Assembly: GCF_000621865.1 (NCBI RefSeq)
Contig: NZ_JHXE01000008.1
Location: forward strand, 62,001-126,000
From: Pseudobutyrivibrio sp. MD2005
GTDB lineage: Bacteria; Bacillota; Clostridia; Lachnospirales; Lachnospiraceae
Direction of reading: 5' to 3'
DNA length: 64,000 nt
Position numbers and translations under genes: made by a program. The notes under the pieces were generated by a model. It saw only the letters and a program-made list of their open reading frames with translations. It was not told the origin of the DNA and searched no databases. Of this stretch, positions 1 to 64,000 are shown one piece after another; the first letter of the stretch is position 1, and every line of letters starts with the position of its first letter.

Positions 1-631
1 CCCATTCAAATGCTGCGTCTAACGCTGCATCTAATTCTGCTGCAGATTCAACGATTGTTACACCGATTGATGAGCCGCCACAGTTTGGCTTTACAATGCA
101 TGGGAAGCTTTCAAATACGAAATCTTTTCTATCTGCTTTCTTAAGAGATTTTCCTTCTGGAACTGGTACACCAGCTCTCTTGAAAAACTCCTTAGTCATA
201 TTTTTATCCATGGCTATTGCACTTGAAACATAGTCATTTCCCGTGTATTTAACACCATATAAATCTAAAGCAGCCTGAACCTTACCGCTTTCTCCATCAC
301 CGCCGTGAAGTGCCATAAATACAATATCAGCCTTTTGGCAAATCTTTATAACATTTGGTCCAAAGAAGCTTGGGCTTTGATCTGGACGGCTAGCGATAAT
401 CGCCTTAATATCTGGTGCTTCTGAAGGAATTGTTTCTATCTTTACAGAATTTTCCTCGCTATGCTCGAATATATCTGTAATATCACATTCCTTATCTGAG
501 TATCCCATAAATACATCTAAAACAAGTGCGCGGTGGCCCTTTGCTCTTAAAGCCTTTGCAACCATCTCTCCTGATTTAAATGATACATCTCTTTCAGAAC
601 TAAGTCCGCCTGCTAAAACTACAATATCCAT
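1..631 (-). CDS. ddl: D-alanine--D-alanine ligase, C-terminus cut by window edge
   Basis: The enzyme joins two D-alanines with ATP to make the dipeptide used by MurF in peptidoglycan precursor synthesis (cytoplasm). The visible N-terminal part begins MDIVVLAGGLSSERDVS, the family's N-terminal signature with a GGxSxE-type motif. It continues through the second-domain stretch FMALHGGDGESGKVQAAL and the ATP-grasp segment VKPNCGGSSIGV, all in the normal order. Roughly the last 40 percent lies outside the window. The start is set by an AGAGGAA Shine-Dalgarno just upstream (about 638-643). It reads the same way as the regulator at 692-1573 but has its own promoter overlapping that gene's stop codon. 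Confidence 0.93.
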   Translation of the reverse strand, partial: MDIVVLAGGLSSERDVSFKSGEMVAKALRAKGHRALVLDVFMGYSDKECDITDIFEHSEENSVKIETIPSEAPDIKAIIASRPDQSPSFFGPNVIKICQKADIVFMALHGGDGESGKVQAALDLYGVKYTGNDYVSSAIAMDKNMTKEFFKRAGVPVPEGKSLKKADRKDFVFESFPCIVKPNCGGSSIGVTIVESAAELDAALDAAFEW

Positions 632-668
632 GATTATTCCTCTTCAAAAAAATTTTACTTTCTGCGTT

Positions 669-697
669 AATATAGTCTTTTTTTGAAGAAATTACAA
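669..697 (-). promoter_or_regulatory. ddl promoter
   Basis: On the minus strand there is TTGTAA (692-697), a 17-bp spacer and TATATT (669-674), about 38 bp before the ddl start codon. The -35 box overlaps the stop codon of the upstream regulator gene. A perfect 12-bp inverted repeat (641-652 with 678-689, TCTTCAAAAAAA and its complement) surrounds the -10 box, and its proximal arm abuts the ddl Shine-Dalgarno. It could be an operator, or just A/T-rich chance symmetry. Confidence 0.5.
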
Positions 698-1573
698 GTC
701 GCAAGCCTTAACAGCTTTATGTTGCATGTAGTTTACAAGTCTTTCTGCAACCTCAATAAAATCCTTTATCAGCTTTGCGCCTTCCACATCCCCACGCGCC
801 ACAAACAATTTTTCCTGTAAAATCAGGCTTTGAAAGAAAAGTCTGGTATCTGTATTCTCAGCTATCCTCTCCATCACATAATTGATGCACTTTTCCGCTT
901 CAACAAACTGATTATTTCTGATTAGCATCTGGGCATAGCTTGTGGCAACATCCTTAGTCCTATTTTTCAGATATTCAGTATCACCCCCAAAACCACATAT
1001 TATAAGTTCTTTTATATACTCCATTGCCTGTTTATCATTCCCTACAGACATATGCGCTAACCCCATTTTATATATCATCATATATTCAATTCGCGAAAGC
1101 TTCAGTTCCGAAATTTCATGAAGCTTTGGTAATTTCCTTCTAATCTCGAACAGAGCAGTTATTCGATCCAAAAACTCTTCTATGGTCATTCCATTTTTTC
1201 TCATATATACAAGATAGCCCAGTACGTAATACTGTTTATGCTCCAGGTCTTCCTCATCCATCAGTTCCTTGAATCGCATCAGCTTTCTATCCAATTCCTC
1301 TGCCCTACCATTTTGAATTGCTATAAGCAGTTCTTCCTTCGCTCTTTGAAATTCAAAGATTTCCTCCATTGATAGTTCCTCATAAGTGATACCAAAACCC
1401 TCAAAAACCTTATTAAATTTTTCAAACAACTGCAGCTTAGGGATTTCCAAACCACTTTCAAGTCTGGAAATAGTCGATAGGGAGCAATTAACCCTTTCCG
1501 CCAATTGCATCTGCGTCATTCCATTCTTTTTACGAAAATAAGCCAGGTGAGAACCAAATCGTTTTTTATCCAT
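692..1573 (-). CDS. XRE-family transcriptional regulator with C-terminal TPR-like helices
   Basis: Residues about 6-62 form a Cro/C1-type helix-turn-helix (FRKKNGMTQMQLAERVNCSLSTISRLESG). The remaining 230 residues are predicted all-helical and resemble the TPR-type sensor regions of Rgg/PlcR-like regulators that bind peptides. It is probably a cytoplasmic DNA-binding regulator; no target or ligand can be read from the sequence. A candidate short peptide gene next to it was not seen. The start is fixed by AGGAGG directly before ATG. That SD lies inside the right arm of a long hairpin (1578-1627), so translation may be controlled. It lies downstream of hpf on the same strand. Confidence 0.8.
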   Translation of the reverse strand: MDKKRFGSHLAYFRKKNGMTQMQLAERVNCSLSTISRLESGLEIPKLQLFEKFNKVFEGFGITYEELSMEEIFEFQRAKEELLIAIQNGRAEELDRKLMRFKELMDEEDLEHKQYYVLGYLVYMRKNGMTIEEFLDRITALFEIRRKLPKLHEISELKLSRIEYMMIYKMGLAHMSVGNDKQAMEYIKELIICGFGGDTEYLKNRTKDVATSYAQMLIRNNQFVEAEKCINYVMERIAENTDTRLFFQSLILQEKLFVARGDVEGAKLIKDFIEVAERLVNYMQHKAVKACDL

Positions 1574-1627
1574 AAAAAACCTCCTGCAAATAATCGCCCT
1601 TTAAGGTGATTATATCAGCAGGAGGTT
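1574..1627 (-). terminator. hpf terminator hairpin that contains the SD of the next gene
   Basis: AACCTCCTGC and its exact complement GCAGGAGGTT (1618-1627 and 1578-1587) form a perfect 10-bp outer stem. An inner stem (1592-1598 with 1605-1611) has one A-C mismatch in the minus-strand RNA. Read from hpf, the right arm ends in a T-run (GGTTTTTTAT), as in an intrinsic terminator. The same right arm holds the AGGAGG Shine-Dalgarno of the XRE/TPR gene, 6 nt before its ATG. It is therefore either a terminator that read-through has to melt, or an SD-masking element, or both. Confidence 0.6.
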
Positions 1628-1664
1628 AAAAATCCTTGATGATTCCTTGTATTAAATTAAAGAT

Positions 1665-2198
1665 TTAGAACTCAGGCTCAATTAAACCATATGCTCCATT
1701 CTTTCTCTTGTATACAACATTGATTTCGTCTGTGTCTGCATTTCTAAACATGAAGAAGTCATGTCCTAACATTTCCATTTCAAGGCATGCATCCTCAGCA
1801 TACATTGGCTTCATATCAAAAGTCTTTTTACGGATGATTTGGATTTTTTCCTCTTCATCTACCTTTTCCTCAATGAAATCCTGTGCAAAAATTGTTCTTG
1901 AATCAGACTGCTTTTTGTCGATAATCTTGTTTCTGTGTTTCTTTAACTGTGCCTCTAATGTATTAGTAACAGCTTCGATTGAAGCGTACATATCGCTTGT
2001 TGTTTCCTCAGCTCTTAAGTAAGAACCCTTCATAGGAATAGTAACTTCTATTTTTTGACGTCCTTTCTCAACGTCTAATGTAATGATTGCTTCTGTATCC
2101 TTATTAAAATATTTGTCTAATTTTTTGAAACGCTCCTCCACTGCGTCCTTTAATCCCTGTGTTAATTCGATATTCTTTCCTGTGATTGTTGTTTTCAT
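1665..2198 (-). CDS. hpf: Long-form ribosome hibernation promoting factor
   Basis: HPF binds the 30S subunit and its C-terminal domain pairs two 70S ribosomes into inactive 100S dimers in stationary phase. The N-terminal S30AE domain (about 1-100, MKTTITGKNIELTQGLKDAVEERF) is followed by a linker. The C-terminal dimerisation domain (about 115-177) contains KTFDMKPMYAEDACLEMEMLGHDFF and NVVYKRKNGAYGLIEP. The 177-residue length fits the long form of Gram-positives. I chose the ATG at 2198 because AAAGGTGG lies 8 nt before it; the upstream GTG at 2210 has no SD. It has its own promoter at 2294-2322. Confidence 0.95.
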   Translation of the reverse strand: MKTTITGKNIELTQGLKDAVEERFKKLDKYFNKDTEAIITLDVEKGRQKIEVTIPMKGSYLRAEETTSDMYASIEAVTNTLEAQLKKHRNKIIDKKQSDSRTIFAQDFIEEKVDEEEKIQIIRKKTFDMKPMYAEDACLEMEMLGHDFFMFRNADTDEINVVYKRKNGAYGLIEPEF

Positions 2199-2242
2199 GA
2201 TGTCTACCACCTTTGCGATGTATTTGAAAAACTATAGAGCAG

Positions 2243-2261
2243 ATTAGTGACTATCACTAAT
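2243..2261. promoter_or_regulatory. Inverted repeat in the hpf leader
   Basis: ATTAGTGA-CTA-TCACTAAT is a perfect 8-bp inverted repeat with a 3-nt centre. It lies about 30 bp downstream of the predicted hpf transcription start and 45 bp before the start codon. It could be a DNA operator or a small leader hairpin. It is much too small to be the structured raiA-motif RNA known upstream of some hpf/raiA genes. Confidence 0.45.
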
Positions 2262-2293
2262 TTTGTATTTGCTAGGAAGTTTTTCATGTTCAA

Positions 2294-2322
2294 ATTATAC
2301 CAATTGTGACATCGTTTCACAA
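2294..2322 (-). promoter_or_regulatory. hpf promoter
   Basis: TTGTGA (2317-2322), a 17-bp spacer and a perfect TATAAT (2294-2299) preceded by TG (extended -10) are read on the minus strand. The start point would be near 2287, leaving a leader of about 90 nt. Confidence 0.7.
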
Positions 2323-2441
2323 GGTTTTTATCTGAAATCTTTATTAAATATTTATTAATTGTATACACAACGGAAGTATGCTAAAATCCCCCAATCCCCT
2401 TACTTTCCACCATTTTTACAGTTCTGGGGCCAAAAAAGTTG

Positions 2442-2470
2442 TTGAATTTTTCCATTTTAGGTAGTAGAGT
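2442..2470 (+). promoter_or_regulatory. Candidate promoter of the Hpt gene
   Basis: TTGAAT (2442-2447), a 17-bp spacer and TAGAGT (2465-2470) put a start point near 2477. This lies inside the longest reading frame, which supports the later ATG at 2497. Confidence 0.4.
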
Positions 2471-2496
2471 AAATGCAAGTTGAGGTGGGATTTAGT

Positions 2497-3090
2497 ATGA
2501 ATATTAATAAGATAGAGCTTTCTAAAGTTGATGGAATATCGCTTATGGATGGTCTAAAGTATTGTGGCAGCCTCAAGGACTTTGATAAGTTTCTTGAGTC
2601 TTTTTATAATGATATAGATTACAATGCTTCTATCCTTGAGGATTCCTATTCAAAGGGCGATATTTCTTTATTTACAATAAAAGTACACGCTTTAAAAACA
2701 TCCGCAAGGATGATTGGTGCAAAGGAATTATCTTCTGAAGCCTTGGCGTTAGAAATGGCCGGCAAATCTTACAACACAGATTATATCAATGCCAATCTAG
2801 ACGAGCTTCTTACTTTACTTAGAAGCTACAAAGGCAAATTAGAAAACTATATTTCCGAAAAACAGCGCCTTAAGGCAGAAAAAAAGCCCATCTCTGACGA
2901 TGAGCTTGATCAGGCTTTTGATGCACTTAGAGAAGTGTGTCCCTCAATGGATTATGGCGCAGTAGAAATGATACTGGACGAGCTAAACACCTACCAAATC
3001 CCTAAGAGTCACAAATCCCAGATTGATGAAATCACAAATCACTTCCACAGATTGGAGTGGGATGAAATAGATAAAATCCTTATGGTTTAA
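2497..3090 (+). CDS. Hpt-domain phosphotransfer protein
   Basis: A stand-alone histidine phosphotransfer domain spans about residues 25-120. The motif VHALKTSARMIGA carries the phospho-accepting His at about residue 64. Such proteins shuttle phosphate between hybrid kinases and response regulators. A partner could be the hybrid kinase at 14753-17293, but that kinase has its own Hpt domain, so this link is only inference. The C-terminal 80 residues are a helical extension without a family I recognise. The start at 2497 follows GAGGTGG at a good distance; the in-frame ATG at 2473 has no SD. Its stop overlaps the stop of the convergent SDR gene. Confidence 0.8.
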   Translation: MNINKIELSKVDGISLMDGLKYCGSLKDFDKFLESFYNDIDYNASILEDSYSKGDISLFTIKVHALKTSARMIGAKELSSEALALEMAGKSYNTDYINANLDELLTLLRSYKGKLENYISEKQRLKAEKKPISDDELDQAFDALREVCPSMDYGAVEMILDELNTYQIPKSHKSQIDEITNHFHRLEWDEIDKILMV

Positions 3091-3818
3091 ATGTATCCAC
3101 CATCAACCCCGATAATCTGCCCCGTCATATACGATGGGGCTTTTATTATACTTAAAACAGTTTTTCCAATTTCTTCAGGCGTGCAGAATCTTCCAGCTGG
3201 AATTTCTTCGGATAATTCATTTTTCTCATCCTCTGAAAGCATGCTATTCATATCTGTATCCACAACACCACAGGCGATGGCATTTACAGATATGTTGCTA
3301 GGTGCAAGCTCCTTTCCCAGAGCTTTTGTAAAGGAATTGACAGCTCCCTTTGTGGCAGAGTATGCCACTTCGCAGCTAGCTCCAACTGTGCCCCACATAG
3401 AGCTAATGTTGATAATATTGCCCGAACCTCTTGATACCATATTAGGAACAACAACCTTTGCTGTATAAAATAGCGGAGAAAGATTGGTTCCAACCATATC
3501 ATCCCACTGTTCCAAAGACATATCTGTCAAAAGGCCGATGTATGCAATACCAGCATTATTAACCAATACGTCTACATGGCCAAGCTTATCTATGGCATCC
3601 TCACAGGCAGGTATAGTAAAACCGCTATCAGAAATATCTCCACAATAGGTGTACACTTCGATTTTGTACTGGTCCCTAAGCTCAGCTGCAAACTCATTAA
3701 GTGTGTCTATATTTCTATGGCAAAACAAGGCTAAATGGTAGCCCTCTGACGCCAAAACACCGGCAATTCCCTTTCCTATCCCGCGGCTTGCTCCAGTGAT
3801 AATTGCTGTTTTTTTCAT
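3087..3818 (-). CDS. SDR-family oxidoreductase (FabG-like)
   Basis: A classical short-chain dehydrogenase/reductase of 243 residues. It has the Rossmann motif TGASRGIG near the N-terminus, VLVNNAG, the catalytic Ser in NIINISSMWG and the catalytic YSATK (YxxxK). It ends MTGQIIGVDGGYI, as in 3-oxoacyl-ACP reductases. The NADP(H)-dependent substrate cannot be read. The true fabG normally sits in a fatty-acid cluster, so this may be a paralogue. ATG 3818 follows AGAAAGG and lies 16 bp after the WYL regulator, with which it forms an operon. The stop overlaps the convergent Hpt gene within a shared TTAA. Confidence 0.85.
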   Translation of the reverse strand: MKKTAIITGASRGIGKGIAGVLASEGYHLALFCHRNIDTLNEFAAELRDQYKIEVYTYCGDISDSGFTIPACEDAIDKLGHVDVLVNNAGIAYIGLLTDMSLEQWDDMVGTNLSPLFYTAKVVVPNMVSRGSGNIINISSMWGTVGASCEVAYSATKGAVNSFTKALGKELAPSNISVNAIACGVVDTDMNSMLSEDEKNELSEEIPAGRFCTPEEIGKTVLSIIKAPSYMTGQIIGVDGGYI

Positions 3819-3834
3819 ATCTATAAACCTTTCT

Positions 3835-4800
3835 TTAGGACTCAAGTATTGATTTCAAGTATTGTTTAAATTTTTCCGCTTCATCATCAGGAAAACAGAT
3901 GGTCGCGCCTATGCCGGTAAGCCACCCGTAAAGCTGAGGTGATATAGCCACTGATATACGGGCTTTGACATGGCTTTCTCCATCTTGGCGAATGTCTATT
4001 TCTGTGCCGAATTTATCAAGCACTACGCCTATTAAATGTTTAGCAAACCTGATGGTAATGATGCGCTCTTGCCCAGCAAACATGCTTATGTGCTGCAGAG
4101 CATATTCACGAGGATTGAGCTTTGCGATTACATCTTCTCCAGCTCGATTTTCATCCATCATCTCCGCAGAAATCATCTTATCCACACGATAATGTCTAAT
4201 TTCGTTGCTATCTTCATCAAATGCAACCAGATAATAGTTTTCATCATTTCTCAAAAGAAATGCAGGGCTTACCACATACACCCTTCCGCCATGTCTTGGC
4301 TTCATCTCTTTGGTAAGGGTCCATTCCTGATATTTAAATGACATCTTTTTATTATTATCCAGGCATTGGTAAATAACATCGATTGTATAAAAAATCCTCT
4401 CATTTCCTGAGGATTTCTTTTCTGGCACTACCACCTGACGGCTTAATTGCTTTGCATCGTCTATACCGGCAAGACTTGTGATTTTATCCACAAGTTCGTT
4501 AGTTTTTTTCTGAGATATAAACTTTGATGCACCAACTGCATCCACAAGAAGCTTTAGCTCCGCAAGCTCAAAAGTGCGGCTTGCGATGTAGTAGCCCTTA
4601 TCTCCTTTGACCACATCAATCCCAGCTTCAATCATGGTATCCATATCTTTATAGACCGTTTTTCGCTCTGCCGGAATCCCTTTAGCCTCAAGGCGTCTTG
4701 TCATTTCAATGGCATTTATCTGATGATTCTCGTCGCTTTCATTCATAAGAATCTGATATTCATTTAGTATTTTGTATTTCTGGCCTCCAACGTGTGGCAT
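3835..4800 (-). CDS. WYL-domain transcriptional regulator
   Basis: The 321-residue protein has an N-terminal winged helix (about 8-65, with RRLEAKGIPAERKTVYKDMDTM). A central linker is followed by a WYL ligand-sensing domain (about 135-215, containing VYVVSPAFLLRNDENYYLVAFDE and HYRVDKM). The C-terminal WCX-type extension runs to the end. WYL regulators bind nucleotides or nucleic acids and control varied stress or metabolic genes. The start follows AAGGAGA closely. It is divergent from the murL promoter and followed at once by the SDR gene, so the SDR is the most likely co-regulated partner. Confidence 0.88.
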   Translation of the reverse strand: MPHVGGQKYKILNEYQILMNESDENHQINAIEMTRRLEAKGIPAERKTVYKDMDTMIEAGIDVVKGDKGYYIASRTFELAELKLLVDAVGASKFISQKKTNELVDKITSLAGIDDAKQLSRQVVVPEKKSSGNERIFYTIDVIYQCLDNNKKMSFKYQEWTLTKEMKPRHGGRVYVVSPAFLLRNDENYYLVAFDEDSNEIRHYRVDKMISAEMMDENRAGEDVIAKLNPREYALQHISMFAGQERIITIRFAKHLIGVVLDKFGTEIDIRQDGESHVKARISVAISPQLYGWLTGIGATICFPDDEAEKFKQYLKSILES

Positions 4801-4838
4801 ATACTCTCCTTACAGGACTATTTAAATTAGACTTTTTT

Positions 4839-4902
4839 ATGATATAATTCTTGTGGGTAAACATTGATTTTCCCCACAAAATCTATCTTTTATTATAAAA
4901 GA
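4839..4902 (+). promoter_or_regulatory. murL promoter (extended -10) and structured leader
   Basis: TGATATAAT (TG at 4840-4841, TATAAT 4843-4848) is an extended -10 with no clear -35. The leader starts near 4855 and has two hairpins. The first pairs TTGTGGG (4851-4857) with CCCACAA (4873-4879), so part of it may precede the start point. The second pairs TCTTTTA (4886-4892) with TAAAAGA (4896-4902). The SD AAAAGGA follows before the ATG at 4929. Confidence 0.55.
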
Positions 4903-4928
4903 AATATTAGACATTTAAAAGGAATTAT

Positions 4929-6308
4929 ATGAGCAGACAAGATTTTTATAAACAATGCAGAATCGATTATCCGACCTTCACATATCAAGGTTATTCTTAC
5001 GATTTAACTAATAAAGGCATTGCTGTAACTTACGATTTTTCTATTGATGGTCTTTCTGAATTCCATCCAACCTGGAATATTCCAATTATTCATCCCATTG
5101 AAAATATGGATGACTCCTTAATCGATGAAATGGTATTTTCCCTTGGAATGGTTGAGCTTATCAGCTATTGGAAAATAGCATGCCCACCTACAGTTATCAT
5201 AAAAGACCGCGCTTTAACGCCTGATCAAATCAGCTGGTGGAAAAAGCTTTACTGGGGTGGTCTCGGTGAGTTTTATTACACAAATGGCATCCAGGAAAAC
5301 AACGATGCATTCATGACAATTAATTGCTCATCAGAAAAAGCAAGCAATCCTCCAAAGTTTAATACAAGCTTTGATTTAGGCTCTGTTCAAAAGCCTTCTG
5401 TCATGGTTCCAGTTGGGGGCGGCAAGGATTCTGTAGTTTCTATCGAGTTATTAAAAAAGAATGCAGATGTAAACTGCTACGTTATCAACTCTCGCGGTGC
5501 AACTGATGCAACTGTTGAAGTGGCAGAGCTGACAGATAACACAATCTACGCATCACGTACACTAGATAAAAATATGCTGGATTTAAATGCTAAGGGCTTC
5601 TTAAATGGACACACTCCTTTTTCAGCTCTCGTTGCTTTTTCAAGCATCATAGCAGGCTACCTAAACGGCCTTTCATTTGTAGCACTTTCAAACGAATCAA
5701 GCGCCAACGAATCGACCGTTGCCGATAGCTATGTAAATCACCAGTACTCAAAGAGCTATGAATTCGAAGAGGATTTCAGATACTACGAGCGTTCATTTAT
5801 TGGAAGTGGTGTTTACTATTTCAGCTTCCTTAGACCCCTGGCTGAGCTACAGATTGCTATGCTATTTTCTAAGTTCAAAAAATACCACAGCATCTTTAAA
5901 AGCTGCAACGTAGGAAGCAAGCAGGATATCTGGTGTGGACATTGCCCTAAGTGCTTATTCGTTTACATCATTTTGTCACCATTCCTTTCTTTGGATGAAT
6001 TAGACAATATATTTGGAAAAAGACTGTTCGAGGATGAGAGTCTCATGGAAGATTTTGACAAACTTTGCGGCATTCTTCCAGAAAAGCCATTTGAATGTGT
6101 TGGTAGCCGTGATGAGGTTAATGCTTCAATTGTTGAATCAATCAAAAAATATGATGAGGCAGGCATTGCACTTCCTGTTCTTCTTGAGCATTACAAGAAC
6201 ACAAATCAAACAAGCGAATCCTCATTCAATGGAATCATTAATCAGTATTCTAAAGAGCATGGCTTAAACGAATATTTCGAAAAAATAATTAAGGACGCAC
6301 TAAAGTAA
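4929..6308 (+). CDS. murL: UDP-MurNAc-L-Ala-L-Glu epimerase (MurL family)
   Basis: MurL inverts the terminal L-Glu of UDP-MurNAc-L-Ala-L-Glu to D-Glu in an ATP-dependent reaction, replacing glutamate racemase MurI in some bacteria. Visible support is the PP-loop-like motif PVGGGKDSVVS at about residue 160 and the Cys cluster WCGHCPKC at about 335. The 459-residue length is also typical. The strongest support is the immediate downstream Mur ligase, matching the MurD2-MurL pairing described in Xanthomonas. The family is best known from Proteobacteria, so the assignment here leans on motif and context. The start follows AAAAGGA; the next gene begins 1 nt after the stop, so they are co-translated. 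Confidence 0.75.
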   Translation: MSRQDFYKQCRIDYPTFTYQGYSYDLTNKGIAVTYDFSIDGLSEFHPTWNIPIIHPIENMDDSLIDEMVFSLGMVELISYWKIACPPTVIIKDRALTPDQISWWKKLYWGGLGEFYYTNGIQENNDAFMTINCSSEKASNPPKFNTSFDLGSVQKPSVMVPVGGGKDSVVSIELLKKNADVNCYVINSRGATDATVEVAELTDNTIYASRTLDKNMLDLNAKGFLNGHTPFSALVAFSSIIAGYLNGLSFVALSNESSANESTVADSYVNHQYSKSYEFEEDFRYYERSFIGSGVYYFSFLRPLAELQIAMLFSKFKKYHSIFKSCNVGSKQDIWCGHCPKCLFVYIILSPFLSLDELDNIFGKRLFEDESLMEDFDKLCGILPEKPFECVGSRDEVNASIVESIKKYDEAGIALPVLLEHYKNTNQTSESSFNGIINQYSKEHGLNEYFEKIIKDALK

Positions 6309-6309
6309 A

Positions 6310-7599
6310 ATGAAAGAAACAATTAGAAATCTTGTAAAAGATAAAAAGGTATTAATTTTAGGTTTTGGACGTGAAGGCCAATCAAGCTTTCGTCTTATTT
6401 CTTCAGTAGGTGGTTATGAATGTCTTGATATAGCTGATGCTAATGCTGTAAGCTCTGATTTAACAGCTACACACAATGTTATCACTGGCGCCAACTACCT
6501 TGATTGCTTAGATGATTATGATGTAGTACTAAAGAGCCCTGGCATTGTTCTTCCAAAGGACATCAACGATTACAAATGTCATATCACATGTCAGGCCGAT
6601 TTATTCCTTATGGTTTACGGTGCTCAAACAATCGGTATCACTGGAACAAAGGGTAAATCTACAACATCATCCCTTTTATATCACATACTAAAAACTTGTG
6701 GTAAGGATGTATTGTTCGGTGGAAATATTGGTCTTCCTATTTTCGATATTACAGAGCAGATTCATCCACGTACAATTATCGTTTTCGAGCTTTCTTGCCA
6801 CCAGCTTGAATATGCTCACTATTCTCCATCCAAGGCTATCCTTCTAAACCTTTACGAGGATCACTTGGATCACTACGGCACTGTTGAGAAATACTGGAAT
6901 GCCAAAAAGAACATTTACAGAAATCAAGGCTACTGCGATTTCTTGTTCTGCAACCCGGAATTCCTTCCAACACCTGGAGAATGTAAGGCTGCTGTTATCA
7001 AAGTGAAATCAGCTGATTTGCCATTTAATTCATTTGAAGAAATACCTGACGTTACACTCAGAGGTACTCACAACTTATTCAACTGTGCCTTTGTTTATGA
7101 TGTATGTCGCAGATACGATATTTCCGATGAAGATTTCATCAAGGCCTTGGCAAGCTTTAAAACACTTGCTCATCGCCTTCAGTTTATTGGTCAAAAGGAT
7201 AATATTGATTACTATGATGATTCAATCTCAACCACTGTGGAATCTGCAATCAGCGCTATTCGTGCTATTCCAAATGCAGGCACAATTCTTCTTGGTGGTA
7301 TGGATAGAGGAATCGATTATGATCCGCTAGTTGAGTTTTTACCAACTACAAGACTTGAGCACATCATCTTAATGTATGATAGTGGCAAGGTCATTTTAGA
7401 AAAATTACAAGCAACTGCAAGTGAAGAGTTCCTTAATAAAGTTCACTATATTGAAGAACTTGCTGATGCATGTACTTTTGTTAAATCCAATGCCAGCAAG
7501 GGTACAGCGGTAATTCTTTCACCAGCTGCTGCAAGCTATGGTCACTTCAAGAATTTTGAACAGCGAGGAGATTTCTTCAAAGAACAGATTGGATTATAG
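6310..7599 (+). CDS. murD: MurD-type ligase, probably MurD2 (UDP-MurNAc-L-Ala:L-Glu ligase)
   Basis: A Mur ligase of 429 residues. The N-terminal Rossmann part has KKVLILGFGREG, the central ATPase P-loop is GITGTKGKSTTSS (about 108-120), and LLNLYEDHLDHYGTVEKYWNAK and YYDDSISTTVESA are typical MurD segments. Canonical MurD adds D-Glu to UDP-MurNAc-L-Ala; MurD2 adds L-Glu, which MurL then epimerises. Sequence alone does not show the Glu stereochemistry, so MurD2 is inferred from the MurL neighbour. The ATG is 1 nt after the murL stop, with AAGGA 13-15 nt upstream, which suggests translational coupling. The rest of a dcw cluster is absent. Confidence 0.85.
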   Translation: MKETIRNLVKDKKVLILGFGREGQSSFRLISSVGGYECLDIADANAVSSDLTATHNVITGANYLDCLDDYDVVLKSPGIVLPKDINDYKCHITCQADLFLMVYGAQTIGITGTKGKSTTSSLLYHILKTCGKDVLFGGNIGLPIFDITEQIHPRTIIVFELSCHQLEYAHYSPSKAILLNLYEDHLDHYGTVEKYWNAKKNIYRNQGYCDFLFCNPEFLPTPGECKAAVIKVKSADLPFNSFEEIPDVTLRGTHNLFNCAFVYDVCRRYDISDEDFIKALASFKTLAHRLQFIGQKDNIDYYDDSISTTVESAISAIRAIPNAGTILLGGMDRGIDYDPLVEFLPTTRLEHIILMYDSGKVILEKLQATASEEFLNKVHYIEELADACTFVKSNASKGTAVILSPAAASYGHFKNFEQRGDFFKEQIGL

Positions 7600-7612
7600 T
7601 GGAGGGTACAAC

Positions 7613-7876
7613 ATGTCTAGAGCCAGATTCCCATTAGGTGATGAAAACCAATTAGTGCGTCGTTGTGTAAAATGCGGCTGTCGCATTGCTTATCATTCAC
7701 CATATGACAAATGTCGAGAATGCATGAAAAATGAACTTTTCCCAAGGGTAAAGGAATACATCCTTAACAACTATAATGTTAATGAATTGATGGTTGCAGA
7801 GGAATTTGGAATTGAAACAGAAATTATTCACGAGTGGGTAAAAGAAGGACACTTAGAATACAAAAAGAGCCAGTAG
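7613..7876 (+). CDS. Small zinc-ribbon protein, YvyF-like
   Basis: The 87-residue protein has a CVKCGC and CREC pair of knuckles (about 17-40) that should bind one zinc. A helical tail follows (YILNNYNVNELMVAEEFGIETEIIHEWVKEGHLEY), resembling the MerR-like tail of YvyF (TIGR03826) flagellar-operon proteins. Function is unknown. It follows the MurD2 gene by 13 bp with the SD GGAGGG before ATG 7613; the longer frame starting at 7538 lacks an SD. Its TAG stop is inside the stem of the following terminator. Confidence 0.7.
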   Translation: MSRARFPLGDENQLVRRCVKCGCRIAYHSPYDKCRECMKNELFPRVKEYILNNYNVNELMVAEEFGIETEIIHEWVKEGHLEYKKSQ

Positions 7877-7894
7877 CATAAGCTACTGGCTTTT
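7869..7894. terminator. Bidirectional terminator between convergent operons
   Basis: GCCAGTAGC (7869-7877), loop ATAA and GCTACTGGC (7882-7890) form a perfect 9-bp stem. A TTTT run follows on the plus strand, and on the minus strand the upstream A-tract gives TCTTTTTG. It serves the murL operon and the YhaN/YhaO operon, and the stem includes the stop codon of the Zn-ribbon gene. Confidence 0.9.
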
Positions 7895-7897
7895 GCC

Positions 7898-10570
7898 TTA
7901 TATTCTGCTGTCATGACATGTAAAGTAAATAGTTTGACGCTCGTCAGCAATCTTATGTAGGAGTTTTAATGACTCCTTTATTTTTTTGTCATCAAGATTG
8001 GTGAATGGGTCATCAAGGATAAGTACTGGCTTTTCCTCAGGATAAAGCACATCCACAAGTGCAAGACGGGAACATAATGCCACCAAATCCTGATAACCCT
8101 GTGACAAGTACTCAGCCCCCTTCGTACTACCTGAATACGAAAGCTTGATATTTAAATCCATATCCAGCTCGAAATCGTCAATAGCATAGCCTGATTGAGT
8201 CCCTTCTGGGCCATCGATAAGGCTTAGGTACTTATGCAAACCATTTTGAAGTGGTTGCATATACTTAGACTGAAAGCTCTCTCTTGCTCGATTAAGGAAA
8301 TCCTCTGTCTTGGCAAGAATATCAGCCTCTTTTTTGTATTCCTTTTCCTTTATCTCCAAACGCTCAAGCTGCTCTGAAATATCTGTAAGTCTTTCTACCT
8401 CTTCAAGTGCCTGAGATAGATTTTCCTTTTCTTGGATAAGCTGCTTATTGAGGCTCATGATTTGTTCATCAAGAACCGCCTGTTGTTGCTGCAAATCGTC
8501 TACCGACTGAACATCCTCATTTACATCAAACTCAGTTTCAAACTTAGCTATTTCCTCTTTGAGCTCTGTGATACGCTCTTTGATAGCTTCGTACTCATGC
8601 TTTTTCAAGCCTATACTCTGAATACGCTCTGCTCGCCTTAAAGTGGCATCTACAGGGTATTTCTCAAGTACATTTTCTATATCCGAAGACATAGTCTTAA
8701 TTGAATTGACATGACTTGCGATTTCTTCCTGCTCCTCAAGATATTTAGAATATCTATCAGCATCCTTTTTTAACTGGGCAAGGAATTCGTATTCTCCGCC
8801 CATCTCATATAGATTGATTCCATAGCAACTTGCAAATGGCTGAATCTTTGTATAAAGCTCGAGCTGTAAATCAGCCAGCTCATCAAGTGTGCCCTCTGCC
8901 TCCTGATGGCGAGATGTCTCTTCATCAATAAGATGGCGATACTGATCCAGCTTACGACGAATCTCATAAACATTTTCCTGCATGGTAGAAGCTCTTGTAA
9001 GAAGGAAATGAGATAAGAATTCCTCACACTCCTCCTGAAGCTCTCTAAGCTCTATCTTGCTAACCTCAAGTGCATCCTCTTCCTCGGATACGCGTTCTGC
9101 ATACTCAGCCTTTTGCTTAAGCTTGTTTTTGCGGCTACGTCTGCCGCCGATGATTAGCAGTATCAAATCTACCACAATTGCCACAAAGCTTGAAATCTCG
9201 ACGATTCTACCAACAGTGCTGGCCATATAATTGCTAAAGACAACGCCGGTAAGAACAAATATTATCAAAAGAATGCCGCCTAAAATGTACCATAAAGCAC
9301 CGGTATTCTTTTTAATAATCTTTTCATTAGCCTCCTGCTCAGCTCGTAAGGTGATAAGCCTTTCATTGCTTTGACTGATGCGGGCTTCCAAGCCAGTGAT
9401 TAAGGTGGTCTGTCTTTCTATGTGAGCAAGCTGCTCATCTGTAGGCTCCAACTTATCAAAGAAAAACTTTAATTCTGTAAGCTGTTTTGTTGATTCCTCA
9501 GACAGTTTTGAATGCTCGGCCTTTGCTCGCAAATCAGAAAGATTTGCAGCCATTTTGTTCCAGATTGCAAATTCTGATTCATCTGGCAATTTGTTTTCGA
9601 ATGGCTTCTGGAAAACAGCCTGCTCCTTTGAAGCATCCTCTTCAAGAGCTTTGTAAGCTCTCTCATGAACAGCCAAATCTCTTTCTGTCTGTTCCAGAAG
9701 AACAAGCTCGTCATCTGTAGGCACTCCAGCCTTAAAGAATTCCTCAAGCTCAGCAAACTTTTGCTCTTCCGCCATAAGATTTTCTTTGTGAATCCTGTAG
9801 GCGCCAAGCTCCTGCTCTTTCTTACTCTGAAGCTGAATCTCTTCTGCAAGCTTTGCCTTGGCCTGATTCAGCTGCTCTAAGTTATCCTGCTTTTCTTCGA
9901 TTAGGCAGCTCATGGCATCCACACTCTCAAGTGTAGCTGGAAGCTTTTCGTATTCTTCCTTACACTTGTTTATCTCAAGCTTTGTGCCAAAGAGCTTTCC
10001 TGGATTGATTTTACTATTACGAGTGTATTCAACTTTGGCTTCCTTAACACTCTTTAAAGCAGCATCAAAATTGCTGATATCATCCCTCGCCGAAACAAGA
10101 TTTCCCATTTTAGCATTTAGGGAATCTGTCATGGCTGTACCAAGTGAAAGCTGTGGAATATAGACACTCTTTTCGAAGGAATCTCTATCTACCTTGAACA
10201 GCTCTTCACCTATGTTTTCGCTGTAATCTGTGCTGGCAAAACCTGTCTTGGCATCATATATTGCAAATGTATCATCTTTATCGGTTCTGCCAAATGTACG
10301 CTCTATTCGATATGTTTTATCTTTTGTGCTAAAAACAATGTTACCTCCGCACAGGCTACCATCCCATGGAAGATAGTGGTTGCGCTCCAGAAGTTTCTTT
10401 TTAGTGTTTGGCGAGTATTCAAGGCCGTAGAACATCGCCTTGATAAAGACTGAAAAGGTAGTCTTTCCCCAGCCATTCTCCTGAAGTACAGGATTAAATC
10501 CATCTTCAAAACTATATGTAAATTCATTTATCTTGCCAAAATGGGCAATATAACACGAAATAAGCTTCAC
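7898..10570 (-). CDS. SbcC/Rad50-like AAA ATPase with central membrane segments (YhaN-like)
   Basis: The 890-residue protein has a Walker A motif (ENGWGKTT, residues 31-38) and long coiled-coil arms. Two hydrophobic segments lie in the middle (about 420-476, GALWYILGGILLIIFVLTGVVF and IVVDLILLIIGG). The C-terminal half has a signature-like LSQGYQDLVALCSRLAL and Walker B PVLILDDPF (about 843-851), followed by a switch His. This is the layout of Bacillus YhaN rather than SbcC, which lacks membrane segments and has a Zn-hook. It probably works with the nuclease encoded just before it in DNA end processing near the membrane. The GTG start overlaps the upstream stop by 1 nt and has the SD GGGGGAGG. 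Confidence 0.85.
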   Translation of the reverse strand: MKLISCYIAHFGKINEFTYSFEDGFNPVLQENGWGKTTFSVFIKAMFYGLEYSPNTKKKLLERNHYLPWDGSLCGGNIVFSTKDKTYRIERTFGRTDKDDTFAIYDAKTGFASTDYSENIGEELFKVDRDSFEKSVYIPQLSLGTAMTDSLNAKMGNLVSARDDISNFDAALKSVKEAKVEYTRNSKINPGKLFGTKLEINKCKEEYEKLPATLESVDAMSCLIEEKQDNLEQLNQAKAKLAEEIQLQSKKEQELGAYRIHKENLMAEEQKFAELEEFFKAGVPTDDELVLLEQTERDLAVHERAYKALEEDASKEQAVFQKPFENKLPDESEFAIWNKMAANLSDLRAKAEHSKLSEESTKQLTELKFFFDKLEPTDEQLAHIERQTTLITGLEARISQSNERLITLRAEQEANEKIIKKNTGALWYILGGILLIIFVLTGVVFSNYMASTVGRIVEISSFVAIVVDLILLIIGGRRSRKNKLKQKAEYAERVSEEEDALEVSKIELRELQEECEEFLSHFLLTRASTMQENVYEIRRKLDQYRHLIDEETSRHQEAEGTLDELADLQLELYTKIQPFASCYGINLYEMGGEYEFLAQLKKDADRYSKYLEEQEEIASHVNSIKTMSSDIENVLEKYPVDATLRRAERIQSIGLKKHEYEAIKERITELKEEIAKFETEFDVNEDVQSVDDLQQQQAVLDEQIMSLNKQLIQEKENLSQALEEVERLTDISEQLERLEIKEKEYKKEADILAKTEDFLNRARESFQSKYMQPLQNGLHKYLSLIDGPEGTQSGYAIDDFELDMDLNIKLSYSGSTKGAEYLSQGYQDLVALCSRLALVDVLYPEEKPVLILDDPFTNLDDKKIKESLKLLHKIADERQTIYFTCHDSRI

Positions 10571-11652
10571 TATATATCCTCCCCCATTATGGCTCTGATA
10601 CCAATTTCAATAATTTTTGCTTTCTCGTCTTCGTCCATATCCTGTGACTGAACAAGTCTAACGAATTCGCCCTTAAGACTCTTGTCGTATTTGTAGCTTT
10701 CGTAATCAACTAATGTCTTTGTTCTGTCATAGCATTTTACAAAGAAATATTTATTTTCAAATATACGAACAAACCTGATAACATCCAGCTCGTCGTCTAA
10801 TTCTCTTTCTCCAGTGAGAACAAACTTTACCAAATCCTGGTCATCCACATCAAGCAAAAGCTCTCTGGCCTTGGCTGCTACTGCCTGCATATCCATTTCT
10901 GCTGTAACTTCCACATTGATTTCGTGTAGTCTTCTGAGTGCAAATGGTATGAATTCAGATGTGATTTCGCCGTTTTCTATGTCCATAAGGATAAAGCCTT
11001 TATCCCCTGTCTCATCAAAGCCACGGCCCTCGAGACATCCTGGATAGCAGTAAACACCTCTATCATCCAGGGGCTCAAAGATAAACTTATGAACATGGCC
11101 AAGGGCCAGATAATCGATAAACTTTCCCTTAAGGGATGTAGTGTTAATGATTTCTGCGCCATCCTTGCCATCGTAATCAGACTGCTGACCATGAAGCATT
11201 ACGATATTGGTGTTGGCTGAATCAAGAACTAAGCGCTGCGCCATTGTGGATACATTTGAGGAGTTGAGCTCCATACCAGTAATAACCACATCATCGCACT
11301 CATAGCTAGTCCATCCATCAGCATTAAACATATGAAAATTAGAAGGAATGTCATCTATTCCCTCTTCCATAAAATCGCATCTGTCGTGATTGCCCTTGAG
11401 ATAATAGAAATCTATCTCTGGTGCATCTAAAATCTGCTCTACGACACGTCTTTTAACGTCCTTTCTGATATGTGACTTATCAAACAAATCGCCAGCTATC
11501 AAAATAGCCCTGACGCCATTGTCTTTGGCGTACTTCACCATACGCTCGTAAGTCTCTACCAGCTCTATACGACGCAAGCTCGCTTGCTCTTTATCTAAAT
11601 TGCTCTCCATTTTGGAATCTAAGTGCAGGTCTGCACAATGAATTATCTTCAT
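10570..11652 (-). CDS. Metallophosphoesterase DNA nuclease, SbcD/YhaO-like
   Basis: A calcineurin-like phosphoesterase fold with all five metal motifs in order: CADLHLDS (DxH), AGDLFDKSH, KGNHDRCD, MLHGQ and LALGHVHKF. This is the Mre11/SbcD-type nuclease family, here of 360 residues with a C-terminal cap. It overlaps the YhaN-like ATPase gene by 1 nt (TAGTG), so the two are translationally coupled and likely form one complex. The ATG follows GGAGAG. The MCP terminator (11694-11733) separates it from the gene upstream, so it should have its own promoter in the short gap. Confidence 0.88.
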   Translation of the reverse strand: MKIIHCADLHLDSKMESNLDKEQASLRRIELVETYERMVKYAKDNGVRAILIAGDLFDKSHIRKDVKRRVVEQILDAPEIDFYYLKGNHDRCDFMEEGIDDIPSNFHMFNADGWTSYECDDVVITGMELNSSNVSTMAQRLVLDSANTNIVMLHGQQSDYDGKDGAEIINTTSLKGKFIDYLALGHVHKFIFEPLDDRGVYCYPGCLEGRGFDETGDKGFILMDIENGEITSEFIPFALRRLHEINVEVTAEMDMQAVAAKARELLLDVDDQDLVKFVLTGERELDDELDVIRFVRIFENKYFFVKCYDRTKTLVDYESYKYDKSLKGEFVRLVQSQDMDEDEKAKIIEIGIRAIMGEDI

Positions 11653-11693
11653 ACATATACTCTCCGCATTTCTAGATACATTCTATCATAAAT

Positions 11694-11733
11694 AAAAAAA
11701 TGAGACCACCTATGATAAAACATAAATGGCCCC
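11694..11733 (-). terminator. Terminator of the chemoreceptor gene
   Basis: In minus-strand RNA, GGGGCCAUUUAUG (11721-11733) pairs fully with CAUAGGUGGUCUC (11702-11714), including G-U pairs, around a 6-nt loop. A run of seven U follows. The plus-strand RNA would contain A-C mismatches, so the element is strand-specific. Confidence 0.85.
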
Positions 11734-11763
11734 ACCTTTTATCGATGGTTATTAAATTTTGCC

Positions 11764-13824
11764 CTACTGCTGTGATAATTTAAATCTATTAACCACTTCT
11801 GTAAGGTTCTCTGAAATATCATTCTGCTTATCAGACATTCCATTAATCTCAAATACTGTTTCTGAAAGGCCTTCTACAGAATCCATTACATTTCCACTGT
11901 TGGCTGCTGTATTCTGTGTTGCTTCAGCAATATTTGCGATTGCATCCTTTACCTCATTCATGATTGTCTGAATTGAATCAGTCATCTGTGACAACTGCTC
12001 TGATGTCTCTTTGATAGATTCGGCATCCTGTCCGTATCTCTCTGCAACCTCCACAAATTTCTTGTAATCTGGTGTAACTGTTGTAGAAACATATTCTAAG
12101 AGTGACTTAGCATTAGTAGCCAATCCCTCGAATGCTTCCTGAATTCCAGAAATTGTATCCTGAATCTTTTCAACTGAATCAGATGTCTGGCCTGCCAGCT
12201 TACCAATTTCAGTTGCAACAACTGCGAAGCCCTTGCCCTGTTCACCAGCTCTAGCTGCTTCGATTGAAGCATTAAGTGAAAGCAATGTAATCTGGTCTGC
12301 AATATCAGCGATAACGCTTGCCATTTCACCGATATTTTCAACAACCTTAGACTGTGCAATACTTTCTTCCAACTTGGTCTCAAACTTGGTCTGTAATGTC
12401 TGAGATTTATCAAATGCCTCCTGGCTATCTCTTCCGATTTCAGCTGCACGCTTCTGAATATCGGTAGCAAGCTCAAGGCTGCCCTTTGTCTCTTCGTTAA
12501 GATTGTCTGTAGACTGTGCTACCTGATCTACAGATGCTGAAAGCTGCTGAGTTGCTGCTGAAGAATTCATCATATCAGAATTAACTTCAGTCATCACATC
12601 TACAATCTTATCAAACTCAATCTTAAGCCCTTCTGCAGAATTCTTTAATCTGCTACTTGCATCATTAATCTCTACAGAATAATCTGCTATGCTTTGGATT
12701 ACGCCCTTGTTGTTGCCATACATTTCATTTAATGATGTAGACATTACTGCAAGCTCATCCTTGCCTTTAACTGAAAGCTCATCTATCGTGAAGTCACCAC
12801 CTGCTAATCTGGATGCAAATCCCTGAACCTTTCTAATAGTCTTAGCAACTCCACCAATTCCCATAACAATAATAACAATTGCGATAGCTATAGCACCGAT
12901 ACATACAGCAATCAGTCTGTTGATTAACAGATAAATTGGCTGCATAAGCTCGTATGAGTCAATTGAAACCATAAGCTTCCAGCCTGTAAGTCCAATTGTG
13001 TCATAGTACACTTTATTAGTAGTCTTACCTTCTTTATAGCTTGTGATTCCGCCTTCATTTGCAATGATATCCTTCATCATAGCAGCAACTGATGCGTTAT
13101 CATCTGATGTAAGATATGCTCCATCCTGAACCTTTGCATCATCATAACCAGCAATCAACAGACCATCAGCTGATGTAAGAATTCCTACACCTGTTTCACC
13201 AACCTTAACATTTCCGATAATATCTGTTATGGCTGTAAGCTCTATATCAACTGTTACACAACCAATCTTCTTACCATTTACAACGATTGGTGTTGAGCAA
13301 GATGACATGATAGTACCTGATGTAGGATCGTAATATGGATCAGTAATCATTGCCTCATCGCTGCCCATAGCATTTGTGTAATATTCCTGTGTAAAATAAT
13401 CGTAGCTGGCATTGCTATATTCCCATGTGGTTACGGCATTTCCGCCATCCTTATATACATATGGACCATAGTATTCCTGCTCTGGGTCATAAGCATAAGG
13501 TTCAAACCACAAGCCGGAACCTAAGACAATGTCATTCATTGCTATCATATCTGTCAGCATTTTTTCATAGTCTTCCCAGCTTGTATAAGTATAAGAAGAA
13601 GCAACACTCACAGCGATAGCATCAGCAAGCGTTTCTACATCCTGTAGATATCCGCTAACCTCGGCACTGTTTGCTCTAAGCTCAGCCTTCATAGACTCTT
13701 GGGTCTTACTATCTACCAATGCTTCACTTGATGTTGCAGAGATAATTGTCAATATGACCTGTGCAAGCACAAGAATTGGCAAAATCATAACCAGCATCTT
13801 AGTTCCAATTTTTCTGAAATTCAT
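11764..13824 (-). CDS. Methyl-accepting chemotaxis protein with dCACHE sensor
   Basis: A 686-residue transmembrane chemoreceptor. There is an N-terminal membrane helix (about 10-28), then an extracellular double-CACHE-like domain (about 35-290, with [19 protein letters not shown]-like and [13 protein letters not shown] segments). A second membrane helix (about 300-322), a HAMP region and a long cytoplasmic coiled coil follow. The hairpin tip [30 protein letters not shown] (about 515-545) is the highly conserved CheA/CheW contact. The ligand is unknown; CACHE domains often bind amino acids or carboxylates. The start follows GGAGGG. It implies a motile organism. No other chemotaxis gene is in the window. 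Confidence 0.92.
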
Positions 13825-13924
13825 AATATGCCCTCCACAATTATATATTCCCCATATGTGGTAATTCTAATCTATAACTGTGTATATTTGTTGAAAATTC
13901 TACATCATTCTATGAACAATATAT

Positions 13925-13955
13925 ATAAAATACCCGCCTCCTAAGAGACGGGTAT
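13925..13955 (-). terminator. Terminator of the response-regulator operon
   Basis: In minus-strand RNA, AUACCCGUCUC (13945-13955) pairs with GAGGCGGGUAU (13930-13940) around the loop UUAG. The 11-bp stem has one G-U pair and is followed by UUUUAU. Confidence 0.85.
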
Positions 13956-13967
13956 TAAATAGTTACA

Positions 13968-14741
13968 TTATGAATTTGATTGTTTCAAAAAGATATTTTC
14001 TATAGCATTTATGATTTTAGTCTGCATTGGTGGCTTTACAAAATAACCTGCTGGCTTTAAATCAAGCACTGCATCGACATGCTCTTTATCAGCGATTCCT
14101 GTAAGGAAAATAACTGGCACATCCTTGTAATCCTCCTCAGCGCGGATCATCTCAAGTGTCTGTTTGCCATCAACAACTGGCATCTCGTAATCTAAGATGA
14201 TTAAATCAGGCTTATCTGTACCCATTGCTTTCATGCATTGAGCTGCTGATGTAGCAAGAGTAACTCTGTATTTGTCCTGAAGCATGTTTCGCATATTTCT
14301 AAGGAGAACAGGATTATCATCTACAACAATGATGTGGCGCTTATCTGTCTCTATTACCGCATTGAGAATCGCATCTGCGTTCATGCTAAACTCTTTGCAT
14401 ATTTCACGAATAATGATCTCTCTGCTAGGCTGTGGAATATGCTTACACTGGCCTGAATAATAATATGATATAAACATTTGCTTTTTAAGCTCGCGGCCAA
14501 AAGTGATTACCGGCAAATCCTTATTGTACTCGCTGATTGCTTCATAGATATCAGCCTGATCTGCTTCGAAATCATCTATATCCATCAAAACCAAGTCAGG
14601 TGAGTAGAGCTTTAACATACTCTTTATAATCTTGGCGCTACTAGTACACAGCTGTGTGTGAAAATGCTGTGCAAGAAATGAATTAACATCCGATGGCGAA
14701 TCGCTATTGCTAAAATCGCCTACAATAAGTATTTTACGCAT
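13968..14741 (-). CDS. Response regulator with two receiver domains, the first degenerate
   Basis: The 257-residue protein has two receiver-like domains and no output domain. The C-terminal REC (about 133-252) is complete: acidic pair VVDDNP, phospho-Asp in LIILDYEMP, Thr in FLTG and Lys in YFVKPP. The N-terminal one (about 1-125) keeps LVLMDIDDF but lacks the acidic pair and the final Lys, so it probably does not receive phosphate. It lies 11 bp downstream of the hybrid kinase, so the two form one operon. It likely acts through protein contacts or as a phosphate sink. Confidence 0.85.
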   Translation of the reverse strand: MRKILIVGDFSNSDSPSDVNSFLAQHFHTQLCTSSAKIIKSMLKLYSPDLVLMDIDDFEADQADIYEAISEYNKDLPVITFGRELKKQMFISYYYSGQCKHIPQPSREIIIREICKEFSMNADAILNAVIETDKRHIIVVDDNPVLLRNMRNMLQDKYRVTLATSAAQCMKAMGTDKPDLIILDYEMPVVDGKQTLEMIRAEEDYKDVPVIFLTGIADKEHVDAVLDLKPAGYFVKPPMQTKIINAIENIFLKQSNS

Positions 14742-14752
14742 CGTTATTCTCC

Positions 14753-17293
14753 TTAACTTTGTAACTCGTTTATATCGGCCAATGCCTCATCTTCTTCCAA
14801 ATTGATGATATGTTGATTCAAATGGTCAAGTCTTGCTTGTATATCGTCCTCATAAGAAAAGGCCATTATCTGTTTCATATTGTTATCAGCAGATTCTGAA
14901 TCGTGTGTCATGATTGCCATCTTAAGCATTTCAAGCATTCCAAATAAATCATCTAAATCTTCTATCTTAGGCTTTTCAACATCAGATGCCAGAACAGACA
15001 ATCTATCTCTCATTATATCAAGCTCTTCCAGGAAAATAGGTGTAAGCACTTTGATTCGTTCTAAATCATGGTCTCGAGCTGCGTATTCGCAGAGCTTTGC
15101 CAAGCCGCCCAAGGCTGTCGCCCCGATTGTGTTGGACATACTCTTAATACTGTGTACCTTAATCCTATAATCCTCTAAAATAGAGTCATCTAGACTATTA
15201 TAATACCTTAAGACTTCATCTCTTTCAAACCCTATTGATTCATAAAAATCAATCGCTGTCTGATATACCAAGTTAGTATCTGGGAAATGTAGCAATGCAT
15301 AGTCCCAATCCACACCTTCGATGTCTGGCAGTTCTATCTTTTTAGTCCTGTTTTTTCTAGCCTCGTCCTTGGCATCAGGCTCATGATACTCTAATAAGCT
15401 TTCCGGCAGAAAATCTCTAATCATTTTTTCAAGCTGAGAAGGAACTACCGGCTTTGCCAAAAATCCATGGAAGCCCATTGTCAGATATCGCTCTTTAGCT
15501 CCTGCTATGGCATTTGCTGTAAGAGCAATGACCGGAGTACCAAGACATTTGTTGCCCTCTAATGTAGCCATGGCTTTGAAAGTCTCAACACCATCCATTC
15601 CAGGCATCATGTGATCCAAGAAAATCATATCGTAATGCTGATTCTTTATAAGCTGTAGACACTGAGAACCACTGTCTGCTTCGTCGATTTTTACCTTTGA
15701 ATCCTTTAGTAAGGCTACAAAAACCTTGCGGTTCATTGTATTATCGTCAACAACCAAGAATCTTGCATTTGGTGCTTCAAAGCTTGTGCTGTATTCATAA
15801 TTTGATGAAAGCTGTTTAAGCTTTTGTTCGAAATCTCCAATAGGCTCATCATTAATTATTTCCTGAGAAATAGTAAATGAAAAAGTGGAGCCCTCACCGT
15901 AAACGCTTTCAACATTTAGTGTGCTTCCCATCATCTTAAGAAGATTCTGAGTAATTGTCATTCCAAGGCCTGCACCTTCGATATTTCTGTTTCGATTAAC
16001 CTCTAATCTTTCAAAGGAATCAAACATACGCTTGATATCCTCTGGCTTGATGCCGATTCCAGTGTCATGAACTGAGAATGTCAAATCTGCATAGTTGCCA
16101 AAGCTTCTAATGCAATCGACAGTGATATCGATATGTCCTTCCTGGGTGTACTTTACTGCGTTAGTAATTACATTTGTAAGGACCTGCTTGATTCTTATAT
16201 CATCCCCCAGCATGTAGCAAGGAATATTGTTTGATATCTTAAGCCTGATTTCCAAGCCCTTTTCCTTAGCTCGCAAGGTTACATTATTAAGAACATCATG
16301 CATAAGGCTCATAAAATCATATTCGCCCTTAACTATGCCCATTTTTCCTGATTCAATCTTTGTGATATCAAGAATATCATTAATCAACGAAAGTAGATTC
16401 TGAGATGCCGTCTTAATATCTAGCGCATATTCTTCTACCACTTTTTCCGATGTCTCTCTAAGAATCATCTCATCCATACCCATGATGGTATTGATTGGAG
16501 TTCTGATTTCGTGAGACATGTTTGCAAGGAAATTACTCTTTGCCTCTGTAGCTGTCTGAGCCTGCTTTTCTGCTCTCTTAGCCTGAAGAGTCTTTTCCAG
16601 CAAATCATCGTTATTGATTGCAGCCTGCTTGTAAAGCCTGTCGTAAACACTTCTTTGGAATTTGATAATTGATCCAATTGCAAAAGCGCTAATCATCAAT
16701 GACTGGATAACATCAAAGAACACGCTTTTTTTAGAATGAAGATCAACAATATACTCCGGATGATAATATGATATAGCGTAGCATCCAATTATGATTGCCA
16801 CGTCTGTAAGAAGCATAAACAGAAAATCCATCCCCTCTAAGAGCATGAAAATAAAGATAATTCCCATGGAGAACCAGCAAACCATTCCACTGTTAATGCC
16901 TCCAGTAACGAAAAACATCACAGGGAAAAGGCCTATTCCTACCACAAAGCAGACTGCTATTGTGCTGTTTTTAAGCCGGTTCTTATAATTGGCCATGTAA
17001 ATACATACACCGTCAATAAAAATAGACACCAAAATAGCGACTGTCAAAACTCCTGACATGCCGTTAATAACATTAAATGGAATTGTAACGATTCCGCCTA
17101 CAAACCCCGTAATAGTAATAATGTTGAATAATACCAAATCCGTAGGCAAATCTTGACTAAAAAATCTTTTCCTGAATTTCCTTAACGCTTTCAAGCCAAC
17201 TCTCCAATGTACACACGGCATTTCAAATGCCCAATCCCCTAATATAAATATAAATGAATCCTGTCTAATCCACAAGATTATTGGTCTGAACAT
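14753..17293 (-). CDS. Hybrid sensor histidine kinase with REC and Hpt domains
   Basis: The N-terminal half holds about six membrane helices without a large extracellular loop. HisKA (NMSHEIRTPINTIMG, His at about residue 258), HATPase (DTGIGI and GAGLGMTI), a REC domain (FLDHMMPGMDG, Asp at about 556) and a C-terminal Hpt (IKVHSIKSMSNTIGA, His at about 711) follow. This is a full phosphorelay in one chain, with the two-REC protein downstream as likely target. The start is uncertain. ATG 17293 is the first ATG but lacks a close SD; a TTG about 95 nt further in has GGAG at a good distance, and a TTG at 17338 would overlap ung. Confidence 0.9.
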   Translation of the reverse strand: MFRPIILWIRQDSFIFILGDWAFEMPCVHWRVGLKALRKFRKRFFSQDLPTDLVLFNIITITGFVGGIVTIPFNVINGMSGVLTVAILVSIFIDGVCIYMANYKNRLKNSTIAVCFVVGIGLFPVMFFVTGGINSGMVCWFSMGIIFIFMLLEGMDFLFMLLTDVAIIIGCYAISYYHPEYIVDLHSKKSVFFDVIQSLMISAFAIGSIIKFQRSVYDRLYKQAAINNDDLLEKTLQAKRAEKQAQTATEAKSNFLANMSHEIRTPINTIMGMDEMILRETSEKVVEEYALDIKTASQNLLSLINDILDITKIESGKMGIVKGEYDFMSLMHDVLNNVTLRAKEKGLEIRLKISNNIPCYMLGDDIRIKQVLTNVITNAVKYTQEGHIDITVDCIRSFGNYADLTFSVHDTGIGIKPEDIKRMFDSFERLEVNRNRNIEGAGLGMTITQNLLKMMGSTLNVESVYGEGSTFSFTISQEIINDEPIGDFEQKLKQLSSNYEYSTSFEAPNARFLVVDDNTMNRKVFVALLKDSKVKIDEADSGSQCLQLIKNQHYDMIFLDHMMPGMDGVETFKAMATLEGNKCLGTPVIALTANAIAGAKERYLTMGFHGFLAKPVVPSQLEKMIRDFLPESLLEYHEPDAKDEARKNRTKKIELPDIEGVDWDYALLHFPDTNLVYQTAIDFYESIGFERDEVLRYYNSLDDSILEDYRIKVHSIKSMSNTIGATALGGLAKLCEYAARDHDLERIKVLTPIFLEELDIMRDRLSVLASDVEKPKIEDLDDLFGMLEMLKMAIMTHDSESADNNMKQIMAFSYEDDIQARLDHLNQHIINLEEDEALADINELQS

Positions 17294-17316
17294 TTGATGA
17301 ACAATCCGTGTAACCC

Positions 17317-17991
17317 CTAAATATTTTCTATTTGCCAATCAATTGGAGTAAGGCCATGTTCCTGCAAAAAATTATTTGTTTGACTAAAATGTTTGCATCC
17401 GAAAAACCCTCTGTATGCAGATAGAGGTGATGGATGCGGTGCTCGAAGAATCAAGTGATTTGGATTGTTGAGCTTTGCGCATTTTTTCGCAGCAGGTGAG
17501 CCCCACAGCAAAAATACTATTGGTCTGTCCTGCTTATTTAAGATATCGATTACAGCATCGGTAAACTTTTCCCACCCCATGCCAGCATGACTGGCAGCCT
17601 GGTGTGCACGCACAGTCAGAACATTGTTGAGCATAAGCACGCCCTGACGAGCCCACTTTTCCAGATAACCGTTATTTGGAATGTAACATCCCATATCTTC
17701 ATTTAGCTCTTTATAAATATTTACAAGAGATGGTGGAGTCTTTACCCCTGGCTTTACTGAAAAGCATAAACCATGAGCCTGACCTGGCTCATGATATGGG
17801 TCCTGCCCTATAATTACCACCTTAACCTCTGAAAGTGGTGTGAAATCAAATGCATTAAATATATCATCTGCAGGTGGATAGACTGCATGCTCATGATATT
17901 CTTTTTTTACATTTTCATATAGGCTCTTGTAATAAGGCTTTTTAAATTCTGGTGTAAGTGGCTCTAGCCAATCATTTGAAATTGCTGACAT
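17317..17991 (-). CDS. ung: Uracil-DNA glycosylase, family 1
   Basis: It removes uracil from DNA in base-excision repair. The water-activating loop [18 protein letters not shown] and the DNA-intercalation loop [21 protein letters not shown] are intact, with the 224-residue length usual for the family. The start follows AGGAG with 6-nt spacing. It reads in the same direction as niaR, 13 bp downstream of it, so it may be the distal gene of the nadABC-niaR transcript. No terminator is seen between them. Confidence 0.96.
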
Positions 17992-18004
17992 TTTATTCTC
18001 CTAA

Positions 18005-18532
18005 TTATTGTAGTATCCAATCATCAAGTGGTAGCCAGTACCCCTTCTCCTTTAGCTCATTTTCGATGACATCCAGTGTATCCTCACTATCTGCGCTGAT
18101 GACATGATAATGATACCCGCTGGTAGCTGAACTTAGGGATTTTGATTTACCAGATTCGATGGCATCCATAAATTCCTTTGCCGCACGTCTTGAGCTGACA
18201 TTTAGCGGTGCCTCCAAGCGATTATAATATCTGTGATTGATTATTATATTCTCGGCGCAGCCGCCATTATCTACTATTGTAAAAAGCTCATCTAAAATCT
18301 GTTCGTCTGTGTGTCGGCTTTTGATAATGCGCTTGCATTTGTTGCCAGAATCGATAACATAACCTCTATTTGTGGATGTTACCGACACTCCATTTGCTCT
18401 TATTAAAGCAATATCTGTCACTATCACCTGTCGGCTCACATCTAATTCCTTTGCCAGAGAAGCGCCAGACACCGGATTATCGCTTTTACGAATTATCTCT
18501 ATTATTTTGTTACGTCTAGTTGCTCCGTCCAT
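18005..18532 (-). CDS. niaR: NiaR-type repressor of NAD biosynthesis (HTH_11 plus 3H domain)
   Basis: The 175-residue protein has an N-terminal winged helix (about 1-60, GASLAKELDVSRQVIVTDIALIRANG). The C-terminal 3H domain has its histidines in SRHTDEQILDEL, INHRYYN and GYHYHVISA. NiaR (YrxA) uses nicotinic acid as co-repressor to shut off NAD synthesis genes. It is the fourth gene of nadA-nadB-nadC-niaR, 11 bp after nadC, so it likely autoregulates through the operators at 21695-21706 and 21745-21756. Confidence 0.92.
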   Translation of the reverse strand: MDGATRRNKIIEIIRKSDNPVSGASLAKELDVSRQVIVTDIALIRANGVSVTSTNRGYVIDSGNKCKRIIKSRHTDEQILDELFTIVDNGGCAENIIINHRYYNRLEAPLNVSSRRAAKEFMDAIESGKSKSLSSATSGYHYHVISADSEDTLDVIENELKEKGYWLPLDDWILQ

Positions 18533-18543
18533 CGGTACCCCCG

Positions 18544-19395
18544 TTATACTGCGTGAAGATTTTTCATTGATATATCAAGTATTGGCGATGAATGTGTCAA
18601 CGCTCCGCTTGATACATAATCCACTCCACTGTCTATAATGTTTTTAATATTTTCTTTTGTTACGTTGCCAGAACATTCTGTTTTGGCACGACCATTTATT
18701 ATTTTAACAGCTTCCTGCATTGTTGCAACATCCATATTGTCAAGCATAATAATATCAGCACCTGCATCTGCAGCTTCCTTTACCTGCTCAAGAGTCTCTG
18801 TCTCGATTTCAATTTTTCTTACGAATGGAGCATACTCCTTTGCCATTTGGATTGCCTTTGTAATAGAGCCGGCTGCTCCTATATGATTATCCTTTAAAAG
18901 CACCCCGTCAGAAAGATTGTAACGATGGTTTTGTCCCCCACCACATTTTACAGCATATTTTTCAAAGATTCTCATGTTAGGTGTAGTTTTTCTTGTATCT
19001 AAAAGAACTGTCTTGCTTCCTTCAAGAAGTGAGGCAACCTCATGTGTGTAGGTGGCAATTCCGCTCATTCTTTGAAGATAATTGAGGGCAACTCGCTCGC
19101 CAGATAAAAGAACTCTAATATCCCCCTTTACCTTTGCCATAAGCTGACCTTTCTTCACTTCATCCCCATCCTTAACATACTTTTCAACTACAGTGCTATC
19201 GTCAAGAATCTTAAATACACGCTCGTATACATCCATGCCGCAGATTATTCCATCCTGCTTACAGATAAGCTCTACCTCACCAGCCTTTGCCTCTGGCATC
19301 ACTGCATTGGTGCTAACGTCCTCACTTGAAATATCTTCACGAAGAGCCATTGTGATAAGCTCATCTGCGTTAAGCTTCATTGTTATATCGTTCAT
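18544..19395 (-). CDS. nadC: Quinolinate phosphoribosyltransferase
   Basis: It converts quinolinate and PRPP to nicotinate mononucleotide, CO2 and pyrophosphate. The segments VLLDTRKTTPNMRIFEKYAVKCGGGQNHRYNLSD and VLLKDNHI are the PRPP and quinolinate-binding signatures; EIETETLEQ and DIIMLDNM follow in order. The 283-residue length is normal. The ATG shares 1 nt with the nadB stop (TAATG) and has GAAGGAGG inside the nadB end, so the two are coupled. Confidence 0.96.
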   Translation of the reverse strand: MNDITMKLNADELITMALREDISSEDVSTNAVMPEAKAGEVELICKQDGIICGMDVYERVFKILDDSTVVEKYVKDGDEVKKGQLMAKVKGDIRVLLSGERVALNYLQRMSGIATYTHEVASLLEGSKTVLLDTRKTTPNMRIFEKYAVKCGGGQNHRYNLSDGVLLKDNHIGAAGSITKAIQMAKEYAPFVRKIEIETETLEQVKEAADAGADIIMLDNMDVATMQEAVKIINGRAKTECSGNVTKENIKNIIDSGVDYVSSGALTHSSPILDISMKNLHAV

Positions 19396-20699
19396 TATAT
19401 TGCCTCCTTCTCTGCTCTAAGGTTTGCTTCTTTTTTGATTTCTCCTACCACCATCGCATGGTAGTATTCCATAATGCTTGGAAGATCTTCGTATCCATCC
19501 ATGTTTACCAGATTATCAAAATCATCTGCCTCTTTAAACTCAGTTTGTGCTGCTATATCCTTTGCAGCACGCTTTGCAAACACAAGACTTTCAAGCAGGG
19601 AATTGCTTGCAAGTCTATTGCGTCCATGGACACCATTACAGCTTGTTTCGCCTACAGCGTATAGCTGCTCCATTGTGGTTTTAGAATCACGGTCCACATA
19701 TATGCCACCCATAAAATAATGCTGTGCAGGAACAACTGGCACCCATGTCTTAAGAGGATCAAATCCAGCTTCCACACAATGCTTGTAGATGTTTGGAAAA
19801 TGATTCAATATTTCATCCTCTGGAATTGGTGAAAAATCAAGCCAGACATGTTCTGTCCCTTGCTCCTTCATCTTCTTTAGAATTGCATTTGAAACCACAT
19901 CTCTAGGCTGCAATTCATCTACAAATCTTTCTCCATTTTTATCTCTTAATACAGCACCTTCTCCTCGCACTGATTCTGAGATTAAAAAGCTTCTACCATT
20001 TTGTCTTGTAAAAAGCGTTGTAGGATGAATCTGCACATAATCGCAGTTTTCAAGCTTTACATTGTGATACATAGCAAGGGCAAGGGCATCGCCTGATATA
20101 TGCCTAAAGTTGGTTGAATGAGGATATACGCCGCCTAATCCGCCACAGGCAAGCACTGTCACATCAGCCTTGATGGCTGTTGTTTTGCCATCCATATCAG
20201 CTACCACAATGCCATAGCATGTATTATTTTGGCACACCCAATCAACCATTGTTGTATGTGCCTTTAGAGTGATGTTGTCTCGTTCCATTGCTCTTGCTAA
20301 AAGCTTGCTTGTTATTTCGCGGCCTGTAACATCTGCATGAAACAAGATTCTATTATTGGAATGGGCACCTTCCTTCGTAAATACGAATTGCCCATCCTTT
20401 TTCTCAAACTCAACCCCATAGTTTTCCAAATCAGCTATGATTGCCTGCGAGCTCTTTATCATTATTTCTACAGATTCTTTGCGATTCTCATAATGACCTG
20501 CTCTCATGGTATCCTCGAAATATGATTCATAATCAGCGTCATCCCTAAGCATGCATATTCCGCCCTGTGCCAAAAAGCTATCGCTGCCATCCAGCGCATC
20601 CTTAGAAATGCATAATATCTTTTTATCCTTTGGAAGGCTCAGTGCACAGAACAATCCTGCTGCACCTGTACCTACAATAACCACATCATATTTTTCCAT
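19395..20699 (-). CDS. nadB: L-aspartate oxidase
   Basis: An FAD enzyme that oxidises L-aspartate to iminoaspartate, the substrate of NadA. The FAD motif DVVIVGTGAAGLFCAL is at the N-terminus. HPTTLFT, LISESVRGEGAVLRD and the GETSCNGVHGRNRLASNSLLESLVFA segment are family signatures. At 434 residues it lacks the long C-terminal tail of many NadB proteins. ATG 20699 follows AAGGAGA. The 60-bp gap to nadA holds a small hairpin (CTTCCC with GGGAAG) without a T-run. Confidence 0.95.
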   Translation of the reverse strand: MEKYDVVIVGTGAAGLFCALSLPKDKKILCISKDALDGSDSFLAQGGICMLRDDADYESYFEDTMRAGHYENRKESVEIMIKSSQAIIADLENYGVEFEKKDGQFVFTKEGAHSNNRILFHADVTGREITSKLLARAMERDNITLKAHTTMVDWVCQNNTCYGIVVADMDGKTTAIKADVTVLACGGLGGVYPHSTNFRHISGDALALAMYHNVKLENCDYVQIHPTTLFTRQNGRSFLISESVRGEGAVLRDKNGERFVDELQPRDVVSNAILKKMKEQGTEHVWLDFSPIPEDEILNHFPNIYKHCVEAGFDPLKTWVPVVPAQHYFMGGIYVDRDSKTTMEQLYAVGETSCNGVHGRNRLASNSLLESLVFAKRAAKDIAAQTEFKEADDFDNLVNMDGYEDLPSIMEYYHAMVVGEIKKEANLRAEKEAI

Positions 20700-20759
20700 T
20701 TCTTTCTCCTTATAGGCTTCCCTTTTTTGGGGAAGTGCCACATTTATCGTGACGTCAGA

Positions 20760-21665
20760 TTACTTTGCAAGCTCCAGCATTCTCTTAAGAGGCGCTAGTG
20801 ACTTTTCCCTTTTCTCATCGCTGACTTCTACCACACCAGTAGTGTCTCTCAGGCAATCTCTCACCTTCTCAAGTGTTACCTTCTTCATATTAGGACAAAT
20901 CTGTACTGAACCAGCTGCGTAAAATTCTTTTTCAGGATTATTCTTTTTGAGCTGATATAAGACACCTAATTCTGTAGAAATAATAAATTCCTTTTTATCT
21001 GATTTAGTAGCATAATCAATAATTCCTGATGTGCTTCCGATGTAATCAGCTAGCTCTAGCACATCAAGGGTACACTCTGGATGAATTAGGATTTCCGCTT
21101 CAGGATGTGATTCCTTTGCTCTCTTTAACATATCCACTGTTACAGCCTTGTGCACATGGCAGTAGCCATCGTTGAATATGAAATTCTTTTCTGGAACCTT
21201 ACTTGCAATGTAACGTCCTAGATTTTCATCAGGGATGAAAAATATATTCTTATTTGGAAGTGCCTTTACAATCTTCATAGCATTTGCCGATGTAACACAC
21301 ACATCAGAATGCATCTTTAGCTCTGCTGTAGAATTGATATAGCATACAACAGCCACATCATCATATTCTTTTCTTACTTCCTCAATTCGTTCTATCTCTG
21401 CCATATGAGCCATAGGACAATCCGCTTTTGCATCTGGAAGCAACACTGTCTTTTTTGGATTTAGAATCTTGGCAGATTCCCCCATAAACCTAACTCCTGC
21501 AAACACTATGGTGCTTTCCTTTAAATCTACAGCAACCTTTGCCAGATAGTAGCTATCCCCCACATAGTCAGCAATTGCCTGTACTTCATCATTCACATAA
21601 TAATGTGCGAGAATCACCGCATTCTTCTCTTTTTTCAACTGTTGAATCTCTTCTGCCAGTGTCAT
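20760..21665 (-). CDS. nadA: Quinolinate synthase (4Fe-4S)
   Basis: It condenses iminoaspartate with dihydroxyacetone phosphate to quinolinate. The 301-residue protein carries KNAVILAHYYVNDEVQAIADYVGDS, FAGVRFMGESAKILNP and VCYINSTAELK. The three cluster cysteines are in VCVTSANAM, HPECTLDVL and QICPNMKKV. ATG 21665 has the SD AAAGGAG 6 nt away. The longer frame to 21743 would run through the promoter and operators and is not used. Confidence 0.96.
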   Translation of the reverse strand: MTLAEEIQQLKKEKNAVILAHYYVNDEVQAIADYVGDSYYLAKVAVDLKESTIVFAGVRFMGESAKILNPKKTVLLPDAKADCPMAHMAEIERIEEVRKEYDDVAVVCYINSTAELKMHSDVCVTSANAMKIVKALPNKNIFFIPDENLGRYIASKVPEKNFIFNDGYCHVHKAVTVDMLKRAKESHPEAEILIHPECTLDVLELADYIGSTSGIIDYATKSDKKEFIISTELGVLYQLKKNNPEKEFYAAGSVQICPNMKKVTLEKVRDCLRDTTGVVEVSDEKREKSLAPLKRMLELAK

Positions 21666-21694
21666 AACTTTTCTCCTTTTACTTCGACTTGTCA

Positions 21695-21756
21695 ACTGTC
21701 TTGTCAGTTCAATTGACAGCAAGTATATCATATGTTCAGTCATGTGACAAGACAGT
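21695..21756 (-). promoter_or_regulatory. nadABC-niaR promoter with two inverted operator copies
   Basis: The promoter is TTGTCA (21745-21750), a 17-bp spacer and TATACT (21722-21727) on the minus strand. A 12-bp word, TGACAAGACAGT (plus-strand 21745-21756), covers the -35. Its exact reverse complement ACTGTCTTGTCA lies at 21695-21706, about 9-20 bp after the start point. Two perfect copies around a nad promoter, with niaR in the operon, make these strong NiaR operator candidates. Confidence 0.8.
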
Positions 21757-21790
21757 AACGTAAACTAAGTTACCATTAATAATTACTATG

Positions 21791-21807
21791 GAGGGTGACC
21801 CACCCTC
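21791..21807. repeat. GC-rich perfect inverted repeat
   Basis: GAGGGTG-ACC-CACCCTC is a perfect 7-bp inverted repeat with a 3-nt centre. It lies between the YARHG-gene terminator and the nadA promoter. It stands out in the AT-rich surround and has no T-run. Role unknown. Confidence 0.5.
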
Positions 21808-21821
21808 GCACATTCTGGGAT

Positions 21822-21866
21822 AAAAAAAATGACCTTTATCTCGCATATGAGATAAAGGTCTATATT
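21822..21866. terminator. Terminator of the YARHG gene (bidirectional form)
   Basis: GACCTTTATCTC (21831-21842) and its exact complement GAGATAAAGGTC (21849-21860) form a 12-bp stem with loop GCATAT. There is a run of eight A on the left (T8 on the minus strand) and a T-rich tail on the right. Confidence 0.9.
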
Positions 21867-21868
21867 TT

Positions 21869-22606
21869 TTACATTGGATCTAAAGAGTTTATTAAGTCCA
21901 GATTCTTAACTTCTGTTTCTGAGAATGTATCCTCGGAAAAATCTGCAGGTAATACAGTTGGGGTGTACCAAACCTGTCCCATGAAATAGTTGTATATCTG
22001 AACATCCTTGAATGAATAGCCGTGTCTTGCATAGATTTCATTCTTGGCAATATGAATAACTTCTGGTGATAATCCGCTAAAATCTGATGCGCTGTAGACT
22101 TTTTTATCTGTATCGAAAAGATATGTGCAGTAACGAGCATTATCAGTCACGCCTTTGCTCTCCCAATATGATGCAACAGCAGTCCAATACTTGTTCTTCT
22201 CGAGATAGCTACTGCGCTCACTGACTGCTGCACTAACCTCATCCTGAGACCAGTTGGCAACCGCTGGGGCATAGCCGCTTGGATCAACTACTGTAATAAC
22301 AACATCTGAGAAATCTTCCTCTGGCTCTTCAGAAGCTTCCTGTGATGCACCATCTGCCGCTGCAGCTGTCTTCTCATCCTCAATCGCTACTGTATCCTCA
22401 CTGGCAATCTTGAGACTCTTGTCCTCTTTATTAAGGAGTCCATATGTGATACAACCTGCAAAAATTCCAATAACCAAAGCTATACCAAGTTCGATAGCCC
22501 AGCGCTTAAAATTAGCTGGAAGCTTAACTCCGTCTTCACCTTTCTTTTTGAAAATTCTACGAAGCTCATACTTTGCTTCATCAATTAAATCCAAAATATT
22601 TCCCAT
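21869..22606 (-). CDS. Membrane-anchored YARHG-domain protein
   Basis: The 245-residue protein has a short cytoplasmic N-terminus and one membrane helix (about 32-56, WAIELGIALVIGIFAGCITYGLL). An Ala/Glu-rich linker leads to an extracellular part ending in a YARHG domain (NEIYARHGYSFKDVQIYNYFMGQVWY, about 193-220). The domain is common on cell-surface proteins of Firmicutes; its binding partner is not known. The start follows AAAAGGG. It is a single-gene unit between two terminator or promoter regions. Confidence 0.8.
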   Translation of the reverse strand: MGNILDLIDEAKYELRRIFKKKGEDGVKLPANFKRWAIELGIALVIGIFAGCITYGLLNKEDKSLKIASEDTVAIEDEKTAAAADGASQEASEEPEEDFSDVVITVVDPSGYAPAVANWSQDEVSAAVSERSSYLEKNKYWTAVASYWESKGVTDNARYCTYLFDTDKKVYSASDFSGLSPEVIHIAKNEIYARHGYSFKDVQIYNYFMGQVWYTPTVLPADFSEDTFSETEVKNLDLINSLDPM

Positions 22607-22685
22607 TATTCATCCCTTTTCTATCTATTTCTTAGCTTATTACTTTTTTATCATAACATATTTTTAATAAATTGTTACACATTTA

Positions 22686-23843
22686 TTACAATGTTCGCTC
22701 AATTTCATTGCGAGTAGCTTGAACATTGCCTTGTGCCATCTGCTTGCTGCCTCCGCCTTTGGCCCCAAGCAATTCTCTAAGACCTGTTGCAATAGCCGCG
22801 CAGTCCCTTGTTTTGCTGCCTATAACGAAATCATAGCCCGTCTCATCATCACCTGAAAAAATAGCGCACAACCCATCATGGCGCTCTACAAGTGTATTCA
22901 CGCCTTCCCGCATAGTCTTTGCATCTAGACCATCCATGAAAATTGTTACATCAGTGAGATCTGGCAATATTCGCTCTATCTGATCATTAAGCATTCCAGC
23001 TTTTATTTCGCTTATACGATATTTTAGCTGCTTATTATCTTCGATTAATCCTGAAACTTTTTCTGGCAACTCATCCTCTTTACAGTTCAAAAGCTGATAT
23101 GAAGAAGCCAGAAGCTGAAGTCGCCTGTTGTAATCCTCAAGGGCTCTCATTCCACATAAAATATATACTCTGGTGCCGCCTTTATATTTGCCAAAAGAAA
23201 CTACCTTAAGAAGCCCTACCTGGCCTGTGGTACTAACATGAGGCGCACAGCATGCGCACAAATCAACACCCTCAATTTCAACAAGCCTTACAGCACCTTC
23301 AATTTCCTTTTTACTGCGATAGTTGATTGCACCTAGCAATTCCTGATTTGGATAGTAGGCCTTTACTGCCACATCAGAAGCAATTATCTCATTTGCCTTT
23401 GTTTCAATGGCATCTATCTGCTCTTGATTAAGCTCAATATTTAAATCCAAGGTGACCGTGTTATCACTTAAATGAAATCCTACATTATCTGCACCATAAG
23501 TGTTATGAGCTACTCCTGTAAAAATATGCTCACCTGTGTGCTGCTGCATGTTATTAAAACGATGCTTCCAATCAATTTTGCCGTGAACTTCCTCGCCAAT
23601 CAAAAATCCAGAAGCACAATAATGGTAGATAACATCATCTTCTATCTGAACATCCAAAACCTGTGCGTTATCAAGCTTTCCTATATCGCTTGTCTGTCCA
23701 CCCTGCTCTGGAAAAAATGCTGTTTTGTCTAGAACTACCTTGTAGCATCTTTCCTGCTCCTTCTGCACTTCCTCACAAGATATTACCTTGCCGACAAAAT
23801 CTTTTAGGTATGCATTTGTATCAAATAATGCTTCTGTTTTCAT
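22686..23843 (-). CDS. Alanyl-tRNA editing protein, AlaX large form
   Basis: A free-standing editing factor that hydrolyses mischarged Ser- or Gly-tRNA(Ala). The 385-residue chain has the AlaRS-like editing domain with the zinc motif QQHTGEHI (HxxxH) and CACCAPHV. It also has a C-terminal DHHA1/C-Ala-type domain (GAKGGGSKQMAQG). The DxTAFFPEQGGQ segment near residue 40 is the editing-domain start. The C-Ala part marks it as the long type. SD is weak (GGATT). Confidence 0.92.
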   Translation of the reverse strand: MKTEALFDTNAYLKDFVGKVISCEEVQKEQERCYKVVLDKTAFFPEQGGQTSDIGKLDNAQVLDVQIEDDVIYHYCASGFLIGEEVHGKIDWKHRFNNMQQHTGEHIFTGVAHNTYGADNVGFHLSDNTVTLDLNIELNQEQIDAIETKANEIIASDVAVKAYYPNQELLGAINYRSKKEIEGAVRLVEIEGVDLCACCAPHVSTTGQVGLLKVVSFGKYKGGTRVYILCGMRALEDYNRRLQLLASSYQLLNCKEDELPEKVSGLIEDNKQLKYRISEIKAGMLNDQIERILPDLTDVTIFMDGLDAKTMREGVNTLVERHDGLCAIFSGDDETGYDFVIGSKTRDCAAIATGLRELLGAKGGGSKQMAQGNVQATRNEIERTL

Positions 23844-23875
23844 AATCCATCACTCTCATTAATATCTATCTGGTA

Positions 23876-24301
23876 CTAGTTTTTTCCAATTGGAATACCA
23901 AAAATCTTCATCTGGAAACCATCCATCAAAGTCTCGTAATTTGTATAAGATATATTGCTCTTAAACTTGCTGTTCCATACATCTTTTATGGTATCGCATA
24001 TACGAATCGCTTTTTCCTCTTCCTCTGTGAGCTGAATTGCAGGGAACACATAATAAATCATAAAATAATTAAGATTCATCAAAGCACCACCGCGAACCTT
24101 GCCGAATTTCTTGAACTCGTTAGCCACATCATCACAGAATATTTCTGCCTCCGCTTTTGGATCTTCAGCATCTATGATTCCTGAAAGCAGACTATATCTA
24201 TTCTCTTTAAACATATTCATCTGCTTTTCGTAATCCTTTTTTGTATGAACCTTACTTAGATAGTCTACATCTTCAAATATCTTTTTAACCTCGTATCCCA
24301 T
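23876..24301 (-). CDS. Conserved-looking hypothetical protein
   Basis: I do not recognise this 141-residue protein. It is charged and soluble, with no signal or membrane segment and no cysteine pattern. Predicted helices with many Lys and Glu dominate; the centre has AEAEIFCDDVANEFKKFGKVRGGALMNLNYFMIYYVFPAI. It sits 14 bp after the HAD phosphatase gene in the same direction with a good SD (AAGGAG), so the two are probably co-transcribed. Confidence 0.7.
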   Translation of the reverse strand: MGYEVKKIFEDVDYLSKVHTKKDYEKQMNMFKENRYSLLSGIIDAEDPKAEAEIFCDDVANEFKKFGKVRGGALMNLNYFMIYYVFPAIQLTEEEEKAIRICDTIKDVWNSKFKSNISYTNYETLMDGFQMKIFGIPIGKN

Positions 24302-24315
24302 ATCATTATCTCCTT

Positions 24316-24954
24316 CTATTCAATCACTTCTGCAAGCTGTGTTATGTCATCTACCTTTGCCACATAGCTATCAACCTGGTTGCCATATCCATATGCCGCC
24401 CAGATAAAACCAACTCCTGCTGCATCGCAAGCGTCTTTATCACCTTGAATGTCTCCGATATAGACAGGCGTTTTTATGTCATTCTTCTTCGCAATTAGTT
24501 TGATATTATCGGCCTTGCCAAGGCCATTATCTCCATAACAGATATAATCAGTAAATAAGTATCCCAGGCCGCTTCGCTCAAGAAAAGTCTCGATATATCC
24601 GGACTGGCAATTGCTTACTATATAGAGCTTCACACGCTTGCTAAGAGATTTAAGTGTATCCTCAAGACCTGGATAAGTTGTATTCTCTGTACTCTTAGCC
24701 AAATCATCCATTTCGTACTCTTCACATAGTTTTAATGTGGCATATCTTTTTTCAGGATTTTCATCTGGAATGCAGGCATCAGCAATATCTGTCATGGTCT
24801 TGCCAAAGAGGCCTTTCAAAGTATCCTGTGTAAATTTAACGGAATAGCCCATATCCTTACAAGCACGCTCCCAGCTTGAAGCAAATAGAGGTGTGTTGTC
24901 CCAAATTGTGCCATCCATGTCAAATATTATTCCATCAGTACTAATTTTGTTCAT
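24316..24954 (-). CDS. HAD-family phosphatase (phosphoglycolate phosphatase-like)
   Basis: A HAD hydrolase of 212 residues with motif I FDMDGTIWDN (nucleophile Asp), a helical cap (about 15-85), motif II IVSNCQSG and a Lys in GKADNIKLIAKKN. Motif IV is PVYIGDIQGDKDACDAAG. The likely reaction is removal of phosphate from a small sugar phosphate or phosphoglycolate; the substrate cannot be read. The start follows AGGAA. It is divergent from the YlmH gene. Confidence 0.85.
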   Translation of the reverse strand: MNKISTDGIIFDMDGTIWDNTPLFASSWERACKDMGYSVKFTQDTLKGLFGKTMTDIADACIPDENPEKRYATLKLCEEYEMDDLAKSTENTTYPGLEDTLKSLSKRVKLYIVSNCQSGYIETFLERSGLGYLFTDYICYGDNGLGKADNIKLIAKKNDIKTPVYIGDIQGDKDACDAAGVGFIWAAYGYGNQVDSYVAKVDDITQLAEVIE

Positions 24955-24984
24955 TACTATTCCTATCTTTCTAATTCCAACTAG

Positions 24985-25013
24985 CTGATATTTTAACGTA
25001 TTTTCAGTATAAT
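24985..25013 (+). promoter_or_regulatory. Promoter of the YlmH-like gene
   Basis: CTGATA (24985-24990), a 17-bp spacer and a perfect TATAAT (25008-25013) are followed by a start point near 25020. This excludes translation from codons at or before 25013. Confidence 0.65.
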
Positions 25014-25045
25014 TGATAGAGATTTATCAAAGGATGGTTTTAAAT

Positions 25046-25813
25046 ATGACAGATGACGATCAGCTTTTATACAAAAGATTAATAGAGCTTTCCAACAGAG
25101 CCTATCAAAACAATATATATACCTTTAGCGACTTCTTAAGTCTTAGCCAGCAGGATGTGCTATTTCAGGCTGCTAGGGACAAGAGCTTTGCGCCTATTAA
25201 GTTCGATTTATTCGGCGGATATGAAAACTGTGAGCGAAAAATGGTCCGCTTCGGCAGCGAGGATGATTTAGGTTACATTGTAGATTTTCCTATCAAATGT
25301 ATCAAAATAGAGCCTCTTGCCAAGAAGTTTGCAAAGGAATACACACATCGTGATTATCTTGGCAGCCTTATGAGCCTTGGAATTGATCGCAAAAAATTCG
25401 GGGATATTTTTGTAGATGGCATGGATGCTTATATGTATGCAGATGAATCCACTGCCGATTATTTGCTGGAGAATTTTGTTTCTGTAGGACGTAACAGTGT
25501 GAAATGCTCCTACTCTGAATTGCCAGAAGAATACAAAAAAGCAGCCCTAAAGGAAATCACCATTCAGGTGGCTTCCCCTAGGGCAGATGCTGTAATTGCA
25601 AAAGTATATAACCTGAGCCGCAAGGATACGATTCCTTACTTTACAGAAAAGAAAGTCTCAGTCAACGGGCACATCGTAGAAAACAACGACAAAATGCTAG
25701 CGGCTGGTGATACTGTCTCTGTACGGGGCTTTGGCAAATTTAATCTTCTCTCAGAAGGTGGCCTGTCTAGAAAGGGCAAGCTCAACCTGACTGTGGAAGT
25801 CTTTGGTAGATAG
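25046..25813 (+). CDS. S4-domain RNA-binding protein, YlmH-like
   Basis: The 255-residue protein has an N-terminal YlmH-type module (with FGGYENCERKMVRFG and FPIKCIKIEPLAKKFA). A central RRM-like part (HRDYLGSLMSLGIDRKKFGDIFV) follows. The C-terminal S4 RNA-binding fold is ASPRADAVIAKVYNLSRKDTIPYFTEKKVSVNGHIVENNDKMLAAGDTVSVRGFGKF. YlmH is linked to division-site genes and ribosome rescue in Firmicutes; here it stands alone. ATG 25046 has AAGGATGG before it and lies downstream of the promoter. It converges on nadE with one base between the stops and no terminator. Confidence 0.9.
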   Translation: MTDDDQLLYKRLIELSNRAYQNNIYTFSDFLSLSQQDVLFQAARDKSFAPIKFDLFGGYENCERKMVRFGSEDDLGYIVDFPIKCIKIEPLAKKFAKEYTHRDYLGSLMSLGIDRKKFGDIFVDGMDAYMYADESTADYLLENFVSVGRNSVKCSYSELPEEYKKAALKEITIQVASPRADAVIAKVYNLSRKDTIPYFTEKKVSVNGHIVENNDKMLAAGDTVSVRGFGKFNLLSEGGLSRKGKLNLTVEVFGR

Positions 25814-25814
25814 A

Positions 25815-26564
25815 CTAGCTACGCTTGTAAGCTGGCATCAGCTGAAGCTTGTGGAGGTTAGCCACATGCTTGCGCTCGATTGAAGCAATAACATCAGCTG
25901 GAATACCTTCTTTATTACCAGAAATGTATTCATCAAGCTGAGCATATGTGAAGCCTAGCTTATCCTCGTCAGACATGCCAGAAAGTCCATCAGATGGTGT
26001 CTTGTGTACAAGCTCATTTGGCAAACCAAGATATTCACCTATCTGTAAAACTTCTGTAACTGTGAAATCCTGAAGTAATGAAACATCGCCTGCTGCGTCG
26101 CCGTATTTTGTTGAGTATCCAACATAATCCTCTGATGCATTGCAGGTGTTAACAACAAATGATGTAACGCCCTGGCCTTGAGCTGCTGCATAAAGTGTAG
26201 ACATACGGAGTCTTGGAGCAAGATTAATTCGTAAATCCGAAGTAACCTCCATGCTAGATGCATTTTCAAATGTAGCTATAGCTGCATTGTAATAATCTGT
26301 AATAGGAACAATTTCATTTGGAATTCCAAGGAAATTAACTAAAAGCTTGGCATCATCTAAATCGCTCATTGTGCCATTTGGCATTATGATTCCAAGAACT
26401 CTATCTGCGCCTAAAGCTTCCTTCAGGACTGCCGCTGTAACAGAAGAATCCTTTCCTCCGGAAATACCAATGATAGCCTTTGTATTATCTCCAAATTTAT
26501 TAAACCAGTCTCTTGTGTATTCTATAAGCTGTTTTGTTTGCTTCTCAACATTAAACTCTCTCAT
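25815..26564 (-). CDS. nadE: NH3-dependent NAD+ synthetase
   Basis: The last step of NAD synthesis: nicotinate adenine dinucleotide plus ammonia and ATP gives NAD+. The 249-residue protein has the PP-loop IIGISGGKDSSVTAAVL (about 32-48), NLAPRLRMSTLYAAAQ, NTCNASEDYVGYSTKYGDAAGD and PSDGLSGMSDEDKLGF. It has no glutaminase domain, so it uses free ammonia. It lies 9 bp after the NrtR-type gene, so this operon pairs NAD synthesis with its likely regulator. SD is AGGAG. Confidence 0.95.
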   Translation of the reverse strand: MREFNVEKQTKQLIEYTRDWFNKFGDNTKAIIGISGGKDSSVTAAVLKEALGADRVLGIIMPNGTMSDLDDAKLLVNFLGIPNEIVPITDYYNAAIATFENASSMEVTSDLRINLAPRLRMSTLYAAAQGQGVTSFVVNTCNASEDYVGYSTKYGDAAGDVSLLQDFTVTEVLQIGEYLGLPNELVHKTPSDGLSGMSDEDKLGFTYAQLDEYISGNKEGIPADVIASIERKHVANLHKLQLMPAYKRS

Positions 26565-26573
26565 AAGTCACTC

Positions 26574-27386
26574 CTATTTTAGTCGATATAATTCAGACAT
26601 TCTTTTACCAATAACAGATTTATCCTTGGCCCCTACATCCTCGATACGGTCTGCAACCATGATTCTGAAGTTGGCTTTATATAGCTTGTGACCAAGCAAT
26701 AGTTCGTAAATAGCCTGCAAGTCCGGAAGAGTAAATTCCTCTTTTGCCATACTGAAAGGCAAATCCGTATATTCGATTTCCCTTCTAAGCTTTATCATAG
26801 ACTCTACAATGATCTCAACATGATCAAATGCAAGTCTTGTCTTAGTCTTAAGAGTTGGTACAAGATTTCCGTATTTGATATTTCCATTTCTGAAGCGCTT
26901 TGTTGAAAGCTGATAGATAATGCTTACACCAATATCATCGTTGTAAATATGAAGCATATTATCGGTAAATTCAAAATCGAACCAAGCTGCCTCTAAGGCA
27001 TCATCTCCACCTTTAACACGTGGAACCACTGGCGAAAGAGCCATATAAGCAACGCTCATTACTCGAGTTCTTGGATCTCTATCTGGCTTTGAAAATGTGT
27101 AAACCTGCTCAAGGAAAACATGCTTTAAACCAGTCTCCTCTTTTAATTCTCTGGAAGCAGCCTCATAACATGATTCTTCTGGGCGAACAAAACCGCCTGG
27201 AAGAGCCCAACAATTGTAAAAAGGATGCTCTCCTCTTTTTACTAATAATATCTTTAGGCCTGAATAGTCTTTCTTTGGGCCTAGCACCATCATGTCTACT
27301 GTGACAGAAGGTCTAGGATAATCGCCAGGGTCATATTGAGCAAGGAATTCCTTCTCTGTCAACCCATTCTTGTCTCTATACTCCAT
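26574..27386 (-). CDS. nrtR: NrtR-type Nudix regulator of NAD metabolism
   Basis: The N-terminal Nudix domain (about 25-165) keeps an intact Nudix box, GGFVRPEESCYEAASRELKEETG, with all catalytic glutamates, so it may still hydrolyse ADP-ribose. The C-terminal winged helix (about 195-270) has FSMAKEEFTLPDLQAIYELLLGHKLYKANFR, the NrtR DNA-binding signature. NrtR represses NAD genes and is released by ADP-ribose. The nadE gene directly downstream supports the call. ATG 27386 follows CGGAGG; the GTG at 27392 lies inside that SD. A palindrome at its own promoter is a candidate autoregulatory site. Confidence 0.88.
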   Translation of the reverse strand: MEYRDKNGLTEKEFLAQYDPGDYPRPSVTVDMMVLGPKKDYSGLKILLVKRGEHPFYNCWALPGGFVRPEESCYEAASRELKEETGLKHVFLEQVYTFSKPDRDPRTRVMSVAYMALSPVVPRVKGGDDALEAAWFDFEFTDNMLHIYNDDIGVSIIYQLSTKRFRNGNIKYGNLVPTLKTKTRLAFDHVEIIVESMIKLRREIEYTDLPFSMAKEEFTLPDLQAIYELLLGHKLYKANFRIMVADRIEDVGAKDKSVIGKRMSELYRLK

Positions 27387-27452
27387 ATTCACCTCCGAAT
27401 GAACCTTTAAGGTCTTATAGGCTTTTCGTTATGCAGCCCATAAGAAGTCATA

Positions 27453-27486
27453 GTAGTAGACTACTACCTGTTTTTTATTTTGTCAA
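27453..27486 (-). promoter_or_regulatory. nrtR-nadE promoter with palindromic operator candidate
   Basis: A perfect TTGACA (27481-27486) stands 17 bp before a weak TAGTCT (27458-27463) on the minus strand. The -10 lies inside GTAGTAG-A-CTACTAC (27453-27467), a perfect 7-bp inverted repeat. A repressor bound there would block the promoter. NrtR is the obvious candidate, by context only. Confidence 0.55.
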
Positions 27487-27525
27487 TGCTTTTATAATTA
27501 GTATTCATTTATTATTTTATCAAAG

Positions 27526-27815
27526 CACTGTCACCGTCTCGTCCAATTTACAGTACAATTTCATTTATTCTCTTGTGCACTGTATTTATATAATAATTAT
27601 TACAGTATTATGTTAAAAATTGGGGCCGGTACTGTATTTTTTTACTCTATATTACAGTGTCCTTTGAGTTTTTTTCCAAAATAATGCTTATATCACTTAA
27701 AAACTACAGTGTTCTCTCTCAAAATCACATCCCCGCTGTAATTTGAACTTGTAAGTAGCAGTGCCACCGACCAAATATACTCTCGCACTGTATTCTACTA
27801 AGACTGCATACAGCG
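27526..27815. repeat. Array A: six CACTGT/ACAGTG inverted-repeat units, exact 52-bp period
   Basis: Left arms (consensus CACTGT) start at 27526, 27578, 27630, 27682, 27734 and 27786, each exactly 52 bp apart. Right arms (consensus ACAGTG) start exactly 24 bp later in every unit: 27550, 27602, 27654, 27706, 27758 and 27810. The left arm at 27682 is degenerate (TAATGC), while its right arm is perfect. The 18-bp inner and 22-bp outer spacers are unrelated in sequence between units. It lies in the gene-free stretch 27487-27881 upstream of nrtR; nothing else was seen there. Confidence 0.85.
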
Positions 27816-27881
27816 CCAAAGTCAAAAACCCTATAACTATTGCCAACGTACCAAAGAACAAGTTTGATTAATTATTTATAC

Positions 27882-27946
27882 AAAAATAGCGTTCTCCAGA
27901 ATCGCAAAAATACTATAATATCCTTGCGATTATAATAGAAAACGCT
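27882..27946 (-). terminator. Terminator of the Zn-ribbon membrane-protein gene
   Basis: AGCGTT/AACGCT (27888-27893, 27941-27946) enclose a second perfect stem, AATCGCAA/TTGCGATT (27900-27907, 27924-27931). On the minus strand the outer stem is followed by ATTTTTG. The long internal loop makes this less certain than the other terminators here. Confidence 0.5.
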
Positions 27947-28059
27947 TGATTATTAATGCATAGTTTAGGTATTATAAAAATTCACTATACCAACTGTTTT
28001 TAGTTAATAGTTTTTCATTTTAAATCAACAGACCATATTTATTTACACTAGAATAAACA

Positions 28060-28584
28060 CTAGTTGTATTCTTCAAATACCTTTGATATGAGTGCATATT
28101 CTATCAAAAGCGATTGTGGAACATCGTTAAAACCTAAGTATACAATTTCAGCCCTTCCCGTATCCATATCCACCTCAAATTGAATAGTTGCAGTCACTTC
28201 AGTATTCGCATAAATACAGCCTCCGGTAAATTCAACAATATCTCTACCTTTATCGCTTTCAAAGTAAGTCCAGTCTGGATTTGAAAAAAAGCTTTCAAAG
28301 GCATCTCCATAAGTTATATCTGGATATGCCTCAGGAGCACCATTTTTGATAGCGGTGATATGAGGCTCCTCAGAGAACATATCATAATCTCCGGAATAAT
28401 ATAAGGCAAGACAAACTATCAGTATTGAAATAAGAATCCCACCAATGAATATACCTAATCCCGAATTGTTTGATTTCCGTAACAACGGACTATCTAGAAT
28501 CTGTGTATCCATAAGACTCCGACCACAAATCTGGCAAAATCTTGCTTCATCATTATTTTGATTTCCACACCTCGGACACTCCAT
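28060..28584 (-). CDS. Zinc-ribbon single-pass membrane protein
   Basis: The 174-residue protein starts with a zinc ribbon (MECPRCGNQNNDEARFCQICGRSL, CxxC twice). One membrane helix follows (about 45-65, GLGIFIGGILISILIVCLALYY). The extracellular domain of about 100 residues has VEFTGGCIYANTEVTATIQFEVD, similar in style to small Firmicutes lipid-free sensor or secretion-accessory proteins. Function is unknown. ATG 28584 follows GGGAGG. It lies 81 bp downstream of the XRE gene, on the same strand. Confidence 0.75.
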   Translation of the reverse strand: MECPRCGNQNNDEARFCQICGRSLMDTQILDSPLLRKSNNSGLGIFIGGILISILIVCLALYYSGDYDMFSEEPHITAIKNGAPEAYPDITYGDAFESFFSNPDWTYFESDKGRDIVEFTGGCIYANTEVTATIQFEVDMDTGRAEIVYLGFNDVPQSLLIEYALISKVFEEYN

Positions 28585-28665
28585 TATTACCTCCCATGAT
28601 AATATAGATAGCATCAGTAACAATGTAATAATATCACCAAATAGTGTATTCACTGTGTACTCTTG

Positions 28666-29256
28666 TCAATCCATCCACAATTCATGTTCCATTTTAGCCA
28701 ATCCCAAAGCAAACTCTTCAGCGGATTCCAAAAACGCTCTATCATCATCACTTACAGGAGATATACCTGCTTTATCAAAAAAATCTCTATATTCTTTCAA
28801 TATTTCTAATTGATGTTCTAAGAAATATGATTTTATCGTTTCGGATGTATTATTCTTAAAAGGTCTAATCAACATTCTTCGTTTCATTTTATAAAACATA
28901 TCATATACCCATAATTCATACACTCCACTATCATCAATATAATTTTTCCAAATCTCAGCATAAGCACAAACACTAATAGGTATTTCAAAGTATTCAACTA
29001 ATTCTACCCCCATTGTTTTTGCCCCATTATTTTCACTATCTAAAGGGTTTCGCCCAAGCAGCCAATCAACACTAACGTTAAATATTTCTGCTATGCGAGA
29101 CAAGTGATCACCGGGTGAATTCTCACCTTTTTCCCATTTTGATACTGATGGTTGTGTAACAGTTAATATTTCTGCAAGTTTATTTTGGGTAAAATTGTTC
29201 TTTTTTCTTAGAAAGATTATTCTTTCTCCAATAGTTTTCAAATCAGATTCCGTCAT
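28666..29256 (-). CDS. XRE-family repressor-like protein with extra C-terminal domain
   Basis: The N-terminal helix-turn-helix (about 8-65, RIIFLRKKNNFTQNKLAEILTVTQPSVSKWEKGENSPG) is of the phage-repressor type. The C-terminal 120 residues are helical and not a family I can name. The start follows GGAGG. A 13-bp perfect palindrome in the upstream region (29334-29346) is a likely autoregulatory site. It reads with the Zn-ribbon membrane gene downstream and may control it. Confidence 0.82.
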   Translation of the reverse strand: MTESDLKTIGERIIFLRKKNNFTQNKLAEILTVTQPSVSKWEKGENSPGDHLSRIAEIFNVSVDWLLGRNPLDSENNGAKTMGVELVEYFEIPISVCAYAEIWKNYIDDSGVYELWVYDMFYKMKRRMLIRPFKNNTSETIKSYFLEHQLEILKEYRDFFDKAGISPVSDDDRAFLESAEEFALGLAKMEHELWMD

Positions 29257-29333
29257 TAATTAATTCCTCCACTTAGAATATACTATACTGACGAAATATG
29301 TGTAAAATGATTAAACCGACTTTTTTCCACATT

Positions 29334-29346
29334 ATAGTGACACTAT
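29334..29346. promoter_or_regulatory. Palindrome upstream of the XRE gene
   Basis: ATAGTG-A-CACTAT is a perfect inverted repeat about 80 bp before the XRE start codon. XRE repressors typically bind such short palindromes near their own promoter; binding here is inferred. Confidence 0.45.
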
Positions 29347-29375
29347 GTATCAGATAGAAAAACAGCCTCTCTAAA

Positions 29376-29786
29376 CTAATCTATAACATAAAATTCCAAA
29401 ACAAAAACTTTCCTATCCAGCTCTATTATCCGAAAGATATCGCCGACATTTCCTTTTGCAACATAATAATAATCTTCAAAGATTCTATAATACCCATCAC
29501 ACTCAGAAGCAAGAATGCTAAGCTCCTCTATCAACTTACAATCAAAATGCCATTCTTTGCAGATGCTTTTCATATCGTCTTCCGGAAAACTTATTTCTTG
29601 TAAATCAATATTTTCATTTTCCTTGATTACTTCCATACCAAGAAAATAGTTCCTAAGGGATTCAATCATATCTCCATTTATCAACAGCTGCTCCGCGAAA
29701 AAATAAAATGATACAGTGCCTTCAGTATATTCATTTTCTTCCACCTGACGCTCAAGTTCTTTCAATTTATTTAAAATATTGTCCAT
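29376..29786 (-). CDS. Hypothetical acidic protein
   Basis: I do not recognise this 136-residue acidic protein. It has no membrane segment or cysteine pattern. The C-terminal half (ECDGYYRIFEDYYYVAKGNVGDIFRIIELDRKVFVLEFYVID) alternates aromatic and acidic residues, as in SUKH/SMI1-like immunity proteins, but I cannot place it there with confidence. ATG 29786 follows AAAGGA; the longer frame to 29831 has no SD. Neighbours are the XRE gene and a short ORF, an accessory context. Confidence 0.6.
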   Translation of the reverse strand: MDNILNKLKELERQVEENEYTEGTVSFYFFAEQLLINGDMIESLRNYFLGMEVIKENENIDLQEISFPEDDMKSICKEWHFDCKLIEELSILASECDGYYRIFEDYYYVAKGNVGDIFRIIELDRKVFVLEFYVID

Positions 29787-29874
29787 CTTATAAAATCCTT
29801 TTCTAAATCGCATCATTTTTTGTATTATCATAGGTCACGTGTTTTTTCATTTTCATACTATTCTTAGTTTAAAA

Positions 29875-29903
29875 ATGACATATGATGGGAGTTCTTGTAA
29901 AAT
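29875..29903 (+). promoter_or_regulatory. Promoter of a 20-codon ORF
   Basis: ATGACA (29875-29880, five of six), a 17-bp spacer and TAAAAT (29898-29903, five of six) are on the plus strand, with a start point near 29910. The only thing downstream is the short ORF at 29941. Confidence 0.55.
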
Positions 29904-29940
29904 ACCCCATAAAGATACTTTTTGAAGCGAGGGAAGAATA

Positions 29941-30003
29941 ATGGCATTTATTGGAATACTCTTGGTTGCCATTCTTTACCTAGCGCAGACTAGGTGTTTC
30001 TAA
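29941..30003 (+). CDS. Possible 20-residue hydrophobic peptide
   Basis: The frame reads MAFIGILLVAILYLAQTRCF and stops. The SD GAGGGA lies 6 nt before the ATG and a good promoter is about 40 bp upstream. One membrane-spanning stretch and a short polar tail with Arg and Cys are the look of small membrane toxins (type I toxin-antitoxin) or of small regulatory membrane peptides. No antisense RNA could be recognised with confidence. It lies alone between two minus-strand genes. It may also be a chance frame. Confidence 0.45.
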   Translation: MAFIGILLVAILYLAQTRCF

Positions 30004-30076
30004 TTAACCAATATCTCTTGATTAATATGGCGTACATAATATATATTGGCAAGACTGCAAATTCTAAAATCTATCT

Positions 30077-30814
30077 TTAAAAAATATCTTTTAAAATTCC
30101 AAAAGTTTCCCTAACCATGTTGTTAAGAAGATATTGATATTCTGTGAAAGCTGCAATGCCTGTTACGTCAACATCTGTGTAGCGCTTTGCAATCATAACT
30201 CCTCTAAACACATGGAAATTGTTTGTAACAATCCCCACCTTCATGTCGCTGTTTAATTCTATAAGCTCAAAAGCATTACTGATATTTTGATTTGTATCAA
30301 TTGATTCACTCTCAACTATTATTCTATCCTCTGTTATCCCTTGCTCCATAAGGTATTTTTTCCCGCCTTCACCTTCAGATACGGATTCATTAGCACCCTG
30401 GCCACCAGTAACAATTACCTTTGTATCGGGATTATTATTCAAGTATTCAATAGCAGCATCAAGTCTTGCTTTATAGACTACACTAGGTCCCCAGTCTCGC
30501 ATTTGAGCACCCAAGACAATTATGTAATCAGCGCCATCATCGCCCTTTGAAAAGAACTGGGTAAGTATACAGCCTTGGCATAGGATAAAAATTGCAAGTC
30601 CAGTAGCTACTATAAACCTGAATGCATATCTTAGGGCTTTAGGCACTTTAGGCCATAAGCTTTTCTTATCCATCAGATATAAGAAGCTAAAGAACATGGC
30701 CGCAAAAATCCATATAATAAATGAAAAGGTACCACTTCCAACCATGTATACTGCTACCGAATACAATAATGAAATAATAGCCAAAAGTGCATATACTAAT
30801 CTTAACTTACGCAT
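30077..30814 (-). CDS. YdcF/SanA-family (DUF218) membrane protein
   Basis: About three N-terminal membrane helices (residues 5-45 and 60-85) precede an extracellular DUF218 domain. That domain has YIIVLGAQMRDWGPSVVYKARLDAAIEYL, VIVTGGQGANESVSEGEGGKKYLMEQGI, IDTNQNISNAFEL and VTNNFHVFRG. Family members (YdcF, SanA, ElyC) are tied to envelope integrity and lipid-linked precursors; the reaction is not settled. The 245-residue length is typical. SD is AAGGGG. Confidence 0.85.
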   Translation of the reverse strand: MRKLRLVYALLAIISLLYSVAVYMVGSGTFSFIIWIFAAMFFSFLYLMDKKSLWPKVPKALRYAFRFIVATGLAIFILCQGCILTQFFSKGDDGADYIIVLGAQMRDWGPSVVYKARLDAAIEYLNNNPDTKVIVTGGQGANESVSEGEGGKKYLMEQGITEDRIIVESESIDTNQNISNAFELIELNSDMKVGIVTNNFHVFRGVMIAKRYTDVDVTGIAAFTEYQYLLNNMVRETFGILKDIF

Positions 30815-31228
30815 TAATTATTCCCCTTAACTTTTTTCATCTCATTATAATCTTTTCAATTGTAACACATGTGCTAGACCATATTACTAATAAATTCTGA
30901 ATCTTCTTTCACACTCTTTGCATTACAGTCAAAATACCTGAGTGTGGCATAGGATTTTCAGAAACACAGTCTTTTTTGAGAAAATCTCTATTTTCGCTGT
31001 CTGAATTACATAAAAGATCTAATAATATGAAACTTCTATAGGCTATCAAGGCAAAATACTTTCATTAGATAAAGACAAATACACTCAATCATTGATGTGT
31101 GGCCTAGTTACGCCACAGTCGCTAAAATAAATCAGCGTTTTTACGAATTTTCCATAAAATTGCTGTCTTTTCCCATATTTACTCTATAAAAGGCGTTCTA
31201 AACCATGCCTTATTTGAATCAAAACATA
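30815..31228. other. Gene-free stretch with scattered inverted repeats
   Basis: No frame with an SD and coding character was seen. It contains one unit of the array geometry described elsewhere, CACACTC (30910-30916) and GAGTGTG (30940-30946), 30 bp start to start but not repeated. There is also a short hairpin TGTGGC/GCCACA (31098-31103, 31112-31117). Otherwise it is plain AT-rich sequence. Confidence 0.5.
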
Positions 31229-31264
31229 AAAATAGCACTGCCTATATAAAAGCAGTGCTATTTT
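31229..31264. terminator. Terminator of the giant surface-protein gene
   Basis: AAAATAGCACTGC (31229-31241) and its exact complement GCAGTGCTATTTT (31252-31264) form a 13-bp stem with a 10-nt loop. It lies 29 bp after the stop and ends in TTTT in both directions. Confidence 0.9.
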
Positions 31265-31292
31265 GACCTAACTATTAATTAAAATATCCCAA

Positions 31293-34200
31293 TTAGTACG
31301 CAAAGAAACCAGCTTCCTCACAATCAAAACCATTCTTCGTCAATATATCTGCCTCGTCCTTCAAGATTGTATAGAGTATCTTTCCAGTCTTTTTGTTTGT
31401 CAGCTTGTAGACCTTGTGTCCTAGTTTATCCGATGCATACCAAGCAATTCCTTCATCAGTATAACCATTTGCTATGTAAGCACTTCGCTCGTTTGCATCT
31501 ACTGTATATACATGGCCTCCGTTTTTAGCATCAAACAAACGATATACTGGTTTACCAGATTTAGGGGATGAATGCCATGCAATTCCTTCATCTGTCCAAC
31601 CATTTGCCTTGTCACTTATCAAGTAATCACGTTCACCCACGTTAGTGGTGTATAAATGCTCACTAGTAATGCTATTGAATAATCTATAGACAGGAACTGT
31701 CTTTGGATATGTCTTAGTACTTGATGAGCTTGATGAACCTGATGAACCAGAAGAGCTTGATTCCTCTAATTCTCCTGTTTCTTCTGATGAATCTGATGGG
31801 GTTGATGAGCCATTCTCTCTGTTTTGTGCATTACCATCTTCTGTCGAATATGCAATCACATATTGTGAGAAGTATTTCGAGTAAATGTAAATCTTGTTAT
31901 TTGCAACATCAGCATAGAAGGTACCATCCTGATAATTGCCACTTGGTCTACTGCTAAGAGCTGTAAATATCTGTGTTGAATCATCATGCTTTCTTACAAC
32001 AATTGGATCATATTTTCCTGTGAAGTCGTAGCCTATTGAAATTTCAATTACTTCATCTGTCTCGGTTAAAGCTGTAATCTCTGAGCTATTAATAATCTGC
32101 TGAATATCAATTGCCAATACATCAACAGTAACAGCTCCTTCCTCTTTGAACTGATTCTTAATTGCATTGTCCATCTGACCATCGTTCTTTACGATGTCAC
32201 TTTCAGTTGCCTTACTCTGTCCCTCTGGAGTAACTATAAGATTAAGTTCAATATTATCCCCTAGTTCTCCCGCAAGTCTCTTAGCCTGTGCATCAAGATT
32301 ATCACTTACCTGAGGATTTTCTGATGTATCAATTGCAGTTTCCTGGCCAGCTGGTAGTGCTCCCATAGATGTGGCTGCTTCACCGGTAACTTGCTTTGGT
32401 CCGAATTTGGCTATTTTCTTATTTACCCTATAATATCCCGCTATGTGTTCAGATATATCTATATCCGTCCATGTGTTACCATCGTCTGATTGACTAGCAG
32501 TTACATCTTCTCCTAGTTTGATATCATGGGTAATGGCTCTACCAGTGTCTCCAGTAGCTTCTGCATATACAGTTCCACCTGTTATCGCCATACTATTAGA
32601 TATGCCCAGACCATCGCGTCCACCTTTGACCGTTACGTTACCACCACTTATAACTGTTGAATCAGTACCGCTAGAGTTGTTATTAATACCATAGTTTGCT
32701 CCTGTGATGGTAAGAGTGCCACCTTCTATTTTCAGATTAGCTCTTAGACCTATGGCATTGTACCCAACTGCTTCAAGGCTACCTGTTCCTTTAATTGTGA
32801 GTGGCTTCCATTCAACCATGCGTATAGCATAATTTCCTTCAGTGTTTGCTGCAGTCAATTTATTATTACCAACTAAATTGATTGTAAGCTCTTCATCGCT
32901 ATAGATTACTGCATAATAATGGAGATCCAATTGTTCATTATTATAAAAATTATATCCAGTTGAACTACTGTAGTTATTAAGTGTCAATGTTTTGGTAACT
33001 GGATCATATGTTGCAGTACCTGTGGTTCCATTAACTGTAAGGTTATTTTCGTCTAATTGTATGCCACCGACATAGATAGGGTGTTTGGCAACCTCAACCC
33101 ACTTCGCATAGAGCGTTGTAGCTGCTGTGACTGTATCGGTTTCAAAGTTCCATGCATTTGTACACGCTTCTTCCTTATACCATCCCGCAAAAGTGCAAGC
33201 CTGATCTGTAGGGTCGCTTGGCTTAGTAATATTTCCACCGCTTGCTACATACTGATTGGCTGGTGCAACACCATGGCCATTGGCATCGAATGTTACTGTA
33301 TATGTTTCTGCCACCTGTGCCTCATCGTCAGAATCATAACACACATTATAGCTACCATTATCACTTGAAAAATAGGTTGCTGGAACCTTGTTGGCATTAT
33401 ATGTATTATAACCATTAGTAAAGGTTCCTGTAACACTAGTCATTGTTACACCAATAGAAGCATTTCCAGTTAAAGCTCCTTTAATTTTAATTTTGCAATT
33501 ATCGTTTAGACAAACATTATTACTATTACTGTTAACATTATTACCTGCGATTACAGGATTGCCTGATATATTCATATATCCGTAATCGTATTTTTGATAA
33601 ACACCGCCACCTTCTGCTGCTGTATTAGAACTAATTTCTCCACCTGTCATGGTAAATGTAGCTTTGTTGTTTACACCACCGCCGTTTCCTGTTGCTGTGT
33701 TACCGCTAATTGTACCACCTGTCATGGTAAATCTATCTTCGTTATTTACGCCACCGCCGTTTCCTGTTGCTGTATTACCGCTAATTGTACCACCTGTCAT
33801 CTTAAACGTACCGAAACTGTTATGCACGCCTCCTCCATTACTAGCGTAAGTTTGTGATGCTTTATTAGTACTGATTGTTCCTCCTGACATGGTAACCATA
33901 CTGCCATTAGCTATTCCTACACCAGAACCAGTATTACTGCTAATCTCACCCTCAAACAGATTAAACTTGCCCGAAGACTTCACATAAACTCCACCGGTAG
34001 TTGTATTTGCCGTATTCTCCTTGATTACACCTCCACGCATATTGAAAGTACCAGAGTTTCCACTAACACACACTCCACCACCATATTCTGCAGTATTATC
34101 TATAATTGTTCCTCCATACATATTTAGCGATCCATTATTAATGTATACTCCTCCACCACTATCTGCTGCAGTATTACCGCTAATTGTTCCTCCATACATA

Positions 34201-36032
34201 TTTAGCGATCCACTATTAATGCATACTCCTCCACCATATGTTGCATTACCACCGGTTATCATTCCTGCTGAACCACTGCAATCATATAGATTCAATGTGC
34301 TACCACTACCAATCTCAATAACTCCAGCACTGCCGCTTCCTCTTATTGTTTTGCCATTAAGACAAAGGCTTGTCTCGCCACTTGGAACTGTCCATGTATT
34401 GCTCAAAGTCACATTACTAGACAAATAATAATTACCAGCCACTGTTGGAAGACTATTAGATGTAGTCCACTCTGTCCAACCTGCGTGGTGACTGTTATCA
34501 TCTGTCACAACAATCACATAATCATTTCCACCAATAGTAACAGTAAGTTTTTGCTCTGTAGAAAATGCCTGCTTTGCTGTTACCATCCAGCCATTTTCTG
34601 TATTTTCTACTGAAAAAAGTTCCGGTGCATCAGAAGTTGCTGCTGTCACCTCACCAGAAAGACCTACTGCATTTAAAATTTCAGACAATGCTACAGTAGT
34701 GTCGCCATTCATAACATACTGTAAATTGTTGTATGTAAATTCTACTGTATAGAATGAGAATCCATCTGTTACAGCTTCAACTGTGGTCTCAGCTACTTCT
34801 GTAGCCTCAAGCTTATCTACAGATAAGTCTCCTACTTCACCCTTTACGTGATATACATCTGTCTCAAGATTTACATCAGCTACTTCTTCAAGTGTGAAAG
34901 AAACCTTTACCTGCCCCTTTGAATTATCAGGCTCGATTTCATTGTCTTCTTTATCAAGTACTTTGATATCAAATGTGTAAGACTCTACTTTATTCTTTTC
35001 ATCGGCACGTTCTTCTTCTACTGCTGCTTCAACAGCCTGTAAATCTGCACCGTATACCTTTTCTACATATAGCTCTGCTCCTTCTGGGAACACACCTGCA
35101 TCAGCCTTTACAGTAATTCTTACTCCATCAACTACCTGCGATTTTTCAAAGGCTGCTTTCAAATTCGTATTTACGATATTTACTCTAATTGTAGGAACAG
35201 TAGTAGCCACAACATAATCTGTTTCAAATGAAGGCTCAAATACATAACTTGCTTCCTTACTAGTATCAAACTCCTCACTGTCTGCAAGCTTCCATTCAAC
35301 ATTTTCGATTGTAATTTCTGATTGTAATGTTTGCTCTTCTATTACTGTTTCATATTCAGTTTCTGGCATTGCTGCTTCAATAGCTCCCGCTACTGGGCTA
35401 GAATTATCTTCATCTAATTCTGCAGCCTTTGCCACCATTGCTGGAAACAGAATATCGATAAGTCCTGTATCTACAGACTCTTCTGTAGACTGTGACTCAT
35501 CTGCTGGCTCTGAAGTTTCTGCAGTAGGTGTTTCCTCAGCTGTTGGCTCCTCAGCTGACGCCTCTGGTTCTGTAGCTTCCTCTTGCTCTACAGAATCTGC
35601 TTCTTCAGCTTTCGTTTCATCTACTGATTCTTCTTTTGTCTCAGTAGGCTGTTCATCAGCAACATCCTCAGCCATAGTATCTTCAGAATCAATCGCATCT
35701 GTAGTCTCTATAGGCTCCTCTACTGGTTCTTCTACTATCTCCTCTGGTTCAACAGCAGGTTCTTCGGCTTGCTTTTCAACAGCCTTCTTTACCTCCACTT
35801 CTTCTACAGTTTCCACTGTTGCTTTCAAAGTGTTTGGAAGATTTACATCCTCAAGGCTGGCCCCCACTGGCAATTCCTGCACTGCCACTTTATCCCCTAG
35901 AGCACTAAAATCCACAATCCTTGCTGTATTGGCATCCATTGCATGAGAGATGATACTCAAATTCATGCTACTTGCCACTAACAACAGAGAAAGTCCCATG
36001 GACAATGCTCTCTTTGCATTTTGAATTTCCAT
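31293..36032 (-). CDS. Very large secreted repeat protein (surface adhesin-like)
   Basis: The 1,579-residue protein starts with a Sec signal (about 1-31). An acidic Glu/Ala/Thr/Pro-rich region (about 75-190), beta-rich domains, and a right-handed beta-helix of GGxISGNTATGNGGGV repeats like Chlamydia Pmp proteins (about 600-800) follow. Next come one InlB-type repeat (VTFDANGHG to TTLYAKWVE, about 907-980), a second beta-helix (about 985-1157), a Ser-rich linker (about 1410-1444) and three DUF5648-like repeats (VYRLFNSITSEHLYTTN, VYRLFDAKNGGHVYT, VYKLTNKKTGKILYT). There is no LPXTG anchor, so the DUF5648 tail may hold it on the wall. ATG 36032 follows GAGGAGGGA. Near-identical DNA repeats at 33640-33800 and 34100-34230 make internal recombination likely. 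Confidence 0.85.
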   Translation of the reverse strand: MEIQNAKRALSMGLSLLLVASSMNLSIISHAMDANTARIVDFSALGDKVAVQELPVGASLEDVNLPNTLKATVETVEEVEVKKAVEKQAEEPAVEPEEIVEEPVEEPIETTDAIDSEDTMAEDVADEQPTETKEESVDETKAEEADSVEQEEATEPEASAEEPTAEETPTAETSEPADESQSTEESVDTGLIDILFPAMVAKAAELDEDNSSPVAGAIEAAMPETEYETVIEEQTLQSEITIENVEWKLADSEEFDTSKEASYVFEPSFETDYVVATTVPTIRVNIVNTNLKAAFEKSQVVDGVRITVKADAGVFPEGAELYVEKVYGADLQAVEAAVEEERADEKNKVESYTFDIKVLDKEDNEIEPDNSKGQVKVSFTLEEVADVNLETDVYHVKGEVGDLSVDKLEATEVAETTVEAVTDGFSFYTVEFTYNNLQYVMNGDTTVALSEILNAVGLSGEVTAATSDAPELFSVENTENGWMVTAKQAFSTEQKLTVTIGGNDYVIVVTDDNSHHAGWTEWTTSNSLPTVAGNYYLSSNVTLSNTWTVPSGETSLCLNGKTIRGSGSAGVIEIGSGSTLNLYDCSGSAGMITGGNATYGGGVCINSGSLNMYGGTISGNTAADSGGGVYINNGSLNMYGGTIIDNTAEYGGGVCVSGNSGTFNMRGGVIKENTANTTTGGVYVKSSGKFNLFEGEISSNTGSGVGIANGSMVTMSGGTISTNKASQTYASNGGGVHNSFGTFKMTGGTISGNTATGNGGGVNNEDRFTMTGGTISGNTATGNGGGVNNKATFTMTGGEISSNTAAEGGGVYQKYDYGYMNISGNPVIAGNNVNSNSNNVCLNDNCKIKIKGALTGNASIGVTMTSVTGTFTNGYNTYNANKVPATYFSSDNGSYNVCYDSDDEAQVAETYTVTFDANGHGVAPANQYVASGGNITKPSDPTDQACTFAGWYKEEACTNAWNFETDTVTAATTLYAKWVEVAKHPIYVGGIQLDENNLTVNGTTGTATYDPVTKTLTLNNYSSSTGYNFYNNEQLDLHYYAVIYSDEELTINLVGNNKLTAANTEGNYAIRMVEWKPLTIKGTGSLEAVGYNAIGLRANLKIEGGTLTITGANYGINNNSSGTDSTVISGGNVTVKGGRDGLGISNSMAITGGTVYAEATGDTGRAITHDIKLGEDVTASQSDDGNTWTDIDISEHIAGYYRVNKKIAKFGPKQVTGEAATSMGALPAGQETAIDTSENPQVSDNLDAQAKRLAGELGDNIELNLIVTPEGQSKATESDIVKNDGQMDNAIKNQFKEEGAVTVDVLAIDIQQIINSSEITALTETDEVIEISIGYDFTGKYDPIVVRKHDDSTQIFTALSSRPSGNYQDGTFYADVANNKIYIYSKYFSQYVIAYSTEDGNAQNRENGSSTPSDSSEETGELEESSSSGSSGSSSSSSTKTYPKTVPVYRLFNSITSEHLYTTNVGERDYLISDKANGWTDEGIAWHSSPKSGKPVYRLFDAKNGGHVYTVDANERSAYIANGYTDEGIAWYASDKLGHKVYKLTNKKTGKILYTILKDEADILTKNGFDCEEAGFFAY

Positions 36033-36068
36033 TCTTTCCCTCCTCATAAATAATTTTATAAACAATGC

Positions 36069-36116
36069 AAAAGCTCATAGAGCAAACCTCAAATAAGGTA
36101 TGCTCTATGAGCTTTT
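36069..36116 (-). terminator. Long perfect hairpin in the surface-protein leader
   Basis: AAAAGCTCATAGAGCA (36069-36084) and its exact complement (36101-36116) make a 16-bp stem with a 16-nt loop that can close further (ACCT/AGGT). It lies 36 bp upstream of the surface-protein start codon, between it and the pentanucleotide repeat. Ending in TTTT, it resembles an intrinsic terminator read from upstream. It could attenuate transcription into the gene or isolate it. Confidence 0.6.
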
Positions 36117-36155
36117 ACATTTGGTTCCCTATTACCAGAAGACAGAGATAGCCTA

Positions 36156-36235
36156 TGAACTGAACTGAACTGAACTGAACTGAACTGAACTGAACTGAAC
36201 TGAACTGAACTGAACTGAACTGAACTGAACTGAAC
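36156..36235. repeat. Pentanucleotide repeat, (TGAAC) x 16
   Basis: Sixteen uninterrupted copies of TGAAC (80 bp; GTTCA on the minus strand) lie about 125-205 bp upstream of the giant surface-protein start codon. A perfect TTGACA on the minus strand (36260-36265) lies just beyond it. Perfect short tandem repeats of this length mutate by slipped-strand pairing. Confidence 0.97.
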
Positions 36236-36305
36236 AAGGTTGCTTCATCTGCTTCATTCTGTCAACTCACTTTCTAAAATAGTTTTCTAGTGACTAACCT
36301 ATGAC

Positions 36306-36424
36306 TTTTTGCGAGAAAACCAAAGAAATCTCCCGCAAAAATCTGGCCTCGCCAGATACGCCTTTGCATAAATGCAAAGCCTAGTCAAATACGATTATTG
36401 AAAAACTGATGTTTTTCAATAATC
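36306..36424. repeat. Cluster of four perfect hairpins
   Basis: In order: TTTTTGCG/CGCAAAAA (36306-36313, 36334-36341, 20-nt loop); ATCTGGC/GCCAGAT (36341-36357, 3-nt loop); CTTTGCAT/ATGCAAAG (36362-36379, 2-nt loop); GATTATTGAAAAA/TTTTTCAATAATC (36393-36405, 36412-36424, 6-nt loop). None has a clear T-run. The first has the 28-bp arm spacing of arrays D and E. No gene is seen. Confidence 0.7.
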
Positions 36425-36503
36425 TATAATAAATTATTTTCTTTTCTATTCTGTGAAAATCCATTTCTGTTCACACAGTTTTCAAATATATATTCACAGT
36501 CGC

Positions 36504-36549
36504 AAAAATAGAGCAGTCATTTAGGAGATTTTCCCAAAATGACTGCTCT
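36504..36549 (-). terminator. Distal terminator of the O-acylation operon
   Basis: AGAGCAGTCATTT (36510-36522) and its exact complement AAATGACTGCTCT (36537-36549) form a 13-bp stem, followed on the minus strand by ATTTTTG. It is about 490 bp beyond the last stop codon of the operon (37038), so array D would be transcribed as a long 3' tail. Confidence 0.75.
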
Positions 36550-36625
36550 TTCATAAAATACTTCTAATTGAAATCCCTATGCTTCTGCCCGTTTGTAACC
36601 TAAACATGGTGGACATCTTAACCTT

Positions 36626-37010
36626 TTAAGTTAAAATAGTTATTTTGTAAATTCACTTAACAAAAAATCTTCAAATTATTAAGTGTAATATAACTTCCGG
36701 ATTTTTCACTTAAAAATCCGATGACCGTGTAAGTGTAGATAACTAATTCCATTAATAAACTTATAAAAATCAGTACTATTTCAACCGAAGTTAAGTTAAT
36801 GTACAAATCCACATAAATAAACTGAACTCTAGAAACAAATTGTTAAGTGAAATATCATTTTTTCTAGAATAAACTCAATTATAGTTAAAATAATTTAGTC
36901 AAAGTTAAGTGAATACTATTTACACTATAATAAACTTAACTGCCACCACCAATTTAAATGAAACCAATAGCAATTCAAATTTACTTAACAGTATCCTCCC
37001 ATTTTAAGTT
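36626..37010. repeat. Array D: seven TTAAGTG/CACTTAA inverted-repeat units plus a lone left arm
   Basis: Left arms start at 36626, 36679, 36729, 36791, 36843, 36905, 36954 and 37004. Right arms follow 28 or 29 bp after each of the first seven (36654, 36707, 36758, 36820, 36872, 36933, 36982). Some arms carry one or two changes (GTAAGTG, TTAAATG, AACTGAA, AACTCAA). Unit spacing is 53, 50, 62, 52, 62, 49 and 50 bp, close to 5 or 6 helical turns. Spacers between arms are unrelated. The array fills the gap after the SGNH gene. Confidence 0.85.
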
Positions 37011-37037
37011 AATACAGAAATAAAACTAAATGCCCCG

Positions 37038-38105
37038 CTACAATACTGCAATCAAATGGGACGCTATAGCCTGGAAGCCTGCGTCGTTTGGATGGCCTGA
37101 CAAGAATGAGCCTATGGTATACACTGCGCCGCTTGGAGTGGTGAATTCGTCGCCTTCGTGGAGCTGGTATTCGGCTACGCCTTGGATGTCGGCAAGGCTT
37201 ACGAATGTGCAGCCTGTTTCTTGAGCCACTGCTTTTTTGGTGGCGATGATGCCGTCATATTTCCAGAAATTATCAAGCATGACAATTCTTGCATTTGGGT
37301 TGTAGGTTCGAATGTATTCAATCATGTCTGTAAGGTCTTCTTTGAAGTGTGACTCGTGGCCTTTTACATTTTCTCCTAGCTCAATAACAATGGTGCCATA
37401 TTGATAGTTTGTGATGTATGGATCCAAATCATCAAGCTCGTAGTTTCTTGTGTTTGAAAATTCCCATGAGCGCAGTGACATATAGTCGTATGAGCTATAG
37501 CCCTTGGCTGCTACTGTCAAATGCACATAATCATTTTCTGGCGCTGTTGCTCCACAGCCCCAGCCAGAACCCCACCAGTCACTTGTGGCTGGATAAAGTG
37601 TGATTGAGTTTCCAATGAATAATATATCTTTTGTAGCTGATGGGACCGATTTATTACTTGAAACCGGGATTGGAATATCAATATATTCCTCTGATACATC
37701 GTCTACAGCCATATATCCAAAGTCGCCATTGATTTTCATTTTGTAGTAGTCAGTTTCATTGCATTTTCCTACAATAGAAACCCTTTGGTCCAAAGACAAT
37801 GTGCCGATTATCTCCGCTGTGTCATATGGCTCCTCACGTACCTTTGCATCAGATGTAGAGTAGTAGGTAGCCTCTAGATCCTCAAATGTATATTTCTCTT
37901 CCTCTGGTGCTTCCGCCTCTGCAGCTGCGCTCTCCTCTTTTTGCTGAGCTAGCTTTAGGGCCTTTTCCTGCTCTTCGGCCTCAATTCTTGCAGCCTCAGC
38001 TTCCTTGGCAGCTTTCTCCTTGTTCTGATATACAACAAGTGAACCAAAGGCGATTATTAGCATTACAAGTGAAATCCATAAAACAACAAGTATTTTCTTT
38101 CTCAA
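37038..38105 (-). CDS. Membrane-anchored SH3b plus SGNH/GDSL hydrolase
   Basis: The 355-residue protein has an N-terminal membrane helix (about 5-25), a Lys/Glu/Ala-rich coiled stalk and an SH3b cell-wall domain (about 78-145, YYSTSDAKVREEPYDTAEIIGTL). The C-terminal SGNH hydrolase begins ILFIGNSIT (catalytic Ser block) and ends SGHPNDAGFQAIASHL (Asp/His block). Such enzymes add or remove acyl groups on wall or exopolysaccharide. It is the last gene of the O-acylation operon, 25 bp after the AlgX-like gene. The start is TTG with the SD AAGGAGAG; no ATG lies near. Confidence 0.85.
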   Translation of the reverse strand: MRKKILVVLWISLVMLIIAFGSLVVYQNKEKAAKEAEAARIEAEEQEKALKLAQQKEESAAAEAEAPEEEKYTFEDLEATYYSTSDAKVREEPYDTAEIIGTLSLDQRVSIVGKCNETDYYKMKINGDFGYMAVDDVSEEYIDIPIPVSSNKSVPSATKDILFIGNSITLYPATSDWWGSGWGCGATAPENDYVHLTVAAKGYSSYDYMSLRSWEFSNTRNYELDDLDPYITNYQYGTIVIELGENVKGHESHFKEDLTDMIEYIRTYNPNARIVMLDNFWKYDGIIATKKAVAQETGCTFVSLADIQGVAEYQLHEGDEFTTPSGAVYTIGSFLSGHPNDAGFQAIASHLIAVL

Positions 38106-38130
38106 AACAATCTCTCCTTATCAAGCTAGT

Positions 38131-39429
38131 CTATTTACTAAGTGTATTTATGATTCGCTGCACGCAAGAAAATGCTTCGTAATCATATCGTTCTACCGCT
38201 TCTACAACAATGACATCCGAATTCTTAATGTCAGATTTTGTCTCTGACATATAGTCTCTGTGGACAAATGTACAACTAGTAAAATCCTTTGATAAATACG
38301 GCATCATATTCACTCTAAAGCTGTCGCCTATCAGACATAGCTTTTTGTCGATTGGACCGTCTGATGTTGTGCGGCATATCATTGAGTCTAAATTCAAGCC
38401 ATTAACTGTAATCTCTGGCTTATAATCCAACGTGTATTCCGTGTCATCATGTGTAACCATGGAATCAGGTATGCCCATATATGTGTATAGCTCGTATTTA
38501 TCGGCATCCTGTGTACCTGTAATCCAAGTGCTTGGATCCACATATTCTATGCCCATGGCATCATAAAGGGCATTCACTCCAAAAAGCCCGCCAAGCAAAT
38601 TCCAATGACTATCGTATTTGTAATATGTTTGATAACGCCCCGCTGCCACTCGCTCATCTTCTATTGGGTAAATAAAGGATGTGTTGCAATTCGTATTTAC
38701 GTATTCATACAGCTGCTGGCTTCTTCTGTATGGATTTACAATGTCTACCGTAGGCATGTATTTCCCGTAGACAGATGATTTATTCGGTGCGATGTAGATG
38801 TATAACTCTTTTCCCTGAGCGTCGCACAGTGCCTGCAGTGTATTTAGCTTACTAACATACTTCTGCATCTGCTCTTCTGTAAGATTATTGGTGCCTTGGT
38901 AGCACTCGATTTCATTTTCACCGTATAGGAAGAGCCAGCCTTCACGGCCAATTATTACATCCTGATACACTTGAAGCGGATAATAGTCATCATATACTTC
39001 CTCTTCTTCTGCCTCTAAAGCTTCAGCAACTTCCTCAACCACTTCTTCACCGGGAACAATAGGCTTGTTAGTCTTTCCTCTATCTATCTCTTTCTCTGGC
39101 TCAGGTGGCTTATAAAAAACATTTCCAACGGCAGTTGCTGCTATTTGATATTTAGATTCCACACTATCATTCAAAGATTTATACCATGAAATCATCGTAT
39201 ATCTGAATGGAATTCTATCATCAATGTAGTTGGATATGCTTTCGCCAGTATTCATGAGATTAGACCACTCAATTTCTGCCATCTGCCTTTTTTCCGTCTC
39301 AACCGCAGATAGCTTAGCGTAAGTCTTAGGGCTAATCACTCGCAAAGCTCCACCTAACACCCAAGGAGACACTAGTATTCCCAAGAAAACCAATATGAAA
39401 ATTTTATTCTTAATCGTAGTAAAATTCAT
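38131..39429 (-). CDS. AlgX/AlgJ-like SGNH acetyltransferase-type membrane protein
   Basis: The 432-residue protein has an N-terminal membrane helix and a long extracellular part with DxxxFRY-like IDDRIPFRYTMISWY. REGWLFLYGENEIECYQG, YIAPNKSSVYGKYMP, YYKYDSHWNLLGGLFG (DSHWN, the catalytic Asp/His) and KLCLIGDSFRVNMMPYL (GDSF catalytic Ser) follow. This is the pattern of the DHHW/AlgX family, which transfers acetyl groups handed out by an MBOAT protein. ATG 39429 follows GAAAGGG, 13 bp after the MBOAT gene; the longer frame overlapping it lacks an SD. An acidic insert (EEVVEEVAEALEAEEEE) is near residue 125. Confidence 0.88.
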   Translation of the reverse strand: MNFTTIKNKIFILVFLGILVSPWVLGGALRVISPKTYAKLSAVETEKRQMAEIEWSNLMNTGESISNYIDDRIPFRYTMISWYKSLNDSVESKYQIAATAVGNVFYKPPEPEKEIDRGKTNKPIVPGEEVVEEVAEALEAEEEEVYDDYYPLQVYQDVIIGREGWLFLYGENEIECYQGTNNLTEEQMQKYVSKLNTLQALCDAQGKELYIYIAPNKSSVYGKYMPTVDIVNPYRRSQQLYEYVNTNCNTSFIYPIEDERVAAGRYQTYYKYDSHWNLLGGLFGVNALYDAMGIEYVDPSTWITGTQDADKYELYTYMGIPDSMVTHDDTEYTLDYKPEITVNGLNLDSMICRTTSDGPIDKKLCLIGDSFRVNMMPYLSKDFTSCTFVHRDYMSETKSDIKNSDVIVVEAVERYDYEAFSCVQRIINTLSK

Positions 39430-39442
39430 ATTACCCTTTCTC

Positions 39443-40909
39443 TTAGAATTGATAGTAAATAAATGGATTGTAGGTTCCATTAACAAGGAACAGTAAGCTG
39501 AGCACTAAAAGTACAATGCAAATCACCATACTTCCTTTTACTGCCTTGATGCTGATATGAGCCTGAACAAAACCTCCAAATAAGATTGCTAAAAAGATTG
39601 CAATCAAACTCATTCCAGATAGATAAGTCAAGAGATTCAAAACTCTTATACCGCCAACAAACATCCTTGAGATAAATAAAAATGCGTCTAAAATTGTCTT
39701 CGCTCTAAAGATTACCCAAAGCAGATTCACAATAAAAAATGTAAGTAGCCTGTTTATAAATTTAAGCTTATTTTTCTTTAAAATCTCGCCAAACCAAAGG
39801 CGTTCAAAAATAAGAAGCAGACCATATATTAATCCCCAGATTAGGAATGTAAAATTGGCTCCATGCCAAATGCCGGTCAGTAGGAAAACAACAAAAATAT
39901 TTAGGCAGGTTCTTTTCATGGAGCATCTGCTGCCCCCCAGAGGGATGTACACATAATCTCTAAACCATGTGGATAAAGAGATGTGCCAGCGTCTCCAAAA
40001 TTCCTGAATCGATTCAGAGCGATATGGATGATTAAAGTTCTCTTTGAAATCAAAGCCAAACATCTTGCCAAGACCAATCGCCATATCCGAATATCCGCTG
40101 AAATCGTAATAGATCTGGAATGTGTAGCAGATGCTTGTAAGCCAAGCAACTGTAGCATCAAGCTGTGAAATATCTGTCTTCCAAACCTTATCTACTATTC
40201 CTGCTAACGTATTTGCGATAATTACTTTCTTGGCCAAACCAAAGCAAAACCGCTTTATACCTTCTGCAAATTCATATGAGCCAACCTGTCTTTCTGTGAT
40301 CTGTGTTGCCACATCTCTGTAGTGAACGATAGGGCCAGCTATAAGCTGAGGAAAGCAGGAAATATAAAGTGCGAAATTGAATAAATTAGGCTGCAATTCC
40401 GCAGTATCGTTATACACATCAATCACATAGGAAAGTGCCTGGAATGTAAAAAATGATATACCAACTGGAAGCACAATCTCTGCTATTCCAAGAGCTCCTG
40501 TGCCATTGCCTGTAAATACGCCAGTGATTCTTTCAGATAGCTTTAAATCGCCTGCATAAAATATATTTTCAATTGTAGCTATAAATAGATTGAAATATTT
40601 AAAAAAGAAAAGTAGCCCTAAGTCACCTAAAATAGCCAGAATCAGGCCCAGTCGCCTGATGTGCTTGCTATCTTGTTTCTTAGAGCATAAGAAACCTGCT
40701 CCCCAGTTGATAAGAATAACCAGAGAAATCAGTGCCAGGTACTTTACCCCTCCAAAAGCATAAAAGAGAAGGGAAAAGCCTAGCAATATGTAATTTGATA
40801 GTAGAATTCTATTGTAGATTCCTCCACCCACCAGTCTAGGTATACCGTAGTAAGCTAGCAGACAGATAGGCAGGAAAATCGTACAAAATGTAAGTGAGCT
40901 GAAAACCAA
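39443..40909 (-). CDS. MBOAT-family O-acyltransferase (AlgI/DltB-like)
   Basis: A multi-pass membrane protein of 488 residues that passes acyl groups from the cytoplasm to an outside acceptor. Signatures are FNHPYRSESIQEFWRRWHISLSTWFRDYVYIPLGG and the catalytic-His segment LLTGIWHGANFTFLIWG. The start is TTG: MVFSSLTFCTIFLPI is the classical family N-terminus and GGGAG precedes it at the right distance. The TTG begins 1 nt after the upstream stop, so translation is coupled. Partner of the downstream AlgX-like protein. Confidence 0.95.
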   Translation of the reverse strand: MVFSSLTFCTIFLPICLLAYYGIPRLVGGGIYNRILLSNYILLGFSLLFYAFGGVKYLALISLVILINWGAGFLCSKKQDSKHIRRLGLILAILGDLGLLFFFKYFNLFIATIENIFYAGDLKLSERITGVFTGNGTGALGIAEIVLPVGISFFTFQALSYVIDVYNDTAELQPNLFNFALYISCFPQLIAGPIVHYRDVATQITERQVGSYEFAEGIKRFCFGLAKKVIIANTLAGIVDKVWKTDISQLDATVAWLTSICYTFQIYYDFSGYSDMAIGLGKMFGFDFKENFNHPYRSESIQEFWRRWHISLSTWFRDYVYIPLGGSRCSMKRTCLNIFVVFLLTGIWHGANFTFLIWGLIYGLLLIFERLWFGEILKKNKLKFINRLLTFFIVNLLWVIFRAKTILDAFLFISRMFVGGIRVLNLLTYLSGMSLIAIFLAILFGGFVQAHISIKAVKGSMVICIVLLVLSLLFLVNGTYNPFIYYQF

Positions 40910-40910
40910 A

Positions 40911-42014
40911 TTATTCTCCCTCTCCTTTAATCATCAGCCTGGTGAAAGGTTTAGTCTTATTGAAAAATCCAACCACAATATTGCAAAGAATTGCTCCTGC
41001 GAAAGTAACTACTATACATAAGATAGCCTTTGCTGGAAAGCTTAGCTTTGGCAACAGCGACTGAATTAATCTAATGCTATAAAACTGATTCAAATATATC
41101 AGCAAGCTCATCTTTCCAAACCATGAAAAGATAGGCTTGTCAAAAATCTTGTGACAAGGATTAACATTTGAAAATGTAAGAATCAATCCTATGCTCATTG
41201 CAAACAATACCATAAATGCATATTTAGGCTCGATTTCCTTAACTGCATATCGAAGTACCCACAGATAACATAATAGCTCCACAGCTGCAAGAATGCGTTT
41301 GCCCGCAACCGTAAAGTTAATTTTGTTAAGCTGTCTTGTGATGCTGTATGTGCTACATCCCAGTGCCATCTCTCCGAAGCCTCTTAGGAAGCATTTATAG
41401 AAATGACCTGTCCAGGTTTCGACTCCACCAAGGCTATGGTATTCGTGGGCCATATACCCAAGTACAAACATAGCCATTAGTGGGCATACGATTTTTACAA
41501 AGGTGTCGTAGTGCTTTCTGAGGAAATACCAGAACATGAATGTAACCATAAGCCACACATCTAAATACCAGGTGAGCTTGTTTACCCATGAAGTATCGAA
41601 ACCGAACACCTGTAAGAAGAACAATGAAGCCCATGATTCTGTCACATACTCAATCCTTGCTTCTGCTGTCTTCTCCAAAAATATCGTATTTACGATAAGA
41701 GTAAGTAGGATTGCATACAGATGATATGGAAATACATTTTTTATCTTCTTCCACATCATCTGAGCTGTTTCAGTACCGATAAATTCAGTACTTACACTTC
41801 TTTTTGCATATGCACTGGCAGCCAGCAGATATCCTGAGACCAGGAAGAAAAACTCTACTCCTATATAACCCTGGTGAAAGAAATATACATCCTTTATGCC
41901 GATGCTTATGTTTCCATTTAACGCAAATCGCTTGTGAATATGGTAAAACAAAATACCTAACGCAAAAATAAAACGTAAAAACTCCACTCGTCCATTTTTT
42001 GCATGTTTACTCAT
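40911..42014 (-). CDS. Acyltransferase family 3 (OafA/YrhL-like) membrane protein
   Basis: A membrane acyltransferase of 367 residues with about ten helices. The N-terminal signature is RVEFLRFIFALGILFYHIHKRF (with the conserved R-x10-H), followed by GYIGVEFFFLVSGYLLA. The family O-acylates sugars of exopolysaccharide, LPS or peptidoglycan. In this operon it supplies a second acylation system next to the MBOAT/AlgX pair. It starts 5 bp after the PH gene with AAGGAG rather far upstream (13 nt). Confidence 0.9.
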   Translation of the reverse strand: MSKHAKNGRVEFLRFIFALGILFYHIHKRFALNGNISIGIKDVYFFHQGYIGVEFFFLVSGYLLAASAYAKRSVSTEFIGTETAQMMWKKIKNVFPYHLYAILLTLIVNTIFLEKTAEARIEYVTESWASLFFLQVFGFDTSWVNKLTWYLDVWLMVTFMFWYFLRKHYDTFVKIVCPLMAMFVLGYMAHEYHSLGGVETWTGHFYKCFLRGFGEMALGCSTYSITRQLNKINFTVAGKRILAAVELLCYLWVLRYAVKEIEPKYAFMVLFAMSIGLILTFSNVNPCHKIFDKPIFSWFGKMSLLIYLNQFYSIRLIQSLLPKLSFPAKAILCIVVTFAGAILCNIVVGFFNKTKPFTRLMIKGEGE

Positions 42015-42019
42015 AATTC

Positions 42020-42403
42020 TTAAAAATCTCCTTCGTGGATATCGCTTTCATCCACATCATCATTCATGTTTTCTCTGCTGATTACACGCTTTGCTTCACG
42101 CTGCTGTTCCACCTGAACAGAAAGCATCTCCTTAACGTTTGCAGAGTTCTTAACATTTTTAATTTCAAAAGTTCCAAGGCTCTTATCAGATGAGCTAACT
42201 ATGATAGAACCAACTCCAAATATTCTCTGCCCTAAGCTGCGCTTAAGCTGTAAATCTAAGATTCTATAAAGTCTAACTTCATTTTGTGTGAGATTTAAAA
42301 AACCAGTCTCCACAAATAATCTGTCCTCACTCATACTATACTTTGTAAAGCTTAATGGAAGCCCTAAGTAACGCTTTCTATCGCTCCATAAAATGTTTGC
42401 CAT
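42020..42403 (-). CDS. Small bacterial PH-domain protein
   Basis: The 127-residue cytoplasmic protein has a bPH_2-like domain (about 5-95, ILWSDRKRYLGLPLSFTKYSMSEDRLFVETGFLNLTQNEVRLYRILDLQLKRSLGQRIFGVGSIIV). A charged tail ends DVDESDIHEGDF. Its role is unknown; it is the first gene of the O-acylation operon. SD is GGGAGG. A possible promoter, TTGAGG with TATAAA at 18 bp, is just upstream. Confidence 0.75.
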   Translation of the reverse strand: MANILWSDRKRYLGLPLSFTKYSMSEDRLFVETGFLNLTQNEVRLYRILDLQLKRSLGQRIFGVGSIIVSSSDKSLGTFEIKNVKNSANVKEMLSVQVEQQREAKRVISRENMNDDVDESDIHEGDF

Positions 42404-42523
42404 GATTATCCTCCCATTTCTATTCTTTATATAAGTATAATATTATGAGCCTCAATGTTCTAGTGATTTATCATCATATGTGTATTATCAACGAAAAAGA
42501 TGTTAAATCTGTGACTTTATCGT

Positions 42524-43192
42524 CTATACGTTATAAGCCACAGGAACTCTTCTAAATGTAAGCCAGTTGATGAATACACAGACGCATGTGAACAAAAGCA
42601 CTCCACCCCAAACAAAAAACTGATTATAAAATGGAGTTATAATAACATCTATCACTACAGCGCCTGCATCATACACTGCTGGAATCGACTCAGCGAGACG
42701 TGGTCCTCCAATGATTACTATCATAAATAGTATGTAATAAATCCAATATACTATTTTTCCATATCGTAGCAAGCTATTTCCTACAAGGCCCTCAGATATC
42801 ATTAGCATGCCAAATATTATCATAATGATTTTACCTGTAGTGTTAATTGTAAGTACTGATGAACAGCTAATAGCTATGATTGCGAGAATCAATAGCTCTG
42901 CAAATTCGATTGCCCTGCTGTAGATAAACAGCTTTTTTCTTGTCATTCCAAAGCTGATTCCACGTGGCACCTCCTCGGCAACAAGCATTACTTTTATAAA
43001 AAAGTTCATTAGAATATATGCGAAGCTCATGGCGCCTAGAATTACATCGCCAATATAATCCTCATCCATTCCCATTTTTCCAAATATGAAATTCAGAATC
43101 AGTCCACCAACAATTGCAACTGAAACTACAATTAAACTAAAGAATTCGCTCTGCTTCTTTATCTGCCATATCGCTCTTATATCTCTACTCAT
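42524..43192 (-). CDS. ABC-2 type permease subunit
   Basis: The 222-residue protein has about six membrane helices. The early segment VPRGISFGMTRKKLFIYSRAIEFAELL, with a cytoplasmic SFGMTRKK loop, is typical of permeases paired with YtrB-type ATPases. The substrate is unknown. It is the last gene of a GntR-ATPase-permease-permease operon. SD is AAGGGAG. Confidence 0.82.
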   Translation of the reverse strand: MSRDIRAIWQIKKQSEFFSLIVVSVAIVGGLILNFIFGKMGMDEDYIGDVILGAMSFAYILMNFFIKVMLVAEEVPRGISFGMTRKKLFIYSRAIEFAELLILAIIAISCSSVLTINTTGKIIMIIFGMLMISEGLVGNSLLRYGKIVYWIYYILFMIVIIGGPRLAESIPAVYDAGAVVIDVIITPFYNQFFVWGGVLLFTCVCVFINWLTFRRVPVAYNV

Positions 43193-43203
43193 AATAAGCT
43201 CCC

Positions 43204-43860
43204 TTATCTAACCATGCTCTTTTGATTGAGTTTATATACCCATATTTCTGCTAAAACAAAAATCACAAGTGCTACTGCAAATAAAAATAGTTTAGTTTTT
43301 GCAATCACAGAAAATATCTCAAGACCGAATGCATCGCCTGACAACGCCTGGGTCACACCAACAAATCCACCAATGATAGCGCATATAAAAGCAATTATAA
43401 ACACAAAAATCTTTCCAAATCTTTTAACTTTATGGCCAATAATTAATCCAATAGGACCTAATGCAATAGCGATTATGCAAGATATAAAGAGCTTATTAAC
43501 TTCCTCAGATCTACCAAAAGCTACACATACTGCTGTAAAAAATAATAGATTTCCAACTACAAAAGTAAGCTGCTTTATAATTTCCCCTACAAAAATATCT
43601 TTTCTTCTAGCTCCCATAGATAATGCAATGCTATCGTACCAGCCTGGCCCATAAAATGCATACAGCATATTCATTAATATAATTAAAATGCTACCTACTT
43701 GCAGAAAATAATAGAACACTGAGTCTACCACAGACTCTTCGCCATAACTAAGTGCAATCCACTCAATAATAAGAATCAATTCCAATCCTATTACAATGCC
43801 AAGACACTTAAGCCCTTCTTTAAAGAAATACTTGGCAGATCTTTTAGCAAGACTATTCAT
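43204..43860 (-). CDS. ABC-2 type permease subunit
   Basis: The 218-residue protein has six membrane helices and the loop WYDSIALSMGARRKDIFVGEIIKQL, again the SMGARRKD motif of bacitracin/YtrC-like permeases. It probably forms a heterodimer with the downstream permease. ATG 43860 follows AAAGGAGG and lies 1 bp after the ATPase stop; the longer frame to 43881 would overlap it. Confidence 0.82.
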   Translation of the reverse strand: MNSLAKRSAKYFFKEGLKCLGIVIGLELILIIEWIALSYGEESVVDSVFYYFLQVGSILIILMNMLYAFYGPGWYDSIALSMGARRKDIFVGEIIKQLTFVVGNLLFFTAVCVAFGRSEEVNKLFISCIIAIALGPIGLIIGHKVKRFGKIFVFIIAFICAIIGGFVGVTQALSGDAFGLEIFSVIAKTKLFLFAVALVIFVLAEIWVYKLNQKSMVR

Positions 43861-43861
43861 A

Positions 43862-44740
43862 CTAGGCCTCCTTTCTACCATCTACACACATAGCATAGAA
43901 AAGATTTTGAAGTGGAACTGCCTCCACCTGCACATCTCCTGCAAAATCATCTACAGGTCCCTCGGCAAGCACTGTTACGACTTTATTTCTACCAATGCTT
44001 TCTGGATGATAAATCTTGAAACCTCTAGCTGCTGCGTCTACCGCAGTCTCTTCACCACTGATTCTATAAGCTCTGGCCAAAAGTTCCTCTGTGTTTTCCT
44101 CTAAAATAATCTCACCATTATCAATGATAATCACCTTTTCAAATAACGAAGCCGCCTCCTCAATAATGTGTGTACTGATTACGAAGGTTCTGCCTGTAGC
44201 TGCATACTCGTCGATTACAAGTCTATAGAACTGTTCTCGAGCTACTACATCAAGACCTGCAACAGGCTCATCAAGAATTGTGATTTCGGCCTTGCTTGCC
44301 ATTGCTACAATAATTGTTACTGCTGAAAGCATACCCTTTGAAAGCTTGTTAACTCTCTTCTTTGGATTAATATCAAATAACTTGATTAATTCCTTGGCGT
44401 AATCTTCATCCCAGTTCTTATAAAATGCCCTAGCTGTTGCTAAATAGTCCTTCACCTTAATTGTATTTGGACCAAACATTGTAACCTGAGAAATCTCTCT
44501 CGAATAACAGATACGAGAAAGAGCTTTCTCATTCTCCCAAACTGGCTCACCATCTATTGTAATTGTTCCCTCATTGGCAGGATTTTGAGCTGTAAGAATA
44601 GAAAGAAGTGTTGTCTTACCGGCACCATTTCTTCCAATCAGTCCGTAAATCTTTCCAGTCTCAATTTCCACGTCCACATTCTTTAGAACTGTATCTTTCC
44701 CATATCTTTTCACTATATTTTTTCCAGATAATGTACTCAT
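43862..44740 (-). CDS. ABC transporter ATPase (YtrB-like)
   Basis: A 292-residue nucleotide-binding subunit with Walker A GLIGRNGAGKTTLLS (about 33-47), Q-loop region, signature KLSKGMLSAV (a variant of LSGGQ) and Walker B ITILDEPVAGLD. The switch His is in ISTHIIEE. The C-terminal 70 residues are an extra domain seen in this subfamily. Family members often act in antibiotic sensing or export. SD is GGAGG. Confidence 0.92.
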   Translation of the reverse strand: MSTLSGKNIVKRYGKDTVLKNVDVEIETGKIYGLIGRNGAGKTTLLSILTAQNPANEGTITIDGEPVWENEKALSRICYSREISQVTMFGPNTIKVKDYLATARAFYKNWDEDYAKELIKLFDINPKKRVNKLSKGMLSAVTIIVAMASKAEITILDEPVAGLDVVAREQFYRLVIDEYAATGRTFVISTHIIEEAASLFEKVIIIDNGEIILEENTEELLARAYRISGEETAVDAAARGFKIYHPESIGRNKVVTVLAEGPVDDFAGDVQVEAVPLQNLFYAMCVDGRKEA

Positions 44741-44766
44741 ATATCCTCCATTCTTCCCATCAGGGA

Positions 44767-45135
44767 TTACAAATCATTCTCCTCATCTATCATTTTTTTC
44801 AATTCATTTTTGCTTATGCCTATAAGCTGTGCCTCGCTAATAATTTTCTTTAGGAATGTTTCTCTAAAGCTTTTCTTGCGTGTTTCCATTATTTTTTCTT
44901 TAGCCCCTGTCTGTACAAACATACCAATACCTCTCTTCTTATAAATAATGCTCTCATCTACCAATAGATTAATTCCCTTTGCCGCTGTAGCTGGATTAAT
45001 CTTGTAGAACTTAGATAATTCTGTCGTACTAGGAACCTGTTCTTCTTCTTTTAAAATATCCCTTAATATTTCATCCTCAATCATCTCTTTTATCTGCAGA
45101 TAGATTGATTTATCTTCCCCTAGATTGCTTAGCAC
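44767..45135 (-). CDS. GntR-family regulator, YtrA type
   Basis: The 122-residue protein has an N-terminal winged helix (about 8-78, IYLQIKEMIEDEILRDILKEEEQVPSTTELSKFYKINPATAAKGINLLVDESIIYKKRGIGMFV). The short C-terminal helical tail marks the YtrA subfamily. YtrA-type regulators sit first in ABC-exporter operons and repress them. The start is GTG after AGGAGG; the overlapping ATG one base upstream stops after two codons. Confidence 0.92.
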   Translation of the reverse strand: MLSNLGEDKSIYLQIKEMIEDEILRDILKEEEQVPSTTELSKFYKINPATAAKGINLLVDESIIYKKRGIGMFVQTGAKEKIMETRKKSFRETFLKKIISEAQLIGISKNELKKMIDEENDL

Positions 45136-45164
45136 ATACTCACCTCCTTTAGTTCATTGGTTAA

Positions 45165-45208
45165 TTACTTATGTAAATAACCATAACACCTATTTATATT
45201 TCTGTCAA
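45165..45208 (-). promoter_or_regulatory. Promoter of the GntR-ABC operon with operator-like site
   Basis: A perfect TTGACA (45203-45208), a 17-bp spacer and TATGGT (45180-45185) are read on the minus strand. Just after them, TTAC-TTAT-GTAA (45165-45176) is a short inverted repeat near the start point, in a place where the YtrA-type repressor could block transcription. Confidence 0.6.
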
Positions 45209-45217
45209 CAAGTAGAT

Positions 45218-45251
45218 AAAAAAAATGACAACATGCAAATTGCATGTTGCC
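45218..45251 (-). terminator. Terminator of the SPFH operon
   Basis: In minus-strand RNA, GGCAACAUGC (45242-45251) pairs with GCAUGUUGUC (45227-45236) around a 5-nt loop, with one G-U pair. AUUUUUUUU follows. Confidence 0.9.
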
Positions 45252-45266
45252 ATAAATTTAAAATTC

Positions 45267-45893
45267 CTAGTTTGCTGTAATTGGTGAATCACAGTACTCA
45301 CACTGAGCCGAGCTGCCTCTTACAAGCAATACCTTTGCGCCACATCCTGGGCAAGTGCATGTTACTTCTTCCTGAGGATCAGCCTGAGCAAATGCATTCA
45401 TTGCATTGTTTATGAAAGATGGCTCTGGCTGAACAAGTGATATTGTTCTGTTTACCTCATCAATTGAAATGTTGCTAAGTACACCAACTGTTTGAAGATA
45501 CTTAAGCTCCTTAACTGCAGTATCATAAGGGATATTGCAAACAGCGGCAATGTTATCAATGCTGCCTTCCTTCTGGTTTACAATTAAATCGATGTATCTA
45601 CGGTTTCTAGCAGCTTTGTCTGTCAAAGTCTTTGAGTAATAAAGAAGAGCTCCACCACCTGCTATCATTAATATACCGTATATAGTTGACTCTGTAATCA
45701 TTGCTAGGCCGAGCACGATAAGCGCAATACCCGCGATGATGTACTTCTTTTTATCTGTAGAGCCAATAAATAAAGCATTTTTATTACCAGCGTTTCGCAT
45801 TATTAGAAGAGCAATACCTGCTGGCCAAAATACGATAAACATTAATACGATAAACCAACCTGATAGATACCATTTATTCTGATTATTATTCAT
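45267..45893 (-). CDS. Membrane protein with helix-turn-helix-like and zinc-ribbon parts
   Basis: The 208-residue protein has one helix near the N-terminus (about 12-32) and two more (about 50-90). A winged-helix-like segment follows (about 95-150, RRYIDLIVNQKEGSIDNIAAVCNIPYDTAVKELKYLQTVGVLSNISID), then a C-terminal zinc ribbon (CTCPGCGAKVLLVRGSSAQCEYCDSPI). The mix fits a membrane-bound accessory factor; no function is known to me. It is last in an operon with an SPFH protein. SD is GAGGGA. Confidence 0.75.
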   Translation of the reverse strand: MNNNQNKWYLSGWFIVLMFIVFWPAGIALLIMRNAGNKNALFIGSTDKKKYIIAGIALIVLGLAMITESTIYGILMIAGGGALLYYSKTLTDKAARNRRYIDLIVNQKEGSIDNIAAVCNIPYDTAVKELKYLQTVGVLSNISIDEVNRTISLVQPEPSFINNAMNAFAQADPQEEVTCTCPGCGAKVLLVRGSSAQCEYCDSPITAN

Positions 45894-45917
45894 TTTTATT
45901 CCCTCACTTCTATTATT

Positions 45918-46601
45918 CTAAAAAGGAGCTTTTATGCTAAGCTTACGCTTTCTTTCATCAGAAAGCTTCTCAATCTGCTTGCATAACTCCTCAATTTTTC
46001 CTTGATTGTTTTCATTAATTGCTTCTTTAAGAGAATCGATAGAATTTAAAATGTTTTCTTCCAAATCTACCACGTCTTCTCTGCTTGTTACCTGACCGCT
46101 AGCTAATGAATCATATGCATGCATTACTGTCTTGCGCTGTGGATTAGCATAATCCATATCAGCAACAGCACTCTTCATGCTCTCAAGAATGTACTTGAAG
46201 TTGATAAGCTGCTTGCTTCTTACAGCCTGCTGTTCTCCAATGTGTGAACCATGTAAAACAACGAATAAGAAAGCAACAAGGAACAAACAAAAAATACTAA
46301 ACTGAATGAAAAAAGCTCTTGCTGGTAAAAACCATAAAACAGTCTTGCAAACTGTACCAGCAATTAACTCAACTATGAGATAAAAAACTGTTACGCCTGT
46401 AACTTCATAAACAATAGGAAACGGTTTCTTATTGATATAAAAAATCTCAACGTATGCTGTAATCAATGCTGCTAGCATCATAAATGCGTAACAAATCCAA
46501 AATGTCATTGTGAATGTGGCACTGAACAAGAATAAGCCAACATTTCCCATAAGGATAAGTATTGCAGCAATAATGCCTCTAATAAATGTTCTGTTATTCA
46601 T
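45918..46601 (-). CDS. Four-helix membrane protein with cytoplasmic coiled coil
   Basis: The 227-residue protein has four membrane helices (about 7-130) and a cytoplasmic helical tail (about 135-227, LINFKYILESMKSAVADMDYANPQRKTVMHAYDSLASG). The tail resembles XpaC/TelA-region helices only loosely. Function is unknown. It is the middle gene of the SPFH operon, with AAGGAGG before the ATG. Confidence 0.72.
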   Translation of the reverse strand: MNNRTFIRGIIAAILILMGNVGLFLFSATFTMTFWICYAFMMLAALITAYVEIFYINKKPFPIVYEVTGVTVFYLIVELIAGTVCKTVLWFLPARAFFIQFSIFCLFLVAFLFVVLHGSHIGEQQAVRSKQLINFKYILESMKSAVADMDYANPQRKTVMHAYDSLASGQVTSREDVVDLEENILNSIDSLKEAINENNQGKIEELCKQIEKLSDERKRKLSIKAPF

Positions 46602-46623
46602 AACATTCCTCCTTCATGTTATA

Positions 46624-47922
46624 TTAATCTTCTTTTTTTGCTCCGCACGAACCACAGAATAGCTGTCCTGGCTGAAGCTCTGCGCCACATACCTTGCACT
46701 TGTTTACTACAGCTATTGGAGCGCCACACTGTCCACAGAATTTCATTCCTGGAAGGAGTTCTGCACCACATGAAGGACAAACTTCTTTTTTCTGCTCCAT
46801 AGGCTTTCCGCAATTTATACAGAATTTGCTTCCTGCTGGAACAGCTGCGTTACAGCTTGGACAGATTAGCTTTGCTGGGGCTGCTTCGGCACCTGCTGCT
46901 GCGCCTGCTAGAGGGCCTGCATTTTCACCTGTGTGCATAAGTGATTCAGCCATAGAACCCATAGCCTGACCCATTGCGAGTCCCATGCCGGCTCCCACAA
47001 ATGCACCACCTGTTGATGTATTTCCTGCTGCAGTCTTTAATGTGTCTGCATATTCCTGGCGTGCCCAACCGTTATTACCATCCTGGTCTCTAATTGTCAT
47101 ACGCTCGTAATCAGCCTGAGCCATCTGACCTGAAACATAACGATCAGCTTCAGAAGATTCTCTTCTAAGATTGAATCCAAGTCTCTCATCTGCAGCTAAC
47201 TGCTCACGCTCAAACATCTTCTCCTGACGCTGGATTCGAAGCTCTCTAATTCTGCCCATGCAAGGGTCATCTTCAGGAACTTCTATGCTCTCAATATAAT
47301 AATTGATAAGCTCCATTCCATATTCATCAAGAATATCATTGAGGATTGGCATCATATCATCAGCCAATGCCTTCTTTTTATTGCAAGTAACTAAGACTTC
47401 ATCTTCTTTAGAAACTAAATACTCAGCAAGTCCATCAGTGATGTTCTGAATAAATGCAGCTCTAAAGTTCTTAACGATATCCTGCTCTACAGCGCTTGCA
47501 TTTGCTCCAACAAACTTAAGGAAGAACTTCTTTCCATCCTTAACTACTACTGAATATGAGCCACGAGCCTGTACATGAACCTCGATTCCCCATACAGGAT
47601 CAATAACTCTGATTGGAGTACCTGTACCCCACTTAAGCTCTAAGTGATGTGACTTGTTGATGTAGTAAACTTTACAGTTGTAAGCACTTACTCCACCTGA
47701 TACAAACTTTGCAACAAACTTAGTTAAAAATGGATAGTTTTCAGTAGTAAGTGTATATTTACCTGGACCAAAAACCTCCTCGATAACACCATCCTTCATG
47801 AACAGTGCTTCTTCATATTCAGCGACAATAAGCTGTGAACCTATATTAAAGTCTTCATAAGGGACCTTTGAACACAGTGAATTGCCCATTGATGTATTTT
47901 TTATTACAGAAATAATTGGCAT
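46624..47922 (-). CDS. SPFH-domain protein with C-terminal zinc ribbons (YdjI-like)
   Basis: The 432-residue protein has an SPFH/band-7-like domain (about 30-250, with LIVAEYEEALFMKDGVIEEVFGPGKYTL). A Gly/Ala-rich stretch (about 285-345) leads to three zinc ribbons (CPSCNAAVPAGSKFCINCG, CPSCGAELLPGMKFCGQCG, CKVCGAELQPGQLFCGSCG). This matches the virion core protein/YdjI family, which in Bacillus acts with membrane partners at phage-shock-like sites. It is first in the operon with two Zn-ribbon or helical membrane proteins. ATG 47922 follows GGAGG; the GTG at 47931 lies within that SD. A TATAAT at 47954-47959 is the likely -10. Confidence 0.88.
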   Translation of the reverse strand: MPIISVIKNTSMGNSLCSKVPYEDFNIGSQLIVAEYEEALFMKDGVIEEVFGPGKYTLTTENYPFLTKFVAKFVSGGVSAYNCKVYYINKSHHLELKWGTGTPIRVIDPVWGIEVHVQARGSYSVVVKDGKKFFLKFVGANASAVEQDIVKNFRAAFIQNITDGLAEYLVSKEDEVLVTCNKKKALADDMMPILNDILDEYGMELINYYIESIEVPEDDPCMGRIRELRIQRQEKMFEREQLAADERLGFNLRRESSEADRYVSGQMAQADYERMTIRDQDGNNGWARQEYADTLKTAAGNTSTGGAFVGAGMGLAMGQAMGSMAESLMHTGENAGPLAGAAAGAEAAPAKLICPSCNAAVPAGSKFCINCGKPMEQKKEVCPSCGAELLPGMKFCGQCGAPIAVVNKCKVCGAELQPGQLFCGSCGAKKED

Positions 47923-47983
47923 ATTTTCCACCTCCGATAGTAAAACCTTTTTAATTATACAGTATTGGATAATCTAATTCCAT

Positions 47984-48011
47984 AAAAATGCCCCATTCCT
48001 AGGGAATTTTT
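47984..48011 (-). terminator. Terminator of the P-loop kinase gene
   Basis: On the minus strand AAAAAT-T-CCC (48002-48011) can pair with GGG-GC-ATTTTT (47984-47994), a short imperfect stem ending in ATTTTT. It is 10 bp after the stop. Confidence 0.5.
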
Positions 48012-48020
48012 ATTGTTTTT

Positions 48021-48758
48021 CTATTCTATAATTTCGTATTCATCATTTTCCCTTATTCTAAGGTGTAAATCAGCTTTCTTGGAATTGCGCAAGACCTCAA
48101 TGGCATTTCTCATATCAGATTTTTCTACAAACTCTTTTGCTTGTTCCAAAGGAGTGTTCTTTGCCTTTCGCTCCACTAGGCGACTTCTCAGCATATCCTC
48201 ATCAGCAGATATAAAGATGGTGTAATCCGCATAGACCGACAAATCTCTCCAGCCATCTTCATCTAACAGCAGATAATTGCCCTCTAAGAGTACAATATCC
48301 GAATCTATCTGAATTGTGTCTTCCACAGGATTGTGTAAGTTTCTATCATACGTAGGCCAGCCGCATTTTGTACCACTAGCTACCAGCCTGATTCTATCTG
48401 TAAGAGCTTTCAAATCAAAGGTAATTGGAGCGCCTTTGATTTCTACCATTTTTATTATCTGTCCATCTCTTTCGATTTCATGGCTAAGCAAATAATCCTG
48501 ATAATGATGGAATCCATCCATTCCGATTGTCTGAATCCCTTTCAAGCCCTTGGTGGTCTTGGACAAATGCTCCAAGAAATCTAACAATGTACTCTTTCCT
48601 GCACCTGGAGGTGCAGCCAGCATCACTAATAGTCTTCCATTCTTTTGCTTTTGCATTTCTGTCAGCCTTTTAAGCAACGGTATAAAAATCTCATTTATGT
48701 TTTCATCACTGTAATAGGCTGTTATATCATATCCATTTATACATGCATTGTATTCCAT
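48021..48758 (-). CDS. Uridine kinase-like P-loop sugar or nucleoside kinase
   Basis: The 245-residue protein has Walker A MLAAPPGAGKSTLLDFL (about 46-62) and the substrate loop GMDGFHHYQDYL. WPTYDRNLHNPVEDTIQID and the Walker B-like VLLEGNYLLLDEDGWRDL follow, the pattern of PRK09270-type nucleoside/fructose kinases related to PanK and uridine kinase. The exact substrate is open. ATG 48758 follows GGAGGGG; an ATG at 48770 overlaps that SD and is not used. Confidence 0.85.
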   Translation of the reverse strand: MEYNACINGYDITAYYSDENINEIFIPLLKRLTEMQKQKNGRLLVMLAAPPGAGKSTLLDFLEHLSKTTKGLKGIQTIGMDGFHHYQDYLLSHEIERDGQIIKMVEIKGAPITFDLKALTDRIRLVASGTKCGWPTYDRNLHNPVEDTIQIDSDIVLLEGNYLLLDEDGWRDLSVYADYTIFISADEDMLRSRLVERKAKNTPLEQAKEFVEKSDMRNAIEVLRNSKKADLHLRIRENDEYEIIE

Positions 48759-48834
48759 TGTCCCCTCCATTTTATAGTTACACTCTCACTTGTTTAATTA
48801 TGGCATAATGCATTCATTTAATAAATAATTCAAC

Positions 48835-48898
48835 CGACACAATTATCGAACATTTTGCAACAAAATGTTTGATATGTCGTGGACAATTCTCTTTTAAT
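48835..48898 (+). promoter_or_regulatory. Promoter of the condensation cassette with dyad operator
   Basis: TTGATA (48869-48874), an 18-bp spacer and TTTAAT (48893-48898) give a start point near 48905. Directly upstream, AACATTTTG-CAA-CAAAATGTT (48849-48869) is a perfect 9-bp inverted repeat, flanked by CGACA (48835-48839) and TGTCG (48875-48879). The site is placed to control this promoter. The TetR-type protein encoded at 52614-53189 is a natural candidate to bind it. Confidence 0.65.
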
Positions 48899-48912
48899 TG
48901 TTCATTAACTTC

Positions 48913-48984
48913 CCTGCCCTCTAGAATCCACATAGTCAATATGCTATCTTCCTTTAAAAATAATTAAAACAACGAGAGGGCAGG
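48913..48984 (+). promoter_or_regulatory. Leader hairpin that can mask the SD of the condensation gene
   Basis: CCTGCCCTCT (48913-48922) is exactly complementary to AGAGGGCAGG (48975-48984). The second arm contains the Shine-Dalgarno and ends 2 nt before the ATG. The loop is 52 nt. When closed, the ribosome site is buried. The predicted start point (48905) leaves both arms in the mRNA. Confidence 0.65.
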
Positions 48985-48986
48985 TT

Positions 48987-50369
48987 ATGAAAAAATACCC
49001 ACTGACACCAGCGCAGAAAATGCATTATAACTGGATTCGTAGGTACAATACTCAGCAGGTTTCAGGGCTTAGTATTGTGGCTTCTTTAAAAGCAGATATC
49101 AATTTTGATTTGCTAAAGAAATGTATCCAGCTAGAAATCGAAAGATACGGTTGTATGCGCGTTCAATTTACAAAACCAGATAAAGAGGGCAACATACTTC
49201 AGTATATTGTTAAGAATAAAAAATATGATATTCCATTAAAAGATTTATCAGACATGACCATGGAGGAAGCCAACAAGACAATGCAGTCATGGGCATATCA
49301 AACTATAGATGGCGATGACATCCCAATGTTTGAGATTTTCCTTATGAAGCTTCCTGATGGCTACAATGGATTCTTCCTCCATATGGATCACCGGCTTATC
49401 GATTCATGTGGTGTGACAGTTCTTACTAACGACATTATGTCTCTTTACACTCACTTTAAATTTGATGCGCCTATGCCTGACGATTTAGCTGATTACGAGA
49501 CAGTTTTACAGAATGATATAAAGAAAGCCTCAAACGAGAAACGCTTCCTTAAAGACAAAAAGTTTTGGGACGACATGCTTGATAAATGGGGCGAGCCTAT
49601 TTACAGCGATATTGCAGGTCCCGAAACACTTGAAAAAGCCAGAAAGGCTCATAATAATCCAAAGCTTAATTCAGCGGATATAGAGCTTAAAAATCTTTTT
49701 GTTGAAGTAAGTGATTATAAGTTAGATGCCGTAGCTGCAAAGCAGTTGTTTGATTTTTGCCAAAATCATCAGCTATCTATGACAAATCTTTTGTTGCTTG
49801 GTATGCGCACATATCTTTCAAAAGTTAACAATGGACAGGAAGATATTTCCATCCAGAATTTCATTTCTAGACGCTCTACACACGATGAATGGACTTCTGG
49901 TGGAAGCCGTACAATAATGTTTCCATGCCGAACAGTGCTGGGGAGTGAGACTGAATTCTTGGAAGCTGCTTATGAAATACAAAATATGCAAAATCAAATC
50001 TATATGCATGCCAATTATGATCCTGATTTGATTTATGAAGAAATAGAAAAAAGATATGGCACACCTAAAAACACCACTTACGAAAGCTGCTACTTAACAT
50101 ATCAGCCGATGCCAGTCAAATTGGAAAATCCTTATTTAAAAGACATTCCAATGTACTGCAAATGGTTTGCAAATGGTGCAGCTACAAAGAAAATGTATCT
50201 AACTGTTTCACATACTGAAGATGGTGGTATGAATTTTTCTTATCACTATCAGGTTGCTGACCTGACAGAAAAGCAGGTTGAAGTATTTAACTATTACTTG
50301 ATGCGAATCATTTTCAGAGGTGTTGAACAGCCTAATTTAACACTCGGAGAAATTATTAATCTTGTATAA
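48987..50369 (+). CDS. Stand-alone condensation-domain protein
   Basis: The 460-residue protein resembles NRPS condensation or BAHD-like acyltransferase domains. It begins YPLTPAQKMHYNWIRRYN (C1-like) and has FFLHMDHRLIDSCG, where HMDHRLID stands in for HHxxxDG. NLLLLGMRTYLSKVNNGQEDISI and the IQNMQNQIYMHANYD helix follow. It should join an acyl or aminoacyl group on the carrier protein encoded next to an amine or alcohol. The SD (GAGGGCAGG) can be masked by the leader hairpin. First of a three-gene operon with the carrier and adenylating enzyme. Confidence 0.82.
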   Translation: MKKYPLTPAQKMHYNWIRRYNTQQVSGLSIVASLKADINFDLLKKCIQLEIERYGCMRVQFTKPDKEGNILQYIVKNKKYDIPLKDLSDMTMEEANKTMQSWAYQTIDGDDIPMFEIFLMKLPDGYNGFFLHMDHRLIDSCGVTVLTNDIMSLYTHFKFDAPMPDDLADYETVLQNDIKKASNEKRFLKDKKFWDDMLDKWGEPIYSDIAGPETLEKARKAHNNPKLNSADIELKNLFVEVSDYKLDAVAAKQLFDFCQNHQLSMTNLLLLGMRTYLSKVNNGQEDISIQNFISRRSTHDEWTSGGSRTIMFPCRTVLGSETEFLEAAYEIQNMQNQIYMHANYDPDLIYEEIEKRYGTPKNTTYESCYLTYQPMPVKLENPYLKDIPMYCKWFANGAATKKMYLTVSHTEDGGMNFSYHYQVADLTEKQVEVFNYYLMRIIFRGVEQPNLTLGEIINLV

Positions 50370-50389
50370 ATGAATGGGAGGTAATCATT

Positions 50390-50629
50390 ATGTCATTAGA
50401 GAAAAAGTTTAAGGAATTAGTATCACAGTACTGCATGGCTTCGCCAGAAGATTTAAAGGGCTCAAGCCGTTTTCGTGAAGATTTAGATTTCAGCTCACTT
50501 GATTTCATGTCTTTCTTGGGCGAGCTTGAGGATGAGTTTGATGTAGAGCTTGAGAAGGACAAGATTGTAAATATTCGCACTATCGATGAAGCTTTATCTA
50601 TGATTCAGGATTTACAGGAGGCATCATAA
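50390..50629 (+). CDS. Acyl/peptidyl carrier protein
   Basis: The 79-residue acidic four-helix carrier has the phosphopantetheine site in REDLDFSSLDFMSFLGELEDEFDVEL. The modified Ser is in FSSLDF, a variant of the usual DSL motif. It is dedicated to the neighbouring condensation and adenylation enzymes by position. Its stop overlaps the ligase ATG by 1 nt (TAATG). SD is GGGAGG. Confidence 0.88.
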   Translation: MSLEKKFKELVSQYCMASPEDLKGSSRFREDLDFSSLDFMSFLGELEDEFDVELEKDKIVNIRTIDEALSMIQDLQEAS

Positions 50630-52158
50630 TGGATACTATCAGAACTCTTTGGGATAGAACAGCTGCAAGCTTTAAAGACCTGACAGCAATCAGATATCTG
50701 GAAAAGAAAGATGTTAAAGAAGTCACTTATGATAGCCTTAATAAGAGAATCACATTGATCAGAACCGGCCTTTTTAATACTGGTATTTCTGAAGATCATA
50801 TTGCTATTATTGGCGAATCTAGCGTCAATTGGATTGCCAGCTACCTTGCTGTTGTCACAGGCAACAACATTGCTGTTCCACTGGATGCATTGCTTCCTGC
50901 AGAGGATTTAATCGATCTATTAAATCGTTCTCATGCAAAGGTCTTGTTTTTAAGTCCAAAGCTCATTGACTTAGCAGAAGTAGCTCTTAAGAATTGCGCT
51001 GAGCTAAAACAGATTTGGTTGCTTAGCGATTCCTATGAGCAATTTGTTCCAAATGCAAAAATCGGCACTATACCTGAGTTGATGAATCTTGGCAACAATA
51101 ACGCAAAAACACCTACATCAGATTCTGCTTCTCTTGCTACTATCATCTTTACTTCCGGAACTACTGGAAAGAGCAAGGGCGTAATGCTTACTCAGAAAAA
51201 TCTCTATGACAACGTGGAAAATGTGCACTATGAAGTGGATCCTGGTTGCGTCATGATGAGCGTTCTTCCAATTCATCATGCATACTGCCTTGTAATGGAT
51301 TGGCTAAAGGGATTCTCGCTTGGCTCTATAGTTTGTATCAACGATTCCTTCATGCATATGGTAAGAAACATGAGCATATTCAAGCCAGAAGTAATGCTTA
51401 TGGTTCCTTTGATGATTGAATCTATTTATAAGCGTATATCTGCTACACCAGATGCGCCAGTAGAATTAATCAAAAATAAAGTGTTTGGTGGAAACCTTAG
51501 GATAATATTTACAGGTGGTGCCCACCTAGACCCGTTCTATATTGATGAATATGCGAAATATGGTGTTGATATTTTAGAAGGCTACGGCATGTCAGAATGC
51601 TCTCCTGTTATCACAACAAACACTCCTGAATGCCATAAGCCAGGCTCAATTGGAAAGCCTCTTGATAATGTTGAAATAAAGATTGAAGATGGCGAAATTC
51701 TCGTACGTGGTACAAGCGTAATGCGTGGCTATTATGAAATGCCAGAAGAGACAGCGCAGGCATTTACAGATGGCTGGCTTCACACTGGGGACAAGGGTTA
51801 CATCGATGAAGACGGATATCTTTTCATCAATGGACGTGTGAAGAATCTTATTATTATGTCAAATGGTGAAAATATTTCTCCTGAGGAAATCGAAAATAAG
51901 ATTGCCCTTAATCCTCTTGTTGCTGAGGTTATTATCGCTGGAAACAACACTGGCCTTACAGCCCATATATATCCAGATCAGGATGTAATTGAAAGACGCG
52001 GATTAAGTGATGCTGATGTGCAGACCACACTTCAGGAATTTATTGATAGTTACAACAGTGCTCAGCCTAGCTACAGACATATCACTAGTCTCATAGTTAG
52101 AAATGAGCCATTCATTAGAAACACTACTGGCAAGATTAAAAGAACTCAAATTGCTTAG
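50629..52158 (+). CDS. AMP-forming acyl/aminoacyl ligase
   Basis: A 509-residue member of the ANL family (acyl-CoA synthetase / NRPS A domain). It has the P-loop IIFTSGTTGKSKGVMLT (about 181-197), ILEGYGMSECSPVIT (A5-like), GWLHTGDKGYIDEDGYLFINGR (A7/A8) and a C-terminal NTTGKIKRTQI with the catalytic Lys. Overall it looks closer to fatty-acid than to amino-acid activating enzymes (GYGMSECSP). It should load the carrier encoded just before it. Coupled by 1-nt overlap; SD is AGGAGG. Ends the operon, with array E following. Confidence 0.88.
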   Translation: MDTIRTLWDRTAASFKDLTAIRYLEKKDVKEVTYDSLNKRITLIRTGLFNTGISEDHIAIIGESSVNWIASYLAVVTGNNIAVPLDALLPAEDLIDLLNRSHAKVLFLSPKLIDLAEVALKNCAELKQIWLLSDSYEQFVPNAKIGTIPELMNLGNNNAKTPTSDSASLATIIFTSGTTGKSKGVMLTQKNLYDNVENVHYEVDPGCVMMSVLPIHHAYCLVMDWLKGFSLGSIVCINDSFMHMVRNMSIFKPEVMLMVPLMIESIYKRISATPDAPVELIKNKVFGGNLRIIFTGGAHLDPFYIDEYAKYGVDILEGYGMSECSPVITTNTPECHKPGSIGKPLDNVEIKIEDGEILVRGTSVMRGYYEMPEETAQAFTDGWLHTGDKGYIDEDGYLFINGRVKNLIIMSNGENISPEEIENKIALNPLVAEVIIAGNNTGLTAHIYPDQDVIERRGLSDADVQTTLQEFIDSYNSAQPSYRHITSLIVRNEPFIRNTTGKIKRTQIA

Positions 52159-52182
52159 TTGAACAAAAACCTGCGAAAATAG

Positions 52183-52545
52183 TTAAGTGATTATGTCTTA
52201 TTTCTAATTTCACTTAAATTGCGAAGGCTGTTAAGTTTTTTAATTCGAAAAAATTTTTTCACTTAAAATTTGTTAAATATTTTTAATTATAGTTAGGTTG
52301 AATTTAAATGATTTTTTATTTCACTTAACTTTCTTGGGTTTATGTTAAGTTTATTTAGAAAAATCACATTCTAACTTAACCCAGATAAAAATTGTAATGA
52401 AAAATTTAAGTTTATTTTTCGAAAGTGACTTTGATACTTAACAGAAGTTGGCAATTTTAAGTGTAAAAATCAGAATTCATATTCCACTTAACTTTTTCCT
52501 TGTTTTTCATTAAGTGAATCTTGCTAATTTGAAATCCAAACTTCA
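52183..52545. repeat. Array E: seven TTAAGTG/CACTTAA inverted-repeat units
   Basis: Left arms start at 52183, 52231, 52293, 52345, 52406, 52457 and 52510. Right arms start 28-30 bp after each: 52211, 52260, 52322, 52373, 52436, 52485 and a degenerate one at 52539 (AACTTCA). Orientation alternates strictly through all fourteen arms. Distances between units are 48, 62, 52, 61, 51 and 53 bp. The arm word and inner spacing are the same as array D, 15.5 kb away; spacers are unrelated. It fills most of the gap between convergent genes. A hairpin CAATATTTTCT/AGAAAATATTG (about 52583-52607) near its right end has no T-run. Confidence 0.85.
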
Positions 52546-52613
52546 TTTCCTATAAAATGGGCAGAATTTGGCTTTGCCAATCAATATTTTCTTTCAGAAA
52601 ATATTGGTCATGT

Positions 52614-53189
52614 CTATACTCCCATAAACGGAAGAACTCCATTTAAAAATATTTTTGTTAGAATATCTGCAATTTCTTCTGCGTCCTCTTCACAGTCTCC
52701 CGCTGTCCATTTGTGAAGAATACCAAGATTCAAACCGATAGTGGCTGCAATATAATACGAAAACTCTTTATTGTTTTTTACAATTTCCGAATCGCCCTCA
52801 CTTATTTTAGCAACGTAGCGATGGAACATAATCATTGCTTTTTCTAAGAAGCTGTCACCTCTTGGGCTATGCAAGATACTTGATAAGAATGGATTATCCT
52901 TTGTGTAATTGCAAATTGCTAAGAAATATGAGTGACATAACTGATGGTCATTCTTTGGATGAAAGCTCTCCATCAATTCAAAAATATCCTCAATTGTCTT
53001 GTCCTCTGCAGCTGAAATCAAAGCTGGCACGTTCTCATAGTGATTATAAAATGTGCTTCGAACAATACCTGATTTCTTAACTACATCAGCCACTGTGATT
53101 TTCTCGAATTGCTTTTCTTTACTCAGCAAAAAGAACGCGCCTAAAATGGCTTCTTCAGCTGTGCTGTATCTTTCATCTAATTCTTTCAT
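52614..53189 (-). CDS. TetR-family transcriptional regulator
   Basis: The 191-residue protein has an N-terminal helix-turn-helix (about 10-57, AEEAILGAFFLLSKEKQFEKITVADVVKKSGIVRSTFYNHYENVPALISAAED). The all-helical C-terminal ligand domain carries a TetR_C-like segment ending ILTKIFLNGVLPFMG. It converges on the condensation / carrier / ligase operon and is the only regulator near, so it may control it via the dyad at 48849-48869. ATG 53189 follows CGGAGA; the longer frame to 53240 runs into the pgm terminator. Confidence 0.88.
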   Translation of the reverse strand: MKELDERYSTAEEAILGAFFLLSKEKQFEKITVADVVKKSGIVRSTFYNHYENVPALISAAEDKTIEDIFELMESFHPKNDHQLCHSYFLAICNYTKDNPFLSSILHSPRGDSFLEKAMIMFHRYVAKISEGDSEIVKNNKEFSYYIAATIGLNLGILHKWTAGDCEEDAEEIADILTKIFLNGVLPFMGV

Positions 53190-53215
53190 AACAATCTCCG
53201 TATATAAAATGTTGT

Positions 53216-53317
53216 AAAAAAGCCAGTGGGTAGCTAACAAGCTCTAATATTACTTAAGGAGAGCTTTCTTCAGCTCGACGTAGTAATATTATGGCTTGTA
53301 AGCGTAACACACTGGCT
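53216..53317 (-). terminator. Unusually long, multi-stem terminator of the phosphoglucomutase gene
   Basis: AGCCAGTG/CACTGGCT (53221-53228, 53310-53317) enclose ACAAGC/GCTTGT (53237-53242, 53294-53299) and TAATATTAC/GTAATATTA (53245-53253, 53283-53291). An inner AGCT/AGCT lies at about 53262-53275. On the minus strand the outermost stem is followed by TTTTTT. The whole is about 100 nt, far longer than the other terminators here. It ends just upstream of the TetR gene. Confidence 0.75.
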
Positions 53318-53328
53318 ACCTATAAAAC

Positions 53329-55011
53329 TTAGCTAAATATTGGCTTTAATGCATCTGCAAGCTTATCCTTCATAGCCTGTGCTTCTGCAAGATCCTTACC
53401 CTTTGTAGTGAAGTAAGCTTTAATCTTTGGCTCTGTACCTGAAGGACGAACAACTACTGTGCAACCATTTTCAAGTGTGTAGATAAGAACATTTGATGAT
53501 GGAAGTCCTGTCTCTTCAGTATTCTTGTAATCTGTAACCTTTGTTACAGCAATGCCTGCGATATCCTTTGGTGGATTCTCGCGAAGTGAGCTCATGATAC
53601 CAGCCATTGTATCCATTCCAGAAAGGCCTGGGAACTCGAATGAATCTACCTTGTTGAGGTAGCGGCCATACTCTGCATAAATCTCCTCAAGACGCTGCTT
53701 AAGTGAGCTTCCGATGCTGCGATAGTAAGCAGCCATCTCACAGATAAGCATTGAGCCGATAACAGCATCCTTATCACGAACATAAGGGCCTGCAAGGTAT
53801 CCGTAAGACTCCTCGAAACCGAAGATGAATCTGTCTACTTCGCCATCAGCCTCAAGACCAGCAATCTGATCACCAATCCACTTGAAACCTGTAAGAACTG
53901 AACGAAGCTCAACACCATAGTGCTCTGCTACTGCATCTGCAAGTGGAGTAGAAACGATTGACTTAACAGCTACAGGATTCTTTGGCATTGTGCCCTTTTC
54001 GATACGTCCTGCTGCGATGTAGTCAAGAAGAAGTACACCAACTTCATTACCAGAAACAAGCTCATAGCTTCCATCTGGACACTTCATAGCAATACCCACA
54101 CGGTCTGCATCAGGGTCAGTAGCGAGCATAAGATCTGCGCCTTCTTCCTTTGCAAGCTCAAGACCAAGCTTAAGAGCGTCAAAGATTTCTGGGTTTGGAT
54201 AGCTACATGTTGTAAAGTAACCGTTTGGATATTCCTGCTCTGGAACGATAGTGATATCTGTGATACCGATGTCGTTGAGAACACGTGTAACTGGTACTAA
54301 ACCTGAACCATTAAGTGGGCTGTAAACAAGCTTAAGACCTGCTGTCTTGCAAAGACCTGGACGAACCTGGCGGTCTTCGATTGCTGCATAGAAAGCATCC
54401 TTGCAATCATCACCAACAAACTTGATAAGTCCTTTCTCAACACCCTCAGCAAAAGACATAACCTTTGCACCTGTGAGAACATCAGTCTTCTGAATCTCCG
54501 CATATACGATAGCTGCTGCATCATCTGTCATCTGGCAACCATCTGGACCATATGCCTTGTAACCATTGTATTTTGCAGGATTATGTGAAGCTGTAACCAT
54601 GATACCAGCATTACACTTGTAGTAACGTGTAGCAAATGAAAGTGCTGGAACTGGCATAAGAGCATCGTAAATACGAACATTGATGCCATTAGCTGCTAGT
54701 ACACCAGCTGCTGCCTTAGCAAAAACATCACTCTTAAGGCGTGAGTCATAGCTGATAGCAACTGTCTGATTGCCCCCCTGAGTCTTAACCCAGTTTGCAA
54801 GACCCTGTGTTGCCTGACGTACAACATATACATTCATTCTATTTGTACCTGCACCAAGTACACCACGAAGACCTGCTGTACCAAATGCAAGAGCCACTGC
54901 AAATCTGTCCTTAATCTCTTCATCCTTACCCTCAATCTTTGCAAGCTCAGGCTTTAAATCTGGATCATCCAAATCAGATGCAAGCCAACGCTTATAATCG
55001 TCATTATACAT
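53329..55011 (-). CDS. Phosphoglucomutase/phosphomannomutase
   Basis: A 560-residue alpha-D-phosphohexomutase of the PgcA/YbbT type, interconverting glucose-1-P and glucose-6-P. Signatures are FGTAGLRG, the phosphoserine loop GIMVTASHNPAKYNGYK, the metal site ATDPDADRVGIA, the sugar loop FGFEESYGYL and the phosphate loop VRPSGTEPKIKAY. Its product feeds polymer and wall sugar synthesis. Strong SD AAAGGAG and a near-consensus promoter (55053-55081). It has an unusual long terminator. Confidence 0.95.
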   Translation of the reverse strand: MYNDDYKRWLASDLDDPDLKPELAKIEGKDEEIKDRFAVALAFGTAGLRGVLGAGTNRMNVYVVRQATQGLANWVKTQGGNQTVAISYDSRLKSDVFAKAAAGVLAANGINVRIYDALMPVPALSFATRYYKCNAGIMVTASHNPAKYNGYKAYGPDGCQMTDDAAAIVYAEIQKTDVLTGAKVMSFAEGVEKGLIKFVGDDCKDAFYAAIEDRQVRPGLCKTAGLKLVYSPLNGSGLVPVTRVLNDIGITDITIVPEQEYPNGYFTTCSYPNPEIFDALKLGLELAKEEGADLMLATDPDADRVGIAMKCPDGSYELVSGNEVGVLLLDYIAAGRIEKGTMPKNPVAVKSIVSTPLADAVAEHYGVELRSVLTGFKWIGDQIAGLEADGEVDRFIFGFEESYGYLAGPYVRDKDAVIGSMLICEMAAYYRSIGSSLKQRLEEIYAEYGRYLNKVDSFEFPGLSGMDTMAGIMSSLRENPPKDIAGIAVTKVTDYKNTEETGLPSSNVLIYTLENGCTVVVRPSGTEPKIKAYFTTKGKDLAEAQAMKDKLADALKPIFS

Positions 55012-55052
55012 AATTACATCTCCTTTATTTTTTCATAACTAAAACTCTCTTA

Positions 55053-55086
55053 ATTTTAAATTTTTAGGTTAGGCATGTCAACCTAA
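55053..55086 (-). promoter_or_regulatory. Phosphoglucomutase promoter with inverted repeat
   Basis: TTGACA (55076-55081), a 17-bp spacer and TAAAAT (55053-55058) are read on the minus strand. TTAGGTT (55064-55070) and AACCTAA (55080-55086) form a perfect 7-bp inverted repeat over the -35 and part of the spacer, a likely operator. Confidence 0.75.
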
Positions 55087-55106
55087 GTAATGTTAATTAT
55101 TTTTTG

Positions 55107-55146
55107 TATAGATTCCTGAAAGACATCAGTTTTTCAGGAATCTATA
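55107..55146. repeat. 15-bp perfect hairpin upstream of the phosphoglucomutase promoter
   Basis: TATAGATTCCTGAAA (55107-55121) and its exact complement (55132-55146) with a 10-nt loop. There is no T-run on either strand, so it is not a standard terminator. It lies between the promoter and array B. Confidence 0.7.
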
Positions 55147-55175
55147 TCTAATTGGGGTGGGTGCGGCGCCTAAAT

Positions 55176-55415
55176 TTACCACTGTAACCCGGATTCTTGT
55201 AAATACAGTGGTAAAATTAATGTGCTTTTACCACTGTAAATCAGATTCTTCTATATTAAGTGGTAATTTCTGAGTATCTTTACCACTGTAAATCGGCTTC
55301 TTCCATATTCAGTGGTAATTTTTGAGTATCTTTACCACTGTAAATCGGCTTCTTCTATATTCAGTGGTAATTTCTTTGTACGGTAAAATATTCAACAAGC
55401 AACAGCCATACCGTA
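55176..55415. repeat. Array B: four TTACCACTG/CAGTGGTAA units, exact 52-bp period, plus a fifth with other arms
   Basis: Left arms start at 55176, 55228, 55280 and 55332, each exactly 52 bp apart. Right arms start exactly 30 bp later (55206, 55258, 55310, 55362). Loop sequences of units 2-4 are similar, so this array looks young. A fifth pair with different arms, TACGGTA (55379-55385) and TACCGTA (55409-55415), keeps the 30-bp spacing. The arms contain the CACTGT word of array A. Confidence 0.9.
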
Positions 55416-55540
55416 AATAAGTACAAATAACGATTTGTTAATTTAACTGTCTTCAATTATACAGAATCCTCATCCATCAATGAACACACAATTCAAAAAT
55501 TGGTAACAAAAAAAATTTCACAGGCTCTACTTGCTGAATA

Positions 55541-55882
55541 AAAAGGTATAACCATCTATAATTATTGCTCTTAGTTATACCTTTTTAGATTCAATATTAT
55601 GTTCCATAGCTCATTAAAAGGTATAACCTTCCATAATATTCCTCGCTAGTTACACCTTTTTGACTTCAATATAGTGTCTCATTGCCCACCAAAAGGTATA
55701 ACCCGCCATAAATTTCCACTCTGGTTATACCTTTTTGACTTCAATATAATGTCTCATTGCCCACCAAAAGGTATAACCCGCCATAAATTCCCAAGCCAGT
55801 TATACCTTTTTGACTTCATATTAATCCCTCATAAATTATAAAAGGTATAACCACCTCCCATATCAGACCAAGATTATACCTT
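55541..55882. repeat. Array C: five AAAAGGTATAACC/GGTTATACCTTTT units, 75-bp period
   Basis: Left arms start at 55541, 55616, 55691, 55766 and 55840 (75, 75, 75 and 74 bp apart). Right arms (GTTATACC core) start 33 bp later in every unit: 55574, 55649, 55724, 55799 and 55873. Units 3 and 4 are nearly identical through loop and spacer; units 1 and 5 have diverged. Each unit has an A-run before and a T-run after the stem, so each resembles a bidirectional terminator. It lies downstream of folC. Confidence 0.9.
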
Positions 55883-56094
55883 CACAGAAAAGGAGCCCGC
55901 CACAAGGGAAGGCTCTAACAATTCAATTATTTAATTCTTCAAACTGGAATTTATCGATTACAATATACAGATTGTCATACTACAATCCGTGGTACAATCA
56001 AAAACTCATATTGAGTTATGCCCTTAATATAAGTATAGGATTATAATCCAGTATTGTAACCCTTAAGATAAAGCCTTCGGTGACTGGCTTAAGT
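55883..56094. other. Gene-free stretch between array C and folC
   Basis: No frame with an SD was seen. It contains a perfect 12-bp palindrome GGATTATAATCC (56038-56049), short repeats AACTCA/TGAGTT and GATTGT/ACAATC, and GAGCC/GGCTC near 55893-55916. No convincing folC terminator was found; AAGCC/GGCTT near the stop is weak. Confidence 0.45.
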
Positions 56095-57465
56095 TCATCC
56101 AATTTTTGATAAAAGATACAGTGAACCACATATGCATACAACTTCTGCATGGCTACTGATATCATTTAAATTCATTTCAAGAGTGAACACTTCTGCATCA
56201 ACGCCTCTAGCGCGAATCATTTCGGCCAGTTTTTCTGGTGGCATAGTTCTAGCATTTGGTACTGCCACAGTGTAGCATTTGTCAGCGATAGGCATGAGTG
56301 TATCAAGGATAATACCTACTTCTTTATCAGCAAGAATTCCCATTATAAAAGTGATTTTTTTATCTGGGAAGTATTCTTCGAGTGATTTACGAAGTACTGC
56401 TGCACCCTGCCTGTTATGACCGCCGTCTATAATGACTGGCGGATTATCTGAAAGCAGCGTGAATCTGCCATACCACTTCGTATTTACGATACCATTTTTA
56501 ATGTTATCTTCAATGATTTCGTAACCAAGGCTACTAAGCTTTCTTGCTGCTGCTATGGCTAGTGCTGCATTATCAATTTGATATGTTCCAAGCATTTCTG
56601 TGAAATACTCTTTGCCATCTGCCACTACAAATTTTTGTCCATGAATATCTCTGTCTATTATTTTACTAGGGGCAACAAAATCAATCGGTACTACTGAATT
56701 TATATGCTCAACATAATCAATTTCAGTGCAGCTATCATCTTTAAAATATGTTATTTCCATATCCTCAAAAGACCTGCACACTTCTGTTAGGACCTCTGTA
56801 ACTTCAGGCTCCTGCTTAGCACTCACCACAACAGTCCCAGGCTTTATTATCCCTGCTTTTTCTACAGCAATCTCCCTTAGGGTGTTGCCTAGTATGGTCA
56901 TGTGATCATAACTGATTGGCGTGATGACAGAAACAAGCGGCGCTGGTATTACATTGGTGGTATCCATTCTGCCACCCATGCTTACTTCAAGAAGCACTAT
57001 GTCGCATTTCTTTTCGATAAAATACATAAATGCCATGACAGTCAAAAATTCATATTCACTGACAAATATTCCTTCTTTGGCAAGCTCATCATAAGCAGGC
57101 TTAACCTTTGAAAACACATCTGCAAATTCTTCATCCGAAATGTCCATTCCGTTCACCTTGAACATCTCGTTATATCGATATAAAAACGGTGAAGTAAAGG
57201 CACCCGTAACGACGGATGCCTCATACAAAATGTTAGCAAGATATGCCGTAGTGGAACCTTTGCCATTGGTTCCTGCAATGTGAACATATTTAAGTTTGTC
57301 CTGAGGCCTATCAAGTTTTTCTAAAAGCATAAGCTCCGCATCTAATGAGAAGAAATTCTTCTTTGCACCGCCATCTTTCGGTGGCATAAAATGTGGCATG
57401 TTCTTGAAAAAATCTATTGCCTCTTGATATGTATGTTTTCTCATTTTGATAATCTTCTTTTTCAT
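56095..57465 (-). CDS. folC: Folylpolyglutamate / dihydrofolate synthase
   Basis: A Mur-ligase-family enzyme that adds glutamate to folates. The 456-residue protein has the P-loop VHIAGTNGKGSTTAYL (about 63-78), ITPISYDHMTILGNTLREIAVEKAGII and the C-terminal VIIDGGHNRQGAAVL (DGAHN-like) with FIMGILADKEV. The start is uncertain. ATG 57465 has only a weak SD (GGAATGAG), and an in-frame ATG at 57444 has none better. Its promoter region abuts the phosphoketolase terminator. Confidence 0.93.
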   Translation of the reverse strand: MKKKIIKMRKHTYQEAIDFFKNMPHFMPPKDGGAKKNFFSLDAELMLLEKLDRPQDKLKYVHIAGTNGKGSTTAYLANILYEASVVTGAFTSPFLYRYNEMFKVNGMDISDEEFADVFSKVKPAYDELAKEGIFVSEYEFLTVMAFMYFIEKKCDIVLLEVSMGGRMDTTNVIPAPLVSVITPISYDHMTILGNTLREIAVEKAGIIKPGTVVVSAKQEPEVTEVLTEVCRSFEDMEITYFKDDSCTEIDYVEHINSVVPIDFVAPSKIIDRDIHGQKFVVADGKEYFTEMLGTYQIDNAALAIAAARKLSSLGYEIIEDNIKNGIVNTKWYGRFTLLSDNPPVIIDGGHNRQGAAVLRKSLEEYFPDKKITFIMGILADKEVGIILDTLMPIADKCYTVAVPNARTMPPEKLAEMIRARGVDAEVFTLEMNLNDISSHAEVVCICGSLYLLSKIG

Positions 57466-57482
57466 TTTTATCGGCTCATTCC

Positions 57483-57513
57483 GACTCGGTATCTTCCGAG
57501 TTAATTACATTAT
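57483..57513 (-). promoter_or_regulatory. folC -10 box and leader inverted repeat
   Basis: A perfect TATAAT (57508-57513, minus strand) has a weak -35 (TTTATT, 16-bp spacer) inside the phosphoketolase terminator. Downstream, ACTCGG (57483-57488) and CCGAGT (57495-57500) form a 6-bp inverted repeat 18 bp before the folC start codon. Confidence 0.5.
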
Positions 57514-57524
57514 ATCCTTATGGA

Positions 57525-57568
57525 ACAAAAAATAAAGCCACACTACCACCGCAGTAATAGTATGACTT
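57525..57568 (-). terminator. Terminator of the phosphoketolase gene
   Basis: In minus-strand RNA, AAAGUCAUACUAUUAC (57553-57568) pairs over all 16 positions with GUGGUAGUGUGGCUUU (57533-57548), including several G-U pairs, around the loop UGCG. AUUUUUUG follows. Confidence 0.92.
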
Positions 57569-57606
57569 TATAAGATATTTATATTGGATGTGCTATCCTT
57601 CTAAAA

Positions 57607-59973
57607 CTAATTAAGACCTGTCCACTTCCACTCTGCAATTTCTGGCATATCTACACCGATATCGTGGATGTATGTCTTGTGCTCAACAAGCTTGTCTCTC
57701 ATCTTCTGCTTTAAGAATGCGCCCTTGTTTTCCATCTCAGGCATATTGTTAAGCATAGCGATAACAAGGTTGAAACGGTCAATCTTGTTCTGAACTCTCA
57801 TGTCGAATGGAGTTGTGATTGTACCTTCTTCATGATATCCATAAACGTGGATGTTTCTGTTGTGTCTTGTGTATGTAAGCTCGTGGATAAGTGTTGGATA
57901 TCCGTGGAATGCGAATATGATTGGCTTATCCTTTGTAAAGATTGAATCGTAATCTACATCTGAAAGACCATGTGGATGCTTGTTGCTTGGCTCCATCTTC
58001 ATAAGGTCGACAACGTTTACGAAACGAACCTTGATTTCTGGCATCTCCTTGTGGAGAATGTCAACTGCTGCAAGAGCCTCAAGTGTAGGTGTGTCACCGC
58101 AGCAAGCAAGTACAATATCAGGCTCTTCACCATTGTCTGTAGAAGCCCAATCCCAGATACCGATACCCTGAGTACAGTGCTTAACAGCCTGCTCCATTGT
58201 GAGCCACTGTGGTCTAGGGTGCTTAGATGCAACTATCGCATTTACGTAGTTCTTGCTCTTTAAGCAATGATCCATTGTAGAGAGCAAGCAGTTTGCATCT
58301 GGTGGAAGATAAAGTCTTACCACGTCTGCCTTCTTGTTAGAGATGTGATCAAGGAAGCCTGGATCCTGGTGTGTAAATCCGTTGTGATCCTGCTGCCATA
58401 CGTTTGATGTAAGAAGAAGGTTGAGTGATGCAATTGGTCGTCTCCAAGGAAGGCTGTTGCAAACCTTGAGCCACTTAGCATGCTGAGCTGCCATAGAATC
58501 GATGATTCTGATGAAAGCTTCGTAGCTTGCGAAGAAGCCGTGACGACCTGTAAGAAGATATCCCTCTAACCAGCCTTCACACATATGCTCTGAAAGCATT
58601 GAATCCATTACACGACCATCCTGTGCAAGGAACTGATCTGTGCCTTCTTCGATTGGTGAGTTCCAATCTCTATTTGTAACCTCGAATACCTTGTTAAGAC
58701 GATTAGACATTGTCTCATCTGGTCCAAAGATACGGAAGTTCTTCTGATCCTCGTTAAGCTTGAATACGTCACGAATGTATCCGCCAAGCTCAATCATATC
58801 CTGCTTTTCAACTGCACCTGGAGCTGGAACATCGATAGCGTAATCACGGAAATCTGGAAGTCTAAGATCGTGAAGAAGCTTACCACCATTTGCATGTGGA
58901 TTAGCGCCCATACGTCTGTCTCCCTTTGGAGCAAGTTCCTCTAGCTCTGGGATAAGGCGACCATTCTCATCGAAAAGCTCCTCTGGATGATAGCTCTTTA
59001 ACCACTTCTCAAGGATTTCCATGTGCTCTGGCTTGTCCATCATAACTGGAACCTGGTGAGCTGCGAAAGAACCTTCGATCTTGTTGCCATCAACAACCTT
59101 TGGACCTGTCCATCCCTTTGGTGTACGAAGAACGATCATTGGCCATACTGGTCTTGTAGCATCGCCTGTTTCTCTAGCGTGCTTCTGGATAGCCTTAATC
59201 TTGTCCATACATTCATCAAGAGTCTCTGCCATCTTCTTGTGCATAACCTTAGGGTCATCACCCTCAACGAAGTGTGGCTCCCATCCCATACCTGTGAAGA
59301 AGCTTACAAGCTCTTCATGAGACATACGAGCAAGGATTGTAGGGTTTGAAATCTTGAATCCGTTGAGGTGAAGGATTGGGAGAACTGCACCATCTGTTAC
59401 TGGATTTAAGAATTTATTTGACTGCCATGAAGTAGCGAGTGGGCCTGTTTCAGCCTCGCCATCACCAACAACGCATGCGGCAATAAGTTCTGGATTATCG
59501 AATACTGCACCGAAAGAGTGAGCGATAGAGTATCCAAGCTCACCACCTTCGTGGATTGATCCTGGGTTCTCTGGAGCAACGTGGCTTGAGATACCGCCTG
59601 GGAATGAGAACTGCTTGCAAAGCTTCTGCATACCATCAATATCGCGGCTTACATTTGGATAAACCTCACTGTAAGAGCCTTCAAGATATGTGTTGGCTAC
59701 AAAGAAGTTTCCACCGTGACCTGGACCAGAAATAAGAATCATGTCCTGATCGTATTTGTTGATAACACGATTGAGGTGAACATAAATAAAGTTCTGTCCT
59801 GGTACTGTTCCCCAGTGACCTACGATTTTTTTCTTAACCTGCTCTCTTGTAAGTGGCTTACGAAGGAGTGGATTGTCAAGAAGATACAACTGTGCTGCTG
59901 CGAGGTAATTAGTTGCACGCCAGTAGGCGTCCATTTTCTCTAAATACTCGTCGGTGATTTGACTGTGATTCAT
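57607..59973 (-). CDS. xfp: Xylulose-5-P / fructose-6-P phosphoketolase
   Basis: A thiamine-diphosphate enzyme of 788 residues that cleaves xylulose-5-P (and/or fructose-6-P) with phosphate to acetyl-P and glyceraldehyde-3-P (or erythrose-4-P). It has the family segments [59 protein letters not shown] (ThDP motif), TNRDW and [16 protein letters not shown]. It gives a pentose route to acetate or butyrate. Strong SD AAAGGAG. The promoter at 60021 is overlapped by a 23-bp palindrome. Confidence 0.97.
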
Positions 59974-60020
59974 TTTACTTCTCCTTTAAATACTTTAGGT
60001 TTTTCTAAAAGACAAAAATC

Positions 60021-60055
60021 ATTATATAACAAAAGGATGTACATTGTACATCCTT
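60021..60055 (-). promoter_or_regulatory. Phosphoketolase promoter with 23-bp palindrome
   Basis: A perfect TATAAT (60021-60026) with TGTACA 18 bp upstream (60045-60050) is on the minus strand. AAGGATGTACA-T-TGTACATCCTT (60033-60055) is a perfect 11-bp inverted repeat about a 1-nt centre. It covers the -35 and stops 6 bp short of the -10. The placement fits a repressor operator. A small T-run (CCTTTTG) means it might also end NRPS transcripts. Confidence 0.65.
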
Positions 60056-60164
60056 AATTGTTATTTTGTTAAATTTTTATCTAGCATCTAAATAATAACC
60101 ATTTCAATTTATAACGGCTATTCGATTTTTTACCTGTTAAGGTTTAATTTTTGTTTTCACAGAA

Positions 60165-63104
60165 TCATTCTTTCTCAATCTCTGCTAATAGATTCTTTAC
60201 AGATATTGTATAATCAGAAAGATTAATCAGCTTATTACAAACCCCGCAAAATAGTTTTGCAAAGGCTTCAACTGTACTTTTCTTATAGATGCCTGCATCA
60301 TAATCAACCAAAACTGAATAATCTTCTTTACTATCAAGAATTTCCAAATCCATCTTGTTATTGCAAGCCATATTGTCCGATGATAGCGTTGTTATTTCTT
60401 TTACAATATCATCACTATCTCCGTAGTCATAAATATCGCCCTGGTATATAAGGCAGAGTAGATTTTCTCCAAAATATTCTCCAGCCTCTTCCCAATATGA
60501 TAGGTTACCATGAGCAATGCCATCTTTTATTTGATCAGCCACCATATAGAGAAAATCTTTCACAGACAGCTCCTCTTCTAAATAAAATGTGACTGGCAAA
60601 TCCTTTATGAAACAGCCAACAGTATTAATTCTTCGTAAGTCGTATCTTCCATTCCACGTCCATTTGAAAGCTACATTGTTGTTCTTACGATTTATAGCAA
60701 GCGCTATAGCCACAGCGGCGATATATAATCCATTTCGGCCAAGTCCATACATATCGCTTATTTTCTTTACCCCCGCTCTTTCAAATGGAAAAGCCAGAAT
60801 GAACTCCTCATCCTTATTATTTTGCCCATTATAATCAGGGATTGGTAGGGTGATACAACCATCTCTGTGATAGCGCTCTTTGAAATAATCCATATTTTTT
60901 CTGAAAGATTCTGACGCTCTGTAATTATTCTCTTCAACACAGATAGCCAAATAATCATCCCTTGAGACAACCTCTTCCCTATATATGTCTCCAATATCCT
61001 CCAAAAATTTGTGATACGAGCTGCCATCGCATATAGCATGACATATATCAAGCAGTCCTTCTTTTGACTCTTCTGTTTCTATCAACCTGCACCTAAATAA
61101 AGGACTATTATCAAAAGTAAAAGGATGCACAAACTTTTTCACCAGTTTATCCAGCTCCTCTGTACTCATCCTTTCAGGCATGATATCAGGCTGTATATTC
61201 TTATCAAACCTCTGTATAAAGCCGTCCTTCGTTTCTTCTATAGTACTGCAAAGGGATGGGTGTAACAGAATAGCTTTATTGATAGCTTCTGCCAACCTAT
61301 CTAAATCAACAAATGGATCAAGATAAAATCTTATTGGCAAGTTCAATACCGAAGCTTGCCTATTTTGAGCCTGTACACGAAGAAGATAATTCTGAGAAGC
61401 ATTCACTTTTACATATTTTACTTCGTTAGATAACGATGTGTTTTCATGTGACGCTTTTTTTATCAGATCCTCTATGGCTTTTGCACATCTTCCCTCATAT
61501 ATTTGTTGCACACAAAAGCCCTCGATTTGACATCGCACAACTACTAGCATTGCCGTAATCGATTCTCCACCTATCTCAAAAAAGTCATCATTTATTCCAA
61601 TTTTCCTATTACACTCAAGTACGTTTTCAAATGCCTCACATATTATTCGCTGAATATCATTTTCCGGCTCAACATAGGTACTCGATTCAGAAAAAGCAAC
61701 TGGTTCTGGCAAGCGCAGCTTATCAACCTTGCCATTTGAATTATATGGTATCTCTGAAAGCCTGATGAAATGCTGAGGTATCATATAGAATGGAAGATAT
61801 GATTTCAAAACATGAGATTCATTTTCCTGTGAAAGATTACACTCATCGACATAATATGCACATAAAAATGGGGTTCCCGTATTACCCTTAAATGCTTTCA
61901 CTGCGCAGAAATCTATATTATATGCCTTCTTTATAGCACTCTCTACTTCTGTCAATTCCACACGATTGCCGTTTATCTTAACCATTTCGTCTATACGACC
62001 CCAAATGGTGTATCTTCCCTGTTTATCCACAGAAGCATAATCCGATGTTCTATAAAAACGTTTTCCCCCAATTGTAACAAATGATTTTTCATTTTCATTA
62101 GAGAGATTATGATATCCTCGAAAGAATGGAAGAAATACACATAGCTCTCCCTCATTCCCTTGATTACCGTCTTCATCAAGCAATACAATCTCACTGCCTT
62201 TAGTAGGATATCCTATAGGAGAGTTGCTGTATGCCCTGTCCAATCTATAATATCCTAAAGGATGGCCTAACTCACTTGGGCCATAAATATTGACCACATC
62301 AAAATCCTTTGGTTCTATATCAGACACTATTTCTCCACCGGTGTATCCAACCCTCATACTTTTTATGCCAAGTTGCTGTAACACATTCAAAAACGTTGGC
62401 GTCATAAACGTAGAGTCTATCCCGTGGTCATTAAAATACGCACAAAGTCTTACTGGATCTTTGGTTGTCTCCCAAGAAAGCACGTGTATGGTAGATCCTA
62501 GACTAAGAAAACCTATGGTTATATATATGCCTGCCACGTACGATTCTGGAACAACATGAGCAAAAATAAGTGGCTCTTCTATGGTCTCATCCCCCAGTGG
62601 ATACACATAATCACGCAGAAAAGCCTCTCCTTCATAAATACGCTCATATACCCCGTATTCCTGAGCAGCTCCTTTTGGCGTGCCACTGCTACCTGATGTA
62701 TATATGTAAAATGCAAGGTCATGTAAGTCAGGCTCGACAAAATCTGCGCTTTCTGGTAATTTCATTGCCTCAGCCCATTCCTTGTCACTCATTACCAGCT
62801 TACAATCGCAATCTTTTATAACGTAATCTATACGCTCTTTTCCCATCAAGTCCTCAAGGGCAACCCACGCTGCACCAGCCATCATAACACCTATGCGTGT
62901 GGCGATATATTCCATTCCTTTTGCATAGTAGATTCCAACAGTATCTTCTTTTCCAATTCCAATATTTTGAAGGTAATGATTAACTCTCATGGCATATCCT
63001 AAGAGTTCCTTATATGTGGTTTTTCGATTGCCATCGTGATCCACCACTGCTATGCGGTCTGGATGATTTGTTGCCCATTTTCGCAATCTGTCAATGTATT
63101 CCAT
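60165..63104 (-). CDS. Single-module non-ribosomal peptide synthetase (A-PCP-C)
   Basis: The 979-residue enzyme has an adenylation domain (about 1-465, AFYIYTSGSSGTPKG, NIYGPSELGHPLGYY, YRTSDYASVDKQGRYTIWGRIDEMVKINGNRVE, YNSNGKVDKLRLP). A carrier domain (about 490-555, DDFFEIGGESITAM with the phosphopantetheine Ser) and a C-terminal condensation-like domain (about 570-979, LDICHAICDGSSYHKFLED) follow. The C domain motif is CHAICDG, keeping the second His and the Asp-Gly but with Cys for the first His. The order A-PCP-C without thioesterase suggests the C domain releases the product onto a free amine or alcohol. SD is AAGGAG. Confidence 0.9.
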   Translation of the reverse strand: MEYIDRLRKWATNHPDRIAVVDHDGNRKTTYKELLGYAMRVNHYLQNIGIGKEDTVGIYYAKGMEYIATRIGVMMAGAAWVALEDLMGKERIDYVIKDCDCKLVMSDKEWAEAMKLPESADFVEPDLHDLAFYIYTSGSSGTPKGAAQEYGVYERIYEGEAFLRDYVYPLGDETIEEPLIFAHVVPESYVAGIYITIGFLSLGSTIHVLSWETTKDPVRLCAYFNDHGIDSTFMTPTFLNVLQQLGIKSMRVGYTGGEIVSDIEPKDFDVVNIYGPSELGHPLGYYRLDRAYSNSPIGYPTKGSEIVLLDEDGNQGNEGELCVFLPFFRGYHNLSNENEKSFVTIGGKRFYRTSDYASVDKQGRYTIWGRIDEMVKINGNRVELTEVESAIKKAYNIDFCAVKAFKGNTGTPFLCAYYVDECNLSQENESHVLKSYLPFYMIPQHFIRLSEIPYNSNGKVDKLRLPEPVAFSESSTYVEPENDIQRIICEAFENVLECNRKIGINDDFFEIGGESITAMLVVVRCQIEGFCVQQIYEGRCAKAIEDLIKKASHENTSLSNEVKYVKVNASQNYLLRVQAQNRQASVLNLPIRFYLDPFVDLDRLAEAINKAILLHPSLCSTIEETKDGFIQRFDKNIQPDIMPERMSTEELDKLVKKFVHPFTFDNSPLFRCRLIETEESKEGLLDICHAICDGSSYHKFLEDIGDIYREEVVSRDDYLAICVEENNYRASESFRKNMDYFKERYHRDGCITLPIPDYNGQNNKDEEFILAFPFERAGVKKISDMYGLGRNGLYIAAVAIALAINRKNNNVAFKWTWNGRYDLRRINTVGCFIKDLPVTFYLEEELSVKDFLYMVADQIKDGIAHGNLSYWEEAGEYFGENLLCLIYQGDIYDYGDSDDIVKEITTLSSDNMACNNKMDLEILDSKEDYSVLVDYDAGIYKKSTVEAFAKLFCGVCNKLINLSDYTISVKNLLAEIEKE

Positions 63105-63130
63105 GCTTTTTTGACATCTCCTTGTAGAAT

Positions 63131-64000
63131 TTACTCTATTTCGAACGCATTACGATTGAAACTGAGCGATATCAAATTAATTCTTTTACGTGTTAATTTT
63201 TCTGTTATCTCCGATACTATAAAAGATCTAAGTGACTCGATTTTTTGATCTCTATCTGTAAGGTCATAGTAAATACCATCATCCTTGGTAATAATGCGCA
63301 CCCTATTTCCTGACTCGACAATACACTCCGCCAAAACAGTCTTTTCTGGATTAAGGTCGTATATAAGCATAAACAATTCCTCGAAGAGTATCATGACTCT
63401 GTTTACTGTGCCATCACTTTGACCGCTCTCTATTAGTGTATCCCCTATTTTATCCCTAATAGCAACAATCACTTCAGGGGTGACTTCAAACTCATACATC
63501 CAGATATGACGTTCTCTTTCTAATGGCGGAATAAATAACACATAACTATCCCTGCCATATTTTATGCAAACATAAAAGTATGCTATTAGATAGCCAAAGA
63601 CAGGTGCTATCATAATTCCAATAAACAAGCCGTATACACCCCAAAGATAATCACCTATTACAGCAAATGGAACCGCAATAACAAAATCTCGCAAAGCACA
63701 TATCAAAACTCCCAAAGGAATTTTATCAATAAGAATATAATAAGAGGAGTCAAGATACATTCTGCTTGTAAAAATCAGTGTTATAGACATTATGCGAAGT
63801 CCATCTACTGCAATTTTTACTGTTTGAGGATTCTCTATACCGAAATAGTAGACTATATAAGGAGCCCCAAGCATTATTCCAACTGTAACAATAATGCTTA
63901 TAATTGCTGCAGTCTTCCTTGCCAGTTTCCAGACTTCTATTACGCCCTGATATGTTTTTTCTCCAAGATACACACTTATAATAGGAGTAAGAGCATCGCC
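63131..64000 (-). CDS. MATE-family transporter fused to an HATPase-like domain, N-terminus cut by window edge
   Basis: The visible frame runs off the window at 64000 (GDALTPIISVYLGEKTYQG), so only the last half of the MATE part is seen, with about five membrane helices up to YLIAYFYVCIKYG. The C-terminal 140 residues (MYEFEVTPEVIVAIRDKIGDTLI to the end) look like an RsbW-type anti-sigma/HATPase fold: VNRVMILFEELFMLIYDL as N-box and RIITKDDGIYYDLTD as the D-box. The N-box Asn appears replaced, so ATP binding is doubtful. It lies 26 bp upstream of the NRPS gene and likely exports the NRPS product. A GTG at 63973 is an internal codon, not a start. Confidence 0.8.
   Translation of the reverse strand, partial: GDALTPIISVYLGEKTYQGVIEVWKLARKTAAIISIIVTVGIMLGAPYIVYYFGIENPQTVKIAVDGLRIMSITLIFTSRMYLDSSYYILIDKIPLGVLICALRDFVIAVPFAVIGDYLWGVYGLFIGIMIAPVFGYLIAYFYVCIKYGRDSYVLFIPPLERERHIWMYEFEVTPEVIVAIRDKIGDTLIESGQSDGTVNRVMILFEELFMLIYDLNPEKTVLAECIVESGNRVRIITKDDGIYYDLTDRDQKIESLRSFIVSEITEKLTRKRINLISLSFNRNAFEIE

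Follow-up and report, generated by a model that had tools for sequence, protein, structure and literature searches.

Periodic inverted-repeat arrays in a Pseudobutyrivibrio genome and a linked multi-copy family of proteins with a predicted PD-(D/E)XK-like C-terminus

Introduction

Intergenic repeats of bacteria are commonly interpreted as RNA hairpins or as transposase relics. The repeats of partition centromeres are located close to the gene for the protein that binds them, and sopC follows a 12-copy design. Elsewhere sopC and the heptads of pSM19035 parS are presented as partition centromeres, and the 43-bp repeat is named in the title of a reference (PMC9499535). REP/BIME elements are described as dispersed arrays in intergenic regions which are specific to a species and whose elements alternate in orientation at regular spacing (PMC2817692). 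According to the same paper a gene family, RAYT, is linked to these elements, the repeats are commoner in the presence of the gene, a genome contains several families, and RAYT genes are flanked by two REPs (PMC2817692).

Here we describe arrays of short inverted arms from the chromosome of Pseudobutyrivibrio sp. MD2005 and its relatives. Searches of a collection of open-licence literature returned nothing like these arrays. The proteins which carry such arrays directly upstream of their genes form a multi-copy family with a PD-(D/E)XK-like C-terminus that appears to be undescribed.

Results

The arrays were identified with a motif-free detector for 8-mers with at most one mismatch, alternating orientation, a near-constant period and at least five arms; strongly altered arms are under-counted, because only one mismatch is allowed per 8-nt arm. 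Within the window, i.e., the whole 64-kb stretch of DNA analyzed, exactly five arrays (A to E) were recovered and none in four local dinucleotide-preserving shuffles, so that the five arrays proposed in an earlier sequence-only reading are real. When 800 kb from elsewhere in this genome and 779 kb of relatives (1.58 Mb altogether) were scanned, 15 matches were obtained vs. none in one shuffle of each, and the shuffle control suggested in that reading came out in its favor. Nine further arrays are located in the 800 kb of the Pseudobutyrivibrio genome. Three of the 15 matches were set aside, two as coding repeats (L069, L070) and one as an odd element (L090 4920). Further scans gave one match in shuffles of 955 kb and none in shuffles of 400 kb. 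CRISPR arrays (L178, L194) were detected as well; they represent a natural positive control and were set aside, as were tandem repeats (L201, L206), a viral coding repeat (L127), a TTCACA-rich stretch in L165 and sites in L176 which we take to be LexA-like.

All five arrays of the window are listed without strand. Array A (27526..27815) is composed of six units of CACTGTA/TACAGTG arms with unrelated spacers. The + arms are found at 27526+52n and the - arms at 27549+52n; 11 of the 12 expected arm positions fit the 52-bp period, and one + arm near 27682 has decayed. Array B (55176..55370) comprises four 39-bp palindromes, TTACCACTG...CAGTGGTAA, with a period of 52 bp, and has a Mur-ligase-type gene on one side and pgm on the other. 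Six-unit arrays are present at this position in G006 and G008, and no array was found at the corresponding junction in L004, L005, L007, and L012. Array C (55541..55880) contains five units with GGTATAACC arms (13 nt with flanks) at a period of 75 bp, the final step being 74 bp, and a dispersed copy of it is located at L074 2989-3252. In array D (36626..37011) TTAAGTGA and TCACTTAA arms alternate about every 26 bp with unit steps of about 50-53 and 62 bp, and its motif is common to array E (52183..52517), which is flanked by convergent genes, and to L051 18115-18367. Array E and its flanking DNA are absent from the same junction in L003, L014, and L019. The arms were initially described as 18-21 nt long, which has to be corrected, as the recognizable arms are shorter (7-13 nt). 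The period of 52 bp holds for A (11/12 arms) and B, and that of 75 bp for C with exception of the last step; in D and E, mixed steps of about 48-53 and 61-62 bp replace the proposed values of about 52 or 62 bp. Four of the five arrays had been regarded as helix-phased; at 10.5 bp per turn the 75 bp of array C correspond to 7.1 turns, so that it roughly follows the helical rule as well. The regions downstream of recR and beside an AIM24-type gene were compared in six relatives each; neither is syntenic with G000 and motif switching could therefore not be tested there.

The periods of 13 arm families, some of which may be related, accumulate at integral numbers of helical turns (Rayleigh p about 3e-5) and form clusters near 5, 6, and 7 turns. 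The 55-bp array L184 of another genus was left out at first; once it was added, p was about 5e-5. The 55-bp array in G031 corresponds to 5.2 turns. The clearest family is AGTATCACT with seven four-unit arrays, whose spacers are near chance identity yet constant in length to 1 bp: the loops measure 17 nt in 24 of 28 cases and 18 nt in four, and the linkers 37 in 16 of 21 cases and 38 in five. A 10.2-bp A+T wave runs through these spacers, which was matched in 0 of 1000 shuffles and was negative when the masks were moved off the arrays. The AGTATCACT arrays have an overall two-fold symmetry (array dyad, 0/2000), and loop polarity inverts at the array centre, a split that was picked post hoc from eight possible ones. 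No significant A+T wave was detected in array A, nor in D, E and L051 pooled. For arrays with near-identical units the 52-bp repeat itself accounts for part of a 10.4-bp A+T peak, and their spectrum was set aside because the 52-bp harmonics are forced. Within the array L139 two motif families are in phase. That the sequence outside the arms is unrelated, as had been stated, applies to the spacers of array A, but some families have a conserved A+T pattern.

Arms are conserved over spacers, in agreement with the earlier proposal. Array C and its copy at L074 differ by substitutions at 4/101 arm and 39/164 spacer positions (p=1e-5), and the duplicates C4a and C4b, which are both located in L047, by 2/72 arm and 21/179 spacer changes with a net length change of zero. 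For the TTACCACTG statistics 178 distinct units were kept, and nine loci with chance matches or single palindromes (L033, L075, L100, L107, L126, L127, L137, L147, L180) were left out. Arm variants over the eight core positions are one-sided and uncompensated in 31 of 31 cases. These results bear on the explanation that the units function as stem-loops in transcripts, for instance by stabilising mRNA or as attenuators or terminators, within operons and at 3' ends. The units are indeed palindromic with stems of 9-12 bp, one array is situated within the purN-purD gene pair, a stop codon lies within 60 nt in six of 18 listed array entries (L153, L139, L145, L130, L133, and L135, the last two being one locus), and a comparison of the 39- with the 41-bp unit type shows the ninth arm position changed on both sides, which would be seen in a stem, too. 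However, the core arm changes are uncompensated, the linkers hold their length to 1 bp though they would be unconstrained in RNA, and the A+T wave, the dyad and the whole-turn periods suit DNA geometry. Moreover, Rfam yielded no match at the gathering threshold in the window and none over the arrays of ten array loci, where a tRNA and a pan motif were found outside the arrays. RNA hairpin arrays are thus quite unlikely. Constant spacer length, A+T wave, dyad and uncompensated arm changes point to DNA-protein geometry rather than RNA hairpins, with binding of a protein as what we infer from them; the preference for a DNA-binding protein expressed at the outset gains support from these features, from the whole-turn periods and from the candidate family encoded downstream of arrays.

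The regularity could also originate from unit copying, if the arrays were purely selfish dispersed repeats, MITE-like or products of tandem duplication, with no bound architecture. This would fit the copy number at purN-purD, which ranges from 0 to 14, the copying of array C at L074, the two copies in L047 and the differences in array presence between close species. Nevertheless, exact lengths are kept in units with near-chance spacer identity, duplicates show spacer change and no net length change, two motifs share one phase (L139), and the loops of two families have a positional A+T pattern. A purely selfish nature is therefore improbable, but mobility may be part of the story.

Eight members of the protein family were examined in the home genome (nine matches in all), and six of them (C1, C2, C7, C8, C17, C5) carry an upstream array, each with its own motif (CGCTGTT, ATATAGTC, TACTAGCG, ATGCAACCCA, CACAAGTAG, AGTATCACT). 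As a control, at least four arms were found upstream in 16 of 595 genes, compared to 6/8 paralogues (Fisher p=3e-8). Counted from arm positions, the C5 array starts about 200 bp upstream of the gene, and the C7 array consists of seven + and seven - arms in exact 53-bp steps. No upstream array was found at the home paralogues C5:362 and C10 or at L087 of G015. The window harbors no family member, and no cognate gene was found for any of the arrays A, C, D, and E.

The family proteins have a length of about 270-290 aa with an N-terminal part of their own. Their C-terminal domain matches the end of PADLOC PDC-S68 (E 5e-26 to 1.5e-22), and one of three proteins matched HEAT_CxxC_PD-DEXK (E 6e-4). 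A weak fold model (mean pLDDT 63) predicts the order alpha-beta-beta-beta-alpha-beta; a Foldseek search with it gave no match at E 0.001, and the best rows include MunI and FAN1 at E 0.26 to 0.74 among unrelated proteins. The E of RSKSE, the D of PDF and the E of EH(F/L)G are kept in 7/7 rows. The place of E-x-K is without lysine and reads EH instead, i.e., the third catalytic position is H, not K. Within the genus 28 of 29 genomes contain matches to the family, and across the order 20 of 116 sampled genomes do. A single genome gave as many as 18 matches, and many of the matches in the order cover the C-terminal domain only. A distant member on the phage contig L262 and a C-terminal-domain match at L263 are both without array.

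In four sister species (L136, L140, L152, L141) a TTACCACTG array lies directly upstream of a family member; because flanking genes are shared, these cases were counted as one locus. The proteins encoded there are down to 48% identical, and the array-gene pairing is conserved at this one orthologous locus. Among the 29 genomes, 11 contain both the respective clade (at least 47% identity) and TTACCACTG arrays, one the array only, three the clade only and 14 neither. This co-occurrence (p=1e-4; p=5e-4 counting a 45% partial match in G022; p 0.008 in genomes at least 90% complete) is based on related genomes, which are not independent. G000 possesses TTACCACTG arrays and no close clade member, and in three genomes the clade occurs without exact TTACCACTG matches. 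Plasmid and phage collections contained no relatives of arrays B and C. In viral contigs two single TTACCACTG palindromes and no arrays, no AGTATCACT, and 256 pattern matches with no relative of the protein were found.

It is conceivable that the upstream arrays are autoregulatory operators of the nuclease-like genes only, and that some unrelated regulator or nucleoid protein uses the dispersed ones. Consistent with this, a sample of 864 kb, or 28% of the genome, contained no dispersed arrays for five of the six paralogue-linked motifs. On the other hand, AGTATCACT and TTACCACTG are both dispersed and upstream of family members with the same geometry. Lrp/AsnC and HU were rejected as binders; they were matched in 29/29 genomes with no array link and cannot account for lineage-specific arrays, because there is mostly one match per genome in all 29. 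A function as operators only is accordingly unlikely.

Discussion

The arrays are probably assembly platforms for DNA-binding proteins, members of an undescribed multi-copy family whose C-terminal domain resembles PD-(D/E)XK nucleases. One protein subunit would contact each arm, dimers would occupy inverted arms, and their stacking along one helix face would bend or wrap the intervening DNA. Bound upstream of its own gene, the protein would control its own expression. Array copies could spread to other intergenic sites and may persist as orphans after gene loss, and array B in this genome may be such an orphan. A further-reaching version is tentative and somewhat doubtful: the arrays would belong to undescribed chromosomal nuclease-array systems, in which every PD-(D/E)XK-like paralogue has a private arm motif and a defined particle (eight arms in the AGTATCACT family) wraps DNA units of 5, 6, or 7 turns. 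The motifs would diverge along with the paralogues, and the arrays would spread through the genome as decoys, insulators or parasites of the protein.

The findings suggest a new protein-plus-array system in the chromosomes of some rumen bacteria. Here the geometry itself appears conserved while the sequence changes, and for a multi-copy protein family of unknown function there is now a target that can be tested. Should the protein bind its array, every genome would offer a natural set of paralogue-motif pairs, which would be useful for studying the divergence of DNA recognition and the assembly of wrapped nucleoprotein particles in bacteria.

Compared to CRISPR, conserved repeats and unrelated spacers of fixed length are shared, but instead of direct repeats with one class of spacer we observed repeats of alternating orientation and two spacer classes, both of them variable, and one family has an A+T wave in its spacers. 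The candidate defence proteins PDC-S68 and PDC-S69 of PADLOC share the C-terminal domain; their models, however, comprise about 1200 aa (PDC-S68), whereas our family is far shorter and has linked arrays in addition to an N-terminal part of its own. Like the partition centromeres sopC and pSM19035 parS, the arrays would be repeated sites nucleating a nucleoprotein complex, but they are chromosomal with many loci and motifs per genome, and the linked protein looks nuclease-like. A RAYT/REP transposase as partner was rejected, as there is no Y1_Tnp match (PF01797, RAYT) in G000; some Y1_Tnp match exists in 10 of 29 genus genomes. The short palindrome headed by GT(A/G)G, a feature of REPs, was not recognized among the motifs, which were compared by eye: single arms (7-13 nt) are not palindromic themselves and have no common head. 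In life style the system nevertheless seems to resemble REP/BIME and RAYT, with dispersed lineage-specific arrays, regular alternating elements, a linked gene family, more repeats in the presence of the gene and several families per genome. It differs in its enzyme, which is predicted to be PD-(D/E)XK-like and not a Y1 transposase, in the position of the array upstream of the gene, where RAYT genes are described as lying between two REPs, and in its stricter geometry with whole-turn periods and fixed spacing.

Identification and Distribution of the Arrays

A motif-free detector run on the window returned exactly the five arrays A to E of the sequence-only reading, which are real, and no array in four local dinucleotide shuffles. 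The arms, which alternate in orientation, are 7–13 nt long and not 18–21 nt as had been claimed. Of the periods proposed, 52 bp held for array B and, at 11 of the 12 expected arms, for array A; the 75 bp of array C held except for the last step of 74 bp, and the steps of D and E, given as about 52 or 62 bp, are a mix of approximately 48–53 and 61–62 bp. Motif TTAAGTGA is common to D, E and another array at L051, and a dispersed copy of array C is located at L074. A gene adjoining array D (window 31293–36065) encodes a protein of 1590 aa that has List_Bact_rpt and DUF5648 domains.

The detector scored 11 hits in 800 kb more of the home genome G000 (3.09 Mb in 26 contigs), nine of these being arrays after subtraction of two coding repeats, and four hits in 779 kb of relatives, one of which is an odd element; one shuffle of each of these stretches yielded none. 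A motif-led scan over 864 kb of G000 revealed further arrays at L042, L046, and L075. CRISPR-like arrays in relatives (L194 10099–10902, L178 1–400) were also picked up by the detector. Within a collection of 84,980 species, the palindrome of array B, TTACCACTG, occurred in 26 stretches, 24 from Pseudobutyrivibrio and two single matches in other taxa. It was present in 12 of 29 Pseudobutyrivibrio genomes, G012 having one match. Palindromes of the exact AGTATCACT pattern were found in G000 only and in none of 60 relatives; a slightly looser pattern detected 30 in G000, composed of 28 in seven four-unit arrays and two singles. In the C6 array a fragment of a fifth unit precedes the four.

Conserved Geometry and Drifting Spacers

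Arm sequence and spacing are conserved while the spacers, i.e., the loops within and the linkers between units, drift. In the AGTATCACT arrays the loop comprises 17 nt in 24 of 28 units and 18 nt in four, and internal linkers measure 37 nt (16/21) or 38 nt (5/21). With the recent duplicate C4b excluded, all left arms have the same sequence, and right arms agree to 97%. Linkers of different arrays share 33–38% identity (36–40% by a centre-split measure) at a composition expectation of 30%, an excess which fits the A+T pattern of the spacers. Loops are 46% alike at equal and 31% at different unit index, as accounted for by the polarity flip described below. Neighboring TTACCACTG palindromes have centres 52–53 bp apart in 152 of 162 cases, among them 22 of the 26 pairs with loops less than 50% identical. 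Units of 39 and 41 bp occur, and their linkers hold the period near 52–53 bp. In L139 four TTACCACTG units pass into eight TACTATC units with the same 52-bp period and unbroken phase. As the sequence-only reading had expected, arms are better conserved than spacers: the duplicates C4a and C4b differ at 2/72 arm and 21/179 spacer positions, array C and its copy at L074 at 4/101 and 39/164 (p = 1e-5).

A second unit type of 41 bp, TTACCACTAGC...GCTAGAGGTAA, stands beside the 39-bp type within arrays of L115/L153 and L233, the period being kept. In L129, about 4.8 kb separate a nine-unit TCATGTTT array of period 51 (5326–5768) from an array of TTACCACTG; the nine units resemble one another at every third position, as though copied in threes.

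The TTACCACTG arrays are unlikely to be RNA hairpins, a reading already disfavored from the sequence alone. Among the 1424 core arm positions of 178 distinct units, 31 show a one-sided departure from the consensus and none a two-sided one, several loci retain a recurrent A-A mismatch at the sixth arm base, and Rfam gave no match on the arrays; the ninth position, outside the core, speaks for pairing, since it differs on both sides between 39- and 41-bp units and is mostly paired.

Helical Phasing

The preference for a DNA-binding protein had been based on periods close to whole helical turns, and this proposal is supported. The periods of 13 arm families (51, 52, 52, 52, 53, 53, 53, 62.5, 62.7, 72.4, 73, 73.7, and 75 bp; TTAAGTGA counted at 52 although D and E have 62-bp steps too) cluster at whole turns for any helical repeat of 10.3–10.6 bp, with a Rayleigh p of about 3e-5, or about 5e-5 once the 55-bp array of G031 is included; both values are generous, as some arm families may have common ancestry.

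In one family, AGTATCACT, the spacers additionally carry an A+T wave, which peaks at 10.15 bp over six independent arrays and was reached by 0 of 1000 spacer shuffles. Taken singly, four of six arrays exceeded all 300 shuffles, L073 all but one and L244, peaking at 9.25 bp, all but five. Masks moved off the arrays gave no wave. For the mean linker profile the peak is at 9.6 bp, and at 10.2 bp once the outer six bases are removed (0/2000 each). The usual period of bacterial genomes is given as about 11 bp in PMC4132750; over the length of an array, the departure of 10.2 bp from this value is no more than suggestive. Loops of units 1–2 and 3–4 are opposite in polarity, to a degree that none of 2000 random flips equalled; the four-unit array as a whole is thus symmetric about a single dyad. 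TTACCACTG loops show a fixed A+T/G+C pattern (0/5000), and the wave was not significant in array A nor in D/E/L051.

Arrays Upstream of a Multi-Copy Protein Family

Proteins lacking a Pfam match at E 0.001 are encoded next to the TTACCACTG arrays of L136, L152, and L141, and form a single family. With the L136 protein as query, 28 of 29 Pseudobutyrivibrio genomes were positive, none having more than 11 matches. L136, L140, L152, and L141 represent one orthologous locus in four species, as flanking genes are in common, and a TTACCACTG array is positioned directly upstream of the family gene in each: in L152 a gap of 29 nt separates it from the start, whereas in the other three it runs into the predicted 5′ end. 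Gene and array are kept together there, with proteins down to 48% identity.

G000 has nine family matches, and six of the eight whose upstream DNA was examined possess arrays of their own motif. These are CGCTGTT at C1 (about 62.5 bp, partly decayed, the gene interrupted by stops), ATATAGTC at C2 (53 bp, readable in part only), AGTATCACT at C5 (72.4 bp, starting about 200 bp upstream), TACTAGCG at C7 (seven + arms in exact 53-bp steps), ATGCAACCCA at C8 (53 bp), and CACAAGTAG at C17 (62.7 bp). No array was found upstream of C5:362 and C10, nor of a family member in L087 (G015). Among 595 control genes run through the same detector, 16 had a chain of at least four arms in about 440 bp upstream (Fisher p = 3e-8, with C5 counted by arm positions and several of the 16 being dispersed arrays themselves).

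Several arrays have, close by, copies of an interspersed element about 130 bp long and terminated by a 40-bp palindrome (L043 6274–6400; L059 16066–16187 and 17522–17651; L064 186–322), with short relatives at window 36390–36438 and 55095–55146. Words of it were also recognized by eye in L258, adjacent to the array of a paralogue.

In 25 of 29 genomes the presence or absence of TTACCACTG palindromes matches that of the close clade, taken as at least 47% identity along most of the protein: 11 have both and 14 neither. G000 has the array only; G013, G017, and G020 have the clade only. Other long matches reach at most 39% identity, short partial ones up to 45% (G022) and 53% (G015). The co-occurrence gives p = 1e-4 over 29 genomes, 5e-4 with G022 counted, and 0.008 in 21 genomes at least 90% complete, values that are generous because the genomes are related.

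Nature and Distribution of the Protein Family

We designate the family PD-(D/E)XK-like, a putative nuclease. The C-terminal 110 residues contain RSKSE...PDF...EH(F/L)G in 7/7 rows compared, and match the end of PADLOC PDC-S68 in three of three proteins (E 5e-26 to 1.5e-22). P0002, the member from L152, alone matched a PD-(D/E)XK defence family (6e-4), and it showed a weak GajA match (5e-4, residues 42–191). Distant plasmid matches are annotated as AAA ATPase (three), RecD-like helicase (one) or not at all (one). The predicted structure has the expected strand-helix order at low confidence (pLDDT 63), and Foldseek retrieved the nucleases MunI and FAN1 at only E 0.26 to 0.74, amid unrelated rows.

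An order-level sample of 116 genomes and 82 genera had family matches in 20 genomes and 13 genera, the highest number per genome being 18; the 18 of G078 are in many cases the C-terminal domain only. G031, from another family of the order, has six matches as well as a four-unit alternating GCATGCAA array of period 55 (L184 19695–19867).

Proposed Function and Relation to Known Systems

The family protein may bind its array, the DNA of which would be bent or wrapped, and could regulate its own gene thereby; arrays may further have spread through the genome. For array B the best reading is a dispersed array that belongs to the TTACCACTG clade, the clade gene being missing from G000. No cognate gene was found for any of arrays A, C, D and E. 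For five of the six paralogue motifs, no dispersed arrays were found in the 28% of G000 sampled.

No comparable system was found in a library of open-licence literature, which does not prove the present one unpublished. CRISPR and plasmid centromeres have single features only in common with the arrays. REP/BIME-RAYT systems are the nearest known kind in life style, but differ in enzyme, repeat structure and gene layout.
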